This document shows positions 1-64,000 of a stretch of DNA of 64,000 nucleotides, one piece after another. Source of the stretch: Frondihabitans sp. PhB188 (lineage in GTDB: Bacteria > Actinomycetota > Actinomycetes > Actinomycetales > Microbacteriaceae). The stretch is from contig NZ_RJUO01000001.1 in the NCBI RefSeq assembly GCF_003752365.1, positions 124,001-188,000 on the forward strand, in the 5' to 3' direction. Within the stretch, counting starts at the first letter, position 1. Each line of letters starts with the position of its first letter. The notes under the pieces were generated by a model. The model searched no databases. It was not told where the DNA came from and saw only the letters and a list, made by a program, of their open reading frames with translations. Made by a program: the position numbers and the translations under genes.

Positions 1-3
1 GGA

Positions 4-306
4 GTGCTGAGCAAGAAGACCGGCGGGGCGTCGCAAGACCTCGGAGCGCAGGTCAAGGCGCTGGTTCAGGCGGCCGAGCCGCTCCAAGGCAAGTTCAACG
101 GCCAGGGGCGCGCCGCCTTCGACCGCTTCAAGGGTCAGTCCGACGAGGTCGCGAACGAGCTCAACGCCTCGCTGTCGGCCGTGCTCACCGGCATCGGCGG
201 CATGAACACCGCATTCGGAACCGGCGACCAGCAGCTCGCCGACGACCAGGCCCAGGCCCAGGGCTCGGTCAACTTCGACGCCGCGCGCTTCAGCGGCTCG
301 CACTGA
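4..306 (+). CDS. WXG100-like small secreted protein of a type VII secretion locus
   Basis: A 100-residue, Ala/Gln-rich, mostly helical protein without a signal peptide, the usual size of ESX/WXG100 substrates. The helix-turn-helix hairpin has a degenerate W-x-G turn, with F-N-G at about residues 31-33 in place of the tryptophan. The GTG start lies three bases from the window edge and the frame is open to the edge, so the true start could lie further upstream. It is followed 13 bp later by another ESAT-6-like gene, which supports a heterodimer-type secreted pair. Role inferred: substrate or chaperone of the type VII system that exports the large toxin encoded downstream. Confidence 0.6.
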   Translation: MLSKKTGGASQDLGAQVKALVQAAEPLQGKFNGQGRAAFDRFKGQSDEVANELNASLSAVLTGIGGMNTAFGTGDQQLADDQAQAQGSVNFDAARFSGSH

Positions 307-319
307 GGGGGAGAGACAG

Positions 320-634
320 ATGGCAGGCAACCAGGCAGACCGCCGCGACTACGACGTCGCCGCGTCGCAGAGCGCTCAAGACAACTTCAACACCGTCGCC
401 GCACGCCTCGAGGCGCTCATCGACCAGCGCGACGGCGACGTCCGTGCCGCGATGAGCGACTACCAGGCCGACGGCGTGTCGGACGAATACCAGTCGAAAG
501 AGCTCCGCTGGAAGAACGCGGCCGCCGAGGTCAAGCAGATCATCCAGACCCTCCGCACGTCGCTCCAGAGCAACGACGACACCGCGCAGGCCACGCTCCA
601 GAAGGCGAAGAGCGCGGTCGACAACATCGGCTGA
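320..634 (+). CDS. ESAT-6-like (pore-forming ESAT-6 family) protein
   Basis: A 104-residue, highly charged all-helical protein with no signal peptide, similar in length and composition to the 'pore-forming ESAT-6 family' proteins of Microbacteriaceae. A good ribosome binding site (GGGGGAGAGA) sits just upstream of the ATG. The second half (residues about 50-100) is a long amphipathic helix that includes R-W-K-N, the likely counterpart of the WXG turn. It is co-directional with the genes on either side, so a small-partner role in type VII secretion is likely. Family assignment rests on size, helical pattern and context, not on a diagnostic catalytic motif. Confidence 0.6.
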   Translation: MAGNQADRRDYDVAASQSAQDNFNTVAARLEALIDQRDGDVRAAMSDYQADGVSDEYQSKELRWKNAAAEVKQIIQTLRTSLQSNDDTAQATLQKAKSAVDNIG

Positions 635-663
635 CCGGGCCGTTCCATGCAAGGGGGAGCACC

Positions 664-1068
664 ATGACCTGGAAGGTCGATCCGGCCGGCGTGAAGTCGG
701 TCCTCTCGAGCGTCACCACTGAGAGCGCGCCCATCTACGACGCGCTCGGCAAGGTCGACGCCACCGTGCAGTCGGCGGCGCTCAACGCGCAGTCGCAGGT
801 CATCGCGTCGGCGCTCGGCGAGTTCTTCTCGTCGATCACGAAGTCGACCGAGACCGTGCAGCAGCGCATCCCGGCCGCCGTCGACGGTGCCGCCACCGCG
901 ACGATCGCGATCAACCACGGCGACGAGGAGATGGCGGCGACCTCCGAGTCGATGGCCGTCCACGCCGCGACGACGAACGACTTCTCGTTCTTCGACGGGC
1001 AGGGCTCTGGCACGGACGCAGGATCCGCTCCGACGCCGTCGAGCCAGCGCCCCGGGGCCGCCCAGTGA
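664..1068 (+). CDS. DUF6507-like type VII-associated protein
   Basis: A 134-residue protein starting M-T-W-K-V-D, with alternating helical segments and a Ser/Pro/Gly-rich tail (residues about 110-134). It resembles the DUF6507 family that accompanies WXG100 toxins in actinobacteria. The Shine-Dalgarno GGGGGAG precedes the ATG. Its stop overlaps the GTG start of the big toxin gene (GTGA), so the two are translationally coupled. Such small helical proteins commonly pair with the N-terminal targeting domain of the toxin. I infer the same here. No enzymatic motif is visible. Confidence 0.55.
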   Translation: MTWKVDPAGVKSVLSSVTTESAPIYDALGKVDATVQSAALNAQSQVIASALGEFFSSITKSTETVQQRIPAAVDGAATATIAINHGDEEMAATSESMAVHAATTNDFSFFDGQGSGTDAGSAPTPSSQRPGAAQ

Positions 1069-3482
1069 GCCTCATCGACCCCGCCGCCCTCCCCGGCGAA
1101 GGGCTGCGGCCCTGGCAGGTCGTTGCCGACGCGACCACCCTCAACGGCCTGGGCACCGACATCCGCGACGCCGGTGCCGCGACGCTCCGCGCCTGGCAGA
1201 CCCTGCCCGCGTCATATCAGTCGGACGGCGCCGAGCACCTCTACGACGTGATGACCCCGGTGGGGCAGGCCTCGACCGTCATCGGCGACGGCTTCGGCGC
1301 TGTGGCCGCAGCCCTCTCGGCCTACGCCGAGGCGGTGACGCCGATCCAGAAGCAGCTCGCCGCGCTCAAGGCCGAGGCGCAGACGTTCGTCTACCAGGCG
1401 AACCACTACACGGCGCACGACCAGGTCAGCACCGACCCGTGGGTGATCGCCAGCGGCGTCGTCACGGGCAGCATCCTGCCGACGGTCACCATCGACTCCT
1501 GGGATCAGGACCAGGCGATGGTCGACAAGAACAACGACCTCATCCGCCGCGGCAAAGACCTCGCCGACCAGTGGATCGCCGCTCAGGAGACGTGCGCCGC
1601 CGCGATCCTGACCGCAGCCGGCCAGTCGCCCGACTCGACGTCGGGTCGTCAGACACCCGCCGAGATCATGGACCAGGTCGAGGCGATGATGCCGAAGATG
1701 CCGTGGGAGGGCGAGAAAGACATCACGACCCCCTGGGGCTCGACCGGCAGCCGAAAGGAATCCTGCGGCGAGAAGACGCTCGGATTCCCGGCGCACCTTG
1801 TCGGGGGAGTGGTCACCGGTGCTTACAAGATGGTGCAGGGTGTCAATACCCTCCTCACCGGCTACGACGGAACTGGCGTGCCCTGGTACGCCGAGCTCAT
1901 CGCCGGCGCTGTGACCGGGCGGTCCGATCTGACCGGCGACGCCTGGAGCCGGGCCGGGCAGGCGTACGGCGGTGCCTGGATGGGTCTGTCGCATCTGGCC
2001 GCGTCGTTGAACCCGGTGCAGCAGGCGATCGACGGCCTCGCTCTGTCGCCGCTCGCCGACGTCCTCCCCGACGCGGTGAAGACCACGATGCAGGATCAGG
2101 CCCACGCCGACTTCACCGCACTCGGTGACACGGTCGGCGGCCTCGTCGGGCTGAAGCTCCCCGACCAGTGGTGGGAGTCGAAGTCGTGGGACGGCTACAA
2201 CATCGCGCAGTCGTGGATCGACGACCCCGGCGGGGCCGCCGGCGAGTCGGTCTTCAACATCGGGTCGTTCTTCATCCCCGGCGCCGGCGAGGTCGGCGCG
2301 GGAGCGCACGGCGCCGAGGCAGCCGGAGCCGCGGCGCACGGCGCCGAGGCGTCGCACCTCGGCGGGTTCGCCGAGGCCGTGGGCAAGGCCGGCACGCCGC
2401 TCGACCTCATCGCCGCCACCAAGGGCGTCGACTCCGAGGTGCTCAAGGGCATCGAGCCGGTGCGCCTGGCCGACGACGCCGTGCCGCCGGTGGCCGACCT
2501 CTCCGAGATCGACACGGTCCACGACCTCCAGTCGAAGGTGTGGTCGGGGCACGACGCCCCCGTCGAGCAGCTGCCGAGCGCCGTCGAGCACGAGCCTGCG
2601 CTCGTCGGCTCCGGTGCCTCGGGTGCCGAGCACGGCGCCTCCGGGTCCGGCGCCGCGGACTCGGTCCGGCCGCCGTCCGCCGAGCACGGCTCGACGACGG
2701 TCGAGCGCGGCCCCGATGCCAGCCCACAGAGCCACGTCGACGCATCGCAGCCCTCGCACGCAAGTGGGCCGTCGCACGCCGACTCCGGTTCGGGCAGCGG
2801 CGGCTCGGGCAGCAGCGGCTCAGGCAGCGGCGCCTCCGGCCACGGCTCGAGCGGCGGGGAGACCCCGCCGCACGGCCCGCAGCACGGCGCGGACGGCGAC
2901 CTCGGCGGTCAGCCGCACGACGCGGGGCCTCACCGTTCGTCGGATTACGTCGAGACGCCTCCCGACCACGTCGCCACCGCCACCGACCCGGCCGTCGTCA
3001 CGCTCGACTCGGGCAGCCCCGGCGCGTGGAACCACGAGATGTACCACAGCAGGATCGAGCCGAACACGGTCTACGTCGTCGACGACGGCAAGTACGTCTT
3101 CCACACCGACGACGTCGGCCGGCTGCAGCACGCTGAGGGGCACTTCGATCCGAACCAGGTGACGGACGGCACGGCTCGCAACGCGTATCAGCAGCGCGTC
3201 ATGCCGGGCAAGATCCCGGGTTACGACGCGGGCCACCCGTTCGGGATTCGCTTCGACACCCCGGCTGAAGGTCTCAACAACGTGCCGCAGCTGTCCGAGG
3301 TCAACCGCGGCGCGTATCGCGCTCTGGAAGACTCGTGGGCCAAGAAGATCGACGCCGGTCACAGTGTCGATGTGACGATCGACTTCTCCTATCCGCACGG
3401 CGACCCGACGCGAATTCCCACCGGCTACACAGTCGAGTGGAACATCGACGGGAAGATGTATCAGCGGTCCTTCCGAAACTGA
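1065..3482 (+). CDS. Type VII-secreted polymorphic toxin with C-terminal DNA/RNA non-specific endonuclease domain
   Basis: An 805-residue protein with three parts. The helical N-terminus (about 1-200) is WXG/LXG-like and carries the secretion signal. A pre-toxin region (about 210-480) with glycine-rich hydrophobic stretches follows, then a His/Ser/Gly-rich low-complexity linker (about 500-650). The last 150 residues match the Endonuclease_NS_2 type of polymorphic toxin: D-A-G-H with His724 as the expected catalytic base, L-N-N-V-P-Q with Asn738/739 as the expected magnesium ligand, then V-N-R-G and a final G-T/V-E-W type strand. Usual members have DRGH or DDAGH, so this is a mild variant. The GTG start overlaps the preceding stop. 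Likely role: contact-dependent killing of competitors by nucleic acid degradation, neutralised by the next gene. Confidence 0.8.
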   Translation: MSLIDPAALPGEGLRPWQVVADATTLNGLGTDIRDAGAATLRAWQTLPASYQSDGAEHLYDVMTPVGQASTVIGDGFGAVAAALSAYAEAVTPIQKQLAALKAEAQTFVYQANHYTAHDQVSTDPWVIASGVVTGSILPTVTIDSWDQDQAMVDKNNDLIRRGKDLADQWIAAQETCAAAILTAAGQSPDSTSGRQTPAEIMDQVEAMMPKMPWEGEKDITTPWGSTGSRKESCGEKTLGFPAHLVGGVVTGAYKMVQGVNTLLTGYDGTGVPWYAELIAGAVTGRSDLTGDAWSRAGQAYGGAWMGLSHLAASLNPVQQAIDGLALSPLADVLPDAVKTTMQDQAHADFTALGDTVGGLVGLKLPDQWWESKSWDGYNIAQSWIDDPGGAAGESVFNIGSFFIPGAGEVGAGAHGAEAAGAAAHGAEASHLGGFAEAVGKAGTPLDLIAATKGVDSEVLKGIEPVRLADDAVPPVADLSEIDTVHDLQSKVWSGHDAPVEQLPSAVEHEPALVGSGASGAEHGASGSGAADSVRPPSAEHGSTTVERGPDASPQSHVDASQPSHASGPSHADSGSGSGGSGSSGSGSGASGHGSSGGETPPHGPQHGADGDLGGQPHDAGPHRSSDYVETPPDHVATATDPAVVTLDSGSPGAWNHEMYHSRIEPNTVYVVDDGKYVFHTDDVGRLQHAEGHFDPNQVTDGTARNAYQQRVMPGKIPGYDAGHPFGIRFDTPAEGLNNVPQLSEVNRGAYRALEDSWAKKIDAGHSVDVTIDFSYPHGDPTRIPTGYTVEWNIDGKMYQRSFRN

Positions 3483-3531
3483 TCGGTGCCATCCTGGTAG
3501 CCGTGCAACCGACGAAAGCGACAGCAAAGCA

Positions 3532-4518
3532 GTGAGTCCCACTCTCGAAGAAGTCCAGAGGTCCGCCGACGCCCAACGCGAGCTGGCCCTCACGCTCTTC
3601 CGTGCGGCTCCCCCGGGTGAGTGGATCACCCTCGTGAGCGAGTTCGTCGAGGGCGGATCGGCGAATATCGCGAGTTCAGAGGTCATTCGCGCTGATTCGT
3701 CCACGGACAGTGTCAGGGGCGGGTTCGCCGTCTTCGAAGCCTGGTCCGCCGTTCGCGCCGCGATGGTCGACGGTGAGAGAGGCACGTGGCTGTCGGCGAC
3801 CGTGACCATCGAGGCGGCCGGCAGGTTCCACTACGACTTCAACTACGACGTCCGACCGTACGGTGGTTCTCTCACCGGCCTGCTCACGCCGCCCGACGAC
3901 CCGGACGACGTCATGCCGACCGACGACGACTGGCGCGAAGACCTGCGCCGCTACCCGCGCTCGGCCGAGTTCCTGCCCCCCTGGCTCGCCGCCCTCGCGG
4001 GCGTCGGCGATGCCCCCGTGGTCGCGCCCGACGAGGCCCTCGACTCGCCTGTCATCACGGCCGCCCTCGCAGCGCCTGTCACCTGGCCGGATCAGCTCTC
4101 CGCGCTCGAGAGCTCACCCGAGTGGAGCGACCTCTTCGCCGCGGTGTCGGCGAGTACCGCCGCGCAGCTCGACGCGAACCGCGACATCGCCTCGGCGCTC
4201 GCCTCCGAGAGCAGGCGTGCCGAGTGGGGCGGCTGGCTCGACAGCCTCCTGCAGGCCGTGTTCAGCGACGTGTTCGCGAGCCGCATCGAGTCAGGCGACG
4301 TCGCCGGCCTCGAGCGGGTGTGGCGTCCCCTCGAAGCCGCGGGCCTCGCTAAGGCGCCGGCAGGACTCGAGAACGTCGACCGGTCGGCACCCGTCGCCGG
4401 GGTCGGCGGCAGGGTGCCCGACGTCGTGACGCGACTGGTCGACGACGTCTCCGACGCGCTCGGCGACCTCATCGGGGGGCAGCTGACCCAGCGGTTCGGA
4501 GTGACGCCGGAGGCCTAG
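3532..4518 (+). CDS. Immunity protein, YezG/DUF600-like N-terminus with extra C-terminal domain
   Basis: A 328-residue acidic protein encoded 49 bp after the endonuclease toxin. Residues 1-160 resemble the YezG family that neutralises LXG nuclease toxins: an N-terminal helix followed by P-P-G-E-W, a central F-x-Y-D-x-R-P strand, then W-R-E-D-L-R-R-Y-P-R and P-P-W-L. Position and acidity fit an immunity partner. Residues about 165-328 form a separate helical region I do not recognise, so the protein is about twice the usual YezG length. It may come from a fusion with a second immunity module. The GTG start has only a weak ribosome site, and the stop overlaps the convergent gene's stop. Confidence 0.6.
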   Translation: MSPTLEEVQRSADAQRELALTLFRAAPPGEWITLVSEFVEGGSANIASSEVIRADSSTDSVRGGFAVFEAWSAVRAAMVDGERGTWLSATVTIEAAGRFHYDFNYDVRPYGGSLTGLLTPPDDPDDVMPTDDDWREDLRRYPRSAEFLPPWLAALAGVGDAPVVAPDEALDSPVITAALAAPVTWPDQLSALESSPEWSDLFAAVSASTAAQLDANRDIASALASESRRAEWGGWLDSLLQAVFSDVFASRIESGDVAGLERVWRPLEAAGLAKAPAGLENVDRSAPVAGVGGRVPDVVTRLVDDVSDALGDLIGGQLTQRFGVTPEA

Positions 4519-4904
4519 GGGGCCGGGTCGGTCGACGGCGGCATCGGCGGGGACGCCAGGTCGACGAGGGTGCCGCCGAGGGCTGAGGCGATCGCTTCGG
4601 CGAGGCGGACGGCCAGTTGCTGCGCCGCGCCCCATGGCACGACCACATCGGACCACCAGACGTGCTCCAGGGTGCCCGGCCGAGGTTGGACACCCGGCAG
4701 GATCCGCGCGATCTCGTCGGGCCCGGGGGCGCGCTGCGGGTGCAGGACGGTCACGAGCGGATCGGACTCCGGCGTGCTGAAGCGGGCCAGCAGGCCGCCG
4801 GCGTCGAGGTGCAGCGCGATCGGCACCCCGATGGCGTCGGCCGCGCTCCGGAAGGCCGCATCGCCGGGCATCTCGGGCGTCAGCAGCACGAACTCACGGG
4901 GCAT
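4515..4904 (-). CDS. Hypothetical protein of the type VII locus
   Basis: A 129-residue soluble protein with a Pro-rich C-terminus. No family is recognised. It overlaps the upstream DUF6177 gene by 11 bp, and its stop shares bases with the convergent immunity gene stop, so intergenic space is essentially absent. Translational coupling to DUF6177 suggests a joint role in the secretion or regulation of the locus. No signal peptide, membrane segment or cysteine pair is visible. Confidence 0.55.
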   Translation of the reverse strand: MPREFVLLTPEMPGDAAFRSAADAIGVPIALHLDAGGLLARFSTPESDPLVTVLHPQRAPGPDEIARILPGVQPRPGTLEHVWWSDVVVPWGAAQQLAVRLAEAIASALGGTLVDLASPPMPPSTDPAP

Positions 4905-6012
4905 CGGGGTGCGCCTCTCGGATCGGGCCGCTCTCGTGGATCGGGCTTGGGCTCGGGCTGGGGCTGGGGCTGGGGCTCGGGCGCAGGCGCAAGCCGGTGA
5001 GCTGCTCGAGGCGATCGCGGCCGAGCGCCTCGACGACGGCCTCGGCGCGGGGCCAGCCGCCGGTGCGGTCGGCGGGATCGTCGCGGAGCGGGAAGACGAG
5101 GGCCGGCACGCGGGGACGGCCGGCGAGGACGGCTCCGAACCGGTCGGCCATCCCGGCCGGGTCGAGCCCGAGGTCGCGCACCGCCGGGGCGCCGATCAGG
5201 AGGGCGACGGGCTCGGGATCCTGCCGCACGAAAGGACGCGTCGCCAGATCGCGGTTGCCCACGCGCGCAAAGATCGAGGCGACGAGGGGGAGGGCCTCGT
5301 CGGCCAGCGACGCCAGCAGGCTCGGAGCGGCATGGAACGCGCGGGCCACGGCACTCGACCCGGGCGCGCCGACGCCGACGAGGCCGGTGACGACCTCCTC
5401 GACGCCGCGGTCGGTGCGTCGCCCCAGGAGGCTCGCCGCCAGAGGGTGCTCGGCTGAGCCGCCGACCAGCACGCGGGTGTCGTGCGGCATGCGGGCGCGG
5501 ATAGCGGCCGTCACGGCGTCCTTGCTCCACGGCTCGTCGAGGGGCTCGGCGGTGCCCCACCAGGTCGGGGCCGTGGCGCCGCCGAGGGTCGCGAACACCT
5601 CCGCAGCACGGCCGAGGCGGGTCGCGTCCTCGGCCCGGTGCCGGATCGAGGCCGACACCACGAACTGCGTCTGGTCGGGCTGCTCGAGGGTGGCGTAGCG
5701 CGACGACACGGCGTCGTCGTCAGCGGGTGGTTCGAGCACGGCCTCGACCGACGGCAGCGTGCGGCCGGTGATCCCGTCGCGCAGCCCCTCGGCCGAGCGG
5801 ACCACCCATGCACCGCCGGCGATCGCCATGAGGTCGCGGTAGGCGTCGGTGAGCCGGGTCTGCTCGTCGCTCACGAGCACCACCCTGAGGCCGGCGGACG
5901 CCGCCCGGATGAACAGGTCGGACCGCAGCTGCGTCAGCGCGACGACCCGGGCGCGAGTCTCGGTGTGCACCATCCCCGGCGAGACGGCGTCGGCGAGCGG
6001 ATGGAAGGGCAC
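4894..6012 (-). CDS. DUF6177 family protein
   Basis: A 372-residue soluble protein resembling the DUF6177 family found beside WXG100 and EccC genes in Microbacteriaceae and relatives. The N-terminal half has Rossmann-like strands (residues about 30-80). The C-terminus carries a perfect (Ser-Pro)n run at about residues 345-357, encoded by a GGGCTC/GGGCTG tandem near 4940-4985, a likely slippage-prone stretch. A TAGCCT hexamer lies exactly six bases before the GTG start with no Shine-Dalgarno, which fits leaderless transcription. Molecular function is unknown. The location supports a type VII accessory role. Confidence 0.6.
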   Translation of the reverse strand: MPFHPLADAVSPGMVHTETRARVVALTQLRSDLFIRAASAGLRVVLVSDEQTRLTDAYRDLMAIAGGAWVVRSAEGLRDGITGRTLPSVEAVLEPPADDDAVSSRYATLEQPDQTQFVVSASIRHRAEDATRLGRAAEVFATLGGATAPTWWGTAEPLDEPWSKDAVTAAIRARMPHDTRVLVGGSAEHPLAASLLGRRTDRGVEEVVTGLVGVGAPGSSAVARAFHAAPSLLASLADEALPLVASIFARVGNRDLATRPFVRQDPEPVALLIGAPAVRDLGLDPAGMADRFGAVLAGRPRVPALVFPLRDDPADRTGGWPRAEAVVEALGRDRLEQLTGLRLRPSPSPSPSPSPSPIHESGPIREAHPDAP

Positions 6013-6105
6013 TCGTCCAGGCTAGCTCCGCGTGCCGGGCTGTGTCGTCAGCCGGGTGATCTGGTGTGCAGGAACGTGCGGCACCTCGCCCAGTACCATC
6101 GCCGA

Positions 6106-6441
6106 GTGCGCTCCCTCCTCTCGTGGCTCTCCCTCCCCGCCTTCGCCGCGCTATACCTGTGGCGCGCCTCCGTCCGCGAGTTCCCGTCGGGGACCCCGTG
6201 GATCTACCTCGCGCTCGGCGTGCTGCTGTTCGTCGTTTACGGCGTCGACAAGCGGGCCGCGCGCCGTGGTCGATGGAGGATCAGCGAGCGCAACCTGCTC
6301 GTCGTCGGGGTGCTGGGCGGCTGGATGGGCGCCGTCGTCGCGCAGCAGGTGTTCCGGCACAAGACGCGCAAGTCGTCGTTCCAGTGGGCGTTCTGGGCGA
6401 CCGTGACGGTGAACGCGGTCGTGGTGCTGGCGTTCGTCTGA
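6106..6441 (+). CDS. DUF1294 family small membrane protein
   Basis: A 111-residue integral membrane protein with about four hydrophobic segments. The typical DUF1294 core is present: Y-G-x-D-K-x-A-A-R-x-G-R-W-R-I-S-E, then G-G-W-x-G-A and H-K-T-R-K-x-S-F. The GTG start at 6106 gives the family length and has TACCAT six bases upstream, again a leaderless pattern. Longer upstream extensions in this frame run antisense to the DUF6177 gene and are not credible. Function of the family is not established. Confidence 0.8.
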   Translation: MRSLLSWLSLPAFAALYLWRASVREFPSGTPWIYLALGVLLFVVYGVDKRAARRGRWRISERNLLVVGVLGGWMGAVVAQQVFRHKTRKSSFQWAFWATVTVNAVVVLAFV

Positions 6442-6800
6442 TCATCACCCCGGATGTCGGCTGCGTCTGTCATCATCGACGCATCTCGTCGCCCCTGGCT
6501 CGTGAACATCGCGGCGTCGGCGGCCTGGCGCCGCGCGCTGCGCGCTGCGCGCTGCGCGCTGCGCTCGGTGGCAAGGATTGCTGGCAGAGGGGTCCTCGTG
6601 GGGCGTGCAGTCGGGCGCGGTTCTCCTTGCGCGAGCTGCACCTCGGCGGCGGAATCCTTGTGGGGCGCGCACGCGTCCTTGTGAGCGAACGCAGTGCGCG
6701 GGCGCTGTGCGCGAACGCAATGCGCGAGCGCAGGGCGAGCTCGCCGGGTCTCGTCCTCGAGTACGAGGTCATTGTCGGCGGCATCGCCTAGCCTCGTCTG
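6442..6800. repeat. Repeat-rich intergenic region upstream of the lysozyme-like gene
   Basis: No gene is credible here. The region contains four perfect tandem copies of the 7-mer CGCGCTG at 6534-6561. It also has several copies of TCCTTGYG (near 6630, 6655 and 6677) and GAACGCARTGCGCG-type units at about 6690-6730. TAGCCT at 6789-6794 is the likely -10 box of the downstream gene. The TCCTTG words are the reverse complement of the CAAGGA words repeated on the other side of that gene. Confidence 0.6.
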
Positions 6801-7598
6801 GTGCCCCGTCGTCCGTCGTCCCGTCGCAGTGCCGTGCCCACGCGGAGTCCGCGCCGGGCACGGGTGGCTCGCCGTCGCTCGACGGCCGGCCGCGGCAACC
6901 GCCGGCGCGCCGGCCTCACGCCGCGGCCGACCGAGCGGCTGCTCGGGTTCGCGCTCGCGATCGGCTCGGGCCTCGTCGTCACCCTGGCCGTGGCGATCGG
7001 CATCTCCGCCGTCGCGTCGGGGGTCGGCACCCGTATCGGCGACGCCGCGAACGCCGTCGCGAAGGCCGCCTCGGGCGGAGCCGGCGGACAGTCGGGCACG
7101 ACGGCCGGCGGAGCCGACGCGGGGTCGGCCGGGGTCAGCTGCCCGGCCGTGAAGGCGGTGCAGGTCGGGAGCGTCCGCGTTCCTGCGGGCCCGATCGCCG
7201 GCTACTGCCAGGACCGCCTGATCAACGCCGCCCACATCATCAACGCCGCACGGGCTCAGGGCATCGGCACGCGCACCCAGGCGATCGGCGTGATGACGGC
7301 GATGGGCGAGTCGAGCCTCGTCAACATCGACCACGGCGACGCGGTCGGGCCCGACAGTCGCGGGCTGTTTCAGCAGCGCGACAACGGGGCGTGGGGCACG
7401 TACTCCGACCGCATGACCCCGTACATTGCGGCAACCCACTTCTTCGACAAGCTCGTGCGGCTGCCGAGCTGGAAGACGCTCGCGCCGACCGAGGCCGCGC
7501 ACGAGGTGCAGGTCAACGCCGATGCGAACCACTACGCGTCGTACTGGCCGGCGGCCGTCGCGGTCGTCGAGGCACTGTCGGGGCCCGTGCCGCAGTAG
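6801..7598 (+). CDS. Membrane-anchored lysozyme-like (transglycosylase-fold) protein
   Basis: A 265-residue protein. A very basic N-terminus (1-45) is followed by one membrane segment (about 46-72), a Gly/Ala-rich linker (75-110) and an extracytoplasmic domain. That domain has the goose-lysozyme-like features seen in actinobacterial cell-wall hydrolases: a helix with A-I-G-V-M-T-A-M-G-E-S-S-L (Glu170 the presumed acid), then S-R-G-L-F-Q-Q and H-Y-A-S-Y-W-P. It probably cleaves or binds peptidoglycan. The GTG start is placed by TAGCCT six bases upstream. The gene stands alone and is bracketed by two repeat-rich intergenic blocks. A phage or conjugation origin was considered, but no such genes are nearby. 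Confidence 0.6.
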   Translation: MPRRPSSRRSAVPTRSPRRARVARRRSTAGRGNRRRAGLTPRPTERLLGFALAIGSGLVVTLAVAIGISAVASGVGTRIGDAANAVAKAASGGAGGQSGTTAGGADAGSAGVSCPAVKAVQVGSVRVPAGPIAGYCQDRLINAAHIINAARAQGIGTRTQAIGVMTAMGESSLVNIDHGDAVGPDSRGLFQQRDNGAWGTYSDRMTPYIAATHFFDKLVRLPSWKTLAPTEAAHEVQVNADANHYASYWPAAVAVVEALSGPVPQ

Positions 7599-7631
7599 CG
7601 CGGGGTCCTTGTGCAAGGACGCCACGTCGCT

Positions 7632-7729
7632 TCGCAAGGACATTCGCGCCGTCGTGCACGCGTGACAAGGAGGAGCGCGCGTCGGTGCGACGCTGACAAG
7701 GACGTCTACGCGCAAGATCCTTGCGAGCG
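7632..7729. repeat. 98-bp direct repeat, copy A
   Basis: Nearly identical to 7793-7890, with two mismatches by eye and a 161-bp offset. It contains three CAAGGA words and a perfect small hairpin CGCAAG-ATC-CTTGCG at its right end. It lies between the lysozyme-like gene and DUF427, and no gene is present. Confidence 0.9.
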
Positions 7730-7792
7730 CGCGCGGCCCGAGCAGGGATGGAGTCGCGGTGCGCGTTCCTTTGGCGAGGACGGCGCGTGTGC

Positions 7793-7890
7793 TCGCAAGG
7801 ACATTCGCGTCGTCGTGCACGCGTGACAAGGAGGAGCGCGCGTCGGTGCGACGCTGACAAGGACGTCTACGCGCAAGATCCTCGCGAGCG
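7793..7890. repeat. 98-bp direct repeat, copy B
   Basis: Second copy of the repeat at 7632-7729. The terminal hairpin is weakened by a T-to-C change in its right arm (CTCGCG). It ends about 38 bp before the DUF427 start, so its last part may be transcribed or may carry promoter functions. Confidence 0.9.
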
Positions 7891-7927
7891 TGTGAGCGCA
7901 CACGGCGAGCAGGAGCACGATGGCCCC

Positions 7928-8440
7928 ATGCGCCACACCACCCGCCGCCCCCCGCACCGCGTCGACCCCGGCCCCGGCCAGGAGTCCGTCTGGGACTACC
8001 CGCGCCCGCCCCGCGTGGAGCCGTCGGGCGAGCACATCGTCGTGCGGCTCGGCGGCCAGACGGTCGCCGAGACGGACGCGTCGTTCCGCGTGCTCGAGAC
8101 GAGCCACCCGCCGGTCTACTACCTGCCCCGCTCCGCGTTCTCGCCCGGCGCGCTGCAGCCCGCCCCGGGCCGGAGCCTCTGCGAGTTCAAGGGGCAGGCG
8201 GCGTACCTCGACGTCGTCGCCGGGGGAGTCGTCGCTCCGCGCGCCGGCTGGTTCTACCGCGAGCCGTGGCCGGGCTTCGAGATGCTGCGCGACACGGTCG
8301 CCGTCTACCCCGGCGCGATGGAGTCGTGCGACGTCGACGGCGAACGGGTCGCCGCGCAGGAGGGCGACTTCTACGGCGGCTGGATCACATCGCGCATCGT
8401 CGGGCCATTCAAGGGAGCGCCCGGCACGCTGGGCTGGTGA
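7928..8440 (+). CDS. DUF427 domain-containing protein
   Basis: A 170-residue protein of the DUF427 family, a small beta-rich fold. It shows the family's core signature: E-S-V-W-D-Y-P-R-P-P, then V-V-R-L-G-G-Q-x-V-A-E-T and S-H-P-P-V-Y-Y-L-P, followed by C-E-F-K-G-x-A and a late G-G-W-I-T. The ATG at 7928 is supported by CACGAT six bases upstream and by the domain boundary. Biochemical role is unknown. It is encoded alone, downstream of the 98-bp repeats. Confidence 0.85.
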   Translation: MRHTTRRPPHRVDPGPGQESVWDYPRPPRVEPSGEHIVVRLGGQTVAETDASFRVLETSHPPVYYLPRSAFSPGALQPAPGRSLCEFKGQAAYLDVVAGGVVAPRAGWFYREPWPGFEMLRDTVAVYPGAMESCDVDGERVAAQEGDFYGGWITSRIVGPFKGAPGTLGW

Positions 8441-8510
8441 CGCTCCGCGGGGAGGCCGTGCCTCATCGGCAGGAGCTCGCGCACCGAGCGCGGATCGATG
8501 ACGCGGGGCG

Positions 8511-8993
8511 CTAGTTCCTGCGCCCCATCTCGATCACGGCCGTCGACGCGGCGAAACCGGCGGCGAGGGCGAACAGGGTGCCGCCCACTCCCCACTTCTT
8601 CTTGCCGAATAAGGCGTCGAACGAGACGTGCCCGGGGCCGGACGCCACTGCGGCGAGCGCCGCGATGAGCGTCGCGTTGTACTCGTAGCCGCCGTCGGCG
8701 TTCCACGGGCCGTTCTTCACGTGGACGGTGCGGATCGCCGTCGTCATGGTGGCGATGAGGCCGGCCGCGGCGAGCGGGGTGGCGGCGCCGAGCACGATGG
8801 CCGCGCCCCCGGCGGTCTCCGTGGCCGCGGCGAGGAGCGCGTTGCGCTTGGCCGGGCGGAGTTCGAGCGACTCCATCATGCCGGCGGCGCCTTCGAGGCC
8901 GGGGCCGCCGAAGGATCCGTTGAGCTTCTGGAGTCCGTGGCCGATGAAGAAGCCGCCGACGGTGATGCGGAGGAGTGTCGTCCCGAGAGTCAT
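8511..8993 (-). CDS. DoxX family membrane protein
   Basis: A 160-residue protein with four predicted membrane helices and the DoxX pattern: L-L-R-I-x-V-G-x-x-F-I-x-H-G-x-Q-K-L near the N-terminus, then a G-G-x-A-x-x-L-G helix and G-x-E-Y-N. Such proteins are linked to redox or quinone-related membrane functions in other bacteria, but a specific role is not known here. TAGAAC lies six bases before the ATG. The last codons and the stop contain one of the repeated GCGCAGGAACT words. Confidence 0.8.
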   Translation of the reverse strand: MTLGTTLLRITVGGFFIGHGLQKLNGSFGGPGLEGAAGMMESLELRPAKRNALLAAATETAGGAAIVLGAATPLAAAGLIATMTTAIRTVHVKNGPWNADGGYEYNATLIAALAAVASGPGHVSFDALFGKKKWGVGGTLFALAAGFAASTAVIEMGRRN

Positions 8994-9037
8994 GGTCTCG
9001 TTCTACTCCCGCGGAGGTCGCGGCGCACGACGCCGCG

Positions 9038-9511
9038 TCAGCCCTTCTCGACCAGCGCCTTGAGCTTTGCGAGCCCGGTCTCGAAGTCGCCGCCGATCAT
9101 CTTGTCGAAGTTCATGAACAGGCCCATGATGCGCGACATCACGTTCTTGGGGCTGTACATGGTCCAGACGACCTTGGTCGCTCCGTCAGTCTCGAACAGG
9201 CCGAAGTGCACCTTGCTCGACGTCGTGAAGGGGCGCGTGAAGTCGAGGTCGATGGTGACGGCGGTCGGCGCGATCTTCGCGACGGTCATGTGGCCCGCTC
9301 CGGTCTTGCGGTCGCCGTCCCAGCCGTAGAACGCGCCGACCTCGCCCTGCGGGCCCTGGTACTCGCGCTTGGTGCCGCTCTTCTCCCACGGCGACCAGTC
9401 GACCCAGGTCGTGAAGTCGGTCAGATAGGGGAGGATCGCGGACGCGGGCGCCGAGATCACCGTCGAGCGGACGGTCGTCGTGTGGTTCGCAGGTGCCTCG
9501 GTCGCTGTCAT
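9038..9511 (-). CDS. SRPBCC family protein
   Basis: A 157-residue START/Bet v 1-like fold protein. It has an initial strand with the S-x-V-I-S-A-P-A pattern, a central F-x-x-W-x-x-W-S-P-W-E segment and a long C-terminal helix (F-D-K-M-I-G-G-D-F-E-x-G-L-A-K-L). These proteins bind hydrophobic ligands or act as polyketide cyclase-like enzymes. The ligand cannot be read from the sequence. I chose the ATG at 9511 instead of the in-frame GTG two codons upstream because TAACGT sits exactly six bases before it, as at other leaderless genes here. Confidence 0.75.
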   Translation of the reverse strand: MTATEAPANHTTTVRSTVISAPASAILPYLTDFTTWVDWSPWEKSGTKREYQGPQGEVGAFYGWDGDRKTGAGHMTVAKIAPTAVTIDLDFTRPFTTSSKVHFGLFETDGATKVVWTMYSPKNVMSRIMGLFMNFDKMIGGDFETGLAKLKALVEKG

Positions 9512-9580
9512 GGCCACACGTTACTGTGGCGGCTCTCCGCCGGGAAGAGCATCATTGCGCGTGACACGTCTGGAGGATCC

Positions 9581-10009
9581 ATGACCGACCATGTTGCACG
9601 CGCCATGAAGGTGGTCGACGCCGACCCGGAGCAGTGCTGGAAGGCACTCACCGATTCGGCCCTCGTGAAGCAGTACTTCTTCGGCACCGTCGTCGACAGC
9701 GACTGGGAGATCGGCAGCCCCATCACCTACTCCGGCGAGAGGGAGGGCAGGCGCTACCGCGACCACGGCACCGTCCTCGACCGGGCGGAGCCGCTGCGGC
9801 TCGTCACCAGCTTCTTCAGCCCGATGTCGGGCAAGCCCGACGTGCCCGAGAACTACCAGCGGGTCAGCTACCGGATCCAGCCGGTCGACGGCGGCTGCCG
9901 CGTGACCGTGGAGCAGACCGGGAACGACTCGGAGGAGGCCGCCGCGCACTCGGCGTCGAACTGGCAGACGATCCTCGACGGGCTGGCGAAGGTCGCGCCG
10001 ACGGCCTGA
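9581..10009 (+). CDS. SRPBCC (AHSA1-like) domain protein
   Basis: A 142-residue protein of the AHSA1/SRPBCC type: an N-terminal strand, D-P-E-Q-C-W-K-A-L-T-D, K-Q-Y-F-F-G, and the C-terminal helix S-x-S-N-W-Q-T-I-L-D-G-L. A clear Shine-Dalgarno (TGGAGGA) is placed correctly before the ATG. It is divergent from the neighbouring SRPBCC gene, with about 70 bp between, but the two are not close paralogues by eye. Function is unassigned. It may bind a small hydrophobic ligand. Confidence 0.75.
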   Translation: MTDHVARAMKVVDADPEQCWKALTDSALVKQYFFGTVVDSDWEIGSPITYSGEREGRRYRDHGTVLDRAEPLRLVTSFFSPMSGKPDVPENYQRVSYRIQPVDGGCRVTVEQTGNDSEEAAAHSASNWQTILDGLAKVAPTA

Positions 10010-10018
10010 ACGCGTCGC

Positions 10019-11062
10019 TCAGACGACGATCGCCCCGAAGTCGTACGCGGCAGGGACCTCGAGCTGCTCGAACGTGCAGCTCGAAGCGTCGCGGTCGGGC
10101 CGCCAGCGCTCGAACTGCACCGTGTGCCTGAACCGGTGGCCCTCCATCTGGTCGTAGCGCACCTCGAGCACGCGCGTCGGCTCGAGCGGCACGAACGAGA
10201 CGTCCTTCGAGCTGGAGAACCGGTTGCGCTCGCCTTGAGCGGCGACCGGCGAGCCGTCGTCGTCGCGGAGCACGAGGGGCGCGAGCTCGTCGACGAGGGC
10301 CAGGCGCGTGGCGTTCGAGAAGGCGGAGACGCCGCCCACGTTCCTGAGCTCGCCGTTCTCGTCGTGGAGTGCGACGAGCAGCGAGCCCACCCCGGAGCCC
10401 GAGGCGTGCACGCGGTAGCCGACGGCGACCACGTCGGCGGTGCGGTGGTGCTTGATCTTGAGCAGGCGGCGCTTGCCCGGCTCGTAGACGGCGTCGAGCG
10501 GCTTGGCGACGACGCCGTCGAGGCCGGCTCCCTCGAACTGGTCGAGCCAGCTGCGGGCGAGCTCGGGGTCGTCCGTGGTGCGGCCGAGGTGCAGCGGCGC
10601 CCGGAACGACGCCGACAGGTCGACGAGCGCGGCGCGGCGCTCCGAGAACGCGACGCCGGTGAGGTCGAGGTCGCCGCAGGCGAGGAGGTCGAAGGCGATG
10701 AATGAGGCCGGCGTCTCGGCGCTGAGCTTCGCGATGCGCGACGCGGCCGGGTGGATGCGGGCCGAGAGCGCCTCCCAGTCGAGGGTCTCGTGGCCCTCGT
10801 CGCCCTGGCGCAGCACGATCTCGCCGTCGAGCACGCACGCTCCGGTGACCTGCTCGCGGACGGCGTCGACCAGTTCGGGAAAGTACCGGGTCAGGAACTT
10901 CGACCCCCGGCTGCCGATCTCGACGCCGCCGTCGTCGTCGACGTACACGAGCCCGCGGAAGCCGTCCCACTTCGGCTCGTACGCCAGGCCCGGCCCGTCG
11001 GGCACGGCCGCCACGGCCTTCGCCAGCATCGGGCTGACGGGGTTCTGCGCGCTCGGGATCAT
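10019..11062 (-). CDS. ATP-dependent DNA ligase (LigC type)
   Basis: A 347-residue ATP-dependent DNA ligase. The nucleotidyl motif E-P-K-W-D-G-F-R puts the adenylated lysine at residue 31. Later motifs L-D-G-E-I-V, F-I-A-F-D-L-L, the V-x-K-P-L-D region and L-K-I-K-H-H-R-T-A-D-V complete the catalytic core and OB fold. The size fits mycobacterial LigC-type ligases, which lack the polymerase and nuclease domains of LigD. It is divergent from a LigD-like polymerase gene with 66 bp between, an arrangement typical of actinobacterial end-joining/backup repair pairs. CACACT lies six bases before the ATG. No Ku gene is in the window. Confidence 0.85.
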   Translation of the reverse strand: MIPSAQNPVSPMLAKAVAAVPDGPGLAYEPKWDGFRGLVYVDDDGGVEIGSRGSKFLTRYFPELVDAVREQVTGACVLDGEIVLRQGDEGHETLDWEALSARIHPAASRIAKLSAETPASFIAFDLLACGDLDLTGVAFSERRAALVDLSASFRAPLHLGRTTDDPELARSWLDQFEGAGLDGVVAKPLDAVYEPGKRRLLKIKHHRTADVVAVGYRVHASGSGVGSLLVALHDENGELRNVGGVSAFSNATRLALVDELAPLVLRDDDGSPVAAQGERNRFSSSKDVSFVPLEPTRVLEVRYDQMEGHRFRHTVQFERWRPDRDASSCTFEQLEVPAAYDFGAIVV

Positions 11063-11128
11063 GCCCCGAGTGTGGCCCGTCGCAGCCGCCGCCGCACGCT
11101 CTGCCGGCGGGAGCAGTACGGTGACGGC

Positions 11129-12127
11129 ATGGCGTCAGACGCGGTGATGGTGCAGGTCGGCGAGCGGGAGGTGCGCGTCTCGAGTCCGGGGCGCGTGCTG
11201 TGGCCGGAGCTCGGCATCACGAAGCTCGACCTGGCGAACTACCTGGTGACCGTCGGCGAGCCGTTCGTGCGAGCCAACGGCGGTCGGCCGATCTCGCTGC
11301 AGCGGTTTCCGGGCGGCGTCGACGGCGAGCAGTTCTTCTCGAAGAACCCGCCCCGCGGCACGCCCGACTACGTGCGCGCCACCGACGTCACCTACCCGAG
11401 CGGACGCGTGCACCCGCAGCTCGTGATCGACGAGCCGGCCGCGGCCGTGTGGGCCGCGCAGATGAACACGGTCGTGTTCCACCCGTGGGCCTCGCGCGCC
11501 GACGCACCCGACTTCCCCGACGAGATGCGCATCGACCTCGACCCGCAGCCGGGCACCGACTTCGCCGACGCCATCGCCGCAGCCGTCGCCCTGCGCGCCG
11601 TGCTCGACGAGGTCGGTCTGACCGCGTACGTCAAGACGTCGGGCAACCGCGGCATCCACATCTTCGCGCCGATCGCGCCGGAGCACGAGTTCCTCGACGT
11701 CCGCCACGCCGTCATCGCCGCCGCGCACGAGCTCGAGCGGCGCCTGCCCGACGCCGTGACCGCCCACTGGTGGAAGGAGGAGCGCGGCAAGCGCATCTTC
11801 GTCGACTACAACCAGGCGAACCGCGACCGGACGATGGCCGGCGCCTACAGCCCGCGGGCGCTGGCCTCGGCGACCGTCTCGACGCCGGTGTCGTGGGAGG
11901 AGCTCGGAGCCGTGGATCCTGCGTCGTTCACGGTCCTGTCGGTGCCCTCGCGGCTCGAGACCGTCGGCGACCCGTGGCAGGCGATGCACGAGACTCCGGG
12001 CGGCTCGATCGCCCCGCTGCTCGAGTGGTGGGAGCGCGACGGGGCGCAGGAACTGCCCTTCCCGCCCGACTTCCCCAAGATGCCGGGGGAGCCGCCCCGC
12101 GTGCAGCCCTCCCGCGCGAAGAAGTAG
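11129..12127 (+). CDS. LigD-type polymerase/primase domain protein
   Basis: A 332-residue stand-alone archaeo-eukaryotic primase-like (LigD-Pol) protein. It has the metal-binding R-I-D-L-D-P-Q-P-G, S-G-N-R-G-I-H-I-F, and F-V-D-Y-N-Q-A-N-R-D-R-T-M-A-G-A-Y-S-P-R motifs diagnostic for the family. Known homologues add NTPs or dNTPs at DNA ends in repair. TACGGT sits six bases before the ATG at 11129, and an in-frame GTG at 11147 is a less likely start. The opposite-strand neighbour is the LigC ligase, so the two probably work together although transcribed apart. Confidence 0.85.
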   Translation: MASDAVMVQVGEREVRVSSPGRVLWPELGITKLDLANYLVTVGEPFVRANGGRPISLQRFPGGVDGEQFFSKNPPRGTPDYVRATDVTYPSGRVHPQLVIDEPAAAVWAAQMNTVVFHPWASRADAPDFPDEMRIDLDPQPGTDFADAIAAAVALRAVLDEVGLTAYVKTSGNRGIHIFAPIAPEHEFLDVRHAVIAAAHELERRLPDAVTAHWWKEERGKRIFVDYNQANRDRTMAGAYSPRALASATVSTPVSWEELGAVDPASFTVLSVPSRLETVGDPWQAMHETPGGSIAPLLEWWERDGAQELPFPPDFPKMPGEPPRVQPSRAKK

Positions 12128-12133
12128 CGCCGC

Positions 12134-12661
12134 TCAGTCGTCGGCGGGCCAGACGCCGTCGAGCAGCAGCGCGACCTGCTCGTCGAGGTAGGCGGCGAGC
12201 GCACGGGTGTCGCCGGCGGAGTTCCACCGCAGACGCACGCTCCCCTCGGGGCCGAGCAGCAGGGTGCCGCGGCCGTCGGTCAGGGCGGCGGCGCCGGTGT
12301 CGACGGGCTCGTAGTCGAAGTTGACGACCTCGCCGTCGGCGAAGTGGCCGCGCATCGCCGCGATCCGCTCGGCGCGGCGCTGCTCGACGCCGAGCGACAG
12401 CCCCTGCGGGCGGCCGGTGTCGGTGGCGCGGGTGATCCGGCCGACCGAGAACAGCGACGCGTCGGCGCCGAGCAGCAGGCTCCCGAGGCGCCAGGCTCGG
12501 CCGATCGGGGCGATCGCCGGGCTCGACTTGAACGGGCCGAAGCCGCGCGGCTCCTTGACGGCGCCGAGCGCCTCGTCGCGGGCGCCGGCGGCGGTCAGTC
12601 GGTCGACCGTGGCGCGGAGGAGGACGGCGAGTTCCTGCGCCGCCTCGCCCTCGCGGCTCAC
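12134..12661 (-). CDS. Hypothetical protein coupled to patatin
   Basis: A 175-residue soluble protein translated from a GTG that overlaps the patatin stop (GTGA), so the two are coupled. The visible pattern is a helical N-terminus, a K-E-P-R-G-F-G-P-F-K segment, a middle region rich in aromatic-glycine turns and a C-terminal helix. I do not recognise a family. The gene ends six bases from the convergent LigD-Pol stop. Context suggests an accessory to the phospholipase, but that is inference. Confidence 0.6.
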   Translation of the reverse strand: MSREGEAAQELAVLLRATVDRLTAAGARDEALGAVKEPRGFGPFKSSPAIAPIGRAWRLGSLLLGADASLFSVGRITRATDTGRPQGLSLGVEQRRAERIAAMRGHFADGEVVNFDYEPVDTGAAALTDGRGTLLLGPEGSVRLRWNSAGDTRALAAYLDEQVALLLDGVWPADD

Positions 12662-13545
12662 GACCAGAAGGCCGCGACCTCGCCGGCGATGCCCGCGGCC
12701 TGCGTGCGGCCGGCGAGCGCCGACGGGATGCGCGACGAGTCGTCGAGCGAGTTGCCGCCGAAGGCCTTGAGGCTGGCCTCGTCGGCGGTGATGACCATCA
12801 CGTCGGCGCCGGCCGCGCGCAGCCCGGCAACGGCCTCGTCGAGCTGGGGCCCGAGCGGGTTGGCCGGGTCTTCGGTGCCGCACGAGAGCACGAGCACCCG
12901 GTCGAAGCCGTCTGCGACGTCGGCGTTGGTCGCTGAGCAGGCACCGCCGTCGACGTACGGGTGGCCGCCGATCTCGACGGGCGGGAAGACGAGCGGCACG
13001 GAGCAGCTGGCGGCCACGGCACGGGCGAGCGGCACGCCGCTCGACGAGTCGAGCACCTCGAACTCGCCGGTGTCGGCACGGACCACGCACACCCTGAGCG
13101 GCGCGGGCGGCCAGCCGAACGCGTCGGGGAACTGACTGCCGAGCTGAGCGAGCAGCGGCGACTCGGCGCCCCGGGCGAAGGCGATCGCGGCCTGGCCGAG
13201 CTTGGCGCGGGCCTCCTGCTGGCTGGTCGCACCCGCCACGACGTCCATCACCTGCTGCCCGAAGTCGCTCATGTCGGCTCCGGGCGCGTCGACGCCCTCC
13301 GGGGGAGTCGTGACGGCCGAGCCGGCGGCGGCCTGGGCGGCGAAGACGGCCGGCGCCATGCCGAATCGCAGGATGCTCCCCGCCACCGAGCCGGCGCTGG
13401 TGCCGACGACGAGGTCGGCGTGGTCGACGTCGACGTCGACCGCGAGCAGCTCGGTCAGGACGCCGAGGTGCCATGCGATGCCGGCGATGCCACCCCCTCC
13501 GAGGACGAGGGCGCGACGGGGGCTGGACGAGGGTGTATCGGTCAT
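12658..13545 (-). CDS. Patatin-like phospholipase family protein
   Basis: A 295-residue patatin-family serine acyl hydrolase. All three signatures are present: the oxyanion loop G-G-G-G-I-A-G, the nucleophile elbow G-T-S-A-G-S (Ser at about residue 50) and the catalytic D-G-G (Y-V-D-G-G-A). It should hydrolyse acyl esters of phospholipids. No signal peptide is seen, so it probably acts in the cytoplasm or at the inner membrane face. TAGGCT stands six bases before the ATG. The downstream 175-residue protein is translationally coupled. Confidence 0.85.
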   Translation of the reverse strand: MTDTPSSSPRRALVLGGGGIAGIAWHLGVLTELLAVDVDVDHADLVVGTSAGSVAGSILRFGMAPAVFAAQAAAGSAVTTPPEGVDAPGADMSDFGQQVMDVVAGATSQQEARAKLGQAAIAFARGAESPLLAQLGSQFPDAFGWPPAPLRVCVVRADTGEFEVLDSSSGVPLARAVAASCSVPLVFPPVEIGGHPYVDGGACSATNADVADGFDRVLVLSCGTEDPANPLGPQLDEAVAGLRAAGADVMVITADEASLKAFGGNSLDDSSRIPSALAGRTQAAGIAGEVAAFWS

Positions 13546-13606
13546 GCTCCGAGCCTATTCGCGCTTCGGCCGCCCCCGCTCACGCAAAGAGCGTCGGTGT
13601 CCTCGC

Positions 13607-15217
13607 TCACGCAAACAGCGTGACGAGCTCCCGCTTCAGCACCTTCCCGCTGGCCCCGAGCGGCAGCGACTCGACCACGTGCACCACGCGCGGGAACTTG
13701 TACGCCGCCAGGTGCTCCTTGACGAAGGCGATGACGTCGTCGCAGTCGATCGCCTCGCCGGGCCGCGCGACGACTGCCGCGTGCACCTCCTGGCCGTGCA
13801 CGTCGTCGGGCTCGCCGAAGACCGCCGCGTTCATCACGCCGGGGTGGCGCATCAGGCAGTCCTCGACCTCGCTCGGGTACACGTTGTAGCCGTTGCGCAC
13901 GATCATGTCCTTCTTGCGGTCGACGATCGTCACCACGTCGTCCTCGCCTTTCGACCCCAGGTCGCCGGTGTGGAACCAGCCGTCGACCATCGCCTGGTCG
14001 GTCGCCTCGGGGTTGCCCAGATAGCCCTTCATCAGGTTGTGCCCGCGGATGACGATCTCGCCCATCTCGCCCCGGGGCAGGAACTCGACGTGGTCGTCGA
14101 CATCGGGCTTCACGATCTCGACGTCGACGCCCCAGATGGGCTTGCCGATCGTTCCCGCGCGCGGGTCGTCCAGGTCGTTCACCGTCGCCACGGGGCTCGT
14201 CTCGGTGAGGCCGTAGCCCTCCTGCACGGGCGCGCCGAACATCTCCTGGAACCGCTCGAGCACGGCCACCGGCAGCGCCGAGCCGCCCGACACCGCGTAG
14301 CGGAGCGGCGGGCGCGGCTCGTCGGGCGCGGCTGCCGCGGCGGCGAGCAGGCCGATGTACATGGTCGGCACGGCCGTGAAGATCGTCGTCCTCGTCGCCG
14401 CCATCAGGGTGAGCGCGGCGGCCGGGTCGAACTTCGGCAGCAGCACGATCGCGGCGCCGCGCCGGAACACGGTGTTGAGCACCGACGTCTGGCCGAAGGC
14501 GTGGAAGAACGGGAGGCCGCCGAACACGACGTCCTCCTTGGCCATGTCGGTGCAGTCGATCAGCTCGGCGCTGACCTGCTCGATCATCGCCAGGTGCGAG
14601 CCGACGGCGCCCTTGGGGTGGCCGGTCGTGCCCGACGTGTAGAGGATCGTCGCCGCCGCGAGCGGGTTGACCGACTCGTAGCGCTCGATGGGCGTGGCCG
14701 CGGCGGCCTCGACCTCGAGCCGCGCTACCGGAACGGGCGTCGGCGCGTCGGCCGGGAGGAGCACCGACACCACGGGGACGCCGGCGGCTGCCGCAGCGGG
14801 AAGCGCCTCGCCGAGCTGGGGCGCCGCGACGATCGCGAGCAGGGCGCCCGAGTCGCGCAGCACGTACTCGATCTCCTCCGACTTGAACAGCAGGTGCACC
14901 GGCACGACGATCGCGCCCAACGCGAGCACGGCGTAGTAGGCGCGGCAGAAGTCGGGCACGTTCGGCACGATCAGGGCGACGCGGTCGCCCGGGCCGATGC
15001 CGCGCGCGCGAAGGGCCCCGGCGTAGGCACGCGTCTGGTCCCACAGCTCGCTGTAGGTCGTGGTGCCGCCCGAGAAGAGCAGGGCCGGCCGGTCGTGGTG
15101 GCGACGGGCGCTCTCGGCGAGGATCGCGGCGATCGACAGGGTGCCGAGGCCGGGGCCGTCGAGCAGCTCCGCGGTGCCATCAGGGGCGGTGGTCGCGGGG
15201 GCGGTGGTGAACGTCAT
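13607..15217 (-). CDS. Long-chain fatty acid / acyl-CoA synthetase (AMP-binding)
   Basis: A 536-residue adenylate-forming ligase. Motifs in order are the P-loop-like I-L-Y-T-S-G-T-T-G-H-P-K-G, Y-G-L-T-E-T-S, G-W-F-H-T-G-D-L-G, and D-R-K-K-D-M-I-V-R-N-G-Y-N-V-Y-P-S-E-V-E, with the C-terminal lysine in G-K-V-L-K-R-E. It activates a fatty or aromatic acid to its CoA thioester. The exact substrate is not readable. It is third in a leftward set with a QsdR/TetR regulator and a thioesterase, opposite a beta-oxidation operon, so fatty acid degradation is the likely use. Confidence 0.85.
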   Translation of the reverse strand: MTFTTAPATTAPDGTAELLDGPGLGTLSIAAILAESARRHHDRPALLFSGGTTTYSELWDQTRAYAGALRARGIGPGDRVALIVPNVPDFCRAYYAVLALGAIVVPVHLLFKSEEIEYVLRDSGALLAIVAAPQLGEALPAAAAAGVPVVSVLLPADAPTPVPVARLEVEAAAATPIERYESVNPLAAATILYTSGTTGHPKGAVGSHLAMIEQVSAELIDCTDMAKEDVVFGGLPFFHAFGQTSVLNTVFRRGAAIVLLPKFDPAAALTLMAATRTTIFTAVPTMYIGLLAAAAAAPDEPRPPLRYAVSGGSALPVAVLERFQEMFGAPVQEGYGLTETSPVATVNDLDDPRAGTIGKPIWGVDVEIVKPDVDDHVEFLPRGEMGEIVIRGHNLMKGYLGNPEATDQAMVDGWFHTGDLGSKGEDDVVTIVDRKKDMIVRNGYNVYPSEVEDCLMRHPGVMNAAVFGEPDDVHGQEVHAAVVARPGEAIDCDDVIAFVKEHLAAYKFPRVVHVVESLPLGASGKVLKRELVTLFA

Positions 15218-15254
15218 CGTTCGTCCTTCGTTCGGTGATGCGGGTGTGATGAGG

Positions 15255-15683
15255 TCAGGCGGCGGGGACGGCGAACTCGCTCTCGATGGCGAGCCGGATC
15301 CCCGTCGGGATCGGCACGGGTCGCGTCGTCTCCCGGTCGACGAACACGGTGGTGAACGTGCCGACGGCGAGCTGCGTGTCGTCGCGGTCGCGCAGGATCC
15401 TGGGTGCCCAGGTCACGCTCGTGGTGCCGAGCTTCGCGATCGATAGCTCGACCGCGATCTCGTCCGGAAACCCCGCGGACGCCTGGAACTCGCACGACGA
15501 CGCGACGCAGAACCCGAGCGCGGGCCCGTGCAGCGGATCGAGCCCCGCCACCGTGATCATCCAGGTGTTGATCGCGGTGTCCATCGCCTGGTAGTACACG
15601 GTGTTGTTCAGGTGGCCGTAGACGTCGTTGTCGTTCCAGCGGGTCGCCACGGCGAGGCGGTAGGGGCGGGTTCCGTCGATCAT
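15255..15683 (-). CDS. Hotdog-fold acyl-CoA thioesterase
   Basis: A 142-residue protein of the 4-hydroxybenzoyl-CoA thioesterase family. The catalytic pattern R-W-N-D-N-D-V-Y-G-H-L-N-N-T-V is near the N-terminus, with the Asp in N-D-V the expected nucleophile or base, followed by beta strands of the hotdog fold. The ATG overlaps the TetR stop (ATGA), so it is coupled to the regulator. It probably releases free acids from CoA or buffers CoA pools during beta-oxidation. No membrane or export signal is seen. Confidence 0.8.
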   Translation of the reverse strand: MIDGTRPYRLAVATRWNDNDVYGHLNNTVYYQAMDTAINTWMITVAGLDPLHGPALGFCVASSCEFQASAGFPDEIAVELSIAKLGTTSVTWAPRILRDRDDTQLAVGTFTTVFVDRETTRPVPIPTGIRLAIESEFAVPAA

Positions 15684-16333
15684 GAGTCCCTCAGAACGTA
15701 TTCGAACGCCGCGCGGGCCCGCTCGGCGCTGGGCTTCTCGCCCGTGATCAGGTCGGCGTACGTGAACGACTCCGAGATCCGCACGAGCAGGTACGCGAGG
15801 TCGTGGATCGGGAGAGAGAAGCGGATCGCGCCGCGGGCGACCTCGGCCTCGAGCAGAGCCTCGACGAAGGCCAGGTAGCGGCGCTGCACCTGGCTCTCCT
15901 TCGTCGTCAGGACCCGCAGCGCCCGGGCGGGCTCGCGCGTCAGGAAGCCCTGAAAGGACGACGCCTCGATCAGGGCGGCGACGAAGTCGCCCAGCACGCG
16001 GGTCAGGCGTGCCGCCCCGACGGCGTCGGTCGACCTCTCGATGCGGGTCAGCGTCGGCTCGGCGAGCGACCACAGCACCTCGCTCAGAAGGGCGTCGCGG
16101 TTGCCCAGCCAGCGGAACAGCGACGTGCGGTCGACGCCGAGGCCGGCGGCCAGAACGTTCATGTCGACCCGCTCGCCGGCGAGGAACGTGCGGCGCGCAA
16201 GGACGAAGGCGCGCACCGTGTCGGAGTGGGTGCCGGCGGCGAGACGGGCCGAGAGCTCGGACGGCACGCGGATCGCGACGATGCCCGCCCACGACGCCGG
16301 CACGGCGGCGGGGGCTGCGGTCTGCGTCGACAT
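15680..16333 (-). CDS. QsdR-like TetR family transcriptional regulator
   Basis: A 217-residue regulator with an N-terminal helix-turn-helix at about residues 40-85 (M-N-V-L-A-A-G-L-G-V-D-R-T-S-L-F-R-W-L-G-N). The recognition helix and helical ligand domain resemble QsdR-type TetR proteins. It is transcribed divergently from the acyl-CoA dehydrogenase operon. The intergenic region contains a palindrome centred on TTTTCGAAAA, a likely operator. It probably represses both directions until an acyl-CoA or related effector binds. The effector is not known from the sequence. Confidence 0.75.
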   Translation of the reverse strand: MSTQTAAPAAVPASWAGIVAIRVPSELSARLAAGTHSDTVRAFVLARRTFLAGERVDMNVLAAGLGVDRTSLFRWLGNRDALLSEVLWSLAEPTLTRIERSTDAVGAARLTRVLGDFVAALIEASSFQGFLTREPARALRVLTTKESQVQRRYLAFVEALLEAEVARGAIRFSLPIHDLAYLLVRISESFTYADLITGEKPSAERARAAFEYVLRDS

Positions 16334-16365
16334 GAGAGCACTCTAGGCATTGCCGGGGAGTCCGT

Positions 16366-16387
16366 GCAACATTTTCGAAAACGATGC
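16366..16387. promoter_or_regulatory. Candidate QsdR/TetR operator
   Basis: Palindrome with core TTTTCGAAAA and flanking GCA/TGC, AT-rich in a GC-rich genome, between the divergent QsdR regulator and acyl-CoA dehydrogenase starts. The position fits a shared operator. Not otherwise supported. Confidence 0.5.
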
Positions 16388-16434
16388 ATGATGGAGGCAA
16401 CCGGTAGTCACACACCACGCAACGGAGCTGACCA

Positions 16435-17631
16435 GTGACCCTCACAACACCTGAAACCGCCTACCTGTCGAGCGACTTCTACTTCGCCCAGGACGCCCTC
16501 ACCGCTCGCGAGAACGAGAACATCCACGAGCTGCGCCACTATCTCGAGACCGAGGTGGCCCCGATCGCCGACGACTTCTGGGAGCGGGCCGAGTTCCCGC
16601 ACCAGGTCATCAAGCCCCTGGCCGCTCTCGGCGCCTACGGCCCGATCTGGGAGGAGTCGCGCCAGTTCGAGAACAGCGCGAAGTTCCGCGGCTGGGCGGC
16701 GCTCGAGTCCGGCCGGATCGACGCGAGCGTGTCGACCTTCATCGGCGTCACCTCGGGTCTCGCCATGGGCTCGATCGGCGTCGCGGGCAGCCCTCAGCAG
16801 CGCGCCGAGTGGCTGCCGAGGATGGCGACCGGCGAGACCATCGGCGCCTTCGGCCTCACCGAGCCGCTGTCCGGCTCCGACTCGGCCGGCGGCCTCCGCA
16901 CCACGGCGACCCGCCACGGCGACAGCTGGACCCTGAACGGCCAGAAGCGCTGGATCGGCAACGCCACCTTCGCCGACGTCGTCGTGATCTGGGCCCGCGA
17001 CACCGCCGACGGCCAGGTCAAGGGCTTCCTCGTCACGACCGACACCCCCGGCTTCACCGCGACCAAGATCGAGCGCAAGCAGAGCCTCCGCATCGTGCAG
17101 AACGCCGACATCGAGATGGTCGACGTCATCGTGCCCGAGGAGCGCCGGCTGCAGCGCGGCGACTCCTTCCGCGACACCGCCAAGGTGCTCCTCCTCACTC
17201 GCGCCGACGTCGCCTGGCAGGCCATCGGCAATGCGATCGGCGCCTACGAGGCGGCCGTCGCCTACGTGAAGCAGCGCGAGCAGTTCGGCAAGAAGCTGTC
17301 GTCGTTCCAGCTCGTGCAAGACCTGCTCTCGCGCTGCCTGAGCAACATCTCGGCCTCCATCGCCCTCTGCATGCAGACCTCCGACCTCCTCGACCACGAC
17401 CGCCAGACCGACGCGCACGCGTCGATGGCCAAGTCGTTCGCGACGTCGCGGATGCGCGAGACGGTCGCCTGGTGCCGCGAGGTGATGGGCGGCAACGGCA
17501 TCGTCCTCGACTACGGGGTGGCCCGCCGCTTCGCCGACGCCGAGGCCATCTACTCGTTCGAGGGCACCCGCGAGATGAACTCCCTCATCGTCGGCCGCGC
17601 CATCACCGGCACGAGCGCGTTCGTCTCATGA
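16435..17631 (+). CDS. Acyl-CoA dehydrogenase (glutaryl-CoA dehydrogenase-like)
   Basis: A 398-residue flavoprotein with the full acyl-CoA dehydrogenase fold. The FAD/substrate region reads F-G-L-T-E-P-L-S-G-S-D, then a middle W-I-G-N-A and C-terminal helices R-E-Q-F-G-K and V-M-G-G-N-G-I. Y-S-F-E-G-T-R-E-M-N contains the catalytic Glu. The overall pattern is nearest the glutaryl-CoA dehydrogenase branch. It makes the first alpha,beta double bond in acyl-CoA oxidation. The GTG start is at 16435 and the stop overlaps the thiolase ATG. It is first in the rightward operon. Confidence 0.85.
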   Translation: MTLTTPETAYLSSDFYFAQDALTARENENIHELRHYLETEVAPIADDFWERAEFPHQVIKPLAALGAYGPIWEESRQFENSAKFRGWAALESGRIDASVSTFIGVTSGLAMGSIGVAGSPQQRAEWLPRMATGETIGAFGLTEPLSGSDSAGGLRTTATRHGDSWTLNGQKRWIGNATFADVVVIWARDTADGQVKGFLVTTDTPGFTATKIERKQSLRIVQNADIEMVDVIVPEERRLQRGDSFRDTAKVLLLTRADVAWQAIGNAIGAYEAAVAYVKQREQFGKKLSSFQLVQDLLSRCLSNISASIALCMQTSDLLDHDRQTDAHASMAKSFATSRMRETVAWCREVMGGNGIVLDYGVARRFADAEAIYSFEGTREMNSLIVGRAITGTSAFVS

Positions 17632-18836
17632 CCGAGGCAGTCATCGTCGCGGTCTCCCGCACGCCCATCGGCCGCGCCATGAAGGGCTCGCTCCGCGGCG
17701 AGCGCGCCGACGATCTCGCGGCGTTCATCGTGCGCGACGTGCTCTCGAAGGTGCCGGAACTCGACCCGGCCGCCATCGACGACCTCGTGATGGGGTGCGG
17801 CATGCCCGGCGGCGAGCAGGGCATGAACATCGCCCGCATCGTCGCCGTGGCGCTCGGCTACGACCACCTGCCCGGCACGACCGTCAACCGGTACTGCTCG
17901 TCGAGCCTCCAGTCCACGCGCATGGCGTTCCACGCGATCAAGGCCGGCGAGGGCGACGTGTTCATCTCGGCCGGCGTCGAGAGCGTGTCGGGCGCGGCCC
18001 GCGGCTCGAGCGACTATATCCCCGGGGTCGACCTCCGCAACCCGCGCTTCCCCGAGTTCCACGCCCCCGCCGACGGCGGCGACTGGGTCGACCCGCGCCT
18101 CCGCGGCGCCCTGCCCGACCCGTACATCTCGATGGGCGAGACCGCCGAGAACGTCGCCGGGATGCTCGGGATCAGCCGTCGCGAGCAGGACGAGTTCGCC
18201 GCCCTGAGCCAGAACCGGGCCGAGCAGGCGATCGTCGACGGATTCTGGGCGCGCGAGATCACCCCGTACCCGCTCGCCGACGGCACGGTCATGACCGTGG
18301 ACGACGGGCCGCGCCCGGGCGTCACGCCCGAGACGCTGGCCGGCCTCAAGCCGGTCTTCTGCGAGGACGGCACGGTCACGGCCGGAAACGCCTGCCCGCT
18401 CAACGACGGAGCCGCGGCGCTCGTGGTCATGAGCGACACCCGCGCCGCCGAGCTCGGCATCACGCCGCTCGCCCGGATCATCTCGACCGGGGTCACCGGC
18501 CTCAGCCCCGAGATCATGGGGCTCGGCCCGGTGGAGGCATCGCGCCAGGCGCTGGCTCGCGCCGGCATGTCGATCGGCGACATGGACCTCGTCGAGATCA
18601 ACGAGGCGTTCGCCGCCCAGGTGATCCCGTCGGCGCGCGAACTCGGCGTCGACGTCGAGCGGCTGAACGTGCACGGCGGATCGATCGCCGTCGGCCACCC
18701 CTTCGGCATGACCGGCGCCCGCATCACCGGGACGCTGCTCAACGGCCTCCGCACTCGCGACGCCACCTTCGGCCTCGAGACCATGTGCGTCGGCGGCGGC
18801 CAGGGCATGGCGATGGTGATCGAGCGGCTCTCGTGA
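17628..18836 (+). CDS. Acetyl-CoA acetyltransferase / thiolase
   Basis: A 402-residue thiolase. The nucleophilic Cys90 lies in N-R-Y-C-S-S-S. N-E-A-F-A-A-Q, G-G-S-I-A-V-G-H-P-F-G and C-V-G-G-G-Q-G provide the other active-site loops. Its ATG overlaps the dehydrogenase stop. It catalyses the last, thiolytic step of beta-oxidation or the reverse condensation. Operon context favours degradation. Confidence 0.9.
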   Translation: MTEAVIVAVSRTPIGRAMKGSLRGERADDLAAFIVRDVLSKVPELDPAAIDDLVMGCGMPGGEQGMNIARIVAVALGYDHLPGTTVNRYCSSSLQSTRMAFHAIKAGEGDVFISAGVESVSGAARGSSDYIPGVDLRNPRFPEFHAPADGGDWVDPRLRGALPDPYISMGETAENVAGMLGISRREQDEFAALSQNRAEQAIVDGFWAREITPYPLADGTVMTVDDGPRPGVTPETLAGLKPVFCEDGTVTAGNACPLNDGAAALVVMSDTRAAELGITPLARIISTGVTGLSPEIMGLGPVEASRQALARAGMSIGDMDLVEINEAFAAQVIPSARELGVDVERLNVHGGSIAVGHPFGMTGARITGTLLNGLRTRDATFGLETMCVGGGQGMAMVIERLS

Positions 18837-18861
18837 GCGGTCGTCCGGTCTGGAGCTCGCG

Positions 18862-19971
18862 GTGAGGATCGACGGCGTCGTGCTCGAGCGGACCGATGCG
18901 GCCCGGCCCTTCGCCGGGTCGCGCCCGCTCACGCTCTCGATGCTCGAGCTCGACCCGCCCGGGGCCGGCGAGATGCTGGTGCGGATCGAGGCGGCGGGCG
19001 TCTGCCACAGCGACCTCTCGGTGGTCGACGGCGCCCGTGTGCGACCGGTGCCGATGCTGCTCGGCCACGAGGCCGCCGGCATCGTGGAGGTCGTCGGCGC
19101 CGGTGTCACCGACGTGGCGCCCGGCGATCGCGTCGTCATGACGTTCCTGCCGCGGTGCGGCAGGTGCCAGGCCTGTCAGACAGATGGACGCCTGCCGTGC
19201 ATCGTCGGCAGCCGCGCCAACGGCGACGGCGTGCTGGTCGGCGGTGGTTCGCGGCTGACCCGCGACGGCGTGTCCGTGCACCATCACCTCGGCGTGTCCG
19301 CCTTCGCCACCCATGCGGTCGTGAGCGAGACCTCGGTGGTCCGCGTCGATCCGGACGTCCCGCCCGAGGTCGCAGCCCTTCTCGGCTGCGCGGTCCTCAC
19401 CGGCGGTGGCGCGGTCCTGAACGCCGGGCGCCCCGACCCCGGGGCGGACGTCGTCGTCGTGGGCCTCGGCGGCGTCGGAATGGCGGCCGTCCTCGTGGCG
19501 AAGGCGACCGGGCACCGGGTCATCGGCATCGACGCCGTCCCTGCGAAGCTGGAACTCGCGACGGCCCTCGGCGCCGCGCAGGTCGCGTCGCCGGACGACG
19601 CCGTCGCTCTGGGGCTCCGGGCTCCCGTCGTCATCGAGGCGGCGGGCCACCCCGCCGCGTTCGAGACGGCGTTCGCTCTCACCGCGCCCGGCGGAACCAC
19701 CGTCACCGTCGGGCTGCCCAGGCCCGACGCGCGCTCGACGATCGCCCCGCTCACGCTCACGGCCGAGGCGCGCACCGTCGTCGGCAGCTACCTCGGCTCG
19801 TCGGTCCCGTCGCGCGACATCCCCGTCTACGTCGACCTATGGCGCAAGGGCCTCCTCCCCGTCGAGAAGCTCGTGTCGTCGACCATCCCGCTCTCGGGCC
19901 TGAACGAGGCGATGGACTCGCTGGCCGACGGCGAGGCGCTCCGTCAGCTGATCGTCTTCCCGTCGCCCTGA
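18862..19971 (+). CDS. Zinc-dependent alcohol dehydrogenase
   Basis: A 369-residue medium-chain dehydrogenase/reductase. Catalytic zinc ligands are in G-V-C-H-S-D-L and G-H-E-A-A-G. The structural zinc site has four cysteines in R-C-G-R-C-Q-A-C with a later P-C. The nucleotide fold is V-V-G-L-G-G-V-G-M-A-A. It oxidises a primary alcohol or reduces an aldehyde with NAD(P). It is placed 25 bp after the thiolase in the acyl-CoA operon, so long-chain alcohol oxidation feeding the pathway is a reasonable inference. Confidence 0.85.
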   Translation: MRIDGVVLERTDAARPFAGSRPLTLSMLELDPPGAGEMLVRIEAAGVCHSDLSVVDGARVRPVPMLLGHEAAGIVEVVGAGVTDVAPGDRVVMTFLPRCGRCQACQTDGRLPCIVGSRANGDGVLVGGGSRLTRDGVSVHHHLGVSAFATHAVVSETSVVRVDPDVPPEVAALLGCAVLTGGGAVLNAGRPDPGADVVVVGLGGVGMAAVLVAKATGHRVIGIDAVPAKLELATALGAAQVASPDDAVALGLRAPVVIEAAGHPAAFETAFALTAPGGTTVTVGLPRPDARSTIAPLTLTAEARTVVGSYLGSSVPSRDIPVYVDLWRKGLLPVEKLVSSTIPLSGLNEAMDSLADGEALRQLIVFPSP

Positions 19972-20016
19972 CGGGCGCCGGAGAGCCTCCGACCTCCGGC
20001 CCGTCCGGACTCCAGC

Positions 20017-20056
20017 ACTTCAGTACTTCAGCACTTCAGTACTTCCGCACTTCAGA
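20017..20056. repeat. Five tandem 8-bp repeats (ACTTCAGY) in the SDR leader
   Basis: ACTTC recurs at exact 8-bp spacing at 20017, 20025, 20033, 20041 and 20049, the fourth copy with one mismatch. The run ends in the Shine-Dalgarno AGAGAGG of the SDR gene. Copy number could change by slippage and alter leader length, though this is not shown. Confidence 0.85.
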
Positions 20057-20066
20057 GAGGAACACC

Positions 20067-20840
20067 ATGACCGACCAGCGCACCGACCCCGAGCAGCGCA
20101 TCGCCATCGTCACCGGGGGAGGCCGCGGCATCGGCGCCGCGGTCGGCCGCCGCCTCGCCCGCGACGGCATGGCCGTCGCCCTCGTCGACCTGAGGCAGGA
20201 GGATGCCGACGCCGCCGCGGCGGAGATCACGGCGGCCGGGGGCCGTGCCGTCGGCGTGGCAGCGGACGTCTCGGATGAGGAGTCGGTGGCGGGCGCGGTG
20301 GGCCGCGTGGAGGCCGAGCTCGGGGCGCCGACCGTTCTCGTCAACAACGCCGGGATCCTGCGTGACAACCTGCTCTTCAAGATGAGCGTCGACGACTGGG
20401 ACGCCGTGCTCGGCGTGCACCTCCGCGGGGCCTTCCTGATGAGCCGGGCGGTGCAGAAGCACCAGGTCGACCAGGGCTGGGGCCGCATCGTGAACCTGTC
20501 GTCGTCGTCGGCGCTCGGCAACCGCGGGCAGGCCAACTACTCGGCGGCCAAGGCCGGGATGCAGGGGTTCACCAAGACGCTCGCGATCGAGCTCGGCCCG
20601 TTCGGCGTCACGGTGAACGCGATCGCACCGGGGTTCATCGAGACGGCGATGATCGCGCAGACCGCGGAGCGCATGAAGGTGCCGCTCGAGACCTTCCTGA
20701 CCGAGGCCGCGAAGCAGATCGCCGTGCGCCGCGTCGGCCAGCCCGACGACGTCGCCGCGGCCGCCGCCTACTTCTGCTCCGAGGAGGCCGGCTACGTGTC
20801 GGGACAGGTGCTGTACGTGGCGGGAGGGCCGCTCTCGTGA
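20067..20840 (+). CDS. SDR family oxidoreductase (FabG-like, 3-hydroxyacyl-CoA or ketoacyl reductase)
   Basis: A 257-residue classical short-chain dehydrogenase: cofactor motif T-G-G-G-R-G-I-G, N-N-A-G, catalytic Y-S-A-A-K with preceding S-S-S, and the C-terminal S-G-Q-V-L-Y-V-A-G-G. It fits a beta-hydroxyacyl step and is coupled to a MaoC-like hydratase by a GTGA overlap. The SDR and MaoC pair is the hydration/oxidation module of the acyl-CoA operon. A strong ribosome site precedes the ATG and is itself preceded by the 8-bp repeat run. Confidence 0.85.
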   Translation: MTDQRTDPEQRIAIVTGGGRGIGAAVGRRLARDGMAVALVDLRQEDADAAAAEITAAGGRAVGVAADVSDEESVAGAVGRVEAELGAPTVLVNNAGILRDNLLFKMSVDDWDAVLGVHLRGAFLMSRAVQKHQVDQGWGRIVNLSSSSALGNRGQANYSAAKAGMQGFTKTLAIELGPFGVTVNAIAPGFIETAMIAQTAERMKVPLETFLTEAAKQIAVRRVGQPDDVAAAAAYFCSEEAGYVSGQVLYVAGGPLS

Positions 20841-21298
20841 GCGCCGCGGTCTTCGCCGCACCCGCCGATCTGGCGGGGTCGGAGGGTGCCGAGCTCGGTC
20901 CGTCGGAGTGGATCGTGATCGACCAGGCGCGGATCCAGGCGTTCGCCGACGCGACCGGCGACCAGCAGTGGATCCACGTCGATCCGGCGCGCGCGGCCGA
21001 CGGCCCGTTCGGCGCGACGATCGCCCACGGGTACCTGACGCTGTCGCTGCTGCCCGCGTTCGCCGACGGGCTGCTGCGGGTCGACGGCGTCTCGGCCGCC
21101 ATCAACTACGGCGCCGATCGGCTGCGGTTCGTGCAGCCCGTCGTCGTCGGGTCGCGCGTGCGGGCCGTCGGCGAGATCACCGGCGTGACGCCCGGCTCCG
21201 GGGGAGTGCGGCTCGCCTATCGGGTCACGGTCGAGATCGAGGGCTCCGACAGGCCGGCCCTCGTCGTCGACACGATCACGCTGTTCGTCCCGGCCTGA
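20837..21298 (+). CDS. MaoC-like enoyl-CoA hydratase
   Basis: A 153-residue hotdog-fold hydratase: F-A-D-A-T-G-D-Q-Q-W-I-H-V-D near residues 35-50 with the family's active Asp and His, then F-G-A-T-I-A-H-G-Y-L-T-L-S-L. It adds water to 2-enoyl-CoA. The GTG overlaps the SDR stop, so this is the last gene of the acyl-CoA set. Confidence 0.85.
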   Translation: MSAAVFAAPADLAGSEGAELGPSEWIVIDQARIQAFADATGDQQWIHVDPARAADGPFGATIAHGYLTLSLLPAFADGLLRVDGVSAAINYGADRLRFVQPVVVGSRVRAVGEITGVTPGSGGVRLAYRVTVEIEGSDRPALVVDTITLFVPA

Positions 21299-21342
21299 CG
21301 CGGCGTCCCGCCCCCGCCCGCCCCGCCCCCGCCCGCCCGTCT

Positions 21343-21429
21343 CCAGAAATTCAAGGAGATCTTCGCCGACCCACTCTAGTGATCCGCATGCCGCCGAAGG
21401 TCGAGGCACATTTCTCCTTGAATTTCTGG
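21343..21429. repeat. Perfect 17-bp inverted repeat with 53-bp spacer
   Basis: Arms CCAGAAATTCAAGGAGA (21343-21359) and its exact reverse complement at 21413-21429. Both are AT-rich compared with the surroundings. The site lies between the MaoC stop and the GH2 promoter, so it could end the upstream transcript, be a regulatory site, or be a small mobile-like remnant. No open reading frame lies inside. Confidence 0.85.
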
Positions 21430-21452
21430 GCAGGGAAGGTGCGACGGGCTAT

Positions 21453-21464
21453 TACAACGTTGTA
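21453..21464. promoter_or_regulatory. LacI-family type operator upstream of GH2
   Basis: The perfect 12-bp palindrome TACAACGTTGTA with a central CG, typical of LacI/GalR operators, lies 45 bp before the chosen ATG of the GH2 glycosidase. The regulator gene is not in the window. Confidence 0.6.
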
Positions 21465-21508
21465 GCGTGGACGCGGATCACCTGTTCCACGACCTCGAGG
21501 ACGACGTC

Positions 21509-23377
21509 ATGACCGCGACCATCCCGCGCCCGGAGTACCCCCGCCCCCAGTTCACGCGCGAGCGGTGGCTGAACCTCAACGGCCAGTGGCAGTTCGAGTT
21601 CGATCCGGGCGACTCCGGGTTCGAGCGGGGGCTCGCCGACGCGTCGCAGTTCCTGCGTGCCGAGATAACAGTGCCGTTCGCCCCGGAGGCGCCCCTGTCG
21701 GGGATCGGCGACGACGACTTCCACCACGCCGTCTGGTACCGCCGCGAGGTGGATATCCCGGCGGAGTGGGCCGGGGACCGCGTGCTCCTGCACTTCGGCG
21801 CGGTCGACCACGACGCGACGGTCTGGGTCGATGGCGCCGAGGTCGCGCGGCATCGCGGCGGCTTCACGAGCTTCACGGCCGACATCACCAGCCGTGCCGG
21901 CGCGAAGGCCGGCGACACGGTCGTCATCACCGTGCGGGCCCGCGACTCCAAGGACGCCCCGCAGGCCCGAGGCAAGCAGTCGGCCGAGTACTGGAACCAC
22001 GACGCCGACTACACCCGCACCACCGGCATCTGGCAGACGGTGTGGCTCGAGCCGGTGCCGCAGGTCGCCATCGGTCGGCCGCGCATCACGCCCGACCTCG
22101 GCTCCGAGTCCTTCACCGTCGAGGTGCCGCTGTCGACGGGGCTCGCCGGCGGCCGGGTGCGCGTCGTCCTGTCCGACGACGACGGCGAGGTCGCGGTGCA
22201 CGACGCCCGAGCCGATCTCACCCTGTCGCCCCGCGTCACCGTGCCAGTCCCCGCCGACCGCGTTCGCGTGTGGTCGATCGGCGACCCGTTCCTCTACGGC
22301 GTGAGCATCGAGCTGCTCGGCGCCGAGGGCGACGTGGTGGACTCGATCGGCAGCTACGCCGGACTCCGCAGCGTCTCGATCGTCGGCCAGGCGGTCCTGA
22401 TCAACGGCGAGACCGTCTTCCAGCGCCTCGTGCTCGACCAGGGCCTCTACGCCGACGGCCTCCTCACGGCGCCGAGCGAACAGGCGCTGATCGACGACAT
22501 CCGCCTCTCGATGGAGGCCGGCTTCAACGGGGCGCGCCTGCACCAGAAGGTGTTCGAGGAGCGCTTCCTCTACCACGCCGACCGCATGGGCTACCTCGTG
22601 TGGGGCGAGTTCGGCGACTGGGGCTGCAAGACGACCGGCCCGAGCGATGACCGCCAGCAGCCCGGCGCGACCTACACGACGCAGTGGCTCGAGGCGCTCG
22701 AGCGCGACTACTCGCACCCGGCGATCATCGGCTGGTGCCCGCTCAACGAGACGCGCCAGCACATCTCCGACCGCATCACCGTGCTCGACGACGTCATGCA
22801 CGGCATGTTCCTCGCCACCAAGGCCATGGACACCACGCGTCCCGTGCTCGACACCTCCGGCTACTCGCATCGCGTGTTCGAGACCGACATCTACGACAGC
22901 CACAACTACGACCAGGTGCCGGCCACCTTCCGCGAGACGATGGGCCTGCTCGACGTGGGCTCGAAGACGGCCTTCCTCAACACCGAGGACGACCGCGACC
23001 TCCAGCAGCACGACGTTCAGCCGTGGAGCGTCCCCTACAACGGCCAGCCCTACTTCTGCAGCGAGTTCGGCGGCATCTGGTGGAACGCCGAGACCGCCGC
23101 GGCGACCGACGCCGCCCCGCAGTCGGGCACGACGTCGTGGGGGTACGGCGAGCGAGTCCGCACCGCCGAGGAGTTCTACGAGCGCTTCGAGGGGCTGGTC
23201 ACGACGCTGCTCGGCAACGCCGACATGTTCGGCTACTGCTACACGCAGCTCACCGACGTGTTCCAGGAGCAGAACGGCCTCTACGCGTTCGATCGCTCCG
23301 GCAAGTTCGACATCGCCCGCATCGCCGAGATCCAGCGGCGCCCGGCCGCCATCGAGGAGGCCGCCCGGGTGCTGTAG
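21509..23377 (+). CDS. Glycoside hydrolase family 2 (beta-galactosidase/beta-glucuronidase-like)
   Basis: A 622-residue GH2 enzyme. The N-terminal jelly-roll (about 1-180) opens with W-L-N-L-N-G-Q-W-Q-F. An immunoglobulin-like domain follows, then a TIM barrel with acid/base Glu414 in C-P-L-N-E-T and nucleophile Glu519 in F-C-S-E-F-G-G. No signal peptide, so it works on imported saccharides. I chose ATG 21509 because the in-frame GTG at 21467 would start within 3 bp of the LacI operator and leave no room for a promoter. Substrate (galactoside, glucuronide or mannoside) cannot be assigned. Confidence 0.85.
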   Translation: MTATIPRPEYPRPQFTRERWLNLNGQWQFEFDPGDSGFERGLADASQFLRAEITVPFAPEAPLSGIGDDDFHHAVWYRREVDIPAEWAGDRVLLHFGAVDHDATVWVDGAEVARHRGGFTSFTADITSRAGAKAGDTVVITVRARDSKDAPQARGKQSAEYWNHDADYTRTTGIWQTVWLEPVPQVAIGRPRITPDLGSESFTVEVPLSTGLAGGRVRVVLSDDDGEVAVHDARADLTLSPRVTVPVPADRVRVWSIGDPFLYGVSIELLGAEGDVVDSIGSYAGLRSVSIVGQAVLINGETVFQRLVLDQGLYADGLLTAPSEQALIDDIRLSMEAGFNGARLHQKVFEERFLYHADRMGYLVWGEFGDWGCKTTGPSDDRQQPGATYTTQWLEALERDYSHPAIIGWCPLNETRQHISDRITVLDDVMHGMFLATKAMDTTRPVLDTSGYSHRVFETDIYDSHNYDQVPATFRETMGLLDVGSKTAFLNTEDDRDLQQHDVQPWSVPYNGQPYFCSEFGGIWWNAETAAATDAAPQSGTTSWGYGERVRTAEEFYERFEGLVTTLLGNADMFGYCYTQLTDVFQEQNGLYAFDRSGKFDIARIAEIQRRPAAIEEAARVL

Positions 23378-23446
23378 GGGGCGCAGGAACTGCACGCTCC
23401 CCGTGCATATCGGGCACACCCGTCGCCGACATGGCACGCTCGAGGC

Positions 23447-24352
23447 ATGAGCGAAGCGCGAGCGTACGAAGTCCTCGGTGTCCCTTCGAGCGCGGGGGCC
23501 CACCACGCGGGGCAGGAGCTCGGGCCGAAGGCCCTGCGCGACTTCGGCTTCGTCGACCGGCTCCGCGAGGCCGGAGCCGATGTGATCGACGCGGGCGACG
23601 TGGCGGGCTCGGTGTTCCGGGCCGATCCCGACCCCGTCGGCGGCGCGCGCAACATCGCCGCCGCGATCGAGGTCGCGGGGCAGGTCGCCGACGAGGTCGA
23701 GCGCATCGTCCGCGACGGCCGCATCCCCGTCGTGATCGGCGGCGACTGCACCGTCACCCTCGGTGTCGTGGCCGGCGTCCAGCGCGTCCAGGCCGAGGTG
23801 GGCGTCGCCTACGTCGACGGCGACGCCGACCTCTCCGTGCCCGGCGTGCGCGGCAACGGCATCCTCGACTCGACGGTCGTGTCGCACCTGCTCGGCATCG
23901 TCGACTCGCCGCTCGGCCGCCTGGGGCCGTCGTGGCCGCCGCTCGAGGAGGACCAGATCGTCCTGCTCGGCTACAACCAGGACGACCCCGACTCGTTCGA
24001 CGACGACGTCCTCACCGACGACCGCGAGGTGCTCCACTTCAGCGACGACCACCTGCGCGAGGTGCCGATGGAGGCCGCCGGCTCGGCGCGCACCCGCCTC
24101 GACGTGTTCGAAGGGCTCGTCGTGCACTTCGACGTCGACGCGGTGGACTCCGCCGACCTGCCGCTCGCCGACTTCCCGCACTACGGCACGGGGCAGACGC
24201 TGGCGGGTGCGCTCGACGTCGTGCAGTTCCTGCTGTCGGCCCCGAACCTGCGAGCGCTGAGCCTCACCGAGGTGAACCCCACGCACGACCCGTCGGGCGA
24301 GCAGCTGGAGCGCTACGTCGCCGGCGTGACCGCCGCGATCGCCGGGTCGTAG
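23447..24352 (+). CDS. Arginase/agmatinase family protein with altered metal ligands
   Basis: A 301-residue protein with the ureohydrolase fold: G-P-K-A-L-R near the start, G-G-D-C-T in place of the usual G-G-D-H-S, D-G-D-A-D-L in place of D-A-H-x-D, and the C-terminal F-D-V-D-A-V-D-S-A-D. Two manganese-binding histidines of classical arginases are therefore replaced, by Cys and Asp. The protein may use another metal or substrate, or have lost the original activity. CACGCT sits six bases before the ATG. The gene is alone, with no arginine or polyamine genes nearby. Confidence 0.7.
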   Translation: MSEARAYEVLGVPSSAGAHHAGQELGPKALRDFGFVDRLREAGADVIDAGDVAGSVFRADPDPVGGARNIAAAIEVAGQVADEVERIVRDGRIPVVIGGDCTVTLGVVAGVQRVQAEVGVAYVDGDADLSVPGVRGNGILDSTVVSHLLGIVDSPLGRLGPSWPPLEEDQIVLLGYNQDDPDSFDDDVLTDDREVLHFSDDHLREVPMEAAGSARTRLDVFEGLVVHFDVDAVDSADLPLADFPHYGTGQTLAGALDVVQFLLSAPNLRALSLTEVNPTHDPSGEQLERYVAGVTAAIAGS

Positions 24353-24446
24353 GCGGCAGTCGGGCCGGCGGGCCCGTCAGGTCGGCGGGCCCGCCAGGCC
24401 GTCGGGTCGGCTAGGCCGTCGGGTCGGCTAGGCCGTCGGGTCGGTC
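24353..24446. repeat. Palindromic GC block and 17-bp tandem repeat at aldo/keto reductase 3' end
   Basis: GGCGGGCCCG occurs twice at about 24367-24391, the second copy as the palindrome GGCGGGCCCGCC. Three AGGCCGTCGGGTCGGCT-like units of 17 bp follow, starting 24396, 24413 and 24430. The last unit overlaps the aldo/keto reductase stop codon, so the tandem array looks like repeated duplication of the gene's end. It could form a bidirectional terminator between convergent genes. Confidence 0.7.
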
Positions 24447-25249
24447 AGCGCGTCGAGGGCGGCGAGGTCGTCGGCCGAGATCTCGAAGTCGACGTCGGCG
24501 TTCTCGGCCGCCCGCTTGGCGCTGGTCGTCTTCGGCAGCGGCAGCACGTCCTTCTCGAGCAGGTAGCGGATGCAGAGCTGCGCCACCGACTTGCCGTACT
24601 TGGCGGCGATGCCCGCGAGGTCGGCGCTGTCGAGGATCGCGCCGGTCGCGAGCGGCGAGTAGCCCTCGACGAGGATCCCCTTCTGCTGGCAGTAGGCAGT
24701 CGTCTCGTCCTGCGTGTAGCCGACGTACCAGCGGATCTGGTTGACGTGCGGCGTGACCGTCGCGGTCTCCATCAGCGACTCGATGTCGTCGACGGTGAAG
24801 TTCGAGATGCCGATCGAGCGGGCGCGGCCGGAGGCGTGGATGCCCTCGAGGGCCTTCCACACGGCCTGGTTTCCGGTGCGGTGGTCGCTGCCCATGTCGG
24901 TCCAGGGCCAGGGTGCGTGGATCAGGTAGAGGTCGACGTAGTCCATCTCGAGCGCCGACATCGTCGTCTCGAAGCTGGCGAGGGCCTCGTCGTGGTCCTT
25001 GATCTCGGCGGGCAGCTTCGTGGTGACGAAGATCTCGTCGCGCGGGATGCCGCTGTCGCGGATAGCGCGGGCGACGCTCGCCTCGTTGCCGTAGGCGCGG
25101 GCGGTGTCGATGTGGCGGTAGCCGGCCTTCAGCGCGGCGGCGACCGAGTCGTAGGCGTCGGGGCCGTCGGGGATCTGCCAGGTGCCGAAGCCGATCTTCG
25201 GGATCTCGACGTCGTTGGAGAGGGTGAACGTATCGGTGAGTGAGGGCAT
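24428..25249 (-). CDS. Aldo/keto reductase
   Basis: A 273-residue NADPH-dependent aldo/keto reductase. The catalytic tetrad is visible: Asp in H-I-D-T-A, Tyr in A-Y-G-N-E, Lys in V-T-T-K-L and His in Y-L-I-H-A-P. The G-F-G-T-W-Q start and the C-terminal P-L-P-K-T-T cofactor segment complete the fold. It resembles 2,5-diketo-gluconate reductase-like members. TAGCGT lies seven bases before the ATG at 25249. Confidence 0.85.
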   Translation of the reverse strand: MPSLTDTFTLSNDVEIPKIGFGTWQIPDGPDAYDSVAAALKAGYRHIDTARAYGNEASVARAIRDSGIPRDEIFVTTKLPAEIKDHDEALASFETTMSALEMDYVDLYLIHAPWPWTDMGSDHRTGNQAVWKALEGIHASGRARSIGISNFTVDDIESLMETATVTPHVNQIRWYVGYTQDETTAYCQQKGILVEGYSPLATGAILDSADLAGIAAKYGKSVAQLCIRYLLEKDVLPLPKTTSAKRAAENADVDFEISADDLAALDALTDPTA

Positions 25250-25324
25250 GCGCTCGACGCTACTCGCCGGGGATCGCGAGCACCTCGAGTTCCTGCGCCC
25301 GTATCGCCTGACAGACTTGGGCGC

Positions 25325-25786
25325 ATGACGACCGAGACCCTTCCTGAGTTCACCCCCTCCGACGTGCAGGCCCAGCTCGACGAGCTGCGGTTCGACTCGT
25401 TCGACCAGAGCGATGCGTACACCCTCGGGTCGCTCGCCGCCGAGCTCGTCCGCGAGAACGGGTACGCGCTCGCCATCCAGGTCGTGCTCGGCGACCACGT
25501 CGTCTACAAGAGCGCGCAGGGCGGCGTCTCGCCCGACACCGACTCGTGGCTGCGCCGCAAGGCGGCCGTCGCCGTCCGCGACTCGCAGCCGTCGCTCCTC
25601 ACCCGCCTGAACGACGAGGGCGCAGGAACTCCGCTCCTCGTCGACGACACCTACGCCGTGTCAGGCGGGGCATTCCCCCTCGTGGTCGGCGGGCAGGTGG
25701 TCGGCACCATCACGGCCTCGGGCCTGAAGGACGTCGTCGACCACGACCTCGTCGTCGCCGCGCTGCGCAGCTTCGTCGCGAACTAG
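25325..25786 (+). CDS. HbpS-like heme-binding / UPF0303 family protein
   Basis: A 153-residue protein of the UPF0303/HbpS-like group: Y-T-L-G-S-L-A-A-E-L, A-I-Q-V-V-L-G, W-L-R-R-K-A-A-V-A and a C-terminal G-G-x-V-V-G-T-I-T-A-S-G. Homologues bind or degrade heme or act in redox sensing. No export signal is visible here. CAGACT sits seven bases before the ATG. The gene carries one GCGCAGGAACT word in the G-A-G-T frame and stands alone, divergent from the aldo/keto reductase. Confidence 0.75.
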   Translation: MTTETLPEFTPSDVQAQLDELRFDSFDQSDAYTLGSLAAELVRENGYALAIQVVLGDHVVYKSAQGGVSPDTDSWLRRKAAVAVRDSQPSLLTRLNDEGAGTPLLVDDTYAVSGGAFPLVVGGQVVGTITASGLKDVVDHDLVVAALRSFVAN

Positions 25787-25832
25787 CGGCTCCGTCGCCG
25801 TCCCCGGGCCGTCCGCCGCCCCCGCCCCCGCC

Positions 25833-26122
25833 CACTTGCCCAGACCTGGGCGTTCGCGTCGTCGGTTTGCCCCGTTCCGGGGTGCTCGCCGAGTTGCCGA
25901 GATCTGGGCTTGTGCGGCGGTGAGTTGCCCCGTTCCGGGGTTCTCGCCGAGTTGCCCAGACTTGGGCTTGTGCGGCGGTGAGTCGCCCCGTTCCGGGGTT
26001 CTCGCCGAGTTGCTCAGATCTGGGCTTGTGCGGCGGTGAGTTGCCCCGTTCCGGGGTTCTCGCCGAGTTGCTCAGATCTGGGCTTGTGCGGCGGTGAGTT
26101 GCCCCGTTCTGGGCAACGGAGA
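25833..26122. repeat. 58-bp tandem repeat array, five copies
   Basis: Units start at 25833, 25891, 25949, 26007 and 26065 with exact 58-bp spacing. The middle three are almost identical, and the outer two have drifted. Each unit carries two small palindromes, CCCAGA-TCTGGG-like and CCCCGTTCCGGGG. No unique spacers separate the copies, so this is not a CRISPR. A diverged related unit occurs at about 27203-27258, after the DUF559 gene. No gene is credible in 25787-26223 apart from the promoter elements noted separately. Confidence 0.85.
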
Positions 26123-26153
26123 CCAGCGCGTGGCGGCGGTAGGTTTCGACGGC

Positions 26154-26181
26154 CTGTGGATAAGGCCGCCAGGGCTGTGGA
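26154..26181. promoter_or_regulatory. Paired CTGTGGA boxes upstream of DUF559 gene 1, one a perfect DnaA box
   Basis: CTGTGGA at 26154 and 26175 (21 bp apart). The first extends to TGTGGATAA, an exact match to the consensus DnaA box. A 30-bp gap separates the second box from the -10-like CACGCT at 26212-26217, six bases before the ATG. The same geometry occurs before the second DUF559 gene. Confidence 0.6.
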
Positions 26182-26223
26182 GGGCGCGAGCGGCGAGCGC
26201 CCACCCGGAGGCACGCTGACGGC

Positions 26224-27135
26224 ATGCAGAAAAACCAGCCTCCGTTCTCGCTCGGGCACGGCGTCTTCCGCGTGTCGGACGCACTCGACCAGGGCATCCC
26301 TCCTGAACGTCTCCGCGCCGTAGGCCTGCGGCATCCGCATCGTGGTCTCCGTTCGACGAACGCCGAGCCCCAGGACGTCGTCGGACGCTGCGTCGAGTAC
26401 GCACCCCTCCTCTTGCCGGGGCAGGCGTTCAGCCATCAGACCGCCGCCCTGCTGTGGGGACTCCCCGGGCCGCCGGGATGGGTGGCGAGCCGGGCCGATC
26501 TCCACGTGGTCGCCACAGGAGAACACCGTGCGCCGAGGAGACCGGATGTGGTCGGCCACACGGCGCCGGGGCTCCCTCTCGCGACAGTGGAGGGCCTCCC
26601 CGTCGTGCTGCCGACGCGCGCGTGGATCCAGTGCGCCGAGCGGTGGGCGCTCGACGATGTGGTCGCCATGGCCGACGCGCTTCAAGACCGGTGGTCGCCG
26701 CACGGGCTGGCGCAGTTCCTGCCGCGGGAGCTCCTGGAGTCCGCCGTCGAGTCAGCGGCGGGGCGGCGGGGCTGCCGCACGCTGGCCGATGCTCTCGCCT
26801 TGTCGAGGCCGAAGGTGTGGTCGCCGCAGGAGACCCGGCTGCGCCTGCTCGTCCTCAGGGCGGGCTGCCGCGAGCCCGATGAGCTAAACGAGAAGCAGTT
26901 CGCGGCGGATGGCACCTATCTCGGCCGCCCAGACATGGCGTATCCGCGTGAGAAGGTGGCGATCGAGTACGAGGGTGACGGGCATCGCGTCGACCGCGCG
27001 ACCTTCGAGAACGACATCGAGCGCCGAGAACGGTTCGCGGCCGACAACTGGCGCACCCTGCGGGTGACGAAGAGCCAATTGACGGAGGCGCAGGAACTCG
27101 CAGCCCGCCTCCGCCGCTTCGTCCCAGCAGCCTGA
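26224..27135 (+). CDS. DUF559 / AbiEi-like nuclease-fold protein 1
   Basis: A 303-residue protein. The N-terminal half (about 1-170) resembles the AbiEi-antitoxin-like region of these actinobacterial proteins (Q-A-F-S-H-Q-T-A-A-L-L-W-G). The C-terminal domain is a Vsr-like PD-(D/E)XK nuclease fold: R-P-D-M-A-Y followed by A-I-E-Y-E-G-D-G-H-R, then W-R-T-L-R-V. The role is not known. Homologues occur as scattered paralogues in many actinobacteria. Expression looks leaderless. It has a paralogue at 55525-56427 with matching promoter spacing. Confidence 0.7.
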   Translation: MQKNQPPFSLGHGVFRVSDALDQGIPPERLRAVGLRHPHRGLRSTNAEPQDVVGRCVEYAPLLLPGQAFSHQTAALLWGLPGPPGWVASRADLHVVATGEHRAPRRPDVVGHTAPGLPLATVEGLPVVLPTRAWIQCAERWALDDVVAMADALQDRWSPHGLAQFLPRELLESAVESAAGRRGCRTLADALALSRPKVWSPQETRLRLLVLRAGCREPDELNEKQFAADGTYLGRPDMAYPREKVAIEYEGDGHRVDRATFENDIERRERFAADNWRTLRVTKSQLTEAQELAARLRRFVPAA

Positions 27136-27390
27136 GCGCGCCGTCGCCCCGCCCCAGCGCCTGTCGTCGCCGCCGCTTCCCGTCGTCACCGCCTCCCGTG
27201 TCGCGCGAGTTGCCCTAATCGGGGCGACCCGGCGGTCGAGAAGCCCAGATCGGGGCTACTCGCGGCAGCGGCGGCCGGCGGCGCGACAGCCGCCGGCGTC
27301 GCGCCAGTTAAAGCTCGATTACGCCGCAGTCCGCTCTGTGACGGCGACGTTTCACCCGGCGCAATACGCACCGTCCCCTAGGCTCGCCCC
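27136..27390. other. Intergenic region between DUF559 gene 1 and GPP34
   Basis: Contains a degenerate copy of the 58-bp repeat (about 27203-27258), an inverted repeat GGCGCGAC/GTCGCGCC near 27279-27304 that may end the DUF559 transcript, and TAGGCT at 27379-27384, the probable -10 of the GPP34 gene. No gene is seen. Confidence 0.5.
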
Positions 27391-28035
27391 ATGGGGACGA
27401 CGACCGACTTCGCACTGCTCGCCCGCGATCCGCAGACCGGCAAGCTCCTGGTCGACCAGATCGCCTATGCCGCGGGGGTGGCCGGAGCCGTCGTCGCCGA
27501 CCTGCTCATCGAGCGCCGGATCTCGTGGGACGACCGCGGCAAGCTCCAGCTGATGGACCCCCGGCCGCTCGGCGACGCCGTGCTCCACCGGGCGCTCGCC
27601 GCTGTCCAGGCCGACCCGAAGCACCGCTCCGTGGCGCGGTGGGTGTCGCGCTTCGAGCGCCGTGAGGTGCAGGACGACGTCATCGGGCTGCTCTTACGTC
27701 GCGGCGACGTGTCGCTGCAGGAGAAGCGCGTGCTCGGCATCTTCCCCTCGAAGCGCTACCCGGCGACCACGGGCGAGGCGGGTCGCACCGCGTTCGAGAT
27801 GATCCGCGTCGTGCTCGCCGGCGAGGTCAAGGCCGACGAGAGCGCGCAGGCGCTGATCGGCATCTGCGACGCGACCGGCGTGCTCCGCCGCGTGGCAGGC
27901 CCCGTCGACCGCCACGTGCTCAAGCCGTTCCGCGACGCCGACGTCGCCCGCGCCGTCCGCTCGTCTATCGAGCAGCACCGCGCCTCGTCGACCTCGGGAG
28001 CGAACGCCGGCTCGACCGCCGCGATCATCACCTGA
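27391..28035 (+). CDS. GPP34 (GOLPH3/Vps74-like) family phosphoprotein
   Basis: A 214-residue all-helical protein matching bacterial GPP34 proteins: an N-terminal L-L-A-R-D-P-Q-T-G-K-L, A-G-V-A-G-A-V-V-A-D-L-L-I-E-R-R-I, G-D-A-V-L-H-R-A-L, and a C-terminal R-D-A-D-V-A-R-A-V-R. The eukaryotic relative binds phosphoinositides. The bacterial role is not established. The ATG is six bases after TAGGCT. A shorter, decayed relative lies at 37560-37950. Confidence 0.8.
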   Translation: MGTTTDFALLARDPQTGKLLVDQIAYAAGVAGAVVADLLIERRISWDDRGKLQLMDPRPLGDAVLHRALAAVQADPKHRSVARWVSRFERREVQDDVIGLLLRRGDVSLQEKRVLGIFPSKRYPATTGEAGRTAFEMIRVVLAGEVKADESAQALIGICDATGVLRRVAGPVDRHVLKPFRDADVARAVRSSIEQHRASSTSGANAGSTAAIIT

Positions 28036-28073
28036 CCGCCCCGCGCTGGCAACCGGGTTCCCGTTTCCAGCCG

Positions 28074-28143
28074 CTTTCCCTGCGCGTGAATTCACGCCCA
28101 GGGAAAGTCACTCGGGAGGCTTTCCCTGGGCGTGAATTCACGC
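28074..28143. repeat. Palindromic repeat pair around GCGTGAATTCACGC
   Basis: Copy 1 (28074-28107) is a 34-bp near-perfect palindrome: CTTTCCCTG arm, a 14-bp GCGTGAATTCACGC core and the complementary CAGGGAAAG arm. Copy 2 (28120-28143) has the left arm and core but no right arm. It lies between the convergent GPP34 and TetR genes, so a bidirectional terminator or a repeated extragenic palindrome is the most likely identity. Confidence 0.8.
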
Positions 28144-28229
28144 GGGGGTGAAGTGGCTCCAGAGGGAAGCCGGAGGGCGGGCTCGTTTTGCGACCGGCCG
28201 AATGGCGGTCGTCGTCGCGGTCCGGCGCT

Positions 28230-28904
28230 TCAGGGGCGGGGCAGGAGGAGGGCGCCCGTCGATGCGGCAGCGCGGACGTCGTCGTCGCCGAGGCCAAGCA
28301 TCCGCAGGCACGACGTCGCGATCGCGCGGCGGTCGATCGACTCCGGTGCCACCCCCTGACGGCGGAGCTGGATCACGACCTCGACCATCTGGATGAGGAG
28401 CGAGCCGATCAGAGGCTCCGGGATCGCGAGAGGCGAGGCCAGGGCGCCGAGCCTCCCGTAGACGCCTTGCAGACGATCGCGCTCGCCGCGGAACTCGTCG
28501 TAGCGGGCATCCTGCACCTCCGGGAGGAGGTAGAGCGTGCCGATGTTGTGCGGAGTCGACGAGAGCGTGCCGACGTCGACGTGCGCCAGCGCGAAGAGCG
28601 TGGCCGCCGCCCGGGTGGCGTCGTCGCCCACATCCGCCGCGAACCGCTCGGCCACGTCGACGCTGGGCCGGACCGAGGTCTCGAGCAGCTCGACGAGGAT
28701 CTCGTCCTTGCCCGCGAAGTGGTAGTAGAGCGATGCCTGGCGGATCCCGACGGCCTCGGCGATCGCGCGGGTCGAGGTCTGGCCGAAGCCCTGGTCGACG
28801 AACAGGGCGGCGGCTGCGGTCAGGATCTGGTCGCGGGCCGAGGTCTCGGGCGCCGCGTCGGAGACGGCGCGCGGGCGGCCGACCTTGGCGGGACGTGTGC
28901 TCAT
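28230..28904 (-). CDS. TetR family regulator of the guanidine/urea operon
   Basis: A 224-residue regulator with a classical TetR helix-turn-helix at about residues 30-75 (A-L-F-V-D-Q-G-F-G-Q-T-S-T-R-A-I-A-E-A-V-G, then A-S-L-Y-Y-H-F). The C-terminal ligand domain is all-helical. It is the last gene of the operon, five bp after the allophanate hydrolase, so it is co-transcribed with its probable targets. A likely operator is the CCTGTCG/CGACAGG pair just upstream of the first gene. The inducer is unknown, and guanidine or an intermediate is the obvious guess. Confidence 0.75.
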   Translation of the reverse strand: MSTRPAKVGRPRAVSDAAPETSARDQILTAAAALFVDQGFGQTSTRAIAEAVGIRQASLYYHFAGKDEILVELLETSVRPSVDVAERFAADVGDDATRAAATLFALAHVDVGTLSSTPHNIGTLYLLPEVQDARYDEFRGERDRLQGVYGRLGALASPLAIPEPLIGSLLIQMVEVVIQLRRQGVAPESIDRRAIATSCLRMLGLGDDDVRAAASTGALLLPRP

Positions 28905-28909
28905 GCGAC

Positions 28910-30616
28910 CTATTCTGCCGACGCCGACTGGGCGGACTCGACGAGGGCTGCGTCCGCCAGGTAGGTCCTCCACCCGCCGAAGCGCGTGATGTCGCGAGCG
29001 CCGTCGAGGGCGGCCGGCTCGCAGAGGAAGCCGCGCACGACGGCGCCGTCCTCGAGCGTCACGGCTCCGATCGTCATGGGCGCGGGCAGCGCGGCGACGA
29101 ACGTCGCGAATCCTGCCGCCGGCAGCGACCAGACCTCGCCGGCGATAGGCGCGCCGCCCGCCGAGACGGCCACGAGTCCGGGTTTCGGCGGCGTGGTGGC
29201 CAGCGCGTGGAGACGGTACGAGGCGGCGGTCCGGACGGCTCGCGAGAACGTCCCTCCGGCGACGACGAGCTGCCGCTCGAGCGGCTGCCCGCGCAGGTGC
29301 CTCCCGACGACGAGCAGGTCGATGCGGGGGTGCAGGATGCGCGTGGCCAGCCCCGCAAGCGCGCGATCCGAGAACGCGGGCCCGGTCAGCATCACGCCGA
29401 AGGGGAGGCCGTCGACGAAGCCGGCGGGCACCGCCAGAGACGCGAGGTCGAGCAGGTTGGCGAAGTTCGTGAAGCGCCCCATGCGCGAGTTGGCGCCGAC
29501 CGGGTCGGCGGCCACCTCGGCGAGGGTCGGATGCCAGGTCGTCGTCGGGGTGAGGAGCGCATCGCAGCCGTCGAGGGCGGCGAGCCCCGTCTGGCCGAGC
29601 CTCTCCAGCGTCTCCCGGTCGCGGAAGAGGTCGACGGCGCTCGGCTCTGCACCCGCCAGCACGATGGACGCGACGGTCGGGTCGAGGTCGGTTCCGATGA
29701 GGTCGCGGTGCCCGTCGACGAAGTCGCCGACCGCGGCGTAGCGCTCGGCCACGAAGGCTCCGCCGTAGAGGAGGGTCGCCGCTTCGAGGAGCGGGGTGAT
29801 GTCGACCTCGACGATGTCCACGCCGGTGGCCGCGAGGGCCGCGACGCTGCGCGCGAAGGCGTCTGCCCAGCCGGGGGCGAGCCCGTCGAGGTGCACGGGC
29901 GCGGGGACGGCGACGCGGGGGCGAGCCGGCAGGACGATCTCGGTCGGCCGGTCGTCGCGGGACAGCGGGTCGAGGCCGTCGGCGCCGGAGAGCAGCTCGA
30001 CGGCCGTCCGGGCGAGCCCCAGGTCGCGGGCGAACACCGTGACGCAGTCGATCGAGCGGCACGCCGGCACGGAGCCGGTGGTCGGGAGGAGGCCGCGAGT
30101 GGCCTTCACGCCGACGATCCCGTTGAGCGCGGCGGGGACCCGGCCTGATCCTGCCGTGTCGGTGCCGAACGCCAGGTCGACGATGCCGAGCGCCACGGCC
30201 ACGGCCGATCCCGACGAGGAGCCGCCCGAGATGCGCGAGGCATCCCACGCGTTGCGGACGGCGCCGTAGGGGCTCCGCGTGCCGACGAGGCCGGTCGCGA
30301 ACTGGTCGAGGTTGGTCTTGCCGAGCACGAGCGCGCCCAGGGCGCGGAGCCGGGCGACGGCCGTCGAATCCTGCGAGGGCTCGTACGAGTAGGCGGCGGA
30401 GCCCGCTGTCGTCGGCAGCCCCGCGACGTCGATGTTGTCCTTGACCGCGGCGACCAGGCCGTGGAGGGGAAGATGCTCGCCGGCCGACGCCCGCTCGTCG
30501 AGTGCGCGGGCCTCGACCAGGGCCTCGTCGCGAGAGCGCAGGCTGATGAAGACCTCGGGCCGATCGGCCTCGGCGATTCGGGCGAACGCCGCCTCGACGC
30601 GCGCCACGGCGCTCAC
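28910..30616 (-). CDS. atzF: Allophanate hydrolase (amidase family)
   Basis: A 568-residue enzyme. The N-terminal amidase-signature domain has the Ser-Ser-Lys triad: Lys59 in A-A-V-K-D-N, the cis-Ser in G-G-S-S-S-G-S (about 133-135) and nucleophile Ser157 in D-T-A-G-S-G-R. The C-terminal extension (about 440-568) is typical of stand-alone allophanate hydrolases. It splits allophanate into ammonia and CO2. Its GTG overlaps the carboxylase stop. Paired with the carboxylase, it completes nitrogen release from urea or guanidine. Confidence 0.85.
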   Translation of the reverse strand: MSAVARVEAAFARIAEADRPEVFISLRSRDEALVEARALDERASAGEHLPLHGLVAAVKDNIDVAGLPTTAGSAAYSYEPSQDSTAVARLRALGALVLGKTNLDQFATGLVGTRSPYGAVRNAWDASRISGGSSSGSAVAVALGIVDLAFGTDTAGSGRVPAALNGIVGVKATRGLLPTTGSVPACRSIDCVTVFARDLGLARTAVELLSGADGLDPLSRDDRPTEIVLPARPRVAVPAPVHLDGLAPGWADAFARSVAALAATGVDIVEVDITPLLEAATLLYGGAFVAERYAAVGDFVDGHRDLIGTDLDPTVASIVLAGAEPSAVDLFRDRETLERLGQTGLAALDGCDALLTPTTTWHPTLAEVAADPVGANSRMGRFTNFANLLDLASLAVPAGFVDGLPFGVMLTGPAFSDRALAGLATRILHPRIDLLVVGRHLRGQPLERQLVVAGGTFSRAVRTAASYRLHALATTPPKPGLVAVSAGGAPIAGEVWSLPAAGFATFVAALPAPMTIGAVTLEDGAVVRGFLCEPAALDGARDITRFGGWRTYLADAALVESAQSASAE

Positions 30617-33600
30617 GACGCGGCTCCGTTCGAGCCGTGCTCGATGGACACCAGCACCTGGCCGGGCGACACCTGATCACCGGTGCTCGCGTACACCTCG
30701 AGGATCCGCCCCGACACGGGTGCTTCGATCACCGACTCCATCTTCATCGCCTCCACGGCCAGGATGCGGTCGCCCTTCTCGACGATCGCCCCCTTCTCGA
30801 CGTTCACCTGCCAGATCGTCGACAGGAAGGGCGCCGACACCCCCGTCGCTCCCTCGGGCAGGACGACCTCGTCGGTCGCGGGAACGGGTGGCTCGTCGCG
30901 CACGTCGAACTCGCCAGAGACCCGCCAGCGCTCCTTCTCGGCGTCGAACGCCGCCGCCTGTACGGCACGGAAGTCGGCGATCGACCCGGCGTTGTCGTCG
31001 AGGAACCGCTGGTACGACGCGATCGAGAACTCGCCGTCGGTCGTGTCGACGACACCGCGCCCGGCGTCCGTCTCGGCGCGGAGCTCGAGGAGCTCGTCGG
31101 CCGAGACGGGGTACCACTCGAGGCGGTCGAAGAAGCGGAGCGCCCAGGGGTCGTCCTGAAACAGGCCGCCCTTGCGGAACCGGTTCCAGATCTGCGTGGT
31201 GCGCCCGACGAACTGGTAGCCGCCCGGGCCCTCCATGCCGTAGATGCAGAGGTACGCCCCGCCGATGCCGACGGAGTTCTCGGCGGTCCAGGTGCGGGCC
31301 GGGTTGTACTTCGTGGTGACGAGCCGGTGCCGTGGATCGAGCGGCGTCGCGACCGGCGCGCCGAGGTACACGTCGCCGAGGCCGAGCACGAGGTAGCTGG
31401 CGTCGAAGACGGTGCGGAACACGTCGTCGACCGTCTCGAGGCCGTTGATGCGGCGGATGAACTCGATGTTCCACGGGGTCCACGGGGCGTCGCTCCGGAC
31501 GCCGGCCATGTAGCGCTCGATCGCGAGGCGCGTCGCCGGGTCGTCCCACGACAGGGGCAGCCGCACGGTGCGCGACGGAACCACGAGCTCGCCGGTCGGC
31601 GGGATCTCCGTCTCGAGCTCCTGCAGGATCCTCGCCATGTCGGAGGCCCTCAGCGTGCGGGCGTCCGTGTGGACCTGCAGCGACCGGATACCGGGGGTGA
31701 CGTCGACGACGCCGGCCACCCCGGCCTCCGCCAGCCGCTCCTGGAGAGCGTGCACGCGCATCCTGAGACCGATGTCGAGCGTCATGTCGCCGTACTCGAC
31801 CAGCACGTTGTCGTCGCCGTCGCGTCGGTAGGTGACGCTCGGCGCATCGGCCGACGCGTCGCGCCGTGCGAGCACCCCGTCGTCGCCGTCGCCGCCGGAG
31901 GTCAGCAGGGTGAGCGACGCCCGGTGGTCGACGAGCGCCGCGGCGTCGCCTTCTCTCACCGGCACGAACCGGACGGTGTCGCCCGGGCGGAGCTGGCCGA
32001 CCTTCCAGAGCTCGCCGCTCGCGACGACGGCAGGGCAGACGAAGCCGCCGAGGCTCGGCCCGTCGGGGCCCAGGATGATCGGCGTGTCTCCCGTGAAGTC
32101 GACGGCGCCGACGGCGTAGGCGGTGTCGTGGATGTTCGACGGGTGCAGTCCGGCCTCGCCGCCGTCCTCGCGGGCCCAGCCGGGGCGGGGCCCGATGAGA
32201 CGCACCCCCGTGCGCGCCGAGTTGTGATGCACGCCGTAGTCGGTCGCGTAGAAGGCGTCGAGGTCGGCGCGCGTGAAGAAGTCGGGCGCCGCGTGCGGCC
32301 CCTCCGTGACGCCGATCTGCCAGCTCGACGTGAGCGCGGGCCGACGGTGCGCCGGGGTCGGCCCCGGGATCCGCGTCAGCCGCTCGTCGCCGACGATGGC
32401 CGGGTGGTCGGCCTCGGAGTCGGGCGAGCCCGTGCGCAAGACGTCGCCGGCGAGCAGTGCTCGCCCCGCGTGGCCGCCGAAGCCGCCGAGGGTGAACGTG
32501 GAGGCGCTGCCGAGGTACGGCGGCACGTCGATGCCGCCCCGGACCGCCAGGTAGAGACGGAGGCCGGGCCCAGCGGCCGTGCCGACCGACACGGTCTGCC
32601 CGGCTCCGACGTCGAACGGCTCCCACTGCGCTACGGGAACGCCGTCGACCTCGATGGTCGCGAGCGCCCCGGTGACGGCGACGACGCTCGGCGTCGAGAA
32701 GGTCAGCGTGGGTCCGGTGGCGGTCACCTCGAGCGCCGGCGCGCCCTCCGGGTTGCCGACCGCGAGGTTCGCCTCGGCGAACGACACCGGGTCGAAGGGA
32801 CCCGACGGAGGCACCCCCACCTGCCAGTAGCCGACGCGGCCGGGGAGATCCTGCACCGTCGTCTGAAGACCGGGCGAGACGACGTCGATGCGGGCGTCCG
32901 GGTCGTGCGTCTCGTCGAGCGTCGAGGTCGAGTGCACGGCACCGCGCAGCTCGACGTCGTCGGTGAGGGAGCGCAGGAACGCGAGATTGGTCACCACGCC
33001 ATCGACGCGAGACGACTCGAGGCCCTCGCGCAGCAGGTCGAGCGCGCCGTCGCGGCTCGGCGCCGACGCGATGACCTTCGCGAGCATCGGGTCGTAGAAG
33101 GGCGACACCTCGAGCCCGGTCTCGATCCAGCCGTCGACGCGGACTCCGTCGAGAGCGGGGGAGCCGTCTCCCGGAAAGGCCGCGCGGGTGACGAGGCCCG
33201 AGCTCGGGCGGCTCTTCTTCGCCGGGTCCTCCGCGTAGACGCGCGCCTCGACGGCGTGTCCACGCGCTTCGGCGGCGACGTCGAACACTGCGTCGTCGAT
33301 GCCGGCGGAGCCGTCGCGCGCGAGTCGGAGCATGAGGGCGACGAGGTCGACCCCGTAGACCTCCTCGGTCACCGGGTGCTCGACCTGCAGCCGGGTGTTG
33401 ACCTCCAGGAAGGACGCCTCCTCGCGGACCGGGTCGTAGACGAACTCCACCGTGCCCGCAGAGCGGTACCCCACGCTCTCGGCCAGCGATCGCGCCGACG
33501 AGTGCAGCAGCTCGCGCACGTGGCCTGGCAGGGCCGGTGCCGGAGCCTCCTCGATGACCTTCTGGTTGCGGCGCTGGAGCGAGCAGTCGCGATCGCCGAA

Positions 33601-34275
33601 CACGGCGACACGGCCCTCGCCGTCGCCGAACAGCTGGACCTCGACGTGCCGGGCGGGGCGCACGAGGCGCTCGAGGAAGACCCCGGCCGAGCCGAAGTTC
33701 TTCTCGGCGAGCCGCGCCACGCCGAGGTAGGCCTCCCGCACCTCGTCGACGGTCGCGCAGGCCTGCATGCCGATCCCGCCGCCGCCGCCGGTCGCCTTGA
33801 GCATGACGGGCAGCCCGATGCTGAGCGCCTCGGAAACCGCCTCGTCGGCGCTTGCGAGCAGGCCCGTCCCGGCCAGCATCGGCACGCCGGCCTCGCCGGC
33901 CAGAGCCCTGGCGGTGTGCTTCGCCCCGAACGACACGATCTGCTCGGGCGTCGGGCCGACGAAGGCCAGCCCCGCGCCCTCGACGGCGCCGGCGAACTCG
34001 ACGTTCTCCGAGAGGAACCCGTAGCCCGGGTGGACGGCGCCCGCGCCGGTGCGCTCCGCCGCCTCGAGGATCGCGTCGATCCGCAGGTACGACTCTCGCG
34101 CCGGCGCCGGTCCGAGCAGCACGCGCTCGTCGGCCTCGCGGACGTGGGGGGCGGCCCGGTCGGCCTCGGAGAACACGGCGACGGCCTTCAGGCCGAGGTC
34201 GTGCGCGGAACGGATGACGCGCCGGGCGATCTCGCCGCGGTTGGCGATCAGGACGGTGTCGAAGCGGGCGCTCAC
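30613..34275 (-). CDS. Biotin-dependent urea/guanidine carboxylase
   Basis: A 1220-residue single-chain carboxylase. The biotin carboxylase domain (about 1-450) contains I-A-N-R-G-E-I-A-R-R, the K-A-T-G-G-G-G-G-I-G-M ATP loop and E-V-N-T-R-L-Q-V-E-H. A carboxyltransferase built from AHS2/AHS1 (KipA/KipI-like) parts follows (about 470-1100), with W-D-D-P-A-T and G-M-E-G-P-G-G-Y-Q-F. The biotinyl domain carries the lysine at residue 1178 in A-M-K-M-E. Homologues with neighbouring 'urea amidolyase-associated' genes are guanidine carboxylases, and I favour that reading. Residue-level specificity cannot be judged here. The GTG overlaps the preceding stop. Confidence 0.85.
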   Translation of the reverse strand: MSARFDTVLIANRGEIARRVIRSAHDLGLKAVAVFSEADRAAPHVREADERVLLGPAPARESYLRIDAILEAAERTGAGAVHPGYGFLSENVEFAGAVEGAGLAFVGPTPEQIVSFGAKHTARALAGEAGVPMLAGTGLLASADEAVSEALSIGLPVMLKATGGGGGIGMQACATVDEVREAYLGVARLAEKNFGSAGVFLERLVRPARHVEVQLFGDGEGRVAVFGDRDCSLQRRNQKVIEEAPAPALPGHVRELLHSSARSLAESVGYRSAGTVEFVYDPVREEASFLEVNTRLQVEHPVTEEVYGVDLVALMLRLARDGSAGIDDAVFDVAAEARGHAVEARVYAEDPAKKSRPSSGLVTRAAFPGDGSPALDGVRVDGWIETGLEVSPFYDPMLAKVIASAPSRDGALDLLREGLESSRVDGVVTNLAFLRSLTDDVELRGAVHSTSTLDETHDPDARIDVVSPGLQTTVQDLPGRVGYWQVGVPPSGPFDPVSFAEANLAVGNPEGAPALEVTATGPTLTFSTPSVVAVTGALATIEVDGVPVAQWEPFDVGAGQTVSVGTAAGPGLRLYLAVRGGIDVPPYLGSASTFTLGGFGGHAGRALLAGDVLRTGSPDSEADHPAIVGDERLTRIPGPTPAHRRPALTSSWQIGVTEGPHAAPDFFTRADLDAFYATDYGVHHNSARTGVRLIGPRPGWAREDGGEAGLHPSNIHDTAYAVGAVDFTGDTPIILGPDGPSLGGFVCPAVVASGELWKVGQLRPGDTVRFVPVREGDAAALVDHRASLTLLTSGGDGDDGVLARRDASADAPSVTYRRDGDDNVLVEYGDMTLDIGLRMRVHALQERLAEAGVAGVVDVTPGIRSLQVHTDARTLRASDMARILQELETEIPPTGELVVPSRTVRLPLSWDDPATRLAIERYMAGVRSDAPWTPWNIEFIRRINGLETVDDVFRTVFDASYLVLGLGDVYLGAPVATPLDPRHRLVTTKYNPARTWTAENSVGIGGAYLCIYGMEGPGGYQFVGRTTQIWNRFRKGGLFQDDPWALRFFDRLEWYPVSADELLELRAETDAGRGVVDTTDGEFSIASYQRFLDDNAGSIADFRAVQAAAFDAEKERWRVSGEFDVRDEPPVPATDEVVLPEGATGVSAPFLSTIWQVNVEKGAIVEKGDRILAVEAMKMESVIEAPVSGRILEVYASTGDQVSPGQVLVSIEHGSNGAAS

Positions 34276-34994
34276 AGCGCGGCCCCGCCGGACGTGACGA
34301 TCATCCGGAGCGGAGTCGGGTTGAAGTCGTTGCAGGGGTTGTTCATCTGCGGGCAGTTCGAGATGACCACGAGGACGTCGCGCTCGGCGCGGACCGCGAC
34401 GCGGCGGCCCGGCGCGCTGATCCCGTCGACGATGCCGAGGGTGCCGTCCTGCTCGACGGGGACGTTCATGAACCAGTTCAGGTTCGACACCAGGTCGCGG
34501 GCGCCGAGGCCGCGCTTGGCGCCCTCCGCCAGGAAGTTCTCGCGGCAGCCGTGCTGGAAGTGCGTGTGGTAGCCGTAGCGGAGCGTGTTCGACTCCTTGG
34601 AGCAGGCGCCCCCGATGGTGTCCTGGCGGTCGATCTCGTTCGCCGTCACCGTCATCAGCGGCTCGCCCTCGCCGGAGCGCAGCACGGTGCCCTCCCGCAC
34701 GTAGGCGTTGCCCTGCCAGGCGATCGTGTCGGGCACGCTGTAGCGCCGGCCGTGGTCGAGCGCGTCGAAGATCAGGCAGTCGGCCGACTGGTTGCCGCCG
34801 ACGTCGACGATGGTGAGGACGTCGCCTGAGGCGACGATCCCCGACCACGAGGCGCAGGGTGCGATCCGATCGTCGAGGACGACTGCTCCGGCGGACAGCG
34901 GGCCGGACCAGTCGAGCGGCGACCCGTCGGCCATCGAGGCGCCGACCGGGACGGTCGACTCCAGGGTTCCGGTGGTGGTGGCGAACAGGGTCAT
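34272..34994 (-). CDS. Urea amidolyase-associated protein / carboxyguanidine deiminase subunit
   Basis: A 240-residue protein of the DUF1989 family ('urea amidolyase-associated protein 2'). It shows D-V-G-G-N-Q-S-A-D-C-L-I-F, a metal-binding-like C and H pattern, and Y-H-T-H-F-Q-H-G-C-R-E-N-F-L. Homologues form a heterodimeric enzyme that converts carboxyguanidine to allophanate. Its ends overlap both neighbours by 4 bp, so it is tightly coupled with the carboxylase and the partner subunit. Confidence 0.75.
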   Translation of the reverse strand: MTLFATTTGTLESTVPVGASMADGSPLDWSGPLSAGAVVLDDRIAPCASWSGIVASGDVLTIVDVGGNQSADCLIFDALDHGRRYSVPDTIAWQGNAYVREGTVLRSGEGEPLMTVTANEIDRQDTIGGACSKESNTLRYGYHTHFQHGCRENFLAEGAKRGLGARDLVSNLNWFMNVPVEQDGTLGIVDGISAPGRRVAVRAERDVLVVISNCPQMNNPCNDFNPTPLRMIVTSGGAAL

Positions 34995-35854
34995 GGTCGG
35001 CGTGCCTCCCAGTAGTCGGCGGTGTTGAGGTAGGCGCGGGTGCGCTCCGGGCTGGTGCTCCACGCCGCATCGCCCGGACCGGTGGGGGAGCCTCGCCACG
35101 CGTGGACCCGCAGCGGGCCCACCGTGTACGACTCCCGCGGGTCGAGGGGGTGCGGCACGTTGGCCACGAGCAGGATCAGCGGGAGCTCGGCGGTCAGCTC
35201 GACGAAGGCGCCCACTCCTGCGCTCCCATCGAAGTGCACGTCGCCCTGCTCGTCGACGCGGGCGCCCTGGAAGAACGACACCGACGGCGGTAGGTCGCGC
35301 GGAGTCAGGCCGTGCTTCGCGGCGCCGAGCACGAACAGGTCGCGGCCCGCCGGCGCCGGGCCCTCGGGCACGCTGGCGCCGTACTTCCTGTCGTTCCAGG
35401 CCGCGGTCGAGGTGCCGCAGAACGCGTCGTGATGACCCGAGCCGTCGCGGGTCACCGTGGCGAGCACCCGCCCGTCGCCCGAGAGAAGCGGATGCCCCTC
35501 GCCGAGGTACGCCTGCCACGGGATCTTCTGCGTGTCGGCGACGTTCAGGCGCTCCCACGGCTCGAGCGCATTGAAGACGAGCACGTGCGCGCACGCGTCG
35601 CCCGTCGGATCGTCGAAGCGGATGCGCGTGCCTCGGGCGACGACGCGGTGGGTGTATCCGCCGGGCGCGACGGTCTCGGCCCAGGTCAGGTCGCTCGGAT
35701 CGATGCCCTCGGGCGCGAACGGCGAGGTGGAGGCCGGGAGGTACGGCATGAAGTCGGCCGTCAGCTCCGCCCGAGCCCGCGCGTTCTCGCGGGCGGCCCA
35801 CACCGTGTCCGTGCCGGGAGCCGCGGCGCCGATGGCCGTCGTGTCGGCCGTCAT
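34991..35854 (-). CDS. Urea amidolyase-associated protein / carboxyguanidine deiminase subunit (partner)
   Basis: A 287-residue second DUF1989 family member: G-G-Y-T-H-R-V-V-A-R-G-T-R-I, D-P-T-G-D-A-C-A-H-V-L-V-F, F-C-G-T-S-T and F-F-Q-G-A-R-V. It is the partner subunit of the preceding DUF1989 protein, each overlapping the next by a few bases. It is expected to act with it on carboxyguanidine made by the downstream carboxylase. Names such as UAAP1 or UAAP2 are interchangeable by eye, so I give no symbol. Confidence 0.75.
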   Translation of the reverse strand: MTADTTAIGAAAPGTDTVWAARENARARAELTADFMPYLPASTSPFAPEGIDPSDLTWAETVAPGGYTHRVVARGTRIRFDDPTGDACAHVLVFNALEPWERLNVADTQKIPWQAYLGEGHPLLSGDGRVLATVTRDGSGHHDAFCGTSTAAWNDRKYGASVPEGPAPAGRDLFVLGAAKHGLTPRDLPPSVSFFQGARVDEQGDVHFDGSAGVGAFVELTAELPLILLVANVPHPLDPRESYTVGPLRVHAWRGSPTGPGDAAWSTSPERTRAYLNTADYWEARRP

Positions 35855-37449
35855 GCGGCCTCCACCAGGGGGATCGCGGCGGTCGTCGGGACGAGCCGCA
35901 GGGCGCTGTGACGGCGGTGCGTCGCGGCGTAGTACGCGCCGCCGACGAGGAGCGTGGCCGTGATGAACAGGAGCGCCGACCACTGCAGCCACCAGCTGTG
36001 CCCGGTCAGGTCGTAGATCGCCGCGCGCGGCCAGGCGAGGTTGATCACCATGAGCACCTGGAAGACGACCGCGACGACGTTGACCGGGATGGCCCAGCGG
36101 CCCATCGAGAACAGCGGCCTGCCGTCCTCGTCGACGCCGGCCTCCTTGTCGCGCGTCCAGCCCTGGAGGCGCCGCACGAGGAGCGGCACGGTGACGCCGA
36201 GGTAGGCGAGGTAGAGCATCGCGATGCAGAGGCTCGACAGCGCCGTGAACAGGGCCGAGTTGCCCGAGTTGACGGCCAGTGCGATCGCGGCGGCCACGCC
36301 CACGACGACCGAGGTCGCGATCGGCGTCCCCGTGCGCGGAGACACCCTCGCGAGGAAGGCCGAGAACGGCAGAGCCCGCTCGCGGGCCATGGAGTAGACC
36401 ATGCGCGAGCCCGACGTCTGCACCGCCAGCGTGCAGGCGAAGACCGCCACGGCCACGCAGCACAGGAGCAGCCGTCCGAGGACGCCTCCGAGCCGGGACT
36501 CGACCACGCCGGCGAGCCCGCCGGAGACGAGCGAGCCGTCGGACAGGCTCGGAGCCGCGACGAGGGCCGCGACGATGAGGAGCGCGCCGCCGAGGCCCGA
36601 GACCGTGAGGGCGCGGATGATCGTCTTGGGCGTCGTGCGGCGGGGCGCATGCGTCTCCTCCGAGAGCTCGCCCGCCGAGTCGAAGCCCACCATGACGTAG
36701 GCCGCCATCAGCGCCGACGCCAGCCACACCCAGAGGTACGAGCCGCCCGGGGCGCGGCCCTCGGGCGTGAAGACGACGCTCGCCGACCGCTCGGGCAGGA
36801 GGAACAGCGCCGCCACGAGCACGACGACACCGACGATCTCGATGGTGACGCCGACGCTCGTCACGCGCGCCATGAGCTTCACCGAGACGATGTTCACCGC
36901 CGTCGTGATCGCCAGCATGATGATGCCGAGCACGACGGCGTTCTGCGCTCCGGTCGCAGACAGCGGTGCCGAGTCGGCCGTCGGGCCGCCGACGATCTGG
37001 AAGCCGGACCAGATCGCCGGGAGCACGGCCTGCACGGCGACCGCTGCGACGGCGACGGTGAGGATCTGCCCGATGATCATCGTCCAGCCGGTGAACCAGC
37101 CGACCACCGACCCGGCCAGGCGGCTCGACCACTGGAAGATGGCGCCCGAGATCGGCCACCAGGCCGCCAGCTGCGCGAAGTTGAGGGCCACCATCAGCTG
37201 GCCGACGAACACGACCGGCCACGCCCAGAAGAACGCGGCGCCGCCGAACGAGAAGCCGAGGCCGAACAGCTGGAACACGGTCGTGAGGATCGAGACGAAC
37301 GAGAATCCGGCGGCGAACGAGGCGAAGGAGCCCACGCCGCGGTGGAGGTCCTGCGGGTAGCCGAGCGCGTTCGGCTCCGCCGAGTCGGTGCGGACCGCGG
37401 CGGGCTCGGTGCGGGGCGAGAGCGGGGTGGAGCGAGAGGGCGAGCTCAT
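35851..37449 (-). CDS. APC family permease (probable guanidine/urea or amine importer)
   Basis: A 532-residue permease with about 12 membrane helices. The APC-family start S-F-A-S-F-A-A-G-F-S-F-V-S-I-L-T-T is at about 45-60. A conserved V-G-F-D-S-A-G-E-L-S-E-E-T segment lies in the middle, as in amino acid/amine transporters of this type. It is the first gene of the guanidine operon, so its substrate is probably guanidine or urea. Its upstream region holds a GlnR-type box and a possible TetR operator. Confidence 0.8.
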   Translation of the reverse strand: MSSPSRSTPLSPRTEPAAVRTDSAEPNALGYPQDLHRGVGSFASFAAGFSFVSILTTVFQLFGLGFSFGGAAFFWAWPVVFVGQLMVALNFAQLAAWWPISGAIFQWSSRLAGSVVGWFTGWTMIIGQILTVAVAAVAVQAVLPAIWSGFQIVGGPTADSAPLSATGAQNAVVLGIIMLAITTAVNIVSVKLMARVTSVGVTIEIVGVVVLVAALFLLPERSASVVFTPEGRAPGGSYLWVWLASALMAAYVMVGFDSAGELSEETHAPRRTTPKTIIRALTVSGLGGALLIVAALVAAPSLSDGSLVSGGLAGVVESRLGGVLGRLLLCCVAVAVFACTLAVQTSGSRMVYSMARERALPFSAFLARVSPRTGTPIATSVVVGVAAAIALAVNSGNSALFTALSSLCIAMLYLAYLGVTVPLLVRRLQGWTRDKEAGVDEDGRPLFSMGRWAIPVNVVAVVFQVLMVINLAWPRAAIYDLTGHSWWLQWSALLFITATLLVGGAYYAATHRRHSALRLVPTTAAIPLVEAA

Positions 37450-37473
37450 GACGTGCCTTTCGCGAGGGGAATT

Positions 37474-37489
37474 CCTGTCGAGCGACAGG
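37474..37489. promoter_or_regulatory. Inverted repeat CCTGTCG-AG-CGACAGG, possible TetR operator
   Basis: Seven-base arms with a two-base spacer, 25 bp upstream of the APC permease ATG. The site overlaps the expected transcription start region of the guanidine operon. The operon's own TetR is the candidate ligand. Confidence 0.45.
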
Positions 37490-37528
37490 TATGTGCCTCA
37501 CAGTCTGGAAGCGTGGCGTCACGCCCCC

Positions 37529-37555
37529 GTTTCTCTGCTGTTACGGGTGCGTTAA
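37529..37555 (-). promoter_or_regulatory. GlnR-type nitrogen-control box
   Basis: On the leftward strand three half-sites at regular spacing: TTAAC-n6-GTAAC-n6-GAAAC. The last two fit the published GlnR consensus gTnAC-n6-GaAAC exactly. It lies about 80-106 bp before the APC permease start, which suits nitrogen-responsive activation of the operon. Confidence 0.6.
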
Positions 37556-37559
37556 CTCG

Positions 37560-37950
37560 CCGCGGGACCGCGTCGCCCGCGTCGCGCGCGACCGCATCGT
37601 CGTGCTCGACAAGCGGCCCGTCGGCGATCCGGCCGTCGACCGGAAGCTCGGCCTCGTCGTGGCCGATCCGCGTCCGCACCCGATCGTCCGCCGGCTCGCC
37701 CTCATCGACACCGATGTCATGTGCGACACGGTGCGCGACGACCTCATCGCGCGAGGCGTGCTCGTCGAACGTGAGCGGAGGGTGTTGGGGGTCTTCCGGC
37801 GCCGCTCGGTCGTCGAGGGCGACGCCGCGGGGATCCTGCGCCGGCTCGTGACGCCGATCGACCCCGAGCGGCTGAAGGTGCACCGCGAGGCCGACGTGGC
37901 GCAGGCGGTGCGCAGCATCATCGTGGCGCGGCGGGAGGCGGCGGCGGGGG
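37560..37950 (+). pseudogene. Truncated GPP34 family remnant
   Basis: Rightward coding traces resemble the middle and end of the GPP34 protein at 27391: L-L-A-L/I-D runs, R-R-V-L-G-V-F-R-R-R (compare K-R-V-L-G-I-F-P-S-K-R), and a C-terminal E-A-D-V-A-Q-A-V-R-S-I (compare D-A-D-V-A-R-A-V-R-S-S). The first about 40 residues and an internal stretch of about 60 residues are missing. No start with a ribosome site fits. The broken 5' end abuts the GlnR box. The frame runs on into the convergent oxidoreductase, as expected of a dead gene. Confidence 0.6.
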
Positions 37951-37999
37951 CGACTGACGTGGCCGGCACCTCGGCCGCCGCCGCCCCGCCGCAGGGACG

Positions 38000-39028
38000 T
38001 CAGCCGGCTGAGGTCGTGTCGCCGATGTCGATGAGCACCTTCCCGGTGACGGAATCCTGGACGGCCTGGTGCGCCGCCGCCGTCTCGGCGAGGGGGAAGC
38101 GGACGAGCGGGAGCCCCGCGGCCTCGCCGACGGGGAGCGCGCCGGCGATGAGGGCCTCGGTGACGTCCTCGACCGCGGCCCGCATGGCCGTCTCGCCGAT
38201 CGTGTAGAGCAGCACGAACTGGTAGCGCGTGTTCTTCGACATGTTGGGGCGCACCGCGAGCTCTGCGGTCGCGCCGCCGTCGTCGGCGTACATCGACACG
38301 ACGGCGCGCTGCCCGACCACGTCGGCGTCGAGGTCGGCGTTCTGCACGATCGAGACCTCGACGACGATGTCGACGCCGTCGGGGGCGATCGCCTTCACGA
38401 CAGCGGCCGTGTCTTCGGTGCGGTAGTTCACCACGTGGTGCGCGCCCGCGCGTCGCGCCAGCTCGGCCTTCTCGTCGCTCGAGATCGTCGTGATGACGGT
38501 CGCGCCCGCCCAGCGCGCGAGCTGGATGGCGGCGTGGCCCACGGCTCCGGCGCCACCCGCGACGAGCACCACCCGCCCGTCGAGCGCGCCCGCGTGCAGG
38601 CGGTCGGGACCGCCCTCGAGCACGGTCAGGGCGCGGTGGGCGGTCATCGCGGGGACGCCCATGGTCGCCCCGACGTCGAAGCTCGTGCCCGCGGGAAGCT
38701 TCACGACCCGCTCGGCCGGGAGGACGGTGTACTCCTGCGCGGTGCCGGTCGGTCGGTTGCGAGCCGAGAGGTACGTCCAGACGCGGTCGCCGACCTCGAG
38801 GGTCGAGACGCCGTCGCCGAGAGCGTCGACGACGCCCGCTCCGTCTTGGTTCGGGGTGACCTCGGGGAACTCGACGGTTCCGTTCTGCCGCGACTTCCAG
38901 TCGGTGGGGTTGACGGCCGAGACGACGACGCGCACGCGCACCTCGCCGGGGCCGGGGGTCGGGATGTCGCGGTCGACGAGGTGGAGGACGTCGGGGGAGC
39001 CGGGCTCGGTGTAGACGATGGTTCGCAT
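38000..39028 (-). CDS. NADPH:quinone oxidoreductase-like (zinc-less MDR) protein
   Basis: A 342-residue medium-chain dehydrogenase without the catalytic zinc ligands. It has N-P-T-D-W-K at the position of the zeta-crystallin signature, A-M-T-A-H-R-A-L, and the nucleotide motif V-A-G-G-A-G-A-V-G-H-A-A-I-Q-L-A. Likely reduces quinones or alpha,beta-unsaturated carbonyls. The ATG at 39028 is preferred to an upstream TTG. It lies 8 bp downstream of a MarR gene on the same strand, a common quinone/electrophile-response arrangement. Confidence 0.8.
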   Translation of the reverse strand: MRTIVYTEPGSPDVLHLVDRDIPTPGPGEVRVRVVVSAVNPTDWKSRQNGTVEFPEVTPNQDGAGVVDALGDGVSTLEVGDRVWTYLSARNRPTGTAQEYTVLPAERVVKLPAGTSFDVGATMGVPAMTAHRALTVLEGGPDRLHAGALDGRVVLVAGGAGAVGHAAIQLARWAGATVITTISSDEKAELARRAGAHHVVNYRTEDTAAVVKAIAPDGVDIVVEVSIVQNADLDADVVGQRAVVSMYADDGGATAELAVRPNMSKNTRYQFVLLYTIGETAMRAAVEDVTEALIAGALPVGEAAGLPLVRFPLAETAAAHQAVQDSVTGKVLIDIGDTTSAG

Positions 39029-39036
39029 GAGCCCAG

Positions 39037-39519
39037 TCAACTACCGGAGGCGAAGAGCTTCCCGTCGGGGTCGAGCCGGCCGAGCACCGCGTCGCTGATG
39101 GAGCGGAGCTGCACGACCTGCGCGGGCGTCAAGGCGTCGATGACCGAGTCGCGGACGTTAGCCACGTGGCCGGGCGCGGCGTGCACGACCTTCCGCCAGC
39201 CCGCGTCCGTGAGCGAGGCGTCGGTGGCGCGGCGGTCGTCGGCGCTGGGGCTGCGGGCCACGAGCCTCTGCTCTTCGAGGCGGGTCACGACCCGGGAGAG
39301 CCGGGGGAGCGTGGCGTTGGTGCGGGTCGCCAGCGCCGTCATGCGGAGCGTGCGGTCGGGTGCCTCGGACAGCATCGCCAGCACGAAGTAGTCGAAGTGG
39401 GTGAGCCGCTCGTCGCGCTGCAGCTGGGAGTCGAGGACGCCCGGGAGCAGCTCCAGGACGGCCGCGAACCGCACCCACGCCTCGCGCTCGTCGGAGGTGA
39501 GCCACCGGGTTTCCGTCAT
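39037..39519 (-). CDS. MarR family transcriptional regulator
   Basis: A 160-residue winged-helix regulator. The recognition region reads R-M-T-A-L-A-T-R-T-N-A-T-L-P-R-L-S-R-V-V, with wing R-L-E-E-Q-R-L-V-A-R and S-P-S-A-D-D-R-R-A. It precedes a quinone oxidoreductase in an apparent two-gene operon. The AGCAA-TTGG-TTGCT palindrome just upstream is a likely autoregulatory operator. Confidence 0.8.
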   Translation of the reverse strand: MTETRWLTSDEREAWVRFAAVLELLPGVLDSQLQRDERLTHFDYFVLAMLSEAPDRTLRMTALATRTNATLPRLSRVVTRLEEQRLVARSPSADDRRATDASLTDAGWRKVVHAAPGHVANVRDSVIDALTPAQVVQLRSISDAVLGRLDPDGKLFASGS

Positions 39520-39531
39520 GGGCGAGATCCT

Positions 39532-39545
39532 AGCAATTGGTTGCT
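39532..39545. promoter_or_regulatory. Candidate MarR operator
   Basis: AGCAA-TTGG-TTGCT inverted repeat starting 13 bp upstream of the MarR ATG and overlapping its -10 region (TAGGAT). It is AT-rich locally. Confidence 0.5.
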
Positions 39546-39581
39546 TCTACAAGTAAACGGACGGCGGCCTACGCTGGATGA

Positions 39582-39998
39582 ATGGACGACCGGTTTCGCG
39601 TGGACGGCGTCGACCTCGGCGTCGACCTCCGGAGGTCGGTGGCCACCCTGGACGCCGACGGGTGCCTCGACGCGCGCGTGCTCGCCGGTGCTGTGCCCGG
39701 CGCTGTGGCGGAGTGGGCGACGGTGGCTCCGCAGATCCTGCTCGCGAGGGTCCCGGTATGGTTCGACGAGGCGGGGTTCGGGGCGACCATCGACCCCGCC
39801 TTCGTCGACGACCTGGAGCTCGACGAGGGGGAGGCCGTCTTCGCCCTGAGCTCGCGGTTCGACCTCGGCGGGCGCCTCACCGTGCACGCGGGCGACCGGC
39901 TGCGCTTCGTGGGCGAGGTGCAGACGCCGTGGTCGGAGTCGCCGTGGCGGCTCGACGTGTCGCTGGCCTTCGGCGGGCGCCGTCGCACGGCAGTCTGA
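39582..39998 (+). CDS. Hypothetical protein
   Basis: A 138-residue acidic protein of about four beta-rich segments ending in R-R-R-T-A-V. The M-D-D-R-F-R-V-D-G-V-D-L-G-V-D start is regular, and no cysteine or membrane stretch is seen. No family is recognised. TACGCT lies exactly six bases before the ATG, so it is likely a real, leaderless gene. It is unlinked to its neighbours by operon structure. Confidence 0.6.
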   Translation: MDDRFRVDGVDLGVDLRRSVATLDADGCLDARVLAGAVPGAVAEWATVAPQILLARVPVWFDEAGFGATIDPAFVDDLELDEGEAVFALSSRFDLGGRLTVHAGDRLRFVGEVQTPWSESPWRLDVSLAFGGRRRTAV

Positions 39999-40047
39999 GC
40001 GCCACCCGCCAAGACCGACACCTGTCGGGGATATCCTGCCTGAAGCC

Positions 40048-41364
40048 ATGACAACTGCAGAAGACTCTCACAAGCACGTCGGCGACAAGCCCGGCGCCTG
40101 GACCCGCTACCGCAACTCGTACGAGAAGCTGCCGCCCGGGGTCCAGCTCATCGGGCTCCAGCTCTGGCTGCCGTTCTTCTTCGTGATCTGCTTCTGCTTC
40201 TTCTACGTGCTGGCGTTCCACGACCCGACGCCCAAAGACCTCCCGGTCGCGTTCGTCGGCTCGTCGAGCTCCGAGGTCGCGGATGCGTTCGCCAAGCAGA
40301 CGGTCGGCGAGTTCGACGTCACCACCGTCGCGACGCTCGCCGAGGCCCGCGAGGGCGTGCGGTCGGGCGAGCTCGTCGCCGCCTTCGAGCCAGGCACGAC
40401 CACCTCGACCCTGGTGGTCGCGAGCGCTGCGCAGTACCAGATCGCCACCCTCGCGAAGACGGCATTCACTCCGGTCGCGAGTCAGCTCGGCGGCACTCTC
40501 GCGGTAGACGACCTCGCACCCCTGCCCGCCGGCGACTCGTTCGGCACGGTGCTCTTCTACGTCACGCTCGTCTTCATGATCGCCGGCTACATGAGCGCGA
40601 TGTTCGTCGGCCTGATGGGCGGCGCCCTGCGGCACCGGGTGCGCCTGGCCATCATCGCCGGCGTCGCCGTCGTGCTGCCGCTCATCGCCGTGGTGATCAC
40701 GCACTCGATCATCGGTGCCGTGTCGGGCAACTTCTTCGAGATCTGGGGGATCGGCGCGCTCACGGTCTTCACCGTCGGTCTCGTGACCAACGGGCTCGCG
40801 TACTTCCTCGGCCGGTTCGTCGCCGCGGGCGCCCTTCTGATCTTCGTCTTCTTCACCGTCCCGGCCTCGGGTGGAGCCATCCCCGTGCAGCTCGTGCCGG
40901 AGTTCTTCCAGCACCTTCACCCCTTCGTCGCAGGAACGGGCACCATCGAGCTGCTGCGACGCGCCGAGTACGGCGTCGGCCCCGACGTGTGGAGCGCCTT
41001 CCGGATCTTCGCGGGGTACCTCGTGGCCGGAGCCCTGCTCACGATCTTCGGCAAGAAGCTGTTCACGCGCCGGATGCGCACGGCCGCCATCACCGGCAAG
41101 CGGCCGTCGATGCTCGCGACGGCGCAGGGTCTCGCCATCGCGGCCGGGCGCAAGGCGGCCGAGGAGGCCGCGAACAGCGCCCAGGGCGGCGGGGTCGGCA
41201 CGGCGCCGTCGGACGGGGACGCGCGCGTCGACACGTCGTCGGTGCGGGTGCAGGCCGAGCGCGACGGTCAGCTGCACCGCGACCACCGCGACCACCGCGA
41301 CGGCGGCGTCGGCGCGCCGAGCGGCGGCCCGAGCGCGTCGGCGGTGGCCTCGGCGAGCGAGTAG
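40048..41364 (+). CDS. ABC-2 / YhgE-like multi-pass membrane protein
   Basis: A 438-residue protein: membrane helix near residues 30-53, a periplasmic domain (about 60-160), then five or six helices between about 165 and 330 with V-L-F-Y-V-T-L-V-F-M-I-A-G-Y-M-S-A-M, followed by a long cytoplasmic tail. The pattern resembles ABC-2 permease/YhgE-Pip-like proteins (also DUF3533), and no ATPase gene is adjacent. The tail contains an H-R-D-H-R-D-H-R-D triple repeat. TATCCT lies about ten bases before the ATG. It may export a small molecule or act in stress tolerance. Confidence 0.65.
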   Translation: MTTAEDSHKHVGDKPGAWTRYRNSYEKLPPGVQLIGLQLWLPFFFVICFCFFYVLAFHDPTPKDLPVAFVGSSSSEVADAFAKQTVGEFDVTTVATLAEAREGVRSGELVAAFEPGTTTSTLVVASAAQYQIATLAKTAFTPVASQLGGTLAVDDLAPLPAGDSFGTVLFYVTLVFMIAGYMSAMFVGLMGGALRHRVRLAIIAGVAVVLPLIAVVITHSIIGAVSGNFFEIWGIGALTVFTVGLVTNGLAYFLGRFVAAGALLIFVFFTVPASGGAIPVQLVPEFFQHLHPFVAGTGTIELLRRAEYGVGPDVWSAFRIFAGYLVAGALLTIFGKKLFTRRMRTAAITGKRPSMLATAQGLAIAAGRKAAEEAANSAQGGGVGTAPSDGDARVDTSSVRVQAERDGQLHRDHRDHRDGGVGAPSGGPSASAVASASE

Positions 41365-41370
41365 CTGCGG

Positions 41371-41750
41371 CGCGAGGTGGCCGTGGGCGTCGGCCCGCGC
41401 GGCGGGGCCTGACGGCGCGGGCCATTTCGCGGTGCGCGGCGGGTCCCGACGGCGCGGACCATCTCGCGGGGTGGCCGTGCGCGTCGGCCCGCGCGGCGGG
41501 GCCTGGCGGCGCGGGCCATCTCGCGAGGCGCGGCGGGAGCGACATCGCGGGCCATTTCGCGAAGTGGCCGTGGGCGTCGGCTCGCGCGGCGGGGCCCGAC
41601 GGCGTGGGCCATCTCGCGGTGCGCGGCGGGGCGTGACGGCGCGGGCCATCTCGCGAGATGGCCGTGCGCGTCGGCCCGCGCGCCCGGGCCCGACGGCGCG
41701 GGCCATCTCGCGGGGCGCGGCGGAGCCTGACGGCGCGGGCCACCTCGCGG
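41371..41750. repeat. Array of 61-bp palindromic elements, cluster A
   Basis: Four exact 61-bp units at 41371-41431, 41465-41525, 41558-41618 and 41652-41712, spaced about 94 bp apart, with extra right-arm fragments between and after them. Each has 12-bp ends CGCGARRTGGCC-like and GGCCATYTCGCG. It fills the gap between the convergent ABC-2-like and MFS genes, and no gene is credible there. Confidence 0.85.
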
Positions 41751-41763
41751 AGGGCGACGCCGC

Positions 41764-43179
41764 CTACGCCACGCGGTGGTCGATGCTCAGCACCGGCACG
41801 TGGTGGCGCACCCGCACGTGCAGCGCCAGGTGCCCGCGGCGCGCCAGCATCACGCCGGCGAAGACGGCCGCGAGCGCCGGCACCCCGCCCGACACCATCA
41901 TGCCGACGTGCACGCCGAAGCTCTGGACGATCCAGCCCATCAGCGGCCCGCCGACGGCCTGACCACCGAGCAGCACGAGGATGTACAGCGACATCACGCG
42001 GCCGCGCACGCCGATGTTCGACGACATCTGCACGAGCGAGTTCGACGCGGTCTGGAACAGCAGCGCCGACATGCCGACGCCGATGAGCACGACGGCGAAC
42101 GCGACGATGTTCGGCATGAGCCCGCCGGCCGCCTGGATGACCCCGGTGACGCCGACGCCGATGACGACGGTGCGGAGCCGCAGGTTGGCGCGCCGGGTCG
42201 ACAGCAGCGCACCGGTGAGGGCGCCGACCGCGACCATGGAGTTGAACAGGCCGTAGCCGCCCGCGCCGACCTTGAACACGACGTCGGCGTACGAGGCGAG
42301 CAGCACCGGCATCGTGAGGCCGAACACGGCGAACACGGCGACCAGAAACACCGGCCAGATGATCGTCGGCTTGCCGACGGCGTAGGCGAGGCCGGCCTTG
42401 AGCGCGCCCTTCTGGCGCGGCGCGGGAGCGGTGCGGAACATCTCTCCGGCCCGGAGCAGCGACAGCATGCCGACCACGAGCAGGCAGGCCGCGCCGTTGA
42501 TGACGAACGCCCAGCCGGCGCCGACCGCGAGCAGCAGGACCCCCGCGATAGCCGGGCCGATCATGCCGCCGAGCTGGAACACCGACGAGTTGACGCTGAT
42601 CGCGTTGCGGAGGTTCTTCGGGCCGACGAGCTCGGTCACGATCACCTGGCGGGCGGGGTTGTCGATGACGGTGACGAGACCGGTGACGAAGGCGATGCCC
42701 CAGACCATCCAGGCCTCGACGACACCCGAGAGGGTCAGGGCCGCGAGGCCGATCGAGAGCACGGCGAAGACCGACTGCGTGATCATCATCAGCATGCGCT
42801 TCGAGACCCGGTCGACGAGCACGCCGCCGAGGAGGCCGAACATGATCATCGGGGCGAACTGCATGGCGACGGTGATGCCGACGGCGGTGGCGCTGCCGGT
42901 GAGCTCGAGCACGAGCCAGTCCTGAGCGACGCGCTGCATCCAGCCGGCGGTCATGGCGACCATGTTGCCGGCCGTCCAGACGCGGAAGTTGCGGACGGAG
43001 AGGGCGATGAAGGTGTGACGCCACGGCGGGCGCTCGGTCACGATCGTGAGCGGTTCGGTAGGGGGGAAGGCAGTCGACGTCGACGATGTCACAGAGAGGT
43101 TTCCAGAGGTCGTGGTGCGAGAGGGAAGATCTCCTTCCACGCTAGGTTCGTCGTTGTCATTCTGTTCCCCTATGGCCAT
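41764..43179 (-). CDS. MFS transporter (EntS/MFS_3-like)
   Basis: A major facilitator with about 12 helices. An N-terminal helix S-V-R-N-F-R-V-W-T-A-G-N-M-V-A follows an unusually long, polar N-terminus (about 55 residues). An internal loop carries G-G-V-L-V-D-R-V-S-K-R after helix 2, as in this group. Likely a drug or metabolite exporter. The start is uncertain: the LysR gene diverges only 38 bp away, so a later GTG (43140 or 43092) may be used and leave room for two promoters. It pairs with the divergent LysR regulator. Confidence 0.8.
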   Translation of the reverse strand: MAIGEQNDNDEPSVEGDLPSRTTTSGNLSVTSSTSTAFPPTEPLTIVTERPPWRHTFIALSVRNFRVWTAGNMVAMTAGWMQRVAQDWLVLELTGSATAVGITVAMQFAPMIMFGLLGGVLVDRVSKRMLMMITQSVFAVLSIGLAALTLSGVVEAWMVWGIAFVTGLVTVIDNPARQVIVTELVGPKNLRNAISVNSSVFQLGGMIGPAIAGVLLLAVGAGWAFVINGAACLLVVGMLSLLRAGEMFRTAPAPRQKGALKAGLAYAVGKPTIIWPVFLVAVFAVFGLTMPVLLASYADVVFKVGAGGYGLFNSMVAVGALTGALLSTRRANLRLRTVVIGVGVTGVIQAAGGLMPNIVAFAVVLIGVGMSALLFQTASNSLVQMSSNIGVRGRVMSLYILVLLGGQAVGGPLMGWIVQSFGVHVGMMVSGGVPALAAVFAGVMLARRGHLALHVRVRHHVPVLSIDHRVA

Positions 43180-43217
43180 AATCAAGGTCATTGGCTTTCG
43201 TAATGCGAGGAGACCGC

Positions 43218-44075
43218 GTGTACGACCCGACCCTGCTCCGCACCTTCCTCGTCGTCGCCGAGACGCACAGCTTCACGCAGGCCGCGCAGCGCCTGGCCAT
43301 CAGCCAGCCGACGGTGAGCCAGCACGTCTCGAAGCTCGAGAAGGCGGCCGGCCGCGTGCTCGTCGCCCGCGACACCCGCGAGGTCGCGCTGACCGACAAC
43401 GGCGACGCCATGGCCGGGTTCGCCCGTACGATCCTGGCCGCGCACGCGGCGGCGGAGAGCTACTTCTCGGGCTCGGCGATGCGGGGGCGGCTGAGGTTCG
43501 GCGCGGCGGACGACCTGGCTATCACGCAGCTGCCGCGGATCCTGCGCCACTTTCGCCAGCTCTACCCCCAGATCAACCTGGAGCTGACCGTCAACCAGTC
43601 GATGCCCCTGCGGCGGCGCCTCGCGTCGGGTCACCTCGACCTCATCTTCGTCAAGCAGAACGCGGGGGAGTTCGACACCGGCACGCGGGTGGCCGGCGAC
43701 CCGATGGTGTGGATGGCGCAGGAGCGGATGCAGCTCGACCCCGACCAGCCGGTTCCGCTGATCACCTACCAGGGGCCCAGCCTCAGCCGGCAGATGGCGA
43801 TCGACGCGCTGGAGGCCGCGGGCCGCACCTGGCGGATCACCTGCAACACGCGCGACGTGAACGGGATCCTGGCGGCGGTGCGCGCCGGCATCGGGGTGGC
43901 GGCGTTCCCGTACTCGCTGATCCCGTCCGACCTGGTGAAGGTGTCGGTGCGGTTCGCGCTGCCCGACCTGGGCGACGTCGACTACGTGCTGCAGGCGAAT
44001 CCGTCGGCCGCGCGCGAGCCGGTCGAGGCCCTGACGAGCGCGATCCTGAGTCGCGGTGTCAGCCGGGCGGAGTGA
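43218..44075 (+). CDS. LysR family transcriptional regulator
   Basis: A 285-residue regulator with the LysR helix-turn-helix at residues 1-60 (L-R-T-F-L-V-V-A-E-T-H-S-F-T-Q-A-A, then S-Q-P-T-V-S-Q-H-V-S-K-L-E). A periplasmic-binding-like effector domain follows (about 85-280). I prefer the GTG at 43218 because GAGGAGA lies five bases upstream. ATG or TTG codons further 5' would also be in frame. It is divergent from the MFS transporter and probably controls it. Confidence 0.8.
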   Translation: MYDPTLLRTFLVVAETHSFTQAAQRLAISQPTVSQHVSKLEKAAGRVLVARDTREVALTDNGDAMAGFARTILAAHAAAESYFSGSAMRGRLRFGAADDLAITQLPRILRHFRQLYPQINLELTVNQSMPLRRRLASGHLDLIFVKQNAGEFDTGTRVAGDPMVWMAQERMQLDPDQPVPLITYQGPSLSRQMAIDALEAAGRTWRITCNTRDVNGILAAVRAGIGVAAFPYSLIPSDLVKVSVRFALPDLGDVDYVLQANPSAAREPVEALTSAILSRGVSRAE

Positions 44076-44085
44076 GATCGTCGTC

Positions 44086-44451
44086 ATGACCCGTCTCGCC
44101 GCATCCCTCGTCGCCCTGCTGGGCACGTCGGGCACCCTGCACTTCGCTCGCCCTCAGACCTTCGACGGAATCGTGCCGAGATCCCTGCCGGGCACCGCCC
44201 GCACCTGGACGCACCTGTCGGGCGCAGCCGAGCTGGTCTGCGCGGCGGCCCTCGCCATGCCGCGCACCCGGCGTCTCGGCGGGGTGCTGACGGCCGCGCT
44301 GTTCGTGGCGGTGTTTCCCGCGAACGTGACGATGGCCGTCGGCGCCCTCCGGAGCCCGCGCGCATCGAACCGGCGCAGGGCGATCGCCGTGGTGCGCCTG
44401 CCGCTGCAGGTTCCGCTCGTCGTCGCGGCTCTCCGCGCGGGTCGCTCGTAA
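44086..44451 (+). CDS. DoxX-like small membrane protein
   Basis: A 121-residue protein with four hydrophobic segments. T-S-G-T-L-H-F-A-R-P near the start and L-S-G-A-A-E-L-V-C-A-A-A-L-A fit a DoxX-like fold. F-P-A-N-V-T-M-A-V lies in the third helix. It is 11 bp after LysR on the same strand but without an obvious coupled start, so operon membership is uncertain. Function unknown. Confidence 0.65.
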   Translation: MTRLAASLVALLGTSGTLHFARPQTFDGIVPRSLPGTARTWTHLSGAAELVCAAALAMPRTRRLGGVLTAALFVAVFPANVTMAVGALRSPRASNRRRAIAVVRLPLQVPLVVAALRAGRS

Positions 44452-44513
44452 CGGAGTGTCAACGTCGCCATACTGGTGTTTCCGCTGATCGCGCCTCACC
44501 CCCTGGAGTTCCA

Positions 44514-46679
44514 ATGCCGAAACTCGTCCACCTCCGTTCGTCCGGAGTCAGCCTGCTCGTCGACATCGCCGACGCCGCGCTGCCGGCGATCGTCCACTGG
44601 GGCGCCGACCTCGGCGAGCTGACCCGGGCCGACGCCGAGGCGCTCGTGCTGGCCAACGTCGAGGCGCGCACCGGCAACATCGTCGACGACCCGATCCGCC
44701 TGGCCCTGGTGCCCGAGCAGCACGTCGGCTGGGCGGGCAAGCCCGGCGTCGCCGGCAACCGCGACGACGGCTCGGCCTGGGCTCCCGCGTTCACCCCCGA
44801 GTCGTCCACCCTCGACGGCGTGGCCCTCGACGGCGCCGCGCTCGGCGTCTTCGTCGAGGTGGGGGCGGGGCTCCTGGTCGTCGAGGCCCGCGACACGGTC
44901 GCCGGCCTGCTGATCACCGTCGAGCTCGAGCTGCTCGCCTCCGGGCTCGTCCGCGCGCGGGCGACCCTCCTGAACGAGGCCCCTGGCCTGTACCGGGTGC
45001 AGGAACTGAACCTCGCCTTCCCCGTGCCACCCCGGGCGAAGGTGCTTCTCGACTTCGCGGGCCGCTGGGGCAAGGAGCGCGTGCCGCAGCGCAACGACTT
45101 CGCCGTCGGCATCCACGAGCGCGAGGGCCGCAAGGGGCGCACCGGCGCCGATGCGGCGACGGTGCTCAGCGCGGGCGTGCCCGGCTTCGGGTTCCGCCGC
45201 GGCGAGGTGTGGGGCGTGCACACGGCGTTCAGCGGCAACCACCGGCACTACGCCGAGCGCCTCTTCACCGGCGCCGCGGTCGTCGGCGGGGGAGAGTTCC
45301 TGCTTCCCGGTGAGATCAGGCTGGAGCAGGGCGGCGCCTACCGGTCGCCGTGGGTCTACGCGGCCTACGGCGACGGGCTCGACGATCAGGCGGCGCGGTT
45401 CCACCGCTGGCTGCGGTCGCGCGAGCAGCACCCGACGCGGCCGCGCCCGATGACCCTGAACGTGTGGGAGGCCGTCTACTTCGACCACGACCTCGGGCGC
45501 CTGACCGACCTCGCCGACCGCGCGGCCCAGGTCGGCGTCGAGCGGTACGTGCTCGACGACGGGTGGTTCCGCGGGAGGCGCGACGACACCCGCGGACTCG
45601 GCGACTGGTACGTCGACGAGGGCGTCTGGCCCGACGGGCTCGGGCCGCTGATCGATCACGTCAACGGCCTCGGCATGGAGTTCGGGCTGTGGTTCGAGCC
45701 CGAGATGATCAGCGAGGACAGCGACCTGGCGCGCGCCCACCCGGAGTGGATCCTGCAGACCGCAGACCGGCTGCCGGTGCGCGCCCGCAGCCAGCAGGTG
45801 CTGAACCTCGGGATCCCCGAGGCGTTCGACCACATCCTCGAGCGGATGTCGGCGCTGCTCGACGAGTACGCCATCGCCTACATCAAGTGGGACCACAACC
45901 GCGACCTGTTCGACGCGGGCACTCCTCCCGTCGGCGCGCCCGGCGTCCACGCGCAGACGCTCGCCGCCTACGCGCTGATGGACGAGCTGAAGCGCCGCCA
46001 CCCGGGCCTCGAGATCGAGGCCTGCGCGTCGGGCGGCGGCCGCGTCGACCTCGGCGTCATCGAGCGCACCGACCGGGTCTGGGTCTCGGACTGCATCGAC
46101 CCGCTCGAGCGCCAGGACATGAACCGCTGGAGCATGCAGCTGCTGCCGCCCGAGCTGCTCGGCTCGCACATCGGCTCGGGGGTCAGCCACACGACCGGGC
46201 GCGCGCACCCGCTGTCGTTCCGTGCCGGCACGGCGATCTTCGGCCACTTCGGCATCGAGTGGGACCTCCGCCAGGCGCAGGAACTCGAGATGGCCGAGCT
46301 GACCGAGTGGGTCGCGCTCTACAAGCGCTCGCGCGCCCTGATGCACACCGGCGTCGTCGTGCGCTCCGACACCGAGGACCCCACGCTGAACGTGTACGGC
46401 GCCGTGGCGGGCGACCGGTCGGAGGCCCTGTTCTTCGTCGCGTTCACGGGCACGTCGATCACGGCGCCGGCGGGGCGCTTCGTGCTGCCGGGCCTCGACC
46501 CGGCGGCGCGCTACCGCGTCGAGCCGATCCTGATCGGCGAGCCCGAGCCGGGCCTCCGGCCTCCGTCGTGGTGGCCCGGCGTCGACCTGCCGGGGGCTGC
46601 CCTCGCCTCGGCGGGCCTGCAGGCGCCGATGTCGTTCCCCGAGCGCGTCATCCCCCTCCGGGTCACGCGCCTCCCGTGA
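44514..46679 (+). CDS. Alpha-galactosidase (GH36)
   Basis: A 721-residue GH36 enzyme. The N-terminal beta-sandwich runs to about residue 290. The TIM barrel starts near M-T-L-N-V-W-E-A and has D-D-G-W-F, nucleophile Asp460 in I-K-W-D-H-N-R-D and acid/base Asp526 in W-V-S-D-C-I-D-P. A C-terminal beta domain follows. No signal peptide, so it acts inside the cell on alpha-1,6-galactosides such as melibiose or raffinose. A Shine-Dalgarno-like CTGGAG precedes the ATG. No transporter or regulator is directly linked. Confidence 0.9.
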   Translation: MPKLVHLRSSGVSLLVDIADAALPAIVHWGADLGELTRADAEALVLANVEARTGNIVDDPIRLALVPEQHVGWAGKPGVAGNRDDGSAWAPAFTPESSTLDGVALDGAALGVFVEVGAGLLVVEARDTVAGLLITVELELLASGLVRARATLLNEAPGLYRVQELNLAFPVPPRAKVLLDFAGRWGKERVPQRNDFAVGIHEREGRKGRTGADAATVLSAGVPGFGFRRGEVWGVHTAFSGNHRHYAERLFTGAAVVGGGEFLLPGEIRLEQGGAYRSPWVYAAYGDGLDDQAARFHRWLRSREQHPTRPRPMTLNVWEAVYFDHDLGRLTDLADRAAQVGVERYVLDDGWFRGRRDDTRGLGDWYVDEGVWPDGLGPLIDHVNGLGMEFGLWFEPEMISEDSDLARAHPEWILQTADRLPVRARSQQVLNLGIPEAFDHILERMSALLDEYAIAYIKWDHNRDLFDAGTPPVGAPGVHAQTLAAYALMDELKRRHPGLEIEACASGGGRVDLGVIERTDRVWVSDCIDPLERQDMNRWSMQLLPPELLGSHIGSGVSHTTGRAHPLSFRAGTAIFGHFGIEWDLRQAQELEMAELTEWVALYKRSRALMHTGVVVRSDTEDPTLNVYGAVAGDRSEALFFVAFTGTSITAPAGRFVLPGLDPAARYRVEPILIGEPEPGLRPPSWWPGVDLPGAALASAGLQAPMSFPERVIPLRVTRLP

Positions 46680-46758
46680 CCGCGGCGGCCTCGGTCGTGT
46701 GAGGGTCCGGCCACGCCGTAGGCTTGCTGACGGCCATTCCTGAACCTGAGGAGAACCG

Positions 46759-48204
46759 ATGGCGAACCGCGCTCTCTCGACGACCGTCGACACCTACTTC
46801 GAGATCACGAAGCGGGGGTCGACCTGGGGCAGGGAGGTCCGCGGCGGCCTCGTGACCTTCGTCACGATGGCCTACATCGTGATCCTGAACCCCTTGATCC
46901 TCGGCGGCTTCTCGGCCGATCAGGCGTCGAAGGACATCCTCGGCAACTGGCTGCAGAACGCCCAGGTCGGCGCCGTCACGGCCCTGACCGCCGGTGTGAT
47001 GACCATCCTGTTCGGCGTCGTCGCCCGCATGCCGTTCGGCCTCGCGGCGGGCCTCGGCATCAACTCGTTCCTCGCGGTCAGCGTCGTGAAAGACGTCACC
47101 TGGCCCGAGGCGATGGGCCTCGTCGTGATCGAGGGCCTCGTGATCGTGATCCTCGCGGCCACGGGCCTCCGCACCATGATCTTCAAGGCCGTGCCCGCGG
47201 CCCTCAAGACGGCGATCACCGTCGGCATCGGCCTGTTCATCGCGTTTATCGGGCTGGTGGACGCGGGCTTCGTGCGGACGTCGGGGGAGGCATCGCCCCC
47301 GGTGCAGCTCGGCGATGCCGGGTCGATCCAGACGCTGCCGACGATCGTCTTCGTGATCGGCGTGATCGTCATCGGCGTGCTGATGGCCCGCAGGGTCAAG
47401 GCGGCGATCCTGATCGGCATCGTGGCGACGACGATCATCGCCATCATCCTCAACGCGATCTTCAAGGTCCCGGAGTCGCTCGGGACCAACCCGGCAGGCT
47501 GGAACCTCAACGCGCCCGTCCTGCCGACCGGTATCGTCTCTCTGCCCGACCTCTCGCTCGTCGGCCAGTTCGACCTCTTCGGCGCCTTCTCGCGCATCGG
47601 CGGCGTCGCCGCGACGATGCTCGTCTTCACCCTCGTCTTCACGAACTTCTTCGATGCGATGGGCACCATGACCGGCCTCGCCCGCCAGGCGGAGATCGCG
47701 GCCCCCGACGGCACGTTCCTGCGGCTCCGCTCGGCCCTCATCGTCGAGGGCGTGGGCGCCGTGGCCGGAGGCGCATCGTCGGGCTCGTCGAACACGGTGT
47801 TCGTCGAGTCGGCGGCCGGCATCGGCGAGGGCGCCCGCACGGGCCTCGCATCGGTCGTGACCGGCGTGCTCTTCCTGCTCGCGATGTTCCTGACGCCGCT
47901 GACCCAGGTGGTGCCGCTCGAGGTGGCCGCCGCGTCGCTCGTCGTCGTCGGCGCCCTGATGGTGTCGCAGATCCGGCTCATCGACTGGGGCGAGTTCTCC
48001 GTCGCGCTGCCGGTGTTCCTCACCGTCATCGTCATGCCGTTGACGTACTCCATCTCGAACGGCATCGGCGCGGGCTTCATCTCGTGGGTGCTGATCCGAT
48101 CGCTGTCCGGCAAGGCACGCGAGATCAGCCCGCTGCTCTGGATCGTGGCCGTCGGATTCCTCGTCTACTTCGCTCGGGGGCCCATCCAGGCCTGGTTGGG
48201 CTAG
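46759..48204 (+). CDS. NCS2 family purine permease (AzgA-like)
   Basis: A 481-residue protein with about 12-14 membrane helices and the AzgA-like guanine/hypoxanthine permease pattern: T-M-A-Y-I-V-I-L-N-P at the first helix, G-L-A-A-G-L-G-I-N-S-F, F-F-D-A-M-G-T-M-T-G-L-A and G-G-A-S-S-G-S-S-N-T. Likely imports hypoxanthine, guanine or adenine. The strong ribosome site GAGGAG precedes the ATG, and TAGGCT at 46719 gives a leadered transcript. Confidence 0.85.
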   Translation: MANRALSTTVDTYFEITKRGSTWGREVRGGLVTFVTMAYIVILNPLILGGFSADQASKDILGNWLQNAQVGAVTALTAGVMTILFGVVARMPFGLAAGLGINSFLAVSVVKDVTWPEAMGLVVIEGLVIVILAATGLRTMIFKAVPAALKTAITVGIGLFIAFIGLVDAGFVRTSGEASPPVQLGDAGSIQTLPTIVFVIGVIVIGVLMARRVKAAILIGIVATTIIAIILNAIFKVPESLGTNPAGWNLNAPVLPTGIVSLPDLSLVGQFDLFGAFSRIGGVAATMLVFTLVFTNFFDAMGTMTGLARQAEIAAPDGTFLRLRSALIVEGVGAVAGGASSGSSNTVFVESAAGIGEGARTGLASVVTGVLFLLAMFLTPLTQVVPLEVAAASLVVVGALMVSQIRLIDWGEFSVALPVFLTVIVMPLTYSISNGIGAGFISWVLIRSLSGKAREISPLLWIVAVGFLVYFARGPIQAWLG

Positions 48205-48248
48205 CGCGGGGCGCGCGTCGCCCGGCCGGCGCGCCGGCGGCTTCGTGG

Positions 48249-48491
48249 CGCGAGGTGGCCGTGGTGGGCGCGGCCGCGTGGCGCGAGGTGGGCGTGGTGG
48301 GCGCGGCCGCGTGGCGCGAGGTGGCCGTGCGTGTCGTCGGGCCGGCGTCGCGCCGACGCGCAGGGCCATCTCGGGTCGGTCGCGCGGTGCGCCGGTGGGG
48401 CTGCACGCCGTGGTGGGCGCGGCCGCGTGGCGCGAGGTGGCCGTGCGTGTCGTCGGGCCGGCGTCGCGCCGACGCGCAGGGCCATCTCGCG
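48249..48491. repeat. 61-bp palindromic elements, cluster B
   Basis: Two full 61-bp units at 48315-48375 (right end degraded to CGGG) and 48431-48491, plus additional left-arm fragments at about 48249 and 48280. They lie between the convergent NCS2 and DipZ genes. The internal sequences of the two full copies are identical by eye, so the duplication is recent. Confidence 0.85.
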
Positions 48492-48556
48492 GAGGCGACC
48501 GCGCCGGGCGGCGGGCGCCGGGCGGCGGGCGCCGAGCGGCTGGCGCCGCACGCCAC

Positions 48557-49639
48557 CTACCCGAAGGTGAACGAGTAGGCGTCGAGACCCGGCGTGAGGT
48601 GGACCGTGATCATGCCCGTCTCCGCGGCCGACGACGACGCCACCGTGTAGATGTTCGGCGCCCCCGAAACGGCGATCGACTTGCCTCCGACGGTCAGCGT
48701 GCCCGTCCCACCGACGTCGAGGTAGACCTTCGACGCCGTGTAGCTGAGCGTGATCGTCGATCCGGACACGCTCGTCAGCTTCTCGGAGCCGGCCTTCCAC
48801 CGCCCCCCGAGCGCGAACTCGTCGGCGGGCACGGTCGACGGCGTCGTGAAAGTCGCCGTGCCGTTCGCCAGGTCGCGGCTGCCCGCATAGTAGGTCGCCC
48901 GCTTCGTGCCGAGGTAGGTCTCGGGCGACTGCGACGAGTCGGTCGGCGTCGTGTCGGCCACATCGGTCGCCGGCGGCAGGGTCGCCGTCGGATCGGCCGC
49001 GGCGAGGAGCTGCCGGATCATGCCCTCGACGCCGGCATAGTCGCCCTCGCCGACCGACACGTGGCGGATGTCGCCCGACGCGTCGATCAGGTAGTCGGAC
49101 GGCCACGACGTGTTCGCGTAAGCCGACCACGTCTTGTACCCGTTGTCCTGGGCGACGGGGTACGTGATTCCGAGGCGCTTCGCTCCGGCTTTGACGTTCG
49201 AGCCGACGTGCTCGAACGCGTACTCGGGGGTGTGCACGCCGAGCACGACGAAGTCGTCGGCCGAGTAGGTCTTCGACCACTGCTCCACGTGCGCGATCGC
49301 GCGCTGGCAGTTGATGCACGAGTACGCCCAGAAGTCGACGAGCACGACCTTGCCTCGGAGAGACGCCAGGGTGACGGGCTTGTCATCGGCCGTGTTGAAC
49401 CAGCCGGTCAGGCCGGTGAGCGCCGGTGCGGCGCCGCAGTCGCGCAGCGTCTTGGCGACGGTGTATTGAGCCTCCCCCTGGCAGGTCGCGAGGCTGCCGT
49501 CGCCAGCGGAGACACCGGAGCCGCCCGAGACGCCGGTACTCCCGGACGACCCCGACCCCGACCCCGACCCGCTGGCGTCCTGCAGGGCCGACGAGACCCC
49601 GGAGCCGCCGCTCTGCAGCGACTGGTCGAGCGAGGCCGT
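48557..49639 (-). pseudogene. DipZ C-terminal part: thioredoxin-like domain separated from CcdA part by in-frame TAA
   Basis: The reading frame continues directly from the N-terminal CcdA segment after a TAA at 49640-49642. It contains a low-complexity Gly/Ser linker, then a TlpA-like redox domain with W-A-Y-S-C-I-N-C (Cys-Ile-Asn-Cys active site) and a C-terminal beta-rich domain (about the last 140 residues) as in actinobacterial DipZ. There is no usable start or export signal just after the stop, so this half is probably silent unless read-through occurs. A single-base change (TAC to TAA) would explain the break. Confidence 0.7.
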
Positions 49640-50317
49640 TTAGTCGGGGATGGCCCGTTGGATCCCGTCGGTGGCGTTGAACGCGAGCGCGACGGCGAGG
49701 CCCAGCACGACCACGCCGGCGCCGACGCGGATGGCGCGCTGCCGCGTGCGGAACGCCTTGACCCGCTCGGCGACGCCACGGCCGGCGAGCGCGAAGATCA
49801 GGAGGGGCGTGGCGGTGCCGATCGCGAATGCGACGGTGAGCACGACGGTGTCGCCGCCGATCCTGCCGGTCGCCCCCGCCACCGTGATGGCGGCGAGCAC
49901 GGGGCCCGCGCACGGCACGTAGACCGCGCCGAGGATGAGGCCGAGCAGGAACCCGCCGCGGTTGGTGCCGACCTGCCGCTGCGGCACCCACGAGAACGGC
50001 TTCTCGAGCAGGTGCTGGAAGCGCGGCACGATCATGCCGACGCCGAGCAGCACGAGGGCGGCGAGGCCGACCCACCGGATGATGTCCTGCGGCAGCGGCA
50101 GGGCGCTCAGCACGACGGAGCCCAGCAGCGTGAAGACGCTGAAGCTCAGAGCGAGACCCGCTACGACCAGGAACGGACGGCTGCCGACGTCGCGCATGTT
50201 CTCTCTCGCGCCCTGCGCGCCGCCAGACAGGAAGATGACCGGGAGCACCGGCAGGATGCAGGGCGAGATGCCGGTGATCAGACCACCGACGAGCCCCAGG
50301 AAGACGAGGGTAACCAT
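49640..50317 (-). CDS. Cytochrome c biogenesis protein DipZ, N-terminal CcdA-like part
   Basis: A 225-residue CcdA-type membrane domain with six helices, starting M-V-T-L-V-F-L-G and holding [11 protein letters not shown] in the first helix and C-A-G-P-V-L-A-A in the fourth. The two Cys-Pro/Cys-Ala sites are the electron-transfer cysteines. In intact DipZ proteins this domain feeds electrons from thioredoxin to the periplasmic thioredoxin-like half. Here it ends early at A-I-P-D-stop. TACGCT seven bases before the ATG suggests leaderless transcription. Confidence 0.8.
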
Positions 50318-50394
50318 CGTGTCGAGCGTACGGCCGGGGCGAGGTGACCACGGGCGTGGGTCGGAGTTCCTGCGCGATTCGTAAGATCTGTCGC

Positions 50395-50409
50395 TCTCAC
50401 AGGGTGAGA
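50395..50409. promoter_or_regulatory. TCTCAC-AGG-GTGAGA palindrome upstream of SDR gene
   Basis: Perfect six-base arms with three-base spacer, 80 bp before the Shine-Dalgarno ATG. A 13-of-15 match to the motif at 52261-52275 before the IclR gene makes a shared regulator likely. Confidence 0.55.
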
Positions 50410-50488
50410 CGACGGCGGGTGCACGGCCGAACCGTTTGGTGTGATCAGTGGACTCCGCGAAGGGCGCGGAGGGTCGAGGAGGACCATC

Positions 50489-51276
50489 ATGAGCACCGAC
50501 GCCAGAAGACCGTCGTCGTCACCGGAGCAGCCCGCGGGATCGGAGAGGGCATCGCCCTCCGTCTTGCGAAAGACGGGCACCACGTCGTCGTCGCCGACCT
50601 CGGCGTGATGGAGAGCGACCTGCACCAGACCGCCAAGGCCATCAACGACGCGGGCGGCACGGCCACGGCCGTCGTCGCCGACGTCACGGACGAGGCCTCC
50701 GTCACCTCGCTGGTCGCCGCCGCCGCCGAAGCCGGAGACGGGCTCGACGCCTTCGTCGCGAACGCGGGCATCGCGCAGGTCGAGGCGCTGCTCGACTACG
50801 ACCTCGCCGACTTCCAGAAGATCCTCGACGTCAACATCACCGGTGTCTTCCTGAGCTACCGCGCCGCCGCGAAGCAGTTCATCGCGCAGGGCACCCCGGG
50901 CAAGATCATCGGCGCCGCGTCGATCGTCGCGTTCCGGCCGTTCGCGTACCTCGGGCCGTACTCGGCGACGAAGTGGGCCGTCCGCGGCCTGACGCAGGCC
51001 GCCGCCATGGAGTGGGCGGAGTACGGCATCACCGTCAACGCCTACGGCCCCGGCATCGTCGGCACGGCGATGTGGGACCTCATCGACGAGAAGCTCGCCG
51101 CCCGCGACGGCCTGCAGAAGGGCGAGGCGCTGGCCGAGAACGCCAAGAGCATCCTGCTCGGCCGCGTCTCGGTGCCGAACGACGTGGCGCAGCTCGTGTC
51201 GTTCCTCGCCGGCCCCGACTCGGACTACATCACGGGGCAGACGATCCTGGTCGACGGCGGGATCCAGTTCTCGTAG
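50489..51276 (+). CDS. SDR family oxidoreductase (acetoin/diacetyl reductase-like), apparent frameshift at the start
   Basis: A classical [20 protein letters not shown], catalytic S and Y-S-A-T-K, and the C-terminal [13 protein letters not shown]. The only ATG with a proper ribosome site (GGAGGACC) is at 50489, but it is one base out of phase with the rest of the gene. Insertion of one base after about 50498 would give M-S-T[10 protein letters not shown]. As written, the gene lacks an in-frame start. Either a natural one-base deletion or a sequence error. Most resembles acetoin reductases, which is inference. Confidence 0.7.
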
Positions 51277-51348
51277 CCGGACGCGGCCGAGACTCCAGCG
51301 TCGGCCGCGAGAAGCGACGTCGAAAGGGCTCGCACCGGAGTCTCGCCG

Positions 51349-51567
51349 TCAGGCACCGGGCTTGCGGCTCAGAGCGCGGGCGCGTGTGAACCGGGAGAAG
51401 CCCAGCGCCATGCAGGCAGATGGCGGAATGGCCAGGACGATTCCCAGGAGGTGGCTCACCCCGGCTGCAGCCGCGAAGGACAGCCACCACAACGGAAGGA
51501 CGGCCACCCAGAAGAGGATCGCGGTGGCGATCAGGCGATCCTGAACGCTGCGGTTTGCTCGGCTCAT
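51349..51567 (-). CDS. Small two-helix membrane protein, possible immunity partner
   Basis: A 72-residue basic protein with two hydrophobic helices (about 10-30 and 34-52). Its ATG overlaps the stop of the secreted protein upstream (ATGA), so it is translationally coupled. Size, topology and coupling are like membrane immunity proteins of small secreted toxins, but no sequence match is claimed. The local composition is AT-richer than the surroundings. Confidence 0.55.
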   Translation of the reverse strand: MSRANRSVQDRLIATAILFWVAVLPLWWLSFAAAAGVSHLLGIVLAIPPSACMALGFSRFTRARALSRKPGA

Positions 51568-52169
51568 TTCGGCGCCGATGTCCGGCACTGGATCGTGCTG
51601 CCGCCCTTGACGTCGTACCAATAGAGGTTGCGCTTCTGCGAGCAGACACCCTTCTTGTGAATGTATGAGACGGCCACACCGACCACGATTCCCGCAAGGG
51701 CACAAGCTACCGCGCCGACTCCAGGGATGGCGCAGATGGCAGCCACGATTCCCGCAGTGATCAACGTGTTCGAGAGGACGTTTTGATCGAACTGATTGAA
51801 CGAGAACCAATAGCCGTACTTTGTCTTGCCGACACCGAGCCGGGAGTCACGCGTGATCTCTTCGCCAACCTCGCCAATGGACTCTGGATTGACCAACGTC
51901 AGGCTGAGATCGGGCGTCACATGAAACGTGGCAGTCTCGACGCCAGCGGAACGCGAGTATTCACGGTCGAGCTCCGTCGAGTTGAATTCGCGATAGGCCT
52001 GGGCCCACTCCGCGGCGGTAAAAGTCGCTTGGACGTTGTGCGCCGGTTGCGGAACCGCTACTTCGATGGGCGCTGAAGGGGTCGGCGCGGCCAGGGCCGG
52101 AGCGACCCCGATGGCAGCAAGTCCGACCACGAGAGACGACGTCATGGCGACGCGTTTTGACCAGTTCAT
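51564..52169 (-). CDS. Secreted hypothetical protein with signal peptide and glycine-rich hydrophobic C-terminal segment
   Basis: A 201-residue protein with a clear signal peptide (residues 1-28, ending A-L-A-A). A mature polar region follows, then a long hydrophobic Gly/Ala stretch (about 137-170) and two Cys pairs, C-A-I-P-G-V-G-A-V-A-C and a tail pair (C-S-Q and Q-C-R-T). No family is recognised. The combination with the small membrane gene resembles secreted antimicrobial or membrane-active proteins with cognate immunity, which is inference. A good Shine-Dalgarno (GAAAGAGGAT) precedes the ATG. Confidence 0.6.
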   Translation of the reverse strand: MNWSKRVAMTSSLVVGLAAIGVAPALAAPTPSAPIEVAVPQPAHNVQATFTAAEWAQAYREFNSTELDREYSRSAGVETATFHVTPDLSLTLVNPESIGEVGEEITRDSRLGVGKTKYGYWFSFNQFDQNVLSNTLITAGIVAAICAIPGVGAVACALAGIVVGVAVSYIHKKGVCSQKRNLYWYDVKGGSTIQCRTSAPK

Positions 52170-52319
52170 TCGATCCTCTTTCTCAGGCGCTTCGTCGTGC
52201 CGAGATCCGCCACTATGCCATATTCCGCTGTGACATGTAAATACTAAAAAAGTCGACGGTTCTCACAGAATGAGAGACATGGGAGGCCGTATCGGCCGGC
52301 GGGCGCGCACACTGGGGGC
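52170..52319. other. AT-rich divergent promoter region
   Basis: The most AT-rich stretch seen in the window. It probably holds the leftward promoter of the secreted-protein pair (-35-like TTTACA and -10-like CATAGT around 52215-52245) and the rightward leaderless promoter of IclR (CACACT at 52308-52313). The palindrome at 52261-52275 lies between them. Confidence 0.5.
52261..52275. promoter_or_regulatory. TCTCACAGAATGAGA palindrome upstream of IclR
   Basis: Five-base arms, 13 of 15 bases shared with the site at 50395-50409. It is placed about 33 bp upstream of the IclR -10-like hexamer. Candidate IclR operator that would also reach the divergent secreted-protein promoter. Confidence 0.55.
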
Positions 52320-52808
52320 ATGCGAATCGATGAAGCTTCGACACTTGCCCGACCCTCCGAAGCGCCACCCGCTCCGACGTCGCCGATCGTGGCGCCCACC
52401 GCGGGGCGGGGCCCCTCCGCCACGGCCCGCGAGTCCGGCGTCGCCACCGTCGAGAAGACGCTGGCCATCCTGGAGGCCGTCGCCGAGCGCGGCGGAGCCA
52501 CGGCGCGCGAGGTCTCCGACGCCCTCGGCTACCCGAGACCGACCGTGTACCGGCTGCTCCAGGCGCTCGTCCAGAGCGACTACCTCGTGCACCTCACAGG
52601 AGAGCACCGCTTCGAGCTGGGCTACAAGCTCGACCGGCTGGGCGTCTCGCTGCACCGCCAGGTCGGCATCCCGACGTCGGTGCGAGCGGAGGTGTCGCGC
52701 CTGCACTCGCTGACGCAGACGGCGGCGTACTTCGCGTCTACCGCGGAGCCGACGTCGTCGTCGCCTACGTCGTCGACTCGCCGGCGCACCCGCGGCTCAC
52801 CCCGTTGA
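52320..52808 (+). CDS. IclR family regulator, N-terminal DNA-binding part (split by frameshift)
   Basis: After a Pro/Ala-rich extension (about 1-40), the IclR winged helix reads T-V-E-K-T-L-A-I-L-E-A-V-A-E-R-G, then R-P-T-V-Y-R-L-L-Q-A-L and L-G-Y-K-L. After A-A-Y-F-A at about 52735 the frame turns to nonsense and stops at 52808. The other frame then gives the expected V-Y-R-G-A-D-V-V-V-A-Y. Restoring one missing base (likely G, making GCGGTC) joins it with the next feature. CACACT sits six bases before the ATG, so the promoter is intact. As written, the DNA-binding half alone would be made. Confidence 0.75.
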   Translation: MRIDEASTLARPSEAPPAPTSPIVAPTAGRGPSATARESGVATVEKTLAILEAVAERGGATAREVSDALGYPRPTVYRLLQALVQSDYLVHLTGEHRFELGYKLDRLGVSLHRQVGIPTSVRAEVSRLHSLTQTAAYFASTAEPTSSSPTSSTRRRTRGSPR

Positions 52809-54121
52809 ATTTCGGATTCCACGAGGCCGCCCACGCGACGGCCTTCGGCAAATTCCTGCTGGCCGGGATGTCGAGCGAGCAGCGCGACCAGTACCTCGAC
52901 GTCCACGGACTCGGCCGCCTCACTCCGACGACCAAGACCGCCCGCGCCGATCTGCTCGCCGAGCTGGTCGAAGTCGGCAACTCGGGCGTCGCCTGGGAGA
53001 ACGAGGAGTTCGTCACCGGCCAGACCTGCGCCGCAGTCGGAGTCCGCAACGGAGCCGGCATGATCGTCAGCTCCGTCGCGATCCGTGCGCCGTCGGGTGA
53101 GCTCACCCCCCGCCGCCGCTCCGAGGTCGAGCGCCACCTGCGCGATGCCGCGGCCGCCGCCGCCCGAGCCAAGCTCGCCGCCGCCACCCCCGCGACCGTC
53201 TTCGCCCTTGACGCCGACGGCGACCTCGTGCGCCTCCCGGCCGTCGGCGACACCGCCACCACCGTCGCGGCCGACGTCACCGCCTACGCCGTCGATGCCA
53301 CGGCGACCTCCTACGCCGTGACGCCCGCCGGCCTCGTCCGCGTGAGCGGAACCGGCGCGACGACGAGCGTCCTCACGTCGGCGACGGCGGCCGCCTCGTC
53401 GGCCGTCGCCCTCGACGCCGCCGGAACCGTCTACATCTCGAGCGGCACCAGGGTCTTCAAGGTGCTCGCCGGCACCACGAAGGCGATCGCGGTCGCCACG
53501 CTTCCAGTCGCGCCCGTCGGCTTCGGCGTCGCCCCGAACGGCACGGTCCGCGTGCTCGAGAACGTCGCCGGCGCGCACCAGGTCGTCGCCTATACGACCT
53601 CGGGCCGGACAGCGACGCGCGCGATCGCCGACTCCGCCTACTCCACGCCGGTGTCGGGCACGTTCGACGCCAAGGGAAACCTCTACTACGCCAGCATCTC
53701 GACCGGCGGCAGCGTCTCCGTCTCGTGTGCGCGCGTCGCCAAGGGCGGCACCGCGCCGGTCTCGCTCGGCGGCGGCTACGTCGTGGGCGGCGTCGGCCTC
53801 TCGGGCGACTTCTCGCTTCTGCAGGCGGCAGGATGGTGCACGTCGTACGGCCTCGGCTCCGGTACCTGCACGCCCGACCTGGCCGTCGCGGCCGTCCAGT
53901 CGACCGACCTCGCGGGCACCACGACGTCGATCCCCGTCGACTCGCTCGCGCTGGCCACCGACGACGAGCGCTTCCCCGCGGCGACGACGTCGGTCACGAC
54001 CGACACCGCCGGAGCCCTCTACGTCGGCCAGACGACGGGCCTCGTGCGGTACGACGCCGCGGGCGGTGCGCCGACGCGGCTCGCCGACGGCGCGTTCACC
54101 GAAGTGCAGCTGACCAAGTAG
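52805..54121 (+). CDS. IclR effector domain fused to a C-terminal beta-propeller-like domain
   Basis: The frame continues the split IclR protein. The effector domain shows H-E-A-A-H-A-T-A-F-G-K-F-L-L, G-V-A-W-E-N-E-E and a later R-N-G-A-G-M-I-V-S-S-V-A, and ends near S-E-V-E-R-H-L. Where normal IclR proteins stop, about 300 residues follow with a repeating pattern of about 40 residues (D-x-x-G-x-V/L-Y/V-R-x-x, then T-x-x-A-T-x-x-x). It looks like about seven NHL-type propeller blades, with one Cys pair late in the repeat. No signal peptide separates the parts. Only a TTG could start this frame alone, so I treat it as the second half of one gene. Confidence 0.65.
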   Translation: MNFGFHEAAHATAFGKFLLAGMSSEQRDQYLDVHGLGRLTPTTKTARADLLAELVEVGNSGVAWENEEFVTGQTCAAVGVRNGAGMIVSSVAIRAPSGELTPRRRSEVERHLRDAAAAAARAKLAAATPATVFALDADGDLVRLPAVGDTATTVAADVTAYAVDATATSYAVTPAGLVRVSGTGATTSVLTSATAAASSAVALDAAGTVYISSGTRVFKVLAGTTKAIAVATLPVAPVGFGVAPNGTVRVLENVAGAHQVVAYTTSGRTATRAIADSAYSTPVSGTFDAKGNLYYASISTGGSVSVSCARVAKGGTAPVSLGGGYVVGGVGLSGDFSLLQAAGWCTSYGLGSGTCTPDLAVAAVQSTDLAGTTTSIPVDSLALATDDERFPAATTSVTTDTAGALYVGQTTGLVRYDAAGGAPTRLADGAFTEVQLTK

Positions 54122-54157
54122 GCCCCGCCCGACGGGCACTTGCTGCGCCCACGGCAG

Positions 54158-54221
54158 AGCCCCTCCGCTTCGGCACGATCCCGCCTGCGGGATGCAGGGG
54201 GTGTGCCGAAGCGGAGGGGCT
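54158..54221. terminator. Bidirectional hairpin terminator
   Basis: Perfect 19-bp arms AGCCCCTCCGCTTCGGCAC (54158-54176) and their exact complement (54203-54221). An inner ATCCCGC/GCGGGAT hairpin lies in the loop. Between the convergent IclR-propeller and PEBP genes. No T-tract. Confidence 0.75.
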
Positions 54222-54236
54222 GGGTGGCTGCGAGCG

Positions 54237-54779
54237 CTACTTCGCCTGGAACCAGGGCGTGATGACGCCCCGCGCGAGGGTGTGGCTGAACAGGTTGAAG
54301 CCGAGGAAGCCGGGCGTGGCACTCGCGTCGATGCCCAGCGTGTCGACGTCGAGAGCGTGCACGGCGATGAAGTACCGGTGCCTGCCGTGGCCCTCCGGGG
54401 GAGCCGCGCCGAGGTAGTGGGCGAGACCCCCGTCGTTCTTGAGCTGGAATGCGCCGGATGGCAGGCCCGACCCCTCGGCATCGCCCGCGCCGGAGGGCAA
54501 TGACGTCGTTGTTACGGGCACGTCGACGACGGCCCAGTGCCAGAAGCCCGAGGCGGTGGGGGCGTCGGGGTCGTACACCGTGACGGCGAAGCTCTTGGTG
54601 CCCTCGGGAAATCCCGACCAGCTGAGCTGCGGACTGACGTCGTCTCCGCCGGCGCCGAAGATGCCGGAGACCTGCGGGGTGGGCAGCTCGGACCCGTCGC
54701 CGACGTCGGTCGAGGTGAGGTCGAAAGCCGGCACCTGGGCGATGTCGTCGTAGGGGTTCGTGCGTGAGGTCGTGCTCAT
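54237..54779 (-). CDS. YbhB/YbcL family Raf kinase inhibitor-like (PEBP) protein
   Basis: A 180-residue phosphatidylethanolamine-binding protein-like member: D-D-V-S-P-Q-L-S-W, V-T-V-Y-D-P-D-A-P-T-x-S-G-F-W-H-W, and G-H-G-R-H-R-Y-F-I-A-V-H-A-L. These make the ligand-binding pocket. A good ribosome site (AAGGAGAACAC) precedes the ATG. Function in bacteria is generally unknown. No export signal is visible. Confidence 0.85.
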   Translation of the reverse strand: MSTTSRTNPYDDIAQVPAFDLTSTDVGDGSELPTPQVSGIFGAGGDDVSPQLSWSGFPEGTKSFAVTVYDPDAPTASGFWHWAVVDVPVTTTSLPSGAGDAEGSGLPSGAFQLKNDGGLAHYLGAAPPEGHGRHRYFIAVHALDVDTLGIDASATPGFLGFNLFSHTLARGVITPWFQAK

Positions 54780-54865
54780 GTGTTCTCCTTTGGTCCGTCG
54801 TCCCTTCTACACGCGTCGCCTGGATCGCGGGTTGGTGCTGCGGCGTCGCCGCCCGGGTCGTGTCG

Positions 54866-54926
54866 CGCGAGATGGCCGTGCCGGTCGTTTCGGCGCGGGC
54901 GGCCAGACGAGCAGGGCCATCTCGCG
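54866..54926. repeat. 61-bp palindromic element, copy C
   Basis: Exact 61-bp unit with ends CGCGAGATGGCC and GGCCATCTCGCG. It lies directly before the hydrolase remnant and replaces its expected N-terminal coding region. Confidence 0.85.
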
Positions 54927-54941
54927 AGAGCGCGCGGCGAA

Positions 54942-55374
54942 CCGGCCGTCGTGATCGGCCACTTCACAGGGCGTGTCCTGGCGCAGGAACTCGCACTCGC
55001 CCACCCCGACGTCGTCGCCGGGCTCGTCCTCGTCGACACCGGCCCGAACATGCACGAGCACGGCGACGTGGGGGCGATCCTGCGCACCATCCGCACGGCG
55101 TGGTCGCCCGCCCTGGCCGAGGGGATCCTCGACCGCTCGTTCGCGTCGCCGCCACCGCCCGAGGTGCGCGCCTCGACGCTCGCCCACGCCCTCGGCGTCG
55201 AGCGGCGGGCCGCCCTCGACTTCGCTCCCCGTCTCGCGGCGCTGCGGGCCATGCCGGTCGAGGTCGTGCACGGGCGGCTCGACCCCGTGCGGACGGTCGA
55301 GCAGGCGACGCGTTTCGCCGACCTCCTGGGCTCGCCGCTGACCGTGCTGGACTGCGGTCACACGCCGCCGTGCC
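54942..55374 (+). pseudogene. Alpha/beta-hydrolase remnant
   Basis: The frame starts inside a hydrolase: V-V-I-G-H-F-T-G-R-V-L-A-Q-E-L corresponds to the nucleophile elbow, but the usual Ser (G-H-S-x-G) is Phe. V-V-H-G-R-L-D-P-V contains the acid Asp and D-C-G-H-T-P-P the His. The first about 90 residues and the C-terminal end are missing, and 61-bp palindromic elements sit on both sides (54866-54926 and 55384-55444). The catalytic serine loss and double truncation indicate a dead gene. Confidence 0.75.
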
Positions 55375-55383
55375 GGTCGCGTT

Positions 55384-55444
55384 CGCGAGATGGCCCTCGC
55401 TGTCACCGCGCGCGGGCCGGGGCGACGGCGGGGGCCATCTCGCG
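55384..55444. repeat. 61-bp palindromic element, copy D
   Basis: Exact 61-bp unit with the family ends (CGCGAGATGGCC, GGCCATCTCGCG). It begins within about 10 bp of the point where the hydrolase homology ends. Confidence 0.85.
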
Positions 55445-55454
55445 GCGCGGGGGC

Positions 55455-55482
55455 CTGTGGAGAGCGCGCGGCACCCTGTGGA
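55455..55482. promoter_or_regulatory. Paired CTGTGGA boxes upstream of DUF559 gene 2
   Basis: CTGTGGAGAGC at 55455 and 55476, 21 bp apart, followed by 30 bp and the -10-like CAGTCT at 55513-55518, six bases before the ATG. Same spacing as in front of DUF559 gene 1. Confidence 0.6.
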
Positions 55483-55524
55483 GAGCACCAGCGCAGGAAC
55501 TCCCGGCTCGGCCAGTCTGTGGGT

Positions 55525-56427
55525 ATGCGCCCCCGACCCCTTCCTCCGTCTCTGAGCACTCATCCGTTCGTTGTCCGCGACGCCCTCCCTCTCGTCTCGC
55601 CCGAGCGCCTCCGCCGCCGCGATCTGCTGCGCCCTGCGCGCGGCCTCCGAGCGCACGTGTCGCTCGCGGGGCTGCCTCCGCCCGTGCTCCTGGCCGGGGT
55701 GCTGGGCCCGAACCAGCACTTCAGCCACACGACGGCCGCCGCTCTCTGGGGCATGCCCGTCCCGGCGGTCGACGGCGTCCACACGACGACGATCGGGACG
55801 GGGTCGGTCACTCGACGGGACGGCTTCGTCGGCCATCGGATCACGGCCGAGCGGGCGCGGGTGGCCGTGCTGCGCGGCATCCGCGTGTCCGACCGCGTCG
55901 ACGCGTGGGCGGAATGCGCGACGCTCCTCTCAGTCGACGAGCTCGTCGCCGCAGGCGACCACCTCGTCGGGCCGGCGGGCTGCGACCTCGACGATCTCCG
56001 CGCCGCTGCCGACCGCCGGCGCGGGCAGCGCGGAGTGCGAGCTCTGTGCGCGGCGCTCGACCAGGTGCGCGTCGGGTCGGAGTCGCCGCGCGAGACGCGC
56101 CTCAGGCTCCAGCTGATGCGGGAGAGGTTCCGTCTGCCGCTGCTCAACTGCGCGATCCACGACGCCGACGACCGCTTCGTGGCGCGGCCCGACATCATCT
56201 TCGGCCGGGAACGGGTGTGCGTCGAGTACGACGGCGACCACCACCGCACGAACCGGACGACGTACCGCGACGACAAGCGCCGCCGCGAGGCACTCGCCGA
56301 CGCCGGGTGGACCGTGCTCTATCTCTCGGACGACGATCTCCGCGGCCCCCACTGGGCGGCGTTCGTCGGACGGCTGCGTCGCGCGCTGGCTCGCGGCGAG
56401 GCCTCGCGCCGTCGGCCCGCGCCGTGA
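55525..56427 (+). CDS. DUF559 / AbiEi-like nuclease-fold protein 2
   Basis: A 300-residue paralogue of the protein at 26224. The N-terminal region contains N-Q-H-F-S-H-T-T-A-A-A-L-W-G. The C-terminal PD-(D/E)XK-like part reads A-R-P-D-I-I-F, then C-V-E-Y-D-G-D-H-H-R, W-T-V-L-Y-L. The similarity to gene 1 is moderate, so the duplication is not recent or the copies came separately. ATG 55525 is supported by CAGTCT six bases upstream. The gene sits between palindromic elements and a 28-base poly-C run. Confidence 0.7.
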   Translation: MRPRPLPPSLSTHPFVVRDALPLVSPERLRRRDLLRPARGLRAHVSLAGLPPPVLLAGVLGPNQHFSHTTAAALWGMPVPAVDGVHTTTIGTGSVTRRDGFVGHRITAERARVAVLRGIRVSDRVDAWAECATLLSVDELVAAGDHLVGPAGCDLDDLRAAADRRRGQRGVRALCAALDQVRVGSESPRETRLRLQLMRERFRLPLLNCAIHDADDRFVARPDIIFGRERVCVEYDGDHHRTNRTTYRDDKRRREALADAGWTVLYLSDDDLRGPHWAAFVGRLRRALARGEASRRRPAP

Positions 56428-56453
56428 TGCCGTAACCCCGGCCCCGGCCCCGG

Positions 56454-56481
56454 CCCCCCCCCCCCCCCCCCCCCCCCCCCC
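56454..56481. repeat. Poly-C run of 28 bases
   Basis: Twenty-eight consecutive C, preceded by CCCCGG repeats from about 56437. It lies just after the DUF559 gene 2 stop. It may be a slippage-prone tract or an assembly artefact. Confidence 0.9.
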
Positions 56482-56491
56482 GGCGTGAGCC

Positions 56492-56702
56492 CGTGAGGTG
56501 GCCCTGGCCGTCGGGCGGGTGGGGTGCCGGCGACGCGGAGGGCCATCTCGCGGGGTGTGGCGGGTGGGGTCGCGCCGGCGGATGCGGCGGCGTCGGGCCG
56601 CTTGGCCGTGCCGGGCCGGTGAGCCGGCGGGCCGGCGAGCCCGCGAGGTGGCCCTGGCCGTCGGGCGGGTGGGGTGCCGGCGACGCGAAGGGCCATCTCG
56701 CG
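56492..56702. repeat. 61-bp palindromic elements, cluster E
   Basis: Two full units at 56492-56552 and 56642-56702, 150 bp apart and nearly identical inside. An extra right-arm fragment (GGCCACCTCGCG) ends near 56766. They occupy the intergenic stretch between DUF559 gene 2 and DUF1345. No gene is credible there. Confidence 0.85.
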
Positions 56703-56884
56703 GGGGCTGGCGGGTGGGGCTCGCGCAGCGGCGGACGCGCCGGCGACGCGGAGGGCCACCTCGCGCGGCCCGAGCAGCGCGAGCACGCACGCGGACGACA
56801 CGCGCACCGCGCGCCCCCGCGCGCGGACGACGCGACACGGCGTGTCGCCGCGCGCCGGGCCCGGGCGCGCGCGACGATCAGCCC

Positions 56885-57556
56885 ATGGACAGCAGCCCCG
56901 ACGCCACCAGCACCGAGGCGGGCATCCGGGGTCGCAGCCGCCTCCGGTTCGCGGTGATGGCGGCGGTCGGCCTCGCGAGCGGCGGGGTCGCCGCCGCGCT
57001 GGGGGCGGGCCTCCAGTCCGTCGTGATCGGCTGGGCAGTCGCGTGCCTGACCTTCCTCGTCTGGGTGTGGGCCGTCGTGGTGCCGCTGCCCGCCGGCGAG
57101 GTCCGCACGCACGCCCACCGCGAAGATCCGTCGCGCCCGACGAGCCATCTGCTGCTCGTGCTCGCCAGCGTCGCGAGCCTGGTCACAGTCGTGGTGACGG
57201 TCGTCGAGGCCCACGACGCGACCGGGCTGCACGCCGACCTGCTGGCCGGGCTCGCCCTCGCGAGCGTGGCGCTGTCGTGGTTCCTGATCCACACCCTCTA
57301 CATGCTCCGGTACGCCGTCCTCTACTACTCGGGCGAGACGGTGGGCGGCATCGACTTCAACCAGGACGAGCCGCCGGCGTACCTCGACTTCGCCTACGTC
57401 GCCTTCGACCTCGGCATGACCTTCCAGATCAGCGACACGAGCATCACGCAGAGCGCCATCCGCCACGTGGTCCTCGGGCACTGCCTGCTGTCGTACCTCT
57501 TCGGCTCCGTGATCCTGGCGACGCTCATCAACCTCGTGGCCGGCCTCGGCTCCTAG
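56885..57556 (+). CDS. DUF1345 family membrane protein
   Basis: A 223-residue protein with about five or six helices and the DUF1345 hallmarks: an early G-W-A-V-A-C-L-T-F-L, H-T-L-Y-M-L-R-Y-A-V-L-Y-Y, and a long loop with P-P-A-Y-L-D-F-A-Y-V-A-F-D-L-G-M-T-F-Q-I-S-D-T. The family's function is unknown. ATG 56885 sets the usual family length. It is convergent with the hexuronate operon. Confidence 0.85.
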   Translation: MDSSPDATSTEAGIRGRSRLRFAVMAAVGLASGGVAAALGAGLQSVVIGWAVACLTFLVWVWAVVVPLPAGEVRTHAHREDPSRPTSHLLLVLASVASLVTVVVTVVEAHDATGLHADLLAGLALASVALSWFLIHTLYMLRYAVLYYSGETVGGIDFNQDEPPAYLDFAYVAFDLGMTFQISDTSITQSAIRHVVLGHCLLSYLFGSVILATLINLVAGLGS

Positions 57557-57598
57557 GCGACCGACGACGCCGCAGATCGCGTGCGTGGTCGGCGCGCG

Positions 57599-58837
57599 TC
57601 ACCAGTCGTGCACGGTGCCGTCGGCGAGCCGGTTGTACGGCAGGTACGCCTTCTCGTACGGGTACCTGCCCGCCTCGTCGACGTTGAGCTCGACTCCGAT
57701 GCCGGGCTTGTCGCCGGGGTGCAGCATCCCGTCCTCGAAGGTGAACGACTGCTCGAAGACGGCGTCGGTCTTCTCGCCGTGCTTCATGTACTCCTGGATG
57801 CCGAAGTTGTGGATCGACAGCCCGAGGTGCATCGCAGCGGCCATGCCGACCGGCGAGATGTCGGTCGGGCCGTGCATGCCCGACTTGATCTGGTACTGCG
57901 ACGCGTACTCGAGGATCTTCTTCAGGTGCGTGATGCCCCCGGTGTGCGTCACGGCGCTCCGGACGTAGTCGATGAGCTGCTCGCGGATGATCTGCTGGTA
58001 GTCCCACACCGTGTTGAAGATCTCGCCGATCGCGAGCGGCGTCGTGGTGTGCTGGCGCACCAGGCGCAGCGCCTCCGGGTTCTCGGCCGGCGTGACGTCC
58101 TCGAGCCAGAACAGGTCGTACGGCTCGAGGCTCTTGCCGAGCGACGCGGCCTGGATCGGCGTCATGCGGTGGTGTCCGTCGTGCAGCAGCGGGATGTCGG
58201 GGCCGAACTCGTTGCGGACGGCCTCGAAGACCGTCGGCACGTGGCGGAGGTAGGAGCGGGTGTCCCAGTCCTCCTCGTTCGGCAGGGCCCCGCGCTGCGC
58301 GGGCTCGTGGTCGTAGCGGACGCCCTTGTTGGCCTCGAAGGTCGCGTTGGAGGCGATGCCGTAGATCGACTTCAGGCCGGGCACGCCGGTCTGGATGCGG
58401 ATGGCCTTGTAGCCCTGCTCCTGGTGCGAGCGCACGCTGTCGAAGAGCTCCTCGAGATCCTTGCCCGAGGCATGGCCGTACGTGAGGAGCCCGGTGCGCG
58501 AGGCGCCGCCGAGCAGCTGGTAGAGGGGCATCCCGGCGGCCTTCGCCTTGATGTCCCAGAGGGCGACGTCGACCGCGGCGATCGAGGCCATCGTCACCGG
58601 GCCGCGGCGCCAGTAGGCGCTCCGGTACAGGAACTGCCACATGTCCTCGATCCGATGGGCGTCCTTGCCGATCAGCAACGGCAGCACGTGCTCCTCGAGG
58701 TAGGCGACGACGGCGAGCTCGCGTCCGTTCAGCGTGGCGTCGCCGAGGCCGGTCAGGCCGTCGTCGGTCGTGAGCCTGAGGGTGACGAAGTTGCGGTCGG
58801 GGCTGGTGACGATGACTTCGGCCTTGGCGATGATCAT
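57599..58837 (-). CDS. D-mannonate dehydratase (ManD family, enolase superfamily)
   Basis: A 412-residue enolase-superfamily enzyme of the ManD type. The N-terminal cap reads [12 protein letters not shown], then [10 protein letters not shown]. The barrel carries H-D-G-H-H-R, W-L-E-D-V-T-P and G-E-I-F-N-T. The C-terminal W[11 protein letters not shown] also matches ManD. It dehydrates D-mannonate, or D-gluconate in some members, to 2-keto-3-deoxygluconate. It is last in the leftward hexuronate operon, and the fructuronate reductase stop overlaps its ATG. Confidence 0.85.
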
Positions 58838-60213
58838 GCGGGGACTCCTAGGTCGGCGGAGAGGCGGTCGACGGCGGCATCGACCGCCTCGGTGAGGTCG
58901 GGCAGGGTGGCGAGGTCGGGAGCGACGGCGGCGAGGACGGCGGACGTCGAGGCCTCCGGAGCCCCGGGGTCGGAGACGAGCGACGGCTGCTCGCGCAGGT
59001 GCAGCAGCCAGGCCGCGAGGGCGGTCGCCTGCCCGGGTCCGACTCCGGCTCCGCGCTGCAGGCGGCGCCGCAGCGGGTCGATCACGCGGACCGGGATCTT
59101 GTGCGAGCCGTCGCCGGCGATCTGGCGGAGGAGGTGGCGGATGCGGGGGTTCTCGAAGCGGGTCCGGAGCGCTGCGCGGGCCTCGTCGACCTCGGAGGCG
59201 GGCAGGGAGAGCTCGGCGGCGGCCTCGCTCCACAGCGTCTCGAGGGCCTCGACGCACGCGGCGTCGCCCATGGCCTCGGCGATCGTCTCGTGGCCGCGCA
59301 GCAGGCCGAGGTAGGCGAGCAGCGAGTGGCCCCCGTTGAGCAGCCAGAGCTTGCGCTGCTCGAACGGCGTGACGTCGTCGACGAAGCGGACTCCGGCGGT
59401 CTCCCACGCGGGGCGTCCGGCGGGGAAGTCGCCCGCGACGATCCACTCGGCGAACGGCTCCGCCACGACGACGCACTCGTCGCGCCAGCCGGTGAGCGCC
59501 TCGGCGTCGGCGCGGTCGGCGTCCGTCGCCGCCGGCGTGATGCGGTCGACCATCGACGAGACGAACGAGACATTGGCGCCGATCCATGCGGCAAGCCCGG
59601 TATCCCCGGCGAGCTCCGCGAGCGACGTCACGACCCGCGCCACGACCTCGCCGTTCGCCGTCAGGTTGTCGCACGGGACGATCGCGACGGGCCCCGAGCC
59701 GGCGTCGCGCCGGGCGCGGAGTCCGTCGACGAGCCGGCCCGGGACGGTGCGGCAGGGCTCGCCGGCGGCCAGGGCCGCCAGGTCGGCGGCGACCTCCGGC
59801 AGGTCGACGTCGACGGAGCCGTCGGCCGCGCGGCAGTAGGCGGCCTCGGTGACGGTGAGGCTGATGACGGCCGTGGCCGGCGACGCCACGGCAGCCCGCC
59901 AGGCGGCGGCGTCCGCTCCGTCGTGCGCCTCGAGGATCACGTCGACGAGGGTGGCCGTGTCGTCACCGGCCGAGCGTTCGAGCAGAGTGTAGACCGCGCC
60001 TTGTGCGGCGAGTTCCTGCGCCGCATCGGGTTTCCGGCCGGTGAAGGCCACGATGCCCCACTTCTCTCGGTCGGCCGGAACGCGCTGCGTGAACCAGGCC
60101 TCGTGCGACCGGTGGAAGGCGCCGAGACCGAGGTGCACGATGCCGCGCCGCCGGTTCGCCCGCATCGCGGCTGCGTCCGGGGAGAGCGCCGCCGCCGTGA
60201 GCCGCTCAGACAT
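58834..60213 (-). CDS. Mannitol dehydrogenase family / fructuronate reductase
   Basis: A 459-residue polyol dehydrogenase-like enzyme: [14 protein letters not shown], then [30 protein letters not shown], and the C-terminal helices. It interconverts D-fructuronate and D-mannonate with NAD(H). It overlaps both neighbours by a few bases. With ManD and the isomerases it forms the hexuronate route. Confidence 0.85.
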
Positions 60214-61060
60214 GCGCGCTCACGAGCGAGCGCAGGAAGGCCAGGTCGTCGGCCGTGCGCTCGGCCAGCGGCAGATCGGTCGAGAAGTCCTCGACGGTGA
60301 CCCAGCCGTCGTACCCGTGGTCGGCCAGGTCGCGGAGATACCCGCCGACGTGGGCCTGGCCGTCGCGGAGCGGGGCCCACTCGTGGGTCCAGATCAGCGA
60401 TCCGTCGTCGCGGCGGGAGCCGTCGGTCACCCAGCGGGCGTTCTTCACGTGCACGTGGGCAAGGTACTCGCCCAGCAGCTGGAATGCCGCGACGTGGTTC
60501 TCCCGCCCCTCGATCACGAGGTTGCCGAGGTCGTGGATGACGCCGACGTGGGCCGGGTCGAGTCCGTCGATCAAGCGCATCGCGGCACTGGCCGAGGGCG
60601 TGATGGTCTCGTGGTGGAGCTCGACGAGCGCTTTGACCCCGTGCTCGGCGGCGCGCGACGCGACCCACTCAAGGTCTTCGCGTGTGCGCCGCTGCACGGC
60701 GGGGTAGGCGGCGCCGGTGTCCGTGCGCGGCATGGTGACGCGCACCTGGCCCGCGCCGAGCGCCGCCGTCGCGGCGAGCATCCGCTCGACGTCTTCGTGC
60801 TGGTCGGCGCGGGCGTACCCGCCGATGCCCGACATCGCGAGGCCGGCGTCGTTCGTCACGGCGGCGATCGCCGGGAGGGACTCCTCGAGCCCGGTCAGCG
60901 GCCAGGTCGAGCGGTTGCCCGCCCAGAACCCGGGGAAGTCGGAGGCGGGCTGGTCGACGACGCGCCACTCGACGCCCTCCCACCCCTGAGACGCGAGGGT
61001 GCGCGCCGCCTCGGCGGGCTCCCAGTCGGGCGTGGACGCGGTGAAGACGGAGAACCTCAC
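60206..61060 (-). CDS. Sugar phosphate isomerase/epimerase family TIM-barrel protein 1
   Basis: A 284-residue AP endonuclease 2-like TIM barrel: F-S-V-F-T-A-S at the first strand, V-E-W-R-V, A-L-V-E-L-H-H-E-T in the middle, G-V-I-H-D-L-G-N-L and H-V-H-V-K-N-A. The Glu/Asp/His set matches metal-dependent isomerases or epimerases. GTG overlaps the oxidoreductase stop. The specific sugar is not readable. An uronate or keto-sugar is likely by context. Confidence 0.75.
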   Translation of the reverse strand: MRFSVFTASTPDWEPAEAARTLASQGWEGVEWRVVDQPASDFPGFWAGNRSTWPLTGLEESLPAIAAVTNDAGLAMSGIGGYARADQHEDVERMLAATAALGAGQVRVTMPRTDTGAAYPAVQRRTREDLEWVASRAAEHGVKALVELHHETITPSASAAMRLIDGLDPAHVGVIHDLGNLVIEGRENHVAAFQLLGEYLAHVHVKNARWVTDGSRRDDGSLIWTHEWAPLRDGQAHVGGYLRDLADHGYDGWVTVEDFSTDLPLAERTADDLAFLRSLVSAHV

Positions 61061-62205
61061 GAGCGCACCCCCACGGTGACGTCCTGGTCGTCGAGGATGC
61101 CGGTGAGCACCTCGTCGACGAGCACCGGCCGGCCGAGCGTGGCCGCGACGTAGACGGCCTTGACGGTGGCGAGCGAGAGCAGGGCGTCGTCGACGCGGAC
61201 GGCCGGCTGACGGCCCTCCGTGATCGCGCCGAGGATGTCGTCGTACTGGCGCGAGTGGCCGCGCACGAAGTGGTCCTTCTCGGCCGGGCCCCCCGCCATC
61301 TGGTCGTCGGGCAGCATCCCCGCCGCCTGGTTCTCCTTGCTCGCCGAGCCCTGCAGGGTGTCCTCGACGTCGTCGGCCCGGACGTGGAAGTACTCCAGCC
61401 GGTCGTCCGAGACGACGCCGGTGCCGCGGTCGCCGTGCACCTGGATGCGCGTGAGGTCGCCCGGGTAGGCGGCGGTGGTCGCGTGGACGACCGCGAGGGC
61501 GCCCGACTCGAAGCGGATCGTCGCTACGGCAAGGTCCTCGACCTCGATGCGATCGTGGGCGAGCACGGCGGTCTGGGCGCTGACCTCGACCGGCCGTCCG
61601 AGCATCCAGACGAGCAGGTCGACGGTGTGCACGCCCTGGTTCATCACCGAGCCCCCGCCGTCGAGCGCCCAGGTGCCGCGCCAGTCGCCGGAGTCGTAGT
61701 ACTTCTGGCTCCGCCACCAGGCGACCGAGGCGAGGCCCGAGGTGATGCGTCCGAAGCGGCCGTCGTGGGCGGCGCCGGCGAGCAGGGCGTTGGCCGGGTC
61801 GAAGCGGTGCTGGCTGATGACCGAGACCACCAGACCGCGCTCGGCCGCCTCGGCGGCGAGCTCCGAGATGCGGCGGGCGCGGGCGATGCTGACGTCGAGG
61901 GGCTTCTCGATGACGACGTGGCGGCCGGCCGCGATCGCGGTCTCGGCGAGCGACACGTGCAGGCCGCTGGGCGAGCAGACGACGACGAGGTCGACGTCCG
62001 CGCCGGCGAGCGCCTCGCCCAGGCTCTCGGCGACGAAGGGGGAGGGTGCGCCGGCGGCGGAGAGCTCGTCGGCGAGCGCCGTCGCGGCGGGCAGCACGGA
62101 GTCGACGGCGGCCGTGACGACGAAGCCGTCGTGCGCGGTCAGGACGGCTGCGTGGTGGCGTCCGATGACGCCGCAGCCGACGATGGCTGCTTTGATCGTG
62201 CTCAT
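61057..62205 (-). CDS. Gfo/Idh/MocA family oxidoreductase
   Basis: A 382-residue dehydrogenase. The N-terminal Rossmann fold reads A-I-V-G-C-G-V-I-G-R-H-H-A, then C-S-P-S-G-L-H-V-S-L-A and V-I-E-K-P-L-D-V, the family lysine motif. The C-terminal domain contains N-Q-G-V-H-T-V-D-L. It oxidises or reduces a sugar or inositol-like substrate with NAD(P). It is placed between the two TIM-barrel isomerases and overlaps both by four bases. Confidence 0.85.
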   Translation of the reverse strand: MSTIKAAIVGCGVIGRHHAAVLTAHDGFVVTAAVDSVLPAATALADELSAAGAPSPFVAESLGEALAGADVDLVVVCSPSGLHVSLAETAIAAGRHVVIEKPLDVSIARARRISELAAEAAERGLVVSVISQHRFDPANALLAGAAHDGRFGRITSGLASVAWWRSQKYYDSGDWRGTWALDGGGSVMNQGVHTVDLLVWMLGRPVEVSAQTAVLAHDRIEVEDLAVATIRFESGALAVVHATTAAYPGDLTRIQVHGDRGTGVVSDDRLEYFHVRADDVEDTLQGSASKENQAAGMLPDDQMAGGPAEKDHFVRGHSRQYDDILGAITEGRQPAVRVDDALLSLATVKAVYVAATLGRPVLVDEVLTGILDDQDVTVGVRS

Positions 62206-63053
62206 GCTGTGGTGACTCCGATTCGGTCGGTGAGGAGGGCGAAGGCGCGGGCGGCGCGCCCGAACTCGGCGGGGCCCGAGAAGCCGCCGAGGGCGTTGGT
62301 GTCGGCGAGGTGGGGCTCGAGCGAGGCGAAGCCGTCGTACCCGCGGTCGCGCAGGGCGATGACGGTCTCGAGAAGCTCCCCGTCGCCCTCTCCCGCAGGA
62401 ACGACCTGACCGGTTGCCATGACGGCGTCCTTCACCTGGAGGTAGTCCACCCACTCGTGGAGCAGCGGCCACGCCTCCGTGAACGGCTTGACGCCGCACT
62501 GCACGAAGTTCGCGTTGTCCCAGGCGAGCCGCAGCGCGGGGGAGTCGACCGTCGTCACGATGTCGAGAACGCGGCGGGGGATGTCGCCGAAGATCTCCTT
62601 CTCGTTCTCATGCAGCAGGATCACGCCCTCCCGCTCGGCGACCTCGGCGAGAGCGCGCATCCGCGCCATCACCTCGTCGCGGATCTCGTCGGGGTCCTGG
62701 CCCTCGGCCGGGTAGAACGAGAAGATCCGCACGTAGCGGGCGCCGAGGGCGTGGGCGGCGCGGATGGCCCGGCCCAGCCTCTCGACCTCGTGCTCGACGG
62801 GCAGCGACACCGGCACCTTGCCGACGGGGGAGGCGATGGCCGAGACGCTCATGCCGCGGTGCTCGAGCACCGACGCCAGCTCGGCGAGCTGCTCGGCGGT
62901 GAAGTCGACGACGTTGGTGCCCCAGGCGCCGCGCACCTCGATGTGACGGGCGCCGAGCGAGCCGAGCACGGCCGCCTGAACGCCCGGGTCGGCGTCGATC
63001 TCGTCGCCGAACCCCGAGAGGGTCCAGGTGAGTGTCGAGGTTGCTGTGGTCAT
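62202..63053 (-). CDS. Sugar phosphate isomerase/epimerase family TIM-barrel protein 2
   Basis: A 283-residue TIM barrel: L-S-G-F-G-D-E-I-D at strand one, H-I-E-V-R-G-A-W-G, I-L-L-H-E-N-E-K, L-A-W-D-N-A-N-F and L-Q-V-K-D-A. The E, D, H and E pattern supports metal-dependent isomerase chemistry. It is distinct from the other isomerase of the operon. ATG overlaps the permease stop. Confidence 0.75.
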   Translation of the reverse strand: MTTATSTLTWTLSGFGDEIDADPGVQAAVLGSLGARHIEVRGAWGTNVVDFTAEQLAELASVLEHRGMSVSAIASPVGKVPVSLPVEHEVERLGRAIRAAHALGARYVRIFSFYPAEGQDPDEIRDEVMARMRALAEVAEREGVILLHENEKEIFGDIPRRVLDIVTTVDSPALRLAWDNANFVQCGVKPFTEAWPLLHEWVDYLQVKDAVMATGQVVPAGEGDGELLETVIALRDRGYDGFASLEPHLADTNALGGFSGPAEFGRAARAFALLTDRIGVTTA

Positions 63054-63964
63054 TTGACGCCTCCTGCGGTCAGGCCACCGACGAGGTAGCGCTGGAAGAT
63101 GAGATAGAGCACGACGACGGGCAGGGCGCACACGAGCGCGGCCGCCATCATCTGGCCGTAGACGGGGATGGCCCCGCCCTCCTGCGTGGCCCCGAACACC
63201 TGGAGCGCGACCGCGGCCGTGCGGCTGTCCGGGTTGGTCATGATCGAGGCGAACAGCACGTCGTTCCAGCCGAGCAGGAACGCGAAGATGCCCGACACCA
63301 CGATCCCGGGCCACGACAGCGGCACCACGATGCGGGTGAGGATCCGCCACGACGACGCCCCGTCGATGCGGGCGGCCTCCTCGAGCTCGCGGGGGAGCCC
63401 GCGCAGATAGGTCACCATGACCCAGGTGGAGAACGGCAGGGCGAAGGTCAGGTACGTGATGAACAGGCCCCACCGGGTGCCGATCACCTGGACCCCCGTG
63501 ACCGTGGCGAAGCTGGAGAACAGCACGAACACCGGCAGGAGCAGAAGCGTCCCCGGGATCGACTGCAGCGCCAGGAGACCGCGGAGGAAGGTCAGGCGGC
63601 CGCGGAACTGGAACCGCACCAGCACGTACGCTGTCGCGACGGCGAGGAACGCGCAGACGAGGGCGACGCCGCCGGCGACGATCACGCTGTTGGCGAGGCC
63701 CCGGCCCAGGGCGACGGTCGTCCAGATCTTCGAGTAGTTCTCCATCGTGAACGCGGTCGGCCAGAAGTCGCCGCGCGCCACCGCGATGTCGGAGTTCACC
63801 GACGCCAGGAGGATGTACACGACGGGGATCAGCACGAACGCGAGGAGCACCGCGAGGATCACGACGAGGAGGGGGCGGGGGAGGAGGCGCATGATCTGCG
63901 CCTGCTGCGACCGGGAGCGGCGAGTTCCTGCGCCCGTGCTCTTCAGGGGGGTGACGGCGCTCAC
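63050..63964 (-). CDS. Carbohydrate ABC transporter permease (MalG-like)
   Basis: A 304-residue permease with six helices and the inner-membrane EAA loop: E-L-E-E-A-A-R-I-D-G-A-S-S-W-R-I. The N-terminus is polar, then the first helix starts near L-L-P-R-P-L-L-V-V-I-L-A. It is the second permease of a sugar importer whose other permease ends at the window edge. Substrate is probably the uronate or derived sugar processed by the downstream enzymes. The polar N-terminus holds one GCGCAGGAACT word. Confidence 0.85.
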   Translation of the reverse strand: MSAVTPLKSTGAGTRRSRSQQAQIMRLLPRPLLVVILAVLLAFVLIPVVYILLASVNSDIAVARGDFWPTAFTMENYSKIWTTVALGRGLANSVIVAGGVALVCAFLAVATAYVLVRFQFRGRLTFLRGLLALQSIPGTLLLLPVFVLFSSFATVTGVQVIGTRWGLFITYLTFALPFSTWVMVTYLRGLPRELEEAARIDGASSWRILTRIVVPLSWPGIVVSGIFAFLLGWNDVLFASIMTNPDSRTAAVALQVFGATQEGGAIPVYGQMMAAALVCALPVVVLYLIFQRYLVGGLTAGGVK

Positions 63965-64000
63965 TCGGCGGCCTCCGTCTCGGTCAGGACCTTCTCGTCG
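63961..64000 (-). CDS. Partial: C-terminus of upstream ABC sugar permease
   Basis: Only the last 12 codons and stop are in the window (ending K-V-L-T-E-T-E-A-A-E). The stop overlaps the GTG of the MalG-like permease, so this gene is translationally coupled. Identity as the first permease is inferred from gene order. Confidence 0.5.
   Translation of the reverse strand, partial: DEKVLTETEAAE

What the first reader, a model, noticed from the sequence alone, without database searches (positions are those of the whole stretch)
41371..56702. A new family of 61-bp intergenic palindromic elements
Ten full copies, all exactly 61 bp, in five intergenic sites: 41371, 41465, 41558, 41652, 48315, 48431, 54866, 55384, 56492 and 56642 (starts). 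Ends are CGCGAGRTGGCC and GGCCAYYTCGCG (12-bp inverted repeats). The 37-bp interior differs between sites but is the same within a cluster, so units spread locally as tandem copies and are gene-converted within a cluster. Fragments of one arm occur between copies. No transposase is present, so they must use a factor elsewhere. They resemble REP/BIME or tiny MITE elements, but constant length with variable interior is unusual.
Basis: partly seen in the sequence, partly recalled or inferred. Interest (0 to 1): 0.75.

Follow-up and report, generated by a model that had tools for sequence, protein, structure and literature searches.

The report
Nuclease gene with dispersed palindromic satellites
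Short mirror-image DNA elements scattered between genes of a soil-type bacterium appear to belong to a nuclease gene sitting among them, and many related nuclease genes in other bacteria carry their own matching elements, which points to an undescribed kind of genome-resident, probably selfish, repeat system.

Summary
In detail: ten 61-bp elements at the stated places and about 75 in the whole genome, control 0. The core is 57 bp, CGAGRTGGCC-N6-GTCG-N17-CGAC-N6-GGCCAYCTCG. Facing arms are 17 bp apart in 73 cases and 16 in 4; the arms do not covary.

Gene 55525-56427 (+), a DUF559 protein (AbiEi-like middle, Vsr/EDxHD-type nuclease end), lies between copies here and in F. sucicola. RAYT was found in 0 of 7 genus genomes.

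This generalises. Of 70 related genes in Micrococcales, 18 carry same-arm palindromes on both sides; 0 of 140 control genes do. Arms read off other DUF559 genes predicted dispersed families: 16 copies in this genome, 14 and 7 in two genomes of another family, controls 0.

Best reading: a REPIN-RAYT-like system with an unrelated enzyme. Linkage is shown; binding, cutting and copying are inferred. No paper on it was found in the searches made.

The parts
41371..41431 (.). window-family element (61 bp; core 57 = 41373-41429)
41447..41466 (-). solo right half-site, part of a half-unit (loop + right arm) between copies
41465..41525 (.). window-family element
   Evidence: 2 mismatches
41540..41559 (-). 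solo right half-site
41558..41618 (.). window-family element
41634..41653 (-). solo right half-site abutting the next element
41652..41712 (.). window-family element
41728..41747 (-). solo right half-site
48251..48270 (+). left arm fragment upstream of the 48315 copy
48315..48375 (.). window-family element
   Evidence: 1 mismatch
48431..48491 (.). window-family element
54866..54926 (.). window-family element
55384..55444 (.). window-family element 80 bp upstream of the DUF559 start
55525..56427 (+). DUF559 gene, 300 aa (P0001): AbiEi-like region 60-167, Vsr/EDxHD-type PD-(D/E)XK domain about 185-290; proposed partner of the elements
56492..56552 (.). window-family element 64 bp downstream of the DUF559 stop
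   Evidence: 1 mismatch
56642..56702 (.). window-family element, tandem copy
56744..56763 (-). solo right half-site
26006..26062 (.). 57-bp CGAG...CTCG palindrome of another family, upstream of the second DUF559 gene
26224..27135 (+). second DUF559 gene of the window (303 aa, intact, 40% identical to P0001)
27206..27262 (.). 57-bp CGAG...CTCG palindrome downstream of the second DUF559 gene
21350..21422 (.). element of the TTCAAGGAGA family (73 bp), whose arms flank DUF559 gene G000:C4:387765
51288..51345 (.). 58-bp CGAGACTCCA palindrome, a further family; same arm flanks DUF559 loci L157 and L114 in sister species
   Evidence: one search misses it: one base differs in the right arm

Best explanation
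The elements are dispersed 57-bp symmetric recognition sites of a chromosomal DUF559 protein encoded between two of them. The protein has an AbiEi-like region (AbiEi antitoxins bind pairs of inverted repeats) fused to a Vsr/EDxHD-type nuclease domain. I propose that two protomers bind the two 20-bp half-sites of the double-stranded element and cut at or beside it, and that repair copies elements into new intergenic places or next to existing ones. This would make a trans-acting, homing-like selfish pair that works like REPIN-RAYT with an unrelated enzyme. Shown: elements, constant geometry, linkage to the gene, generality, and predicted dispersed families. Inferred: binding, cleavage and copying.
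For: Elements on both sides of the orthologous gene in G000, G005 (F. sucicola) and G002. Same-arm palindromes on both sides in 18 of 70 DUF559 loci against 29 of 4830 mismatched flank pairs and 0 of 140 other genes (Fisher 5e-10). Palindrome score of at least 11 upstream in 44 of 70 and downstream in 28 of 70; one shuffle per flank gave 1 and 0. Of these 72 palindromes 50 have concentric CGA..TCG ends and 36 of the 50 are 56-58 bp; where several such windows were nested I took the one nearest 57, and the raw best windows are 51-66 bp in 56 of 72. Dispersed families predicted from flanks: 16 copies in G000, 14 in G093 and 7 in G111, controls 0. Nuclease residues E190, D223 and H240 are invariant and E234 and D250 at least 90% conserved in 28 proteins. 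Relatives by sequence and fold include 3hrl and 3r3p, the I-Bth0305I homing endonuclease domain, whose target is nearly 60 bp (PMC3943268, passages). AbiEi models match (one of them in 16 of 28 members). The arms do not covary, which suits a protein site better than a hairpin. RAYT in 0 of 7 genomes. At one orthologous gap G000 and G005 have the element while G001, G003 and G006 do not.
Against: No binding, cutting or movement was observed; only one genome per species is held, so strains were not compared. 52 of 70 loci fail the strict two-sided test. Palindromes as such are not rare beside control genes: 30 of 140 have one within 400 bp upstream and 43 of 140 downstream, against 49 and 42 of 70 DUF559 loci, so downstream the excess is about twofold. 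Arms of two other own-genome DUF559 genes (L148, L152) gave 0 copies in the 240 kb held, 6% of the genome (the same scan found 1 of the 16 TTCAAGGAGA copies); no whole-genome search was left for them. Arm similarity follows protein identity only above about 55% identity; over all 465 pairs Spearman is -0.11, permutation p 0.10. G004 has 10 elements with GAGATGGCC arms, none beside a DUF559 gene I saw, while its P0001 ortholog has CGAGATCGCA arms upstream. No target-site duplication. The AlphaFold model is weak (mean pLDDT 55.6; residues 1-119 below 50), its two best Foldseek hits are long mitoribosomal proteins of Toxoplasma, and the Pfam match just passes its cut-off.
Confidence: 0.66

Rival explanations
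1. Autoregulatory operator. The DUF559 protein uses its AbiEi-like part to bind a 57-bp operator at its own promoter; the dispersed copies are a regulon or decoys, and the nuclease acts on something else, such as invading DNA.
For: In 17 of the 18 two-sided loci the upstream palindrome ends 59-144 bp before the start. AbiEi binds 23-bp inverted repeats 3 bp apart, and Rv2827c binds 23-bp repeats 13 bp apart, in their own promoters (PMC7319586, passages), a total size near 57-59 bp.
Against: In 15 of the same 18 loci a same-arm copy also begins 0-37 bp after the stop codon. Of 36 element-bearing gaps 20 are convergent and 5 divergent, against 23 and 34 of 117 gaps without elements, so most copies are not at promoters. 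Tandem arrays and species-limited copy numbers fit spreading better.
Confidence: 0.15
2. Host function at 3' ends: bidirectional transcription terminators or nucleoid or supercoiling sites that happen to be conserved.
For: Enrichment in convergent gaps. Five window copies, 8 foldings on one or both strands, fold more stably than shuffles (z -2.4 to -8.3).
Against: Arms show no covariation. Sequence conservation exceeds what a hairpin needs. Not found in G001, G003 and G006 at the stringency used. Does not explain arms specific to each DUF559 gene.
Confidence: 0.1
3. Self/non-self marking or defence: the DUF559 nuclease spares or is held by chromosomal elements and cuts DNA lacking or carrying them.
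For: AbiEi-like part and Vsr-like nuclease. A DUF559 protein of Caulobacter is reported to cause DNA damage when a solitary methylase is lost (PMC12907096, passages).
Against: No methylase or toxin among the 16 window proteins scanned around the gene. No phage record and only 3 of 72,556 plasmid records hold a relative. Does not explain dispersed copies predicted from flanks.
Confidence: 0.06
4. Ordinary MITE of an unrelated transposase; the DUF559 genes are merely landing places.
For: Terminal inverted repeats, intergenic, variable copy number. Not fully tested: I did not examine the genes beside the 29 isolated arms and searched no transposase family other than PF01797.
Against: The association recurs with different arms at many DUF559 genes and at 0 of 140 other genes. 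No duplicated target site. 57 bp is very short for a transposon (recalled).
Confidence: 0.03

Closest known systems
REPIN-RAYT systems (REP-associated tyrosine transposases)
   Same: Short inverted-repeat elements, intergenic, mostly downstream of genes, tandem clusters, fixed spacing within a class, partner gene flanked by its own elements, more than one family per genome (PMC3116915, PMC3686654, PMC3733652, passages).
   Different: No Y1/HUH transposase found. The partner is a DUF559 nuclease. No fixed GTAG/GTGG tag. Half-sites are 20 bp, bipartite and do not covary. Size near 57 bp is common across gene families.
CGTC-tagged REPs
   Same: Repetitive palindromes described as lacking a dedicated transposase (PMC3733652).
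   Different: Stems of 8-9 bp with 4-5 bp loops, reported in five phyla, Actinobacteria not among them; whether they adjoin DUF559 genes was not tested here.
EDxHD (Vsr-like) homing endonuclease I-Bth0305I
   Same: With 3hrl the nearest solved relative of the nuclease domain by sequence, also found by fold; dimer on a target of nearly 60 bp (PMC3943268).
   Different: Phage enzyme of a mobile intron. Here the gene is chromosomal, fused to an AbiEi-like region, and it is the site, not the gene, that is dispersed.
AbiEi-type antitoxins
   Same: PADLOC AbiEi models match; they bind inverted repeats of similar overall size (PMC7319586).
   Different: No DUF1814 toxin among the 16 window proteins scanned; fused nuclease; sites dispersed over the genome.
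MITEs (RUP, NEMIS, Correia and similar; partly recalled, partly named in PMC3733652)
   Same: Short, non-coding, terminal inverted repeats, multi-copy.
   Different: No target-site duplication, constant 57 bp, linked to a nuclease gene.

Membership tests
REPIN-RAYT | Y1 (HUH) tyrosine transposase RAYT in the genome | tested here: not met
   PF01797: 0 of 7 genus genomes; control genomes ring in 5 of 14
REPIN-RAYT | 5' conserved tetranucleotide GTAG/GTGG next to a short palindrome in each REP | tested here: not met
   Position 7 is A in 46 and G in 27 of 73 left arms, so GTGG is not fixed; feature from PMC3686654
REPIN-RAYT | Partner gene flanked by its own elements | tested here: met
   With DUF559 in place of RAYT: 18 of 70 by a strict two-sided test, 0 of 140 controls
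REPIN-RAYT | Dispersed, intergenic population | tested here: met
   About 75 in the genome; 73 of 73 examined outside called genes
REPIN-RAYT | Paired arms of the doublet hairpin maintained | tested here: not met
   No position pair exceeds shuffled expectation at p 0.05 with one element per site, 34 sites; with all 73 copies only pair 6/56 does (p 0.03)
MITE | Target-site duplication | tested here: not met
   21 isolated elements; direct repeats of 5 or more near the edges in 2, control rate 9%
MITE | Autonomous transposon with the same ends | not tested
   Genes beside the 29 isolated arms were not examined; only PF01797 was searched
EDxHD/Vsr-like endonuclease | Conserved catalytic residues | tested here: met
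   E190, D223, H240 invariant; E234, D250 at least 90% in 28 proteins; matching them to the E-D-H-D motif is my reading, the enzyme's own paper was not held
EDxHD/Vsr-like endonuclease | Fold of the catalytic domain | tested here: inconclusive
   Foldseek to 3r3p prob 1.00, TM 0.65 by target length, E 8.5e-3, ranks 3 and 4, from a weak model
Homing endonuclease | Cuts its site and copies DNA by recombination | not testable with these tools
   needs experiment
AbiE type IV toxin-antitoxin | Cognate DUF1814 toxin gene in the operon | tested here: not met
   16 window proteins around the gene scanned against Pfam, no such toxin; other loci not checked
AbiE type IV toxin-antitoxin | AbiEi-like protein | tested here: inconclusive
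   PADLOC AbiEi E 1.5e-4 over residues 60-167; one AbiEi model matches 16 of 28 relatives; no Pfam AbiEi domain

The most novel reading that the evidence does not exclude
A so far undescribed class of genome-resident selfish systems, common in Micrococcales: hundreds of DUF559 genes, each with its own private population of about 57-bp palindromic sites that it spreads by cutting and repair, with protein specificity and site sequence evolving together. In effect this is a nuclease-based counterpart to REPIN-RAYT; related DUF559 enzymes could also be the missing partner of repeats such as the CGTC REPs.
Probability: 0.5. Interest if true: 0.92.

Novelty: categorically new. Interest (0 to 1): 0.87.

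Why it matters
REP-like repeats without a known enzyme are an open question: the CGTC REPs were described as lacking a dedicated transposase (PMC3733652). Here a large family of unassigned chromosomal nucleases gets a concrete DNA partner, with a rule that can be tested at once: read the palindrome beside a DUF559 gene and predict a dispersed family. That rule was tried genome-wide on three genomes, with arms picked among the clearest, and worked in all three. If the mechanism holds, it is a second, independent origin of REPIN-like populations, and a source of nucleases with long, symmetric and easily read recognition sites.

Tried and rejected
RAYT/REPIN membership: rejected, PF01797 in 0 of 7 genomes, no fixed tag, no covariation. 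MITE with target duplication: rejected for 21 isolated elements. RNA element: Rfam gave two matches below their gathering scores in 41000-57000, neither on an element; foldings are stable but arms do not covary. Promoter operator regulon: disfavoured by position. Clean empty-site comparison: the first attempt (C3:514472) failed because homology to the sister species ends before the element; the second (C2:556117) gave presence in G000 and G005 and absence in G001, G003 and G006, with other palindromes, by eye, in G002 and G004, but neighbouring DNA also differs, so no exact insertion point could be read. Viral contigs: 473 pattern stretches, none confirmed. Plasmids: 3 of 72,556 records; phages: 0 of 50,697. 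Whole-collection pattern scan: F. sucicola (4 of 5 stretches) and one 51-bp match in Pseudacidovorax, not followed. Arm distance against protein identity over all pairs: not significant. Copies of the arms of own-genome loci L148 and L152 in the held 240 kb: 0.

Rows dropped: of 88 DUF559 loci L099-L186, 12 had no tblastn hit with P0001, four failed length filters and two were duplicates; 70 remained. The 12 include L099 and L101, which have matching palindromes on both sides, and L100, so leaving them out does not inflate the 18 of 70. Of the 29 mismatched pairs that matched, 10 are between related genes (L112/L113/L119, L137/L146, L155/L158). In one search three rows with 7-8 mismatches (overlapping right arms) were left out; the two elements with a 16-nt loop and the one at C1:24201 are not in that set either.

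Limits: control genes come from 12 regions that I chose at round coordinates, one per genome, from 12 genomes used elsewhere in the study. The null is one first-order Markov shuffle per flank. The inverted-repeat scan had no control of its own. Gene calls are from my own codon-usage caller, not a published one. Literature searches cover only open-licence PMC papers, no preprints.
Full report
OBSERVATION. Genome-wide, 75 matches on each strand (mostly the same places) fit CGCGAGRTGGCC-N6-GTC-N19-GAC-N6-GGCCAYYTCGCG with at most 3 mismatches, and the reversed pattern finds none. With a free gap, the length is constant except at two sites that are one base short. In the stretches I hold (240,730 bases, chosen around hits), 73 copies have at most 5 mismatches; all 73 lie outside called genes. 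Thirty-six gaps hold elements: 20 convergent, 11 co-directional, 5 divergent; 117 gaps without elements are 23, 60 and 34 (Fisher for convergent 8e-5).

ANATOMY. Each half-site is 20 bp: CGAGRTGGCC, six variable bases, GTCG. Two half-sites face each other across 17 bp (73 cases; 16 bp in 4), giving 57 bp. Positions 4, 8-10, 19, 41, 43, 51-54, 57 and 58 never vary in 73 copies. None of the 30 mirrored position pairs matches better than shuffled pairs at p 0.05 when one element per site is used (34 sites; with all 73 copies only pair 6/56 reached p 0.03), so pairing of the arms is not what is being kept; the symmetry looks like that of a protein site on duplex DNA. In clusters, elements abut directly (8 cases) or alternate with a half unit made of loop plus right arm (right arms 17 bp apart in 4 cases, 16 in 1); gaps of 37-38 bp between elements, the size of a half unit, occur 9 more times. 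Isolated elements have no target-site duplication (21 tested).

THE PARTNER. RAYT-type transposase was found in 0 of 7 genus genomes. Comparing genes near elements in the own genome and in G005 (Frondihabitans sucicola NBRC 108728, identified through) brought out one gene that lies between elements in both: DUF559. In the window it is 55525-56427, with elements at 55384 and 56492. Residues 225-272 match DUF559 just over its cut-off and 60-167 match an AbiEi model. In an alignment of 28 relatives, E190, D223 and H240 are invariant and E234 and D250 at least 90% conserved. The PDB sequences with E below 0.1 are 3hrl and 3r3p; the second is the catalytic domain of homing endonuclease I-Bth0305I, which is also the third and fourth Foldseek hit of a weak model, after two long mitoribosomal proteins. 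A review says that this enzyme dimerises on a target of nearly 60 bp (PMC3943268, passages). AbiEi-family antitoxins bind 23-bp inverted repeats 3 or 13 bp apart (PMC7319586, passages). So both parts of the protein have relatives that act on long, paired-site DNA.

GENERALITY. PF04480 finds 18 genes in 7 genus genomes, most with inverted repeats of other sequence nearby (no control). P0001 has relatives in 63 of 89 genomes of the order. Of 70 usable loci, 18 have palindromes with the same arm within 400 bp on both sides. The same test gives 29 of 4830 when upstream and downstream flanks of different loci are paired, 10 of these between related genes, and 0 of 140 other genes. Single palindromes are commoner everywhere: within 400 bp upstream 49 of 70 against 30 of 140, downstream 42 of 70 against 43 of 140; close to the gene on both sides 21 of 70 against 2 of 140. 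In the 18 loci the upstream element ends 59-144 bp before the start in 17, and the downstream one begins 0-37 bp after the stop in 15. With a graded score, 44 of 70 have an upstream and 28 of 70 a downstream palindrome; shuffled flanks give 1 and 0. Of these 72 palindromes, 50 have concentric CGA..TCG ends (98 of 3600 at random centres), and 36 of the 50 are 56-58 bp long; the choice among nested windows favoured 57, but the raw best windows also lie at 51-66 bp in 56 of 72. In half-sites so anchored, positions 4 (mostly G), 9 (C in 56 of 72) and 17 (G in 55 of 72) are also conserved. So the geometry is shared while the middle of the arm is private to each gene.

FORWARD PREDICTIONS. Arms read beside other DUF559 genes were searched in whole genomes. 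TTCAAGGAGA (own genome, gene at C4:387765): 16 elements of 72 or 73 bp, control 0; the 15 whose surroundings I read overlap no called gene. AGAAGTGGGGCA (genes in a different family of the order): 14 elements in G093 and 7 in G111 with at most 3 mismatches, each including the two beside the gene, control 0. All three genomes tried this way were positive; the arms were picked among the clearest. Two other own-genome arms (L148, L152) were looked for only in the held 240 kb and gave 0.

EVOLUTION. Orthologs of P0001 in G002 and G005 keep CGAGATGGCC but have different inner bases. Those in G001, G006 and G004 have CGAGATCGCA arms upstream in palindromes of 57, 58 and 48 bp; in G001 also downstream. 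G000 and G005 carry an element in the same convergent gap between orthologous neighbours (C4:471627 and G005:1269529; neighbours 93% and 81% identical), each with its own species' inner sequence, which suggests that populations are kept in step with the local protein. At the gap of C2:556117 both species also have one, though G005 has an extra gene there; G001, G003 and G006 have none, while G002 and G004 show, by eye, unrelated palindromes; the one in G002 holds CGAGGAGAA like the one beside its DUF559 gene L104. Against a simple story: G004 has ten GAGATGGCC elements but none beside a DUF559 gene I saw, and arm likeness tracks protein identity only above about 55%. Relatives are nearly absent from plasmids (3 of 72,556) and phages (0 of 50,697), so the gene looks chromosomal and long-resident.

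READING. The simplest account is a pair: a sequence-specific nuclease and a population of its own sites, kept by selection on the sites as replicators and tolerated mainly between convergent genes. Linkage and predictive power are shown; recognition is strongly suggested; cutting and copying are inferred from the relatives of the nuclease domain and the tandem arrays. It works like REPIN-RAYT but fails that family's defining features (features from PMC3686654).

LITERATURE. 'DUF559' with 'palindromic' gave 2 papers, neither about such repeats by title and abstract start; with 'inverted repeat' 0. 'DUF559' alone gave 14 papers, judged by title and abstract start. Searches gave nothing on such a link by their listings. 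For PMC3116915, PMC3686654, PMC3733652, PMC12907096, PMC3943268 and PMC7319586 I saw passages (of PMC3733652 also the outline and abstract), not whole texts.

On rereading the calls I corrected the count of related pairs among the mismatched controls, the spacing in G004, the status of the transposon-ends test (not tested), and added the control rates of single palindromes and the negative scan for L148 and L152.

Noticed in passing
window, 13 places (for example 8513, 12044, 23381, 54981, 55491, 63923): The 11-mer GCGCAGGAACT occurs 13 times, 0.05 expected, and 52 times in the 240 kb held of the own genome, in genes and between, on both strands. A DNA-level motif of unknown role.
   Followed up: partly
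window 54927-55383: A stretch reading like the middle and end of an alpha/beta hydrolase (my reading; 54964-55341 has no Pfam match) is bracketed by two elements and seems to lack its beginning: a gene remnant between elements.
   Followed up: no
window 56454-56481: A run of 28 C just before element 56492.
   Followed up: no
window 26006-27262: A second DUF559 gene (26224-27135) with its own 57-bp palindromes on both sides; a further copy of its upstream palindrome seems partly decayed.
   Followed up: partly
G004 elements, for example L202, L204, L206: Ten GAGATGGCC elements with no DUF559 gene beside them among those I saw: possible orphan population after change of specificity or loss of the partner.
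   Followed up: no
L187-L201: Elements of the TTCAAGGAGA family share, by eye, a near-central GATC-containing stretch in many copies, which suggests a further conserved part.
   Followed up: no
L085, L230, L231: A gene that reads like a macro domain (my reading) lies in the C2:556117-orthologous gap in G005 and G006 only; in G005 an element follows it, in G006 not.
   Followed up: no
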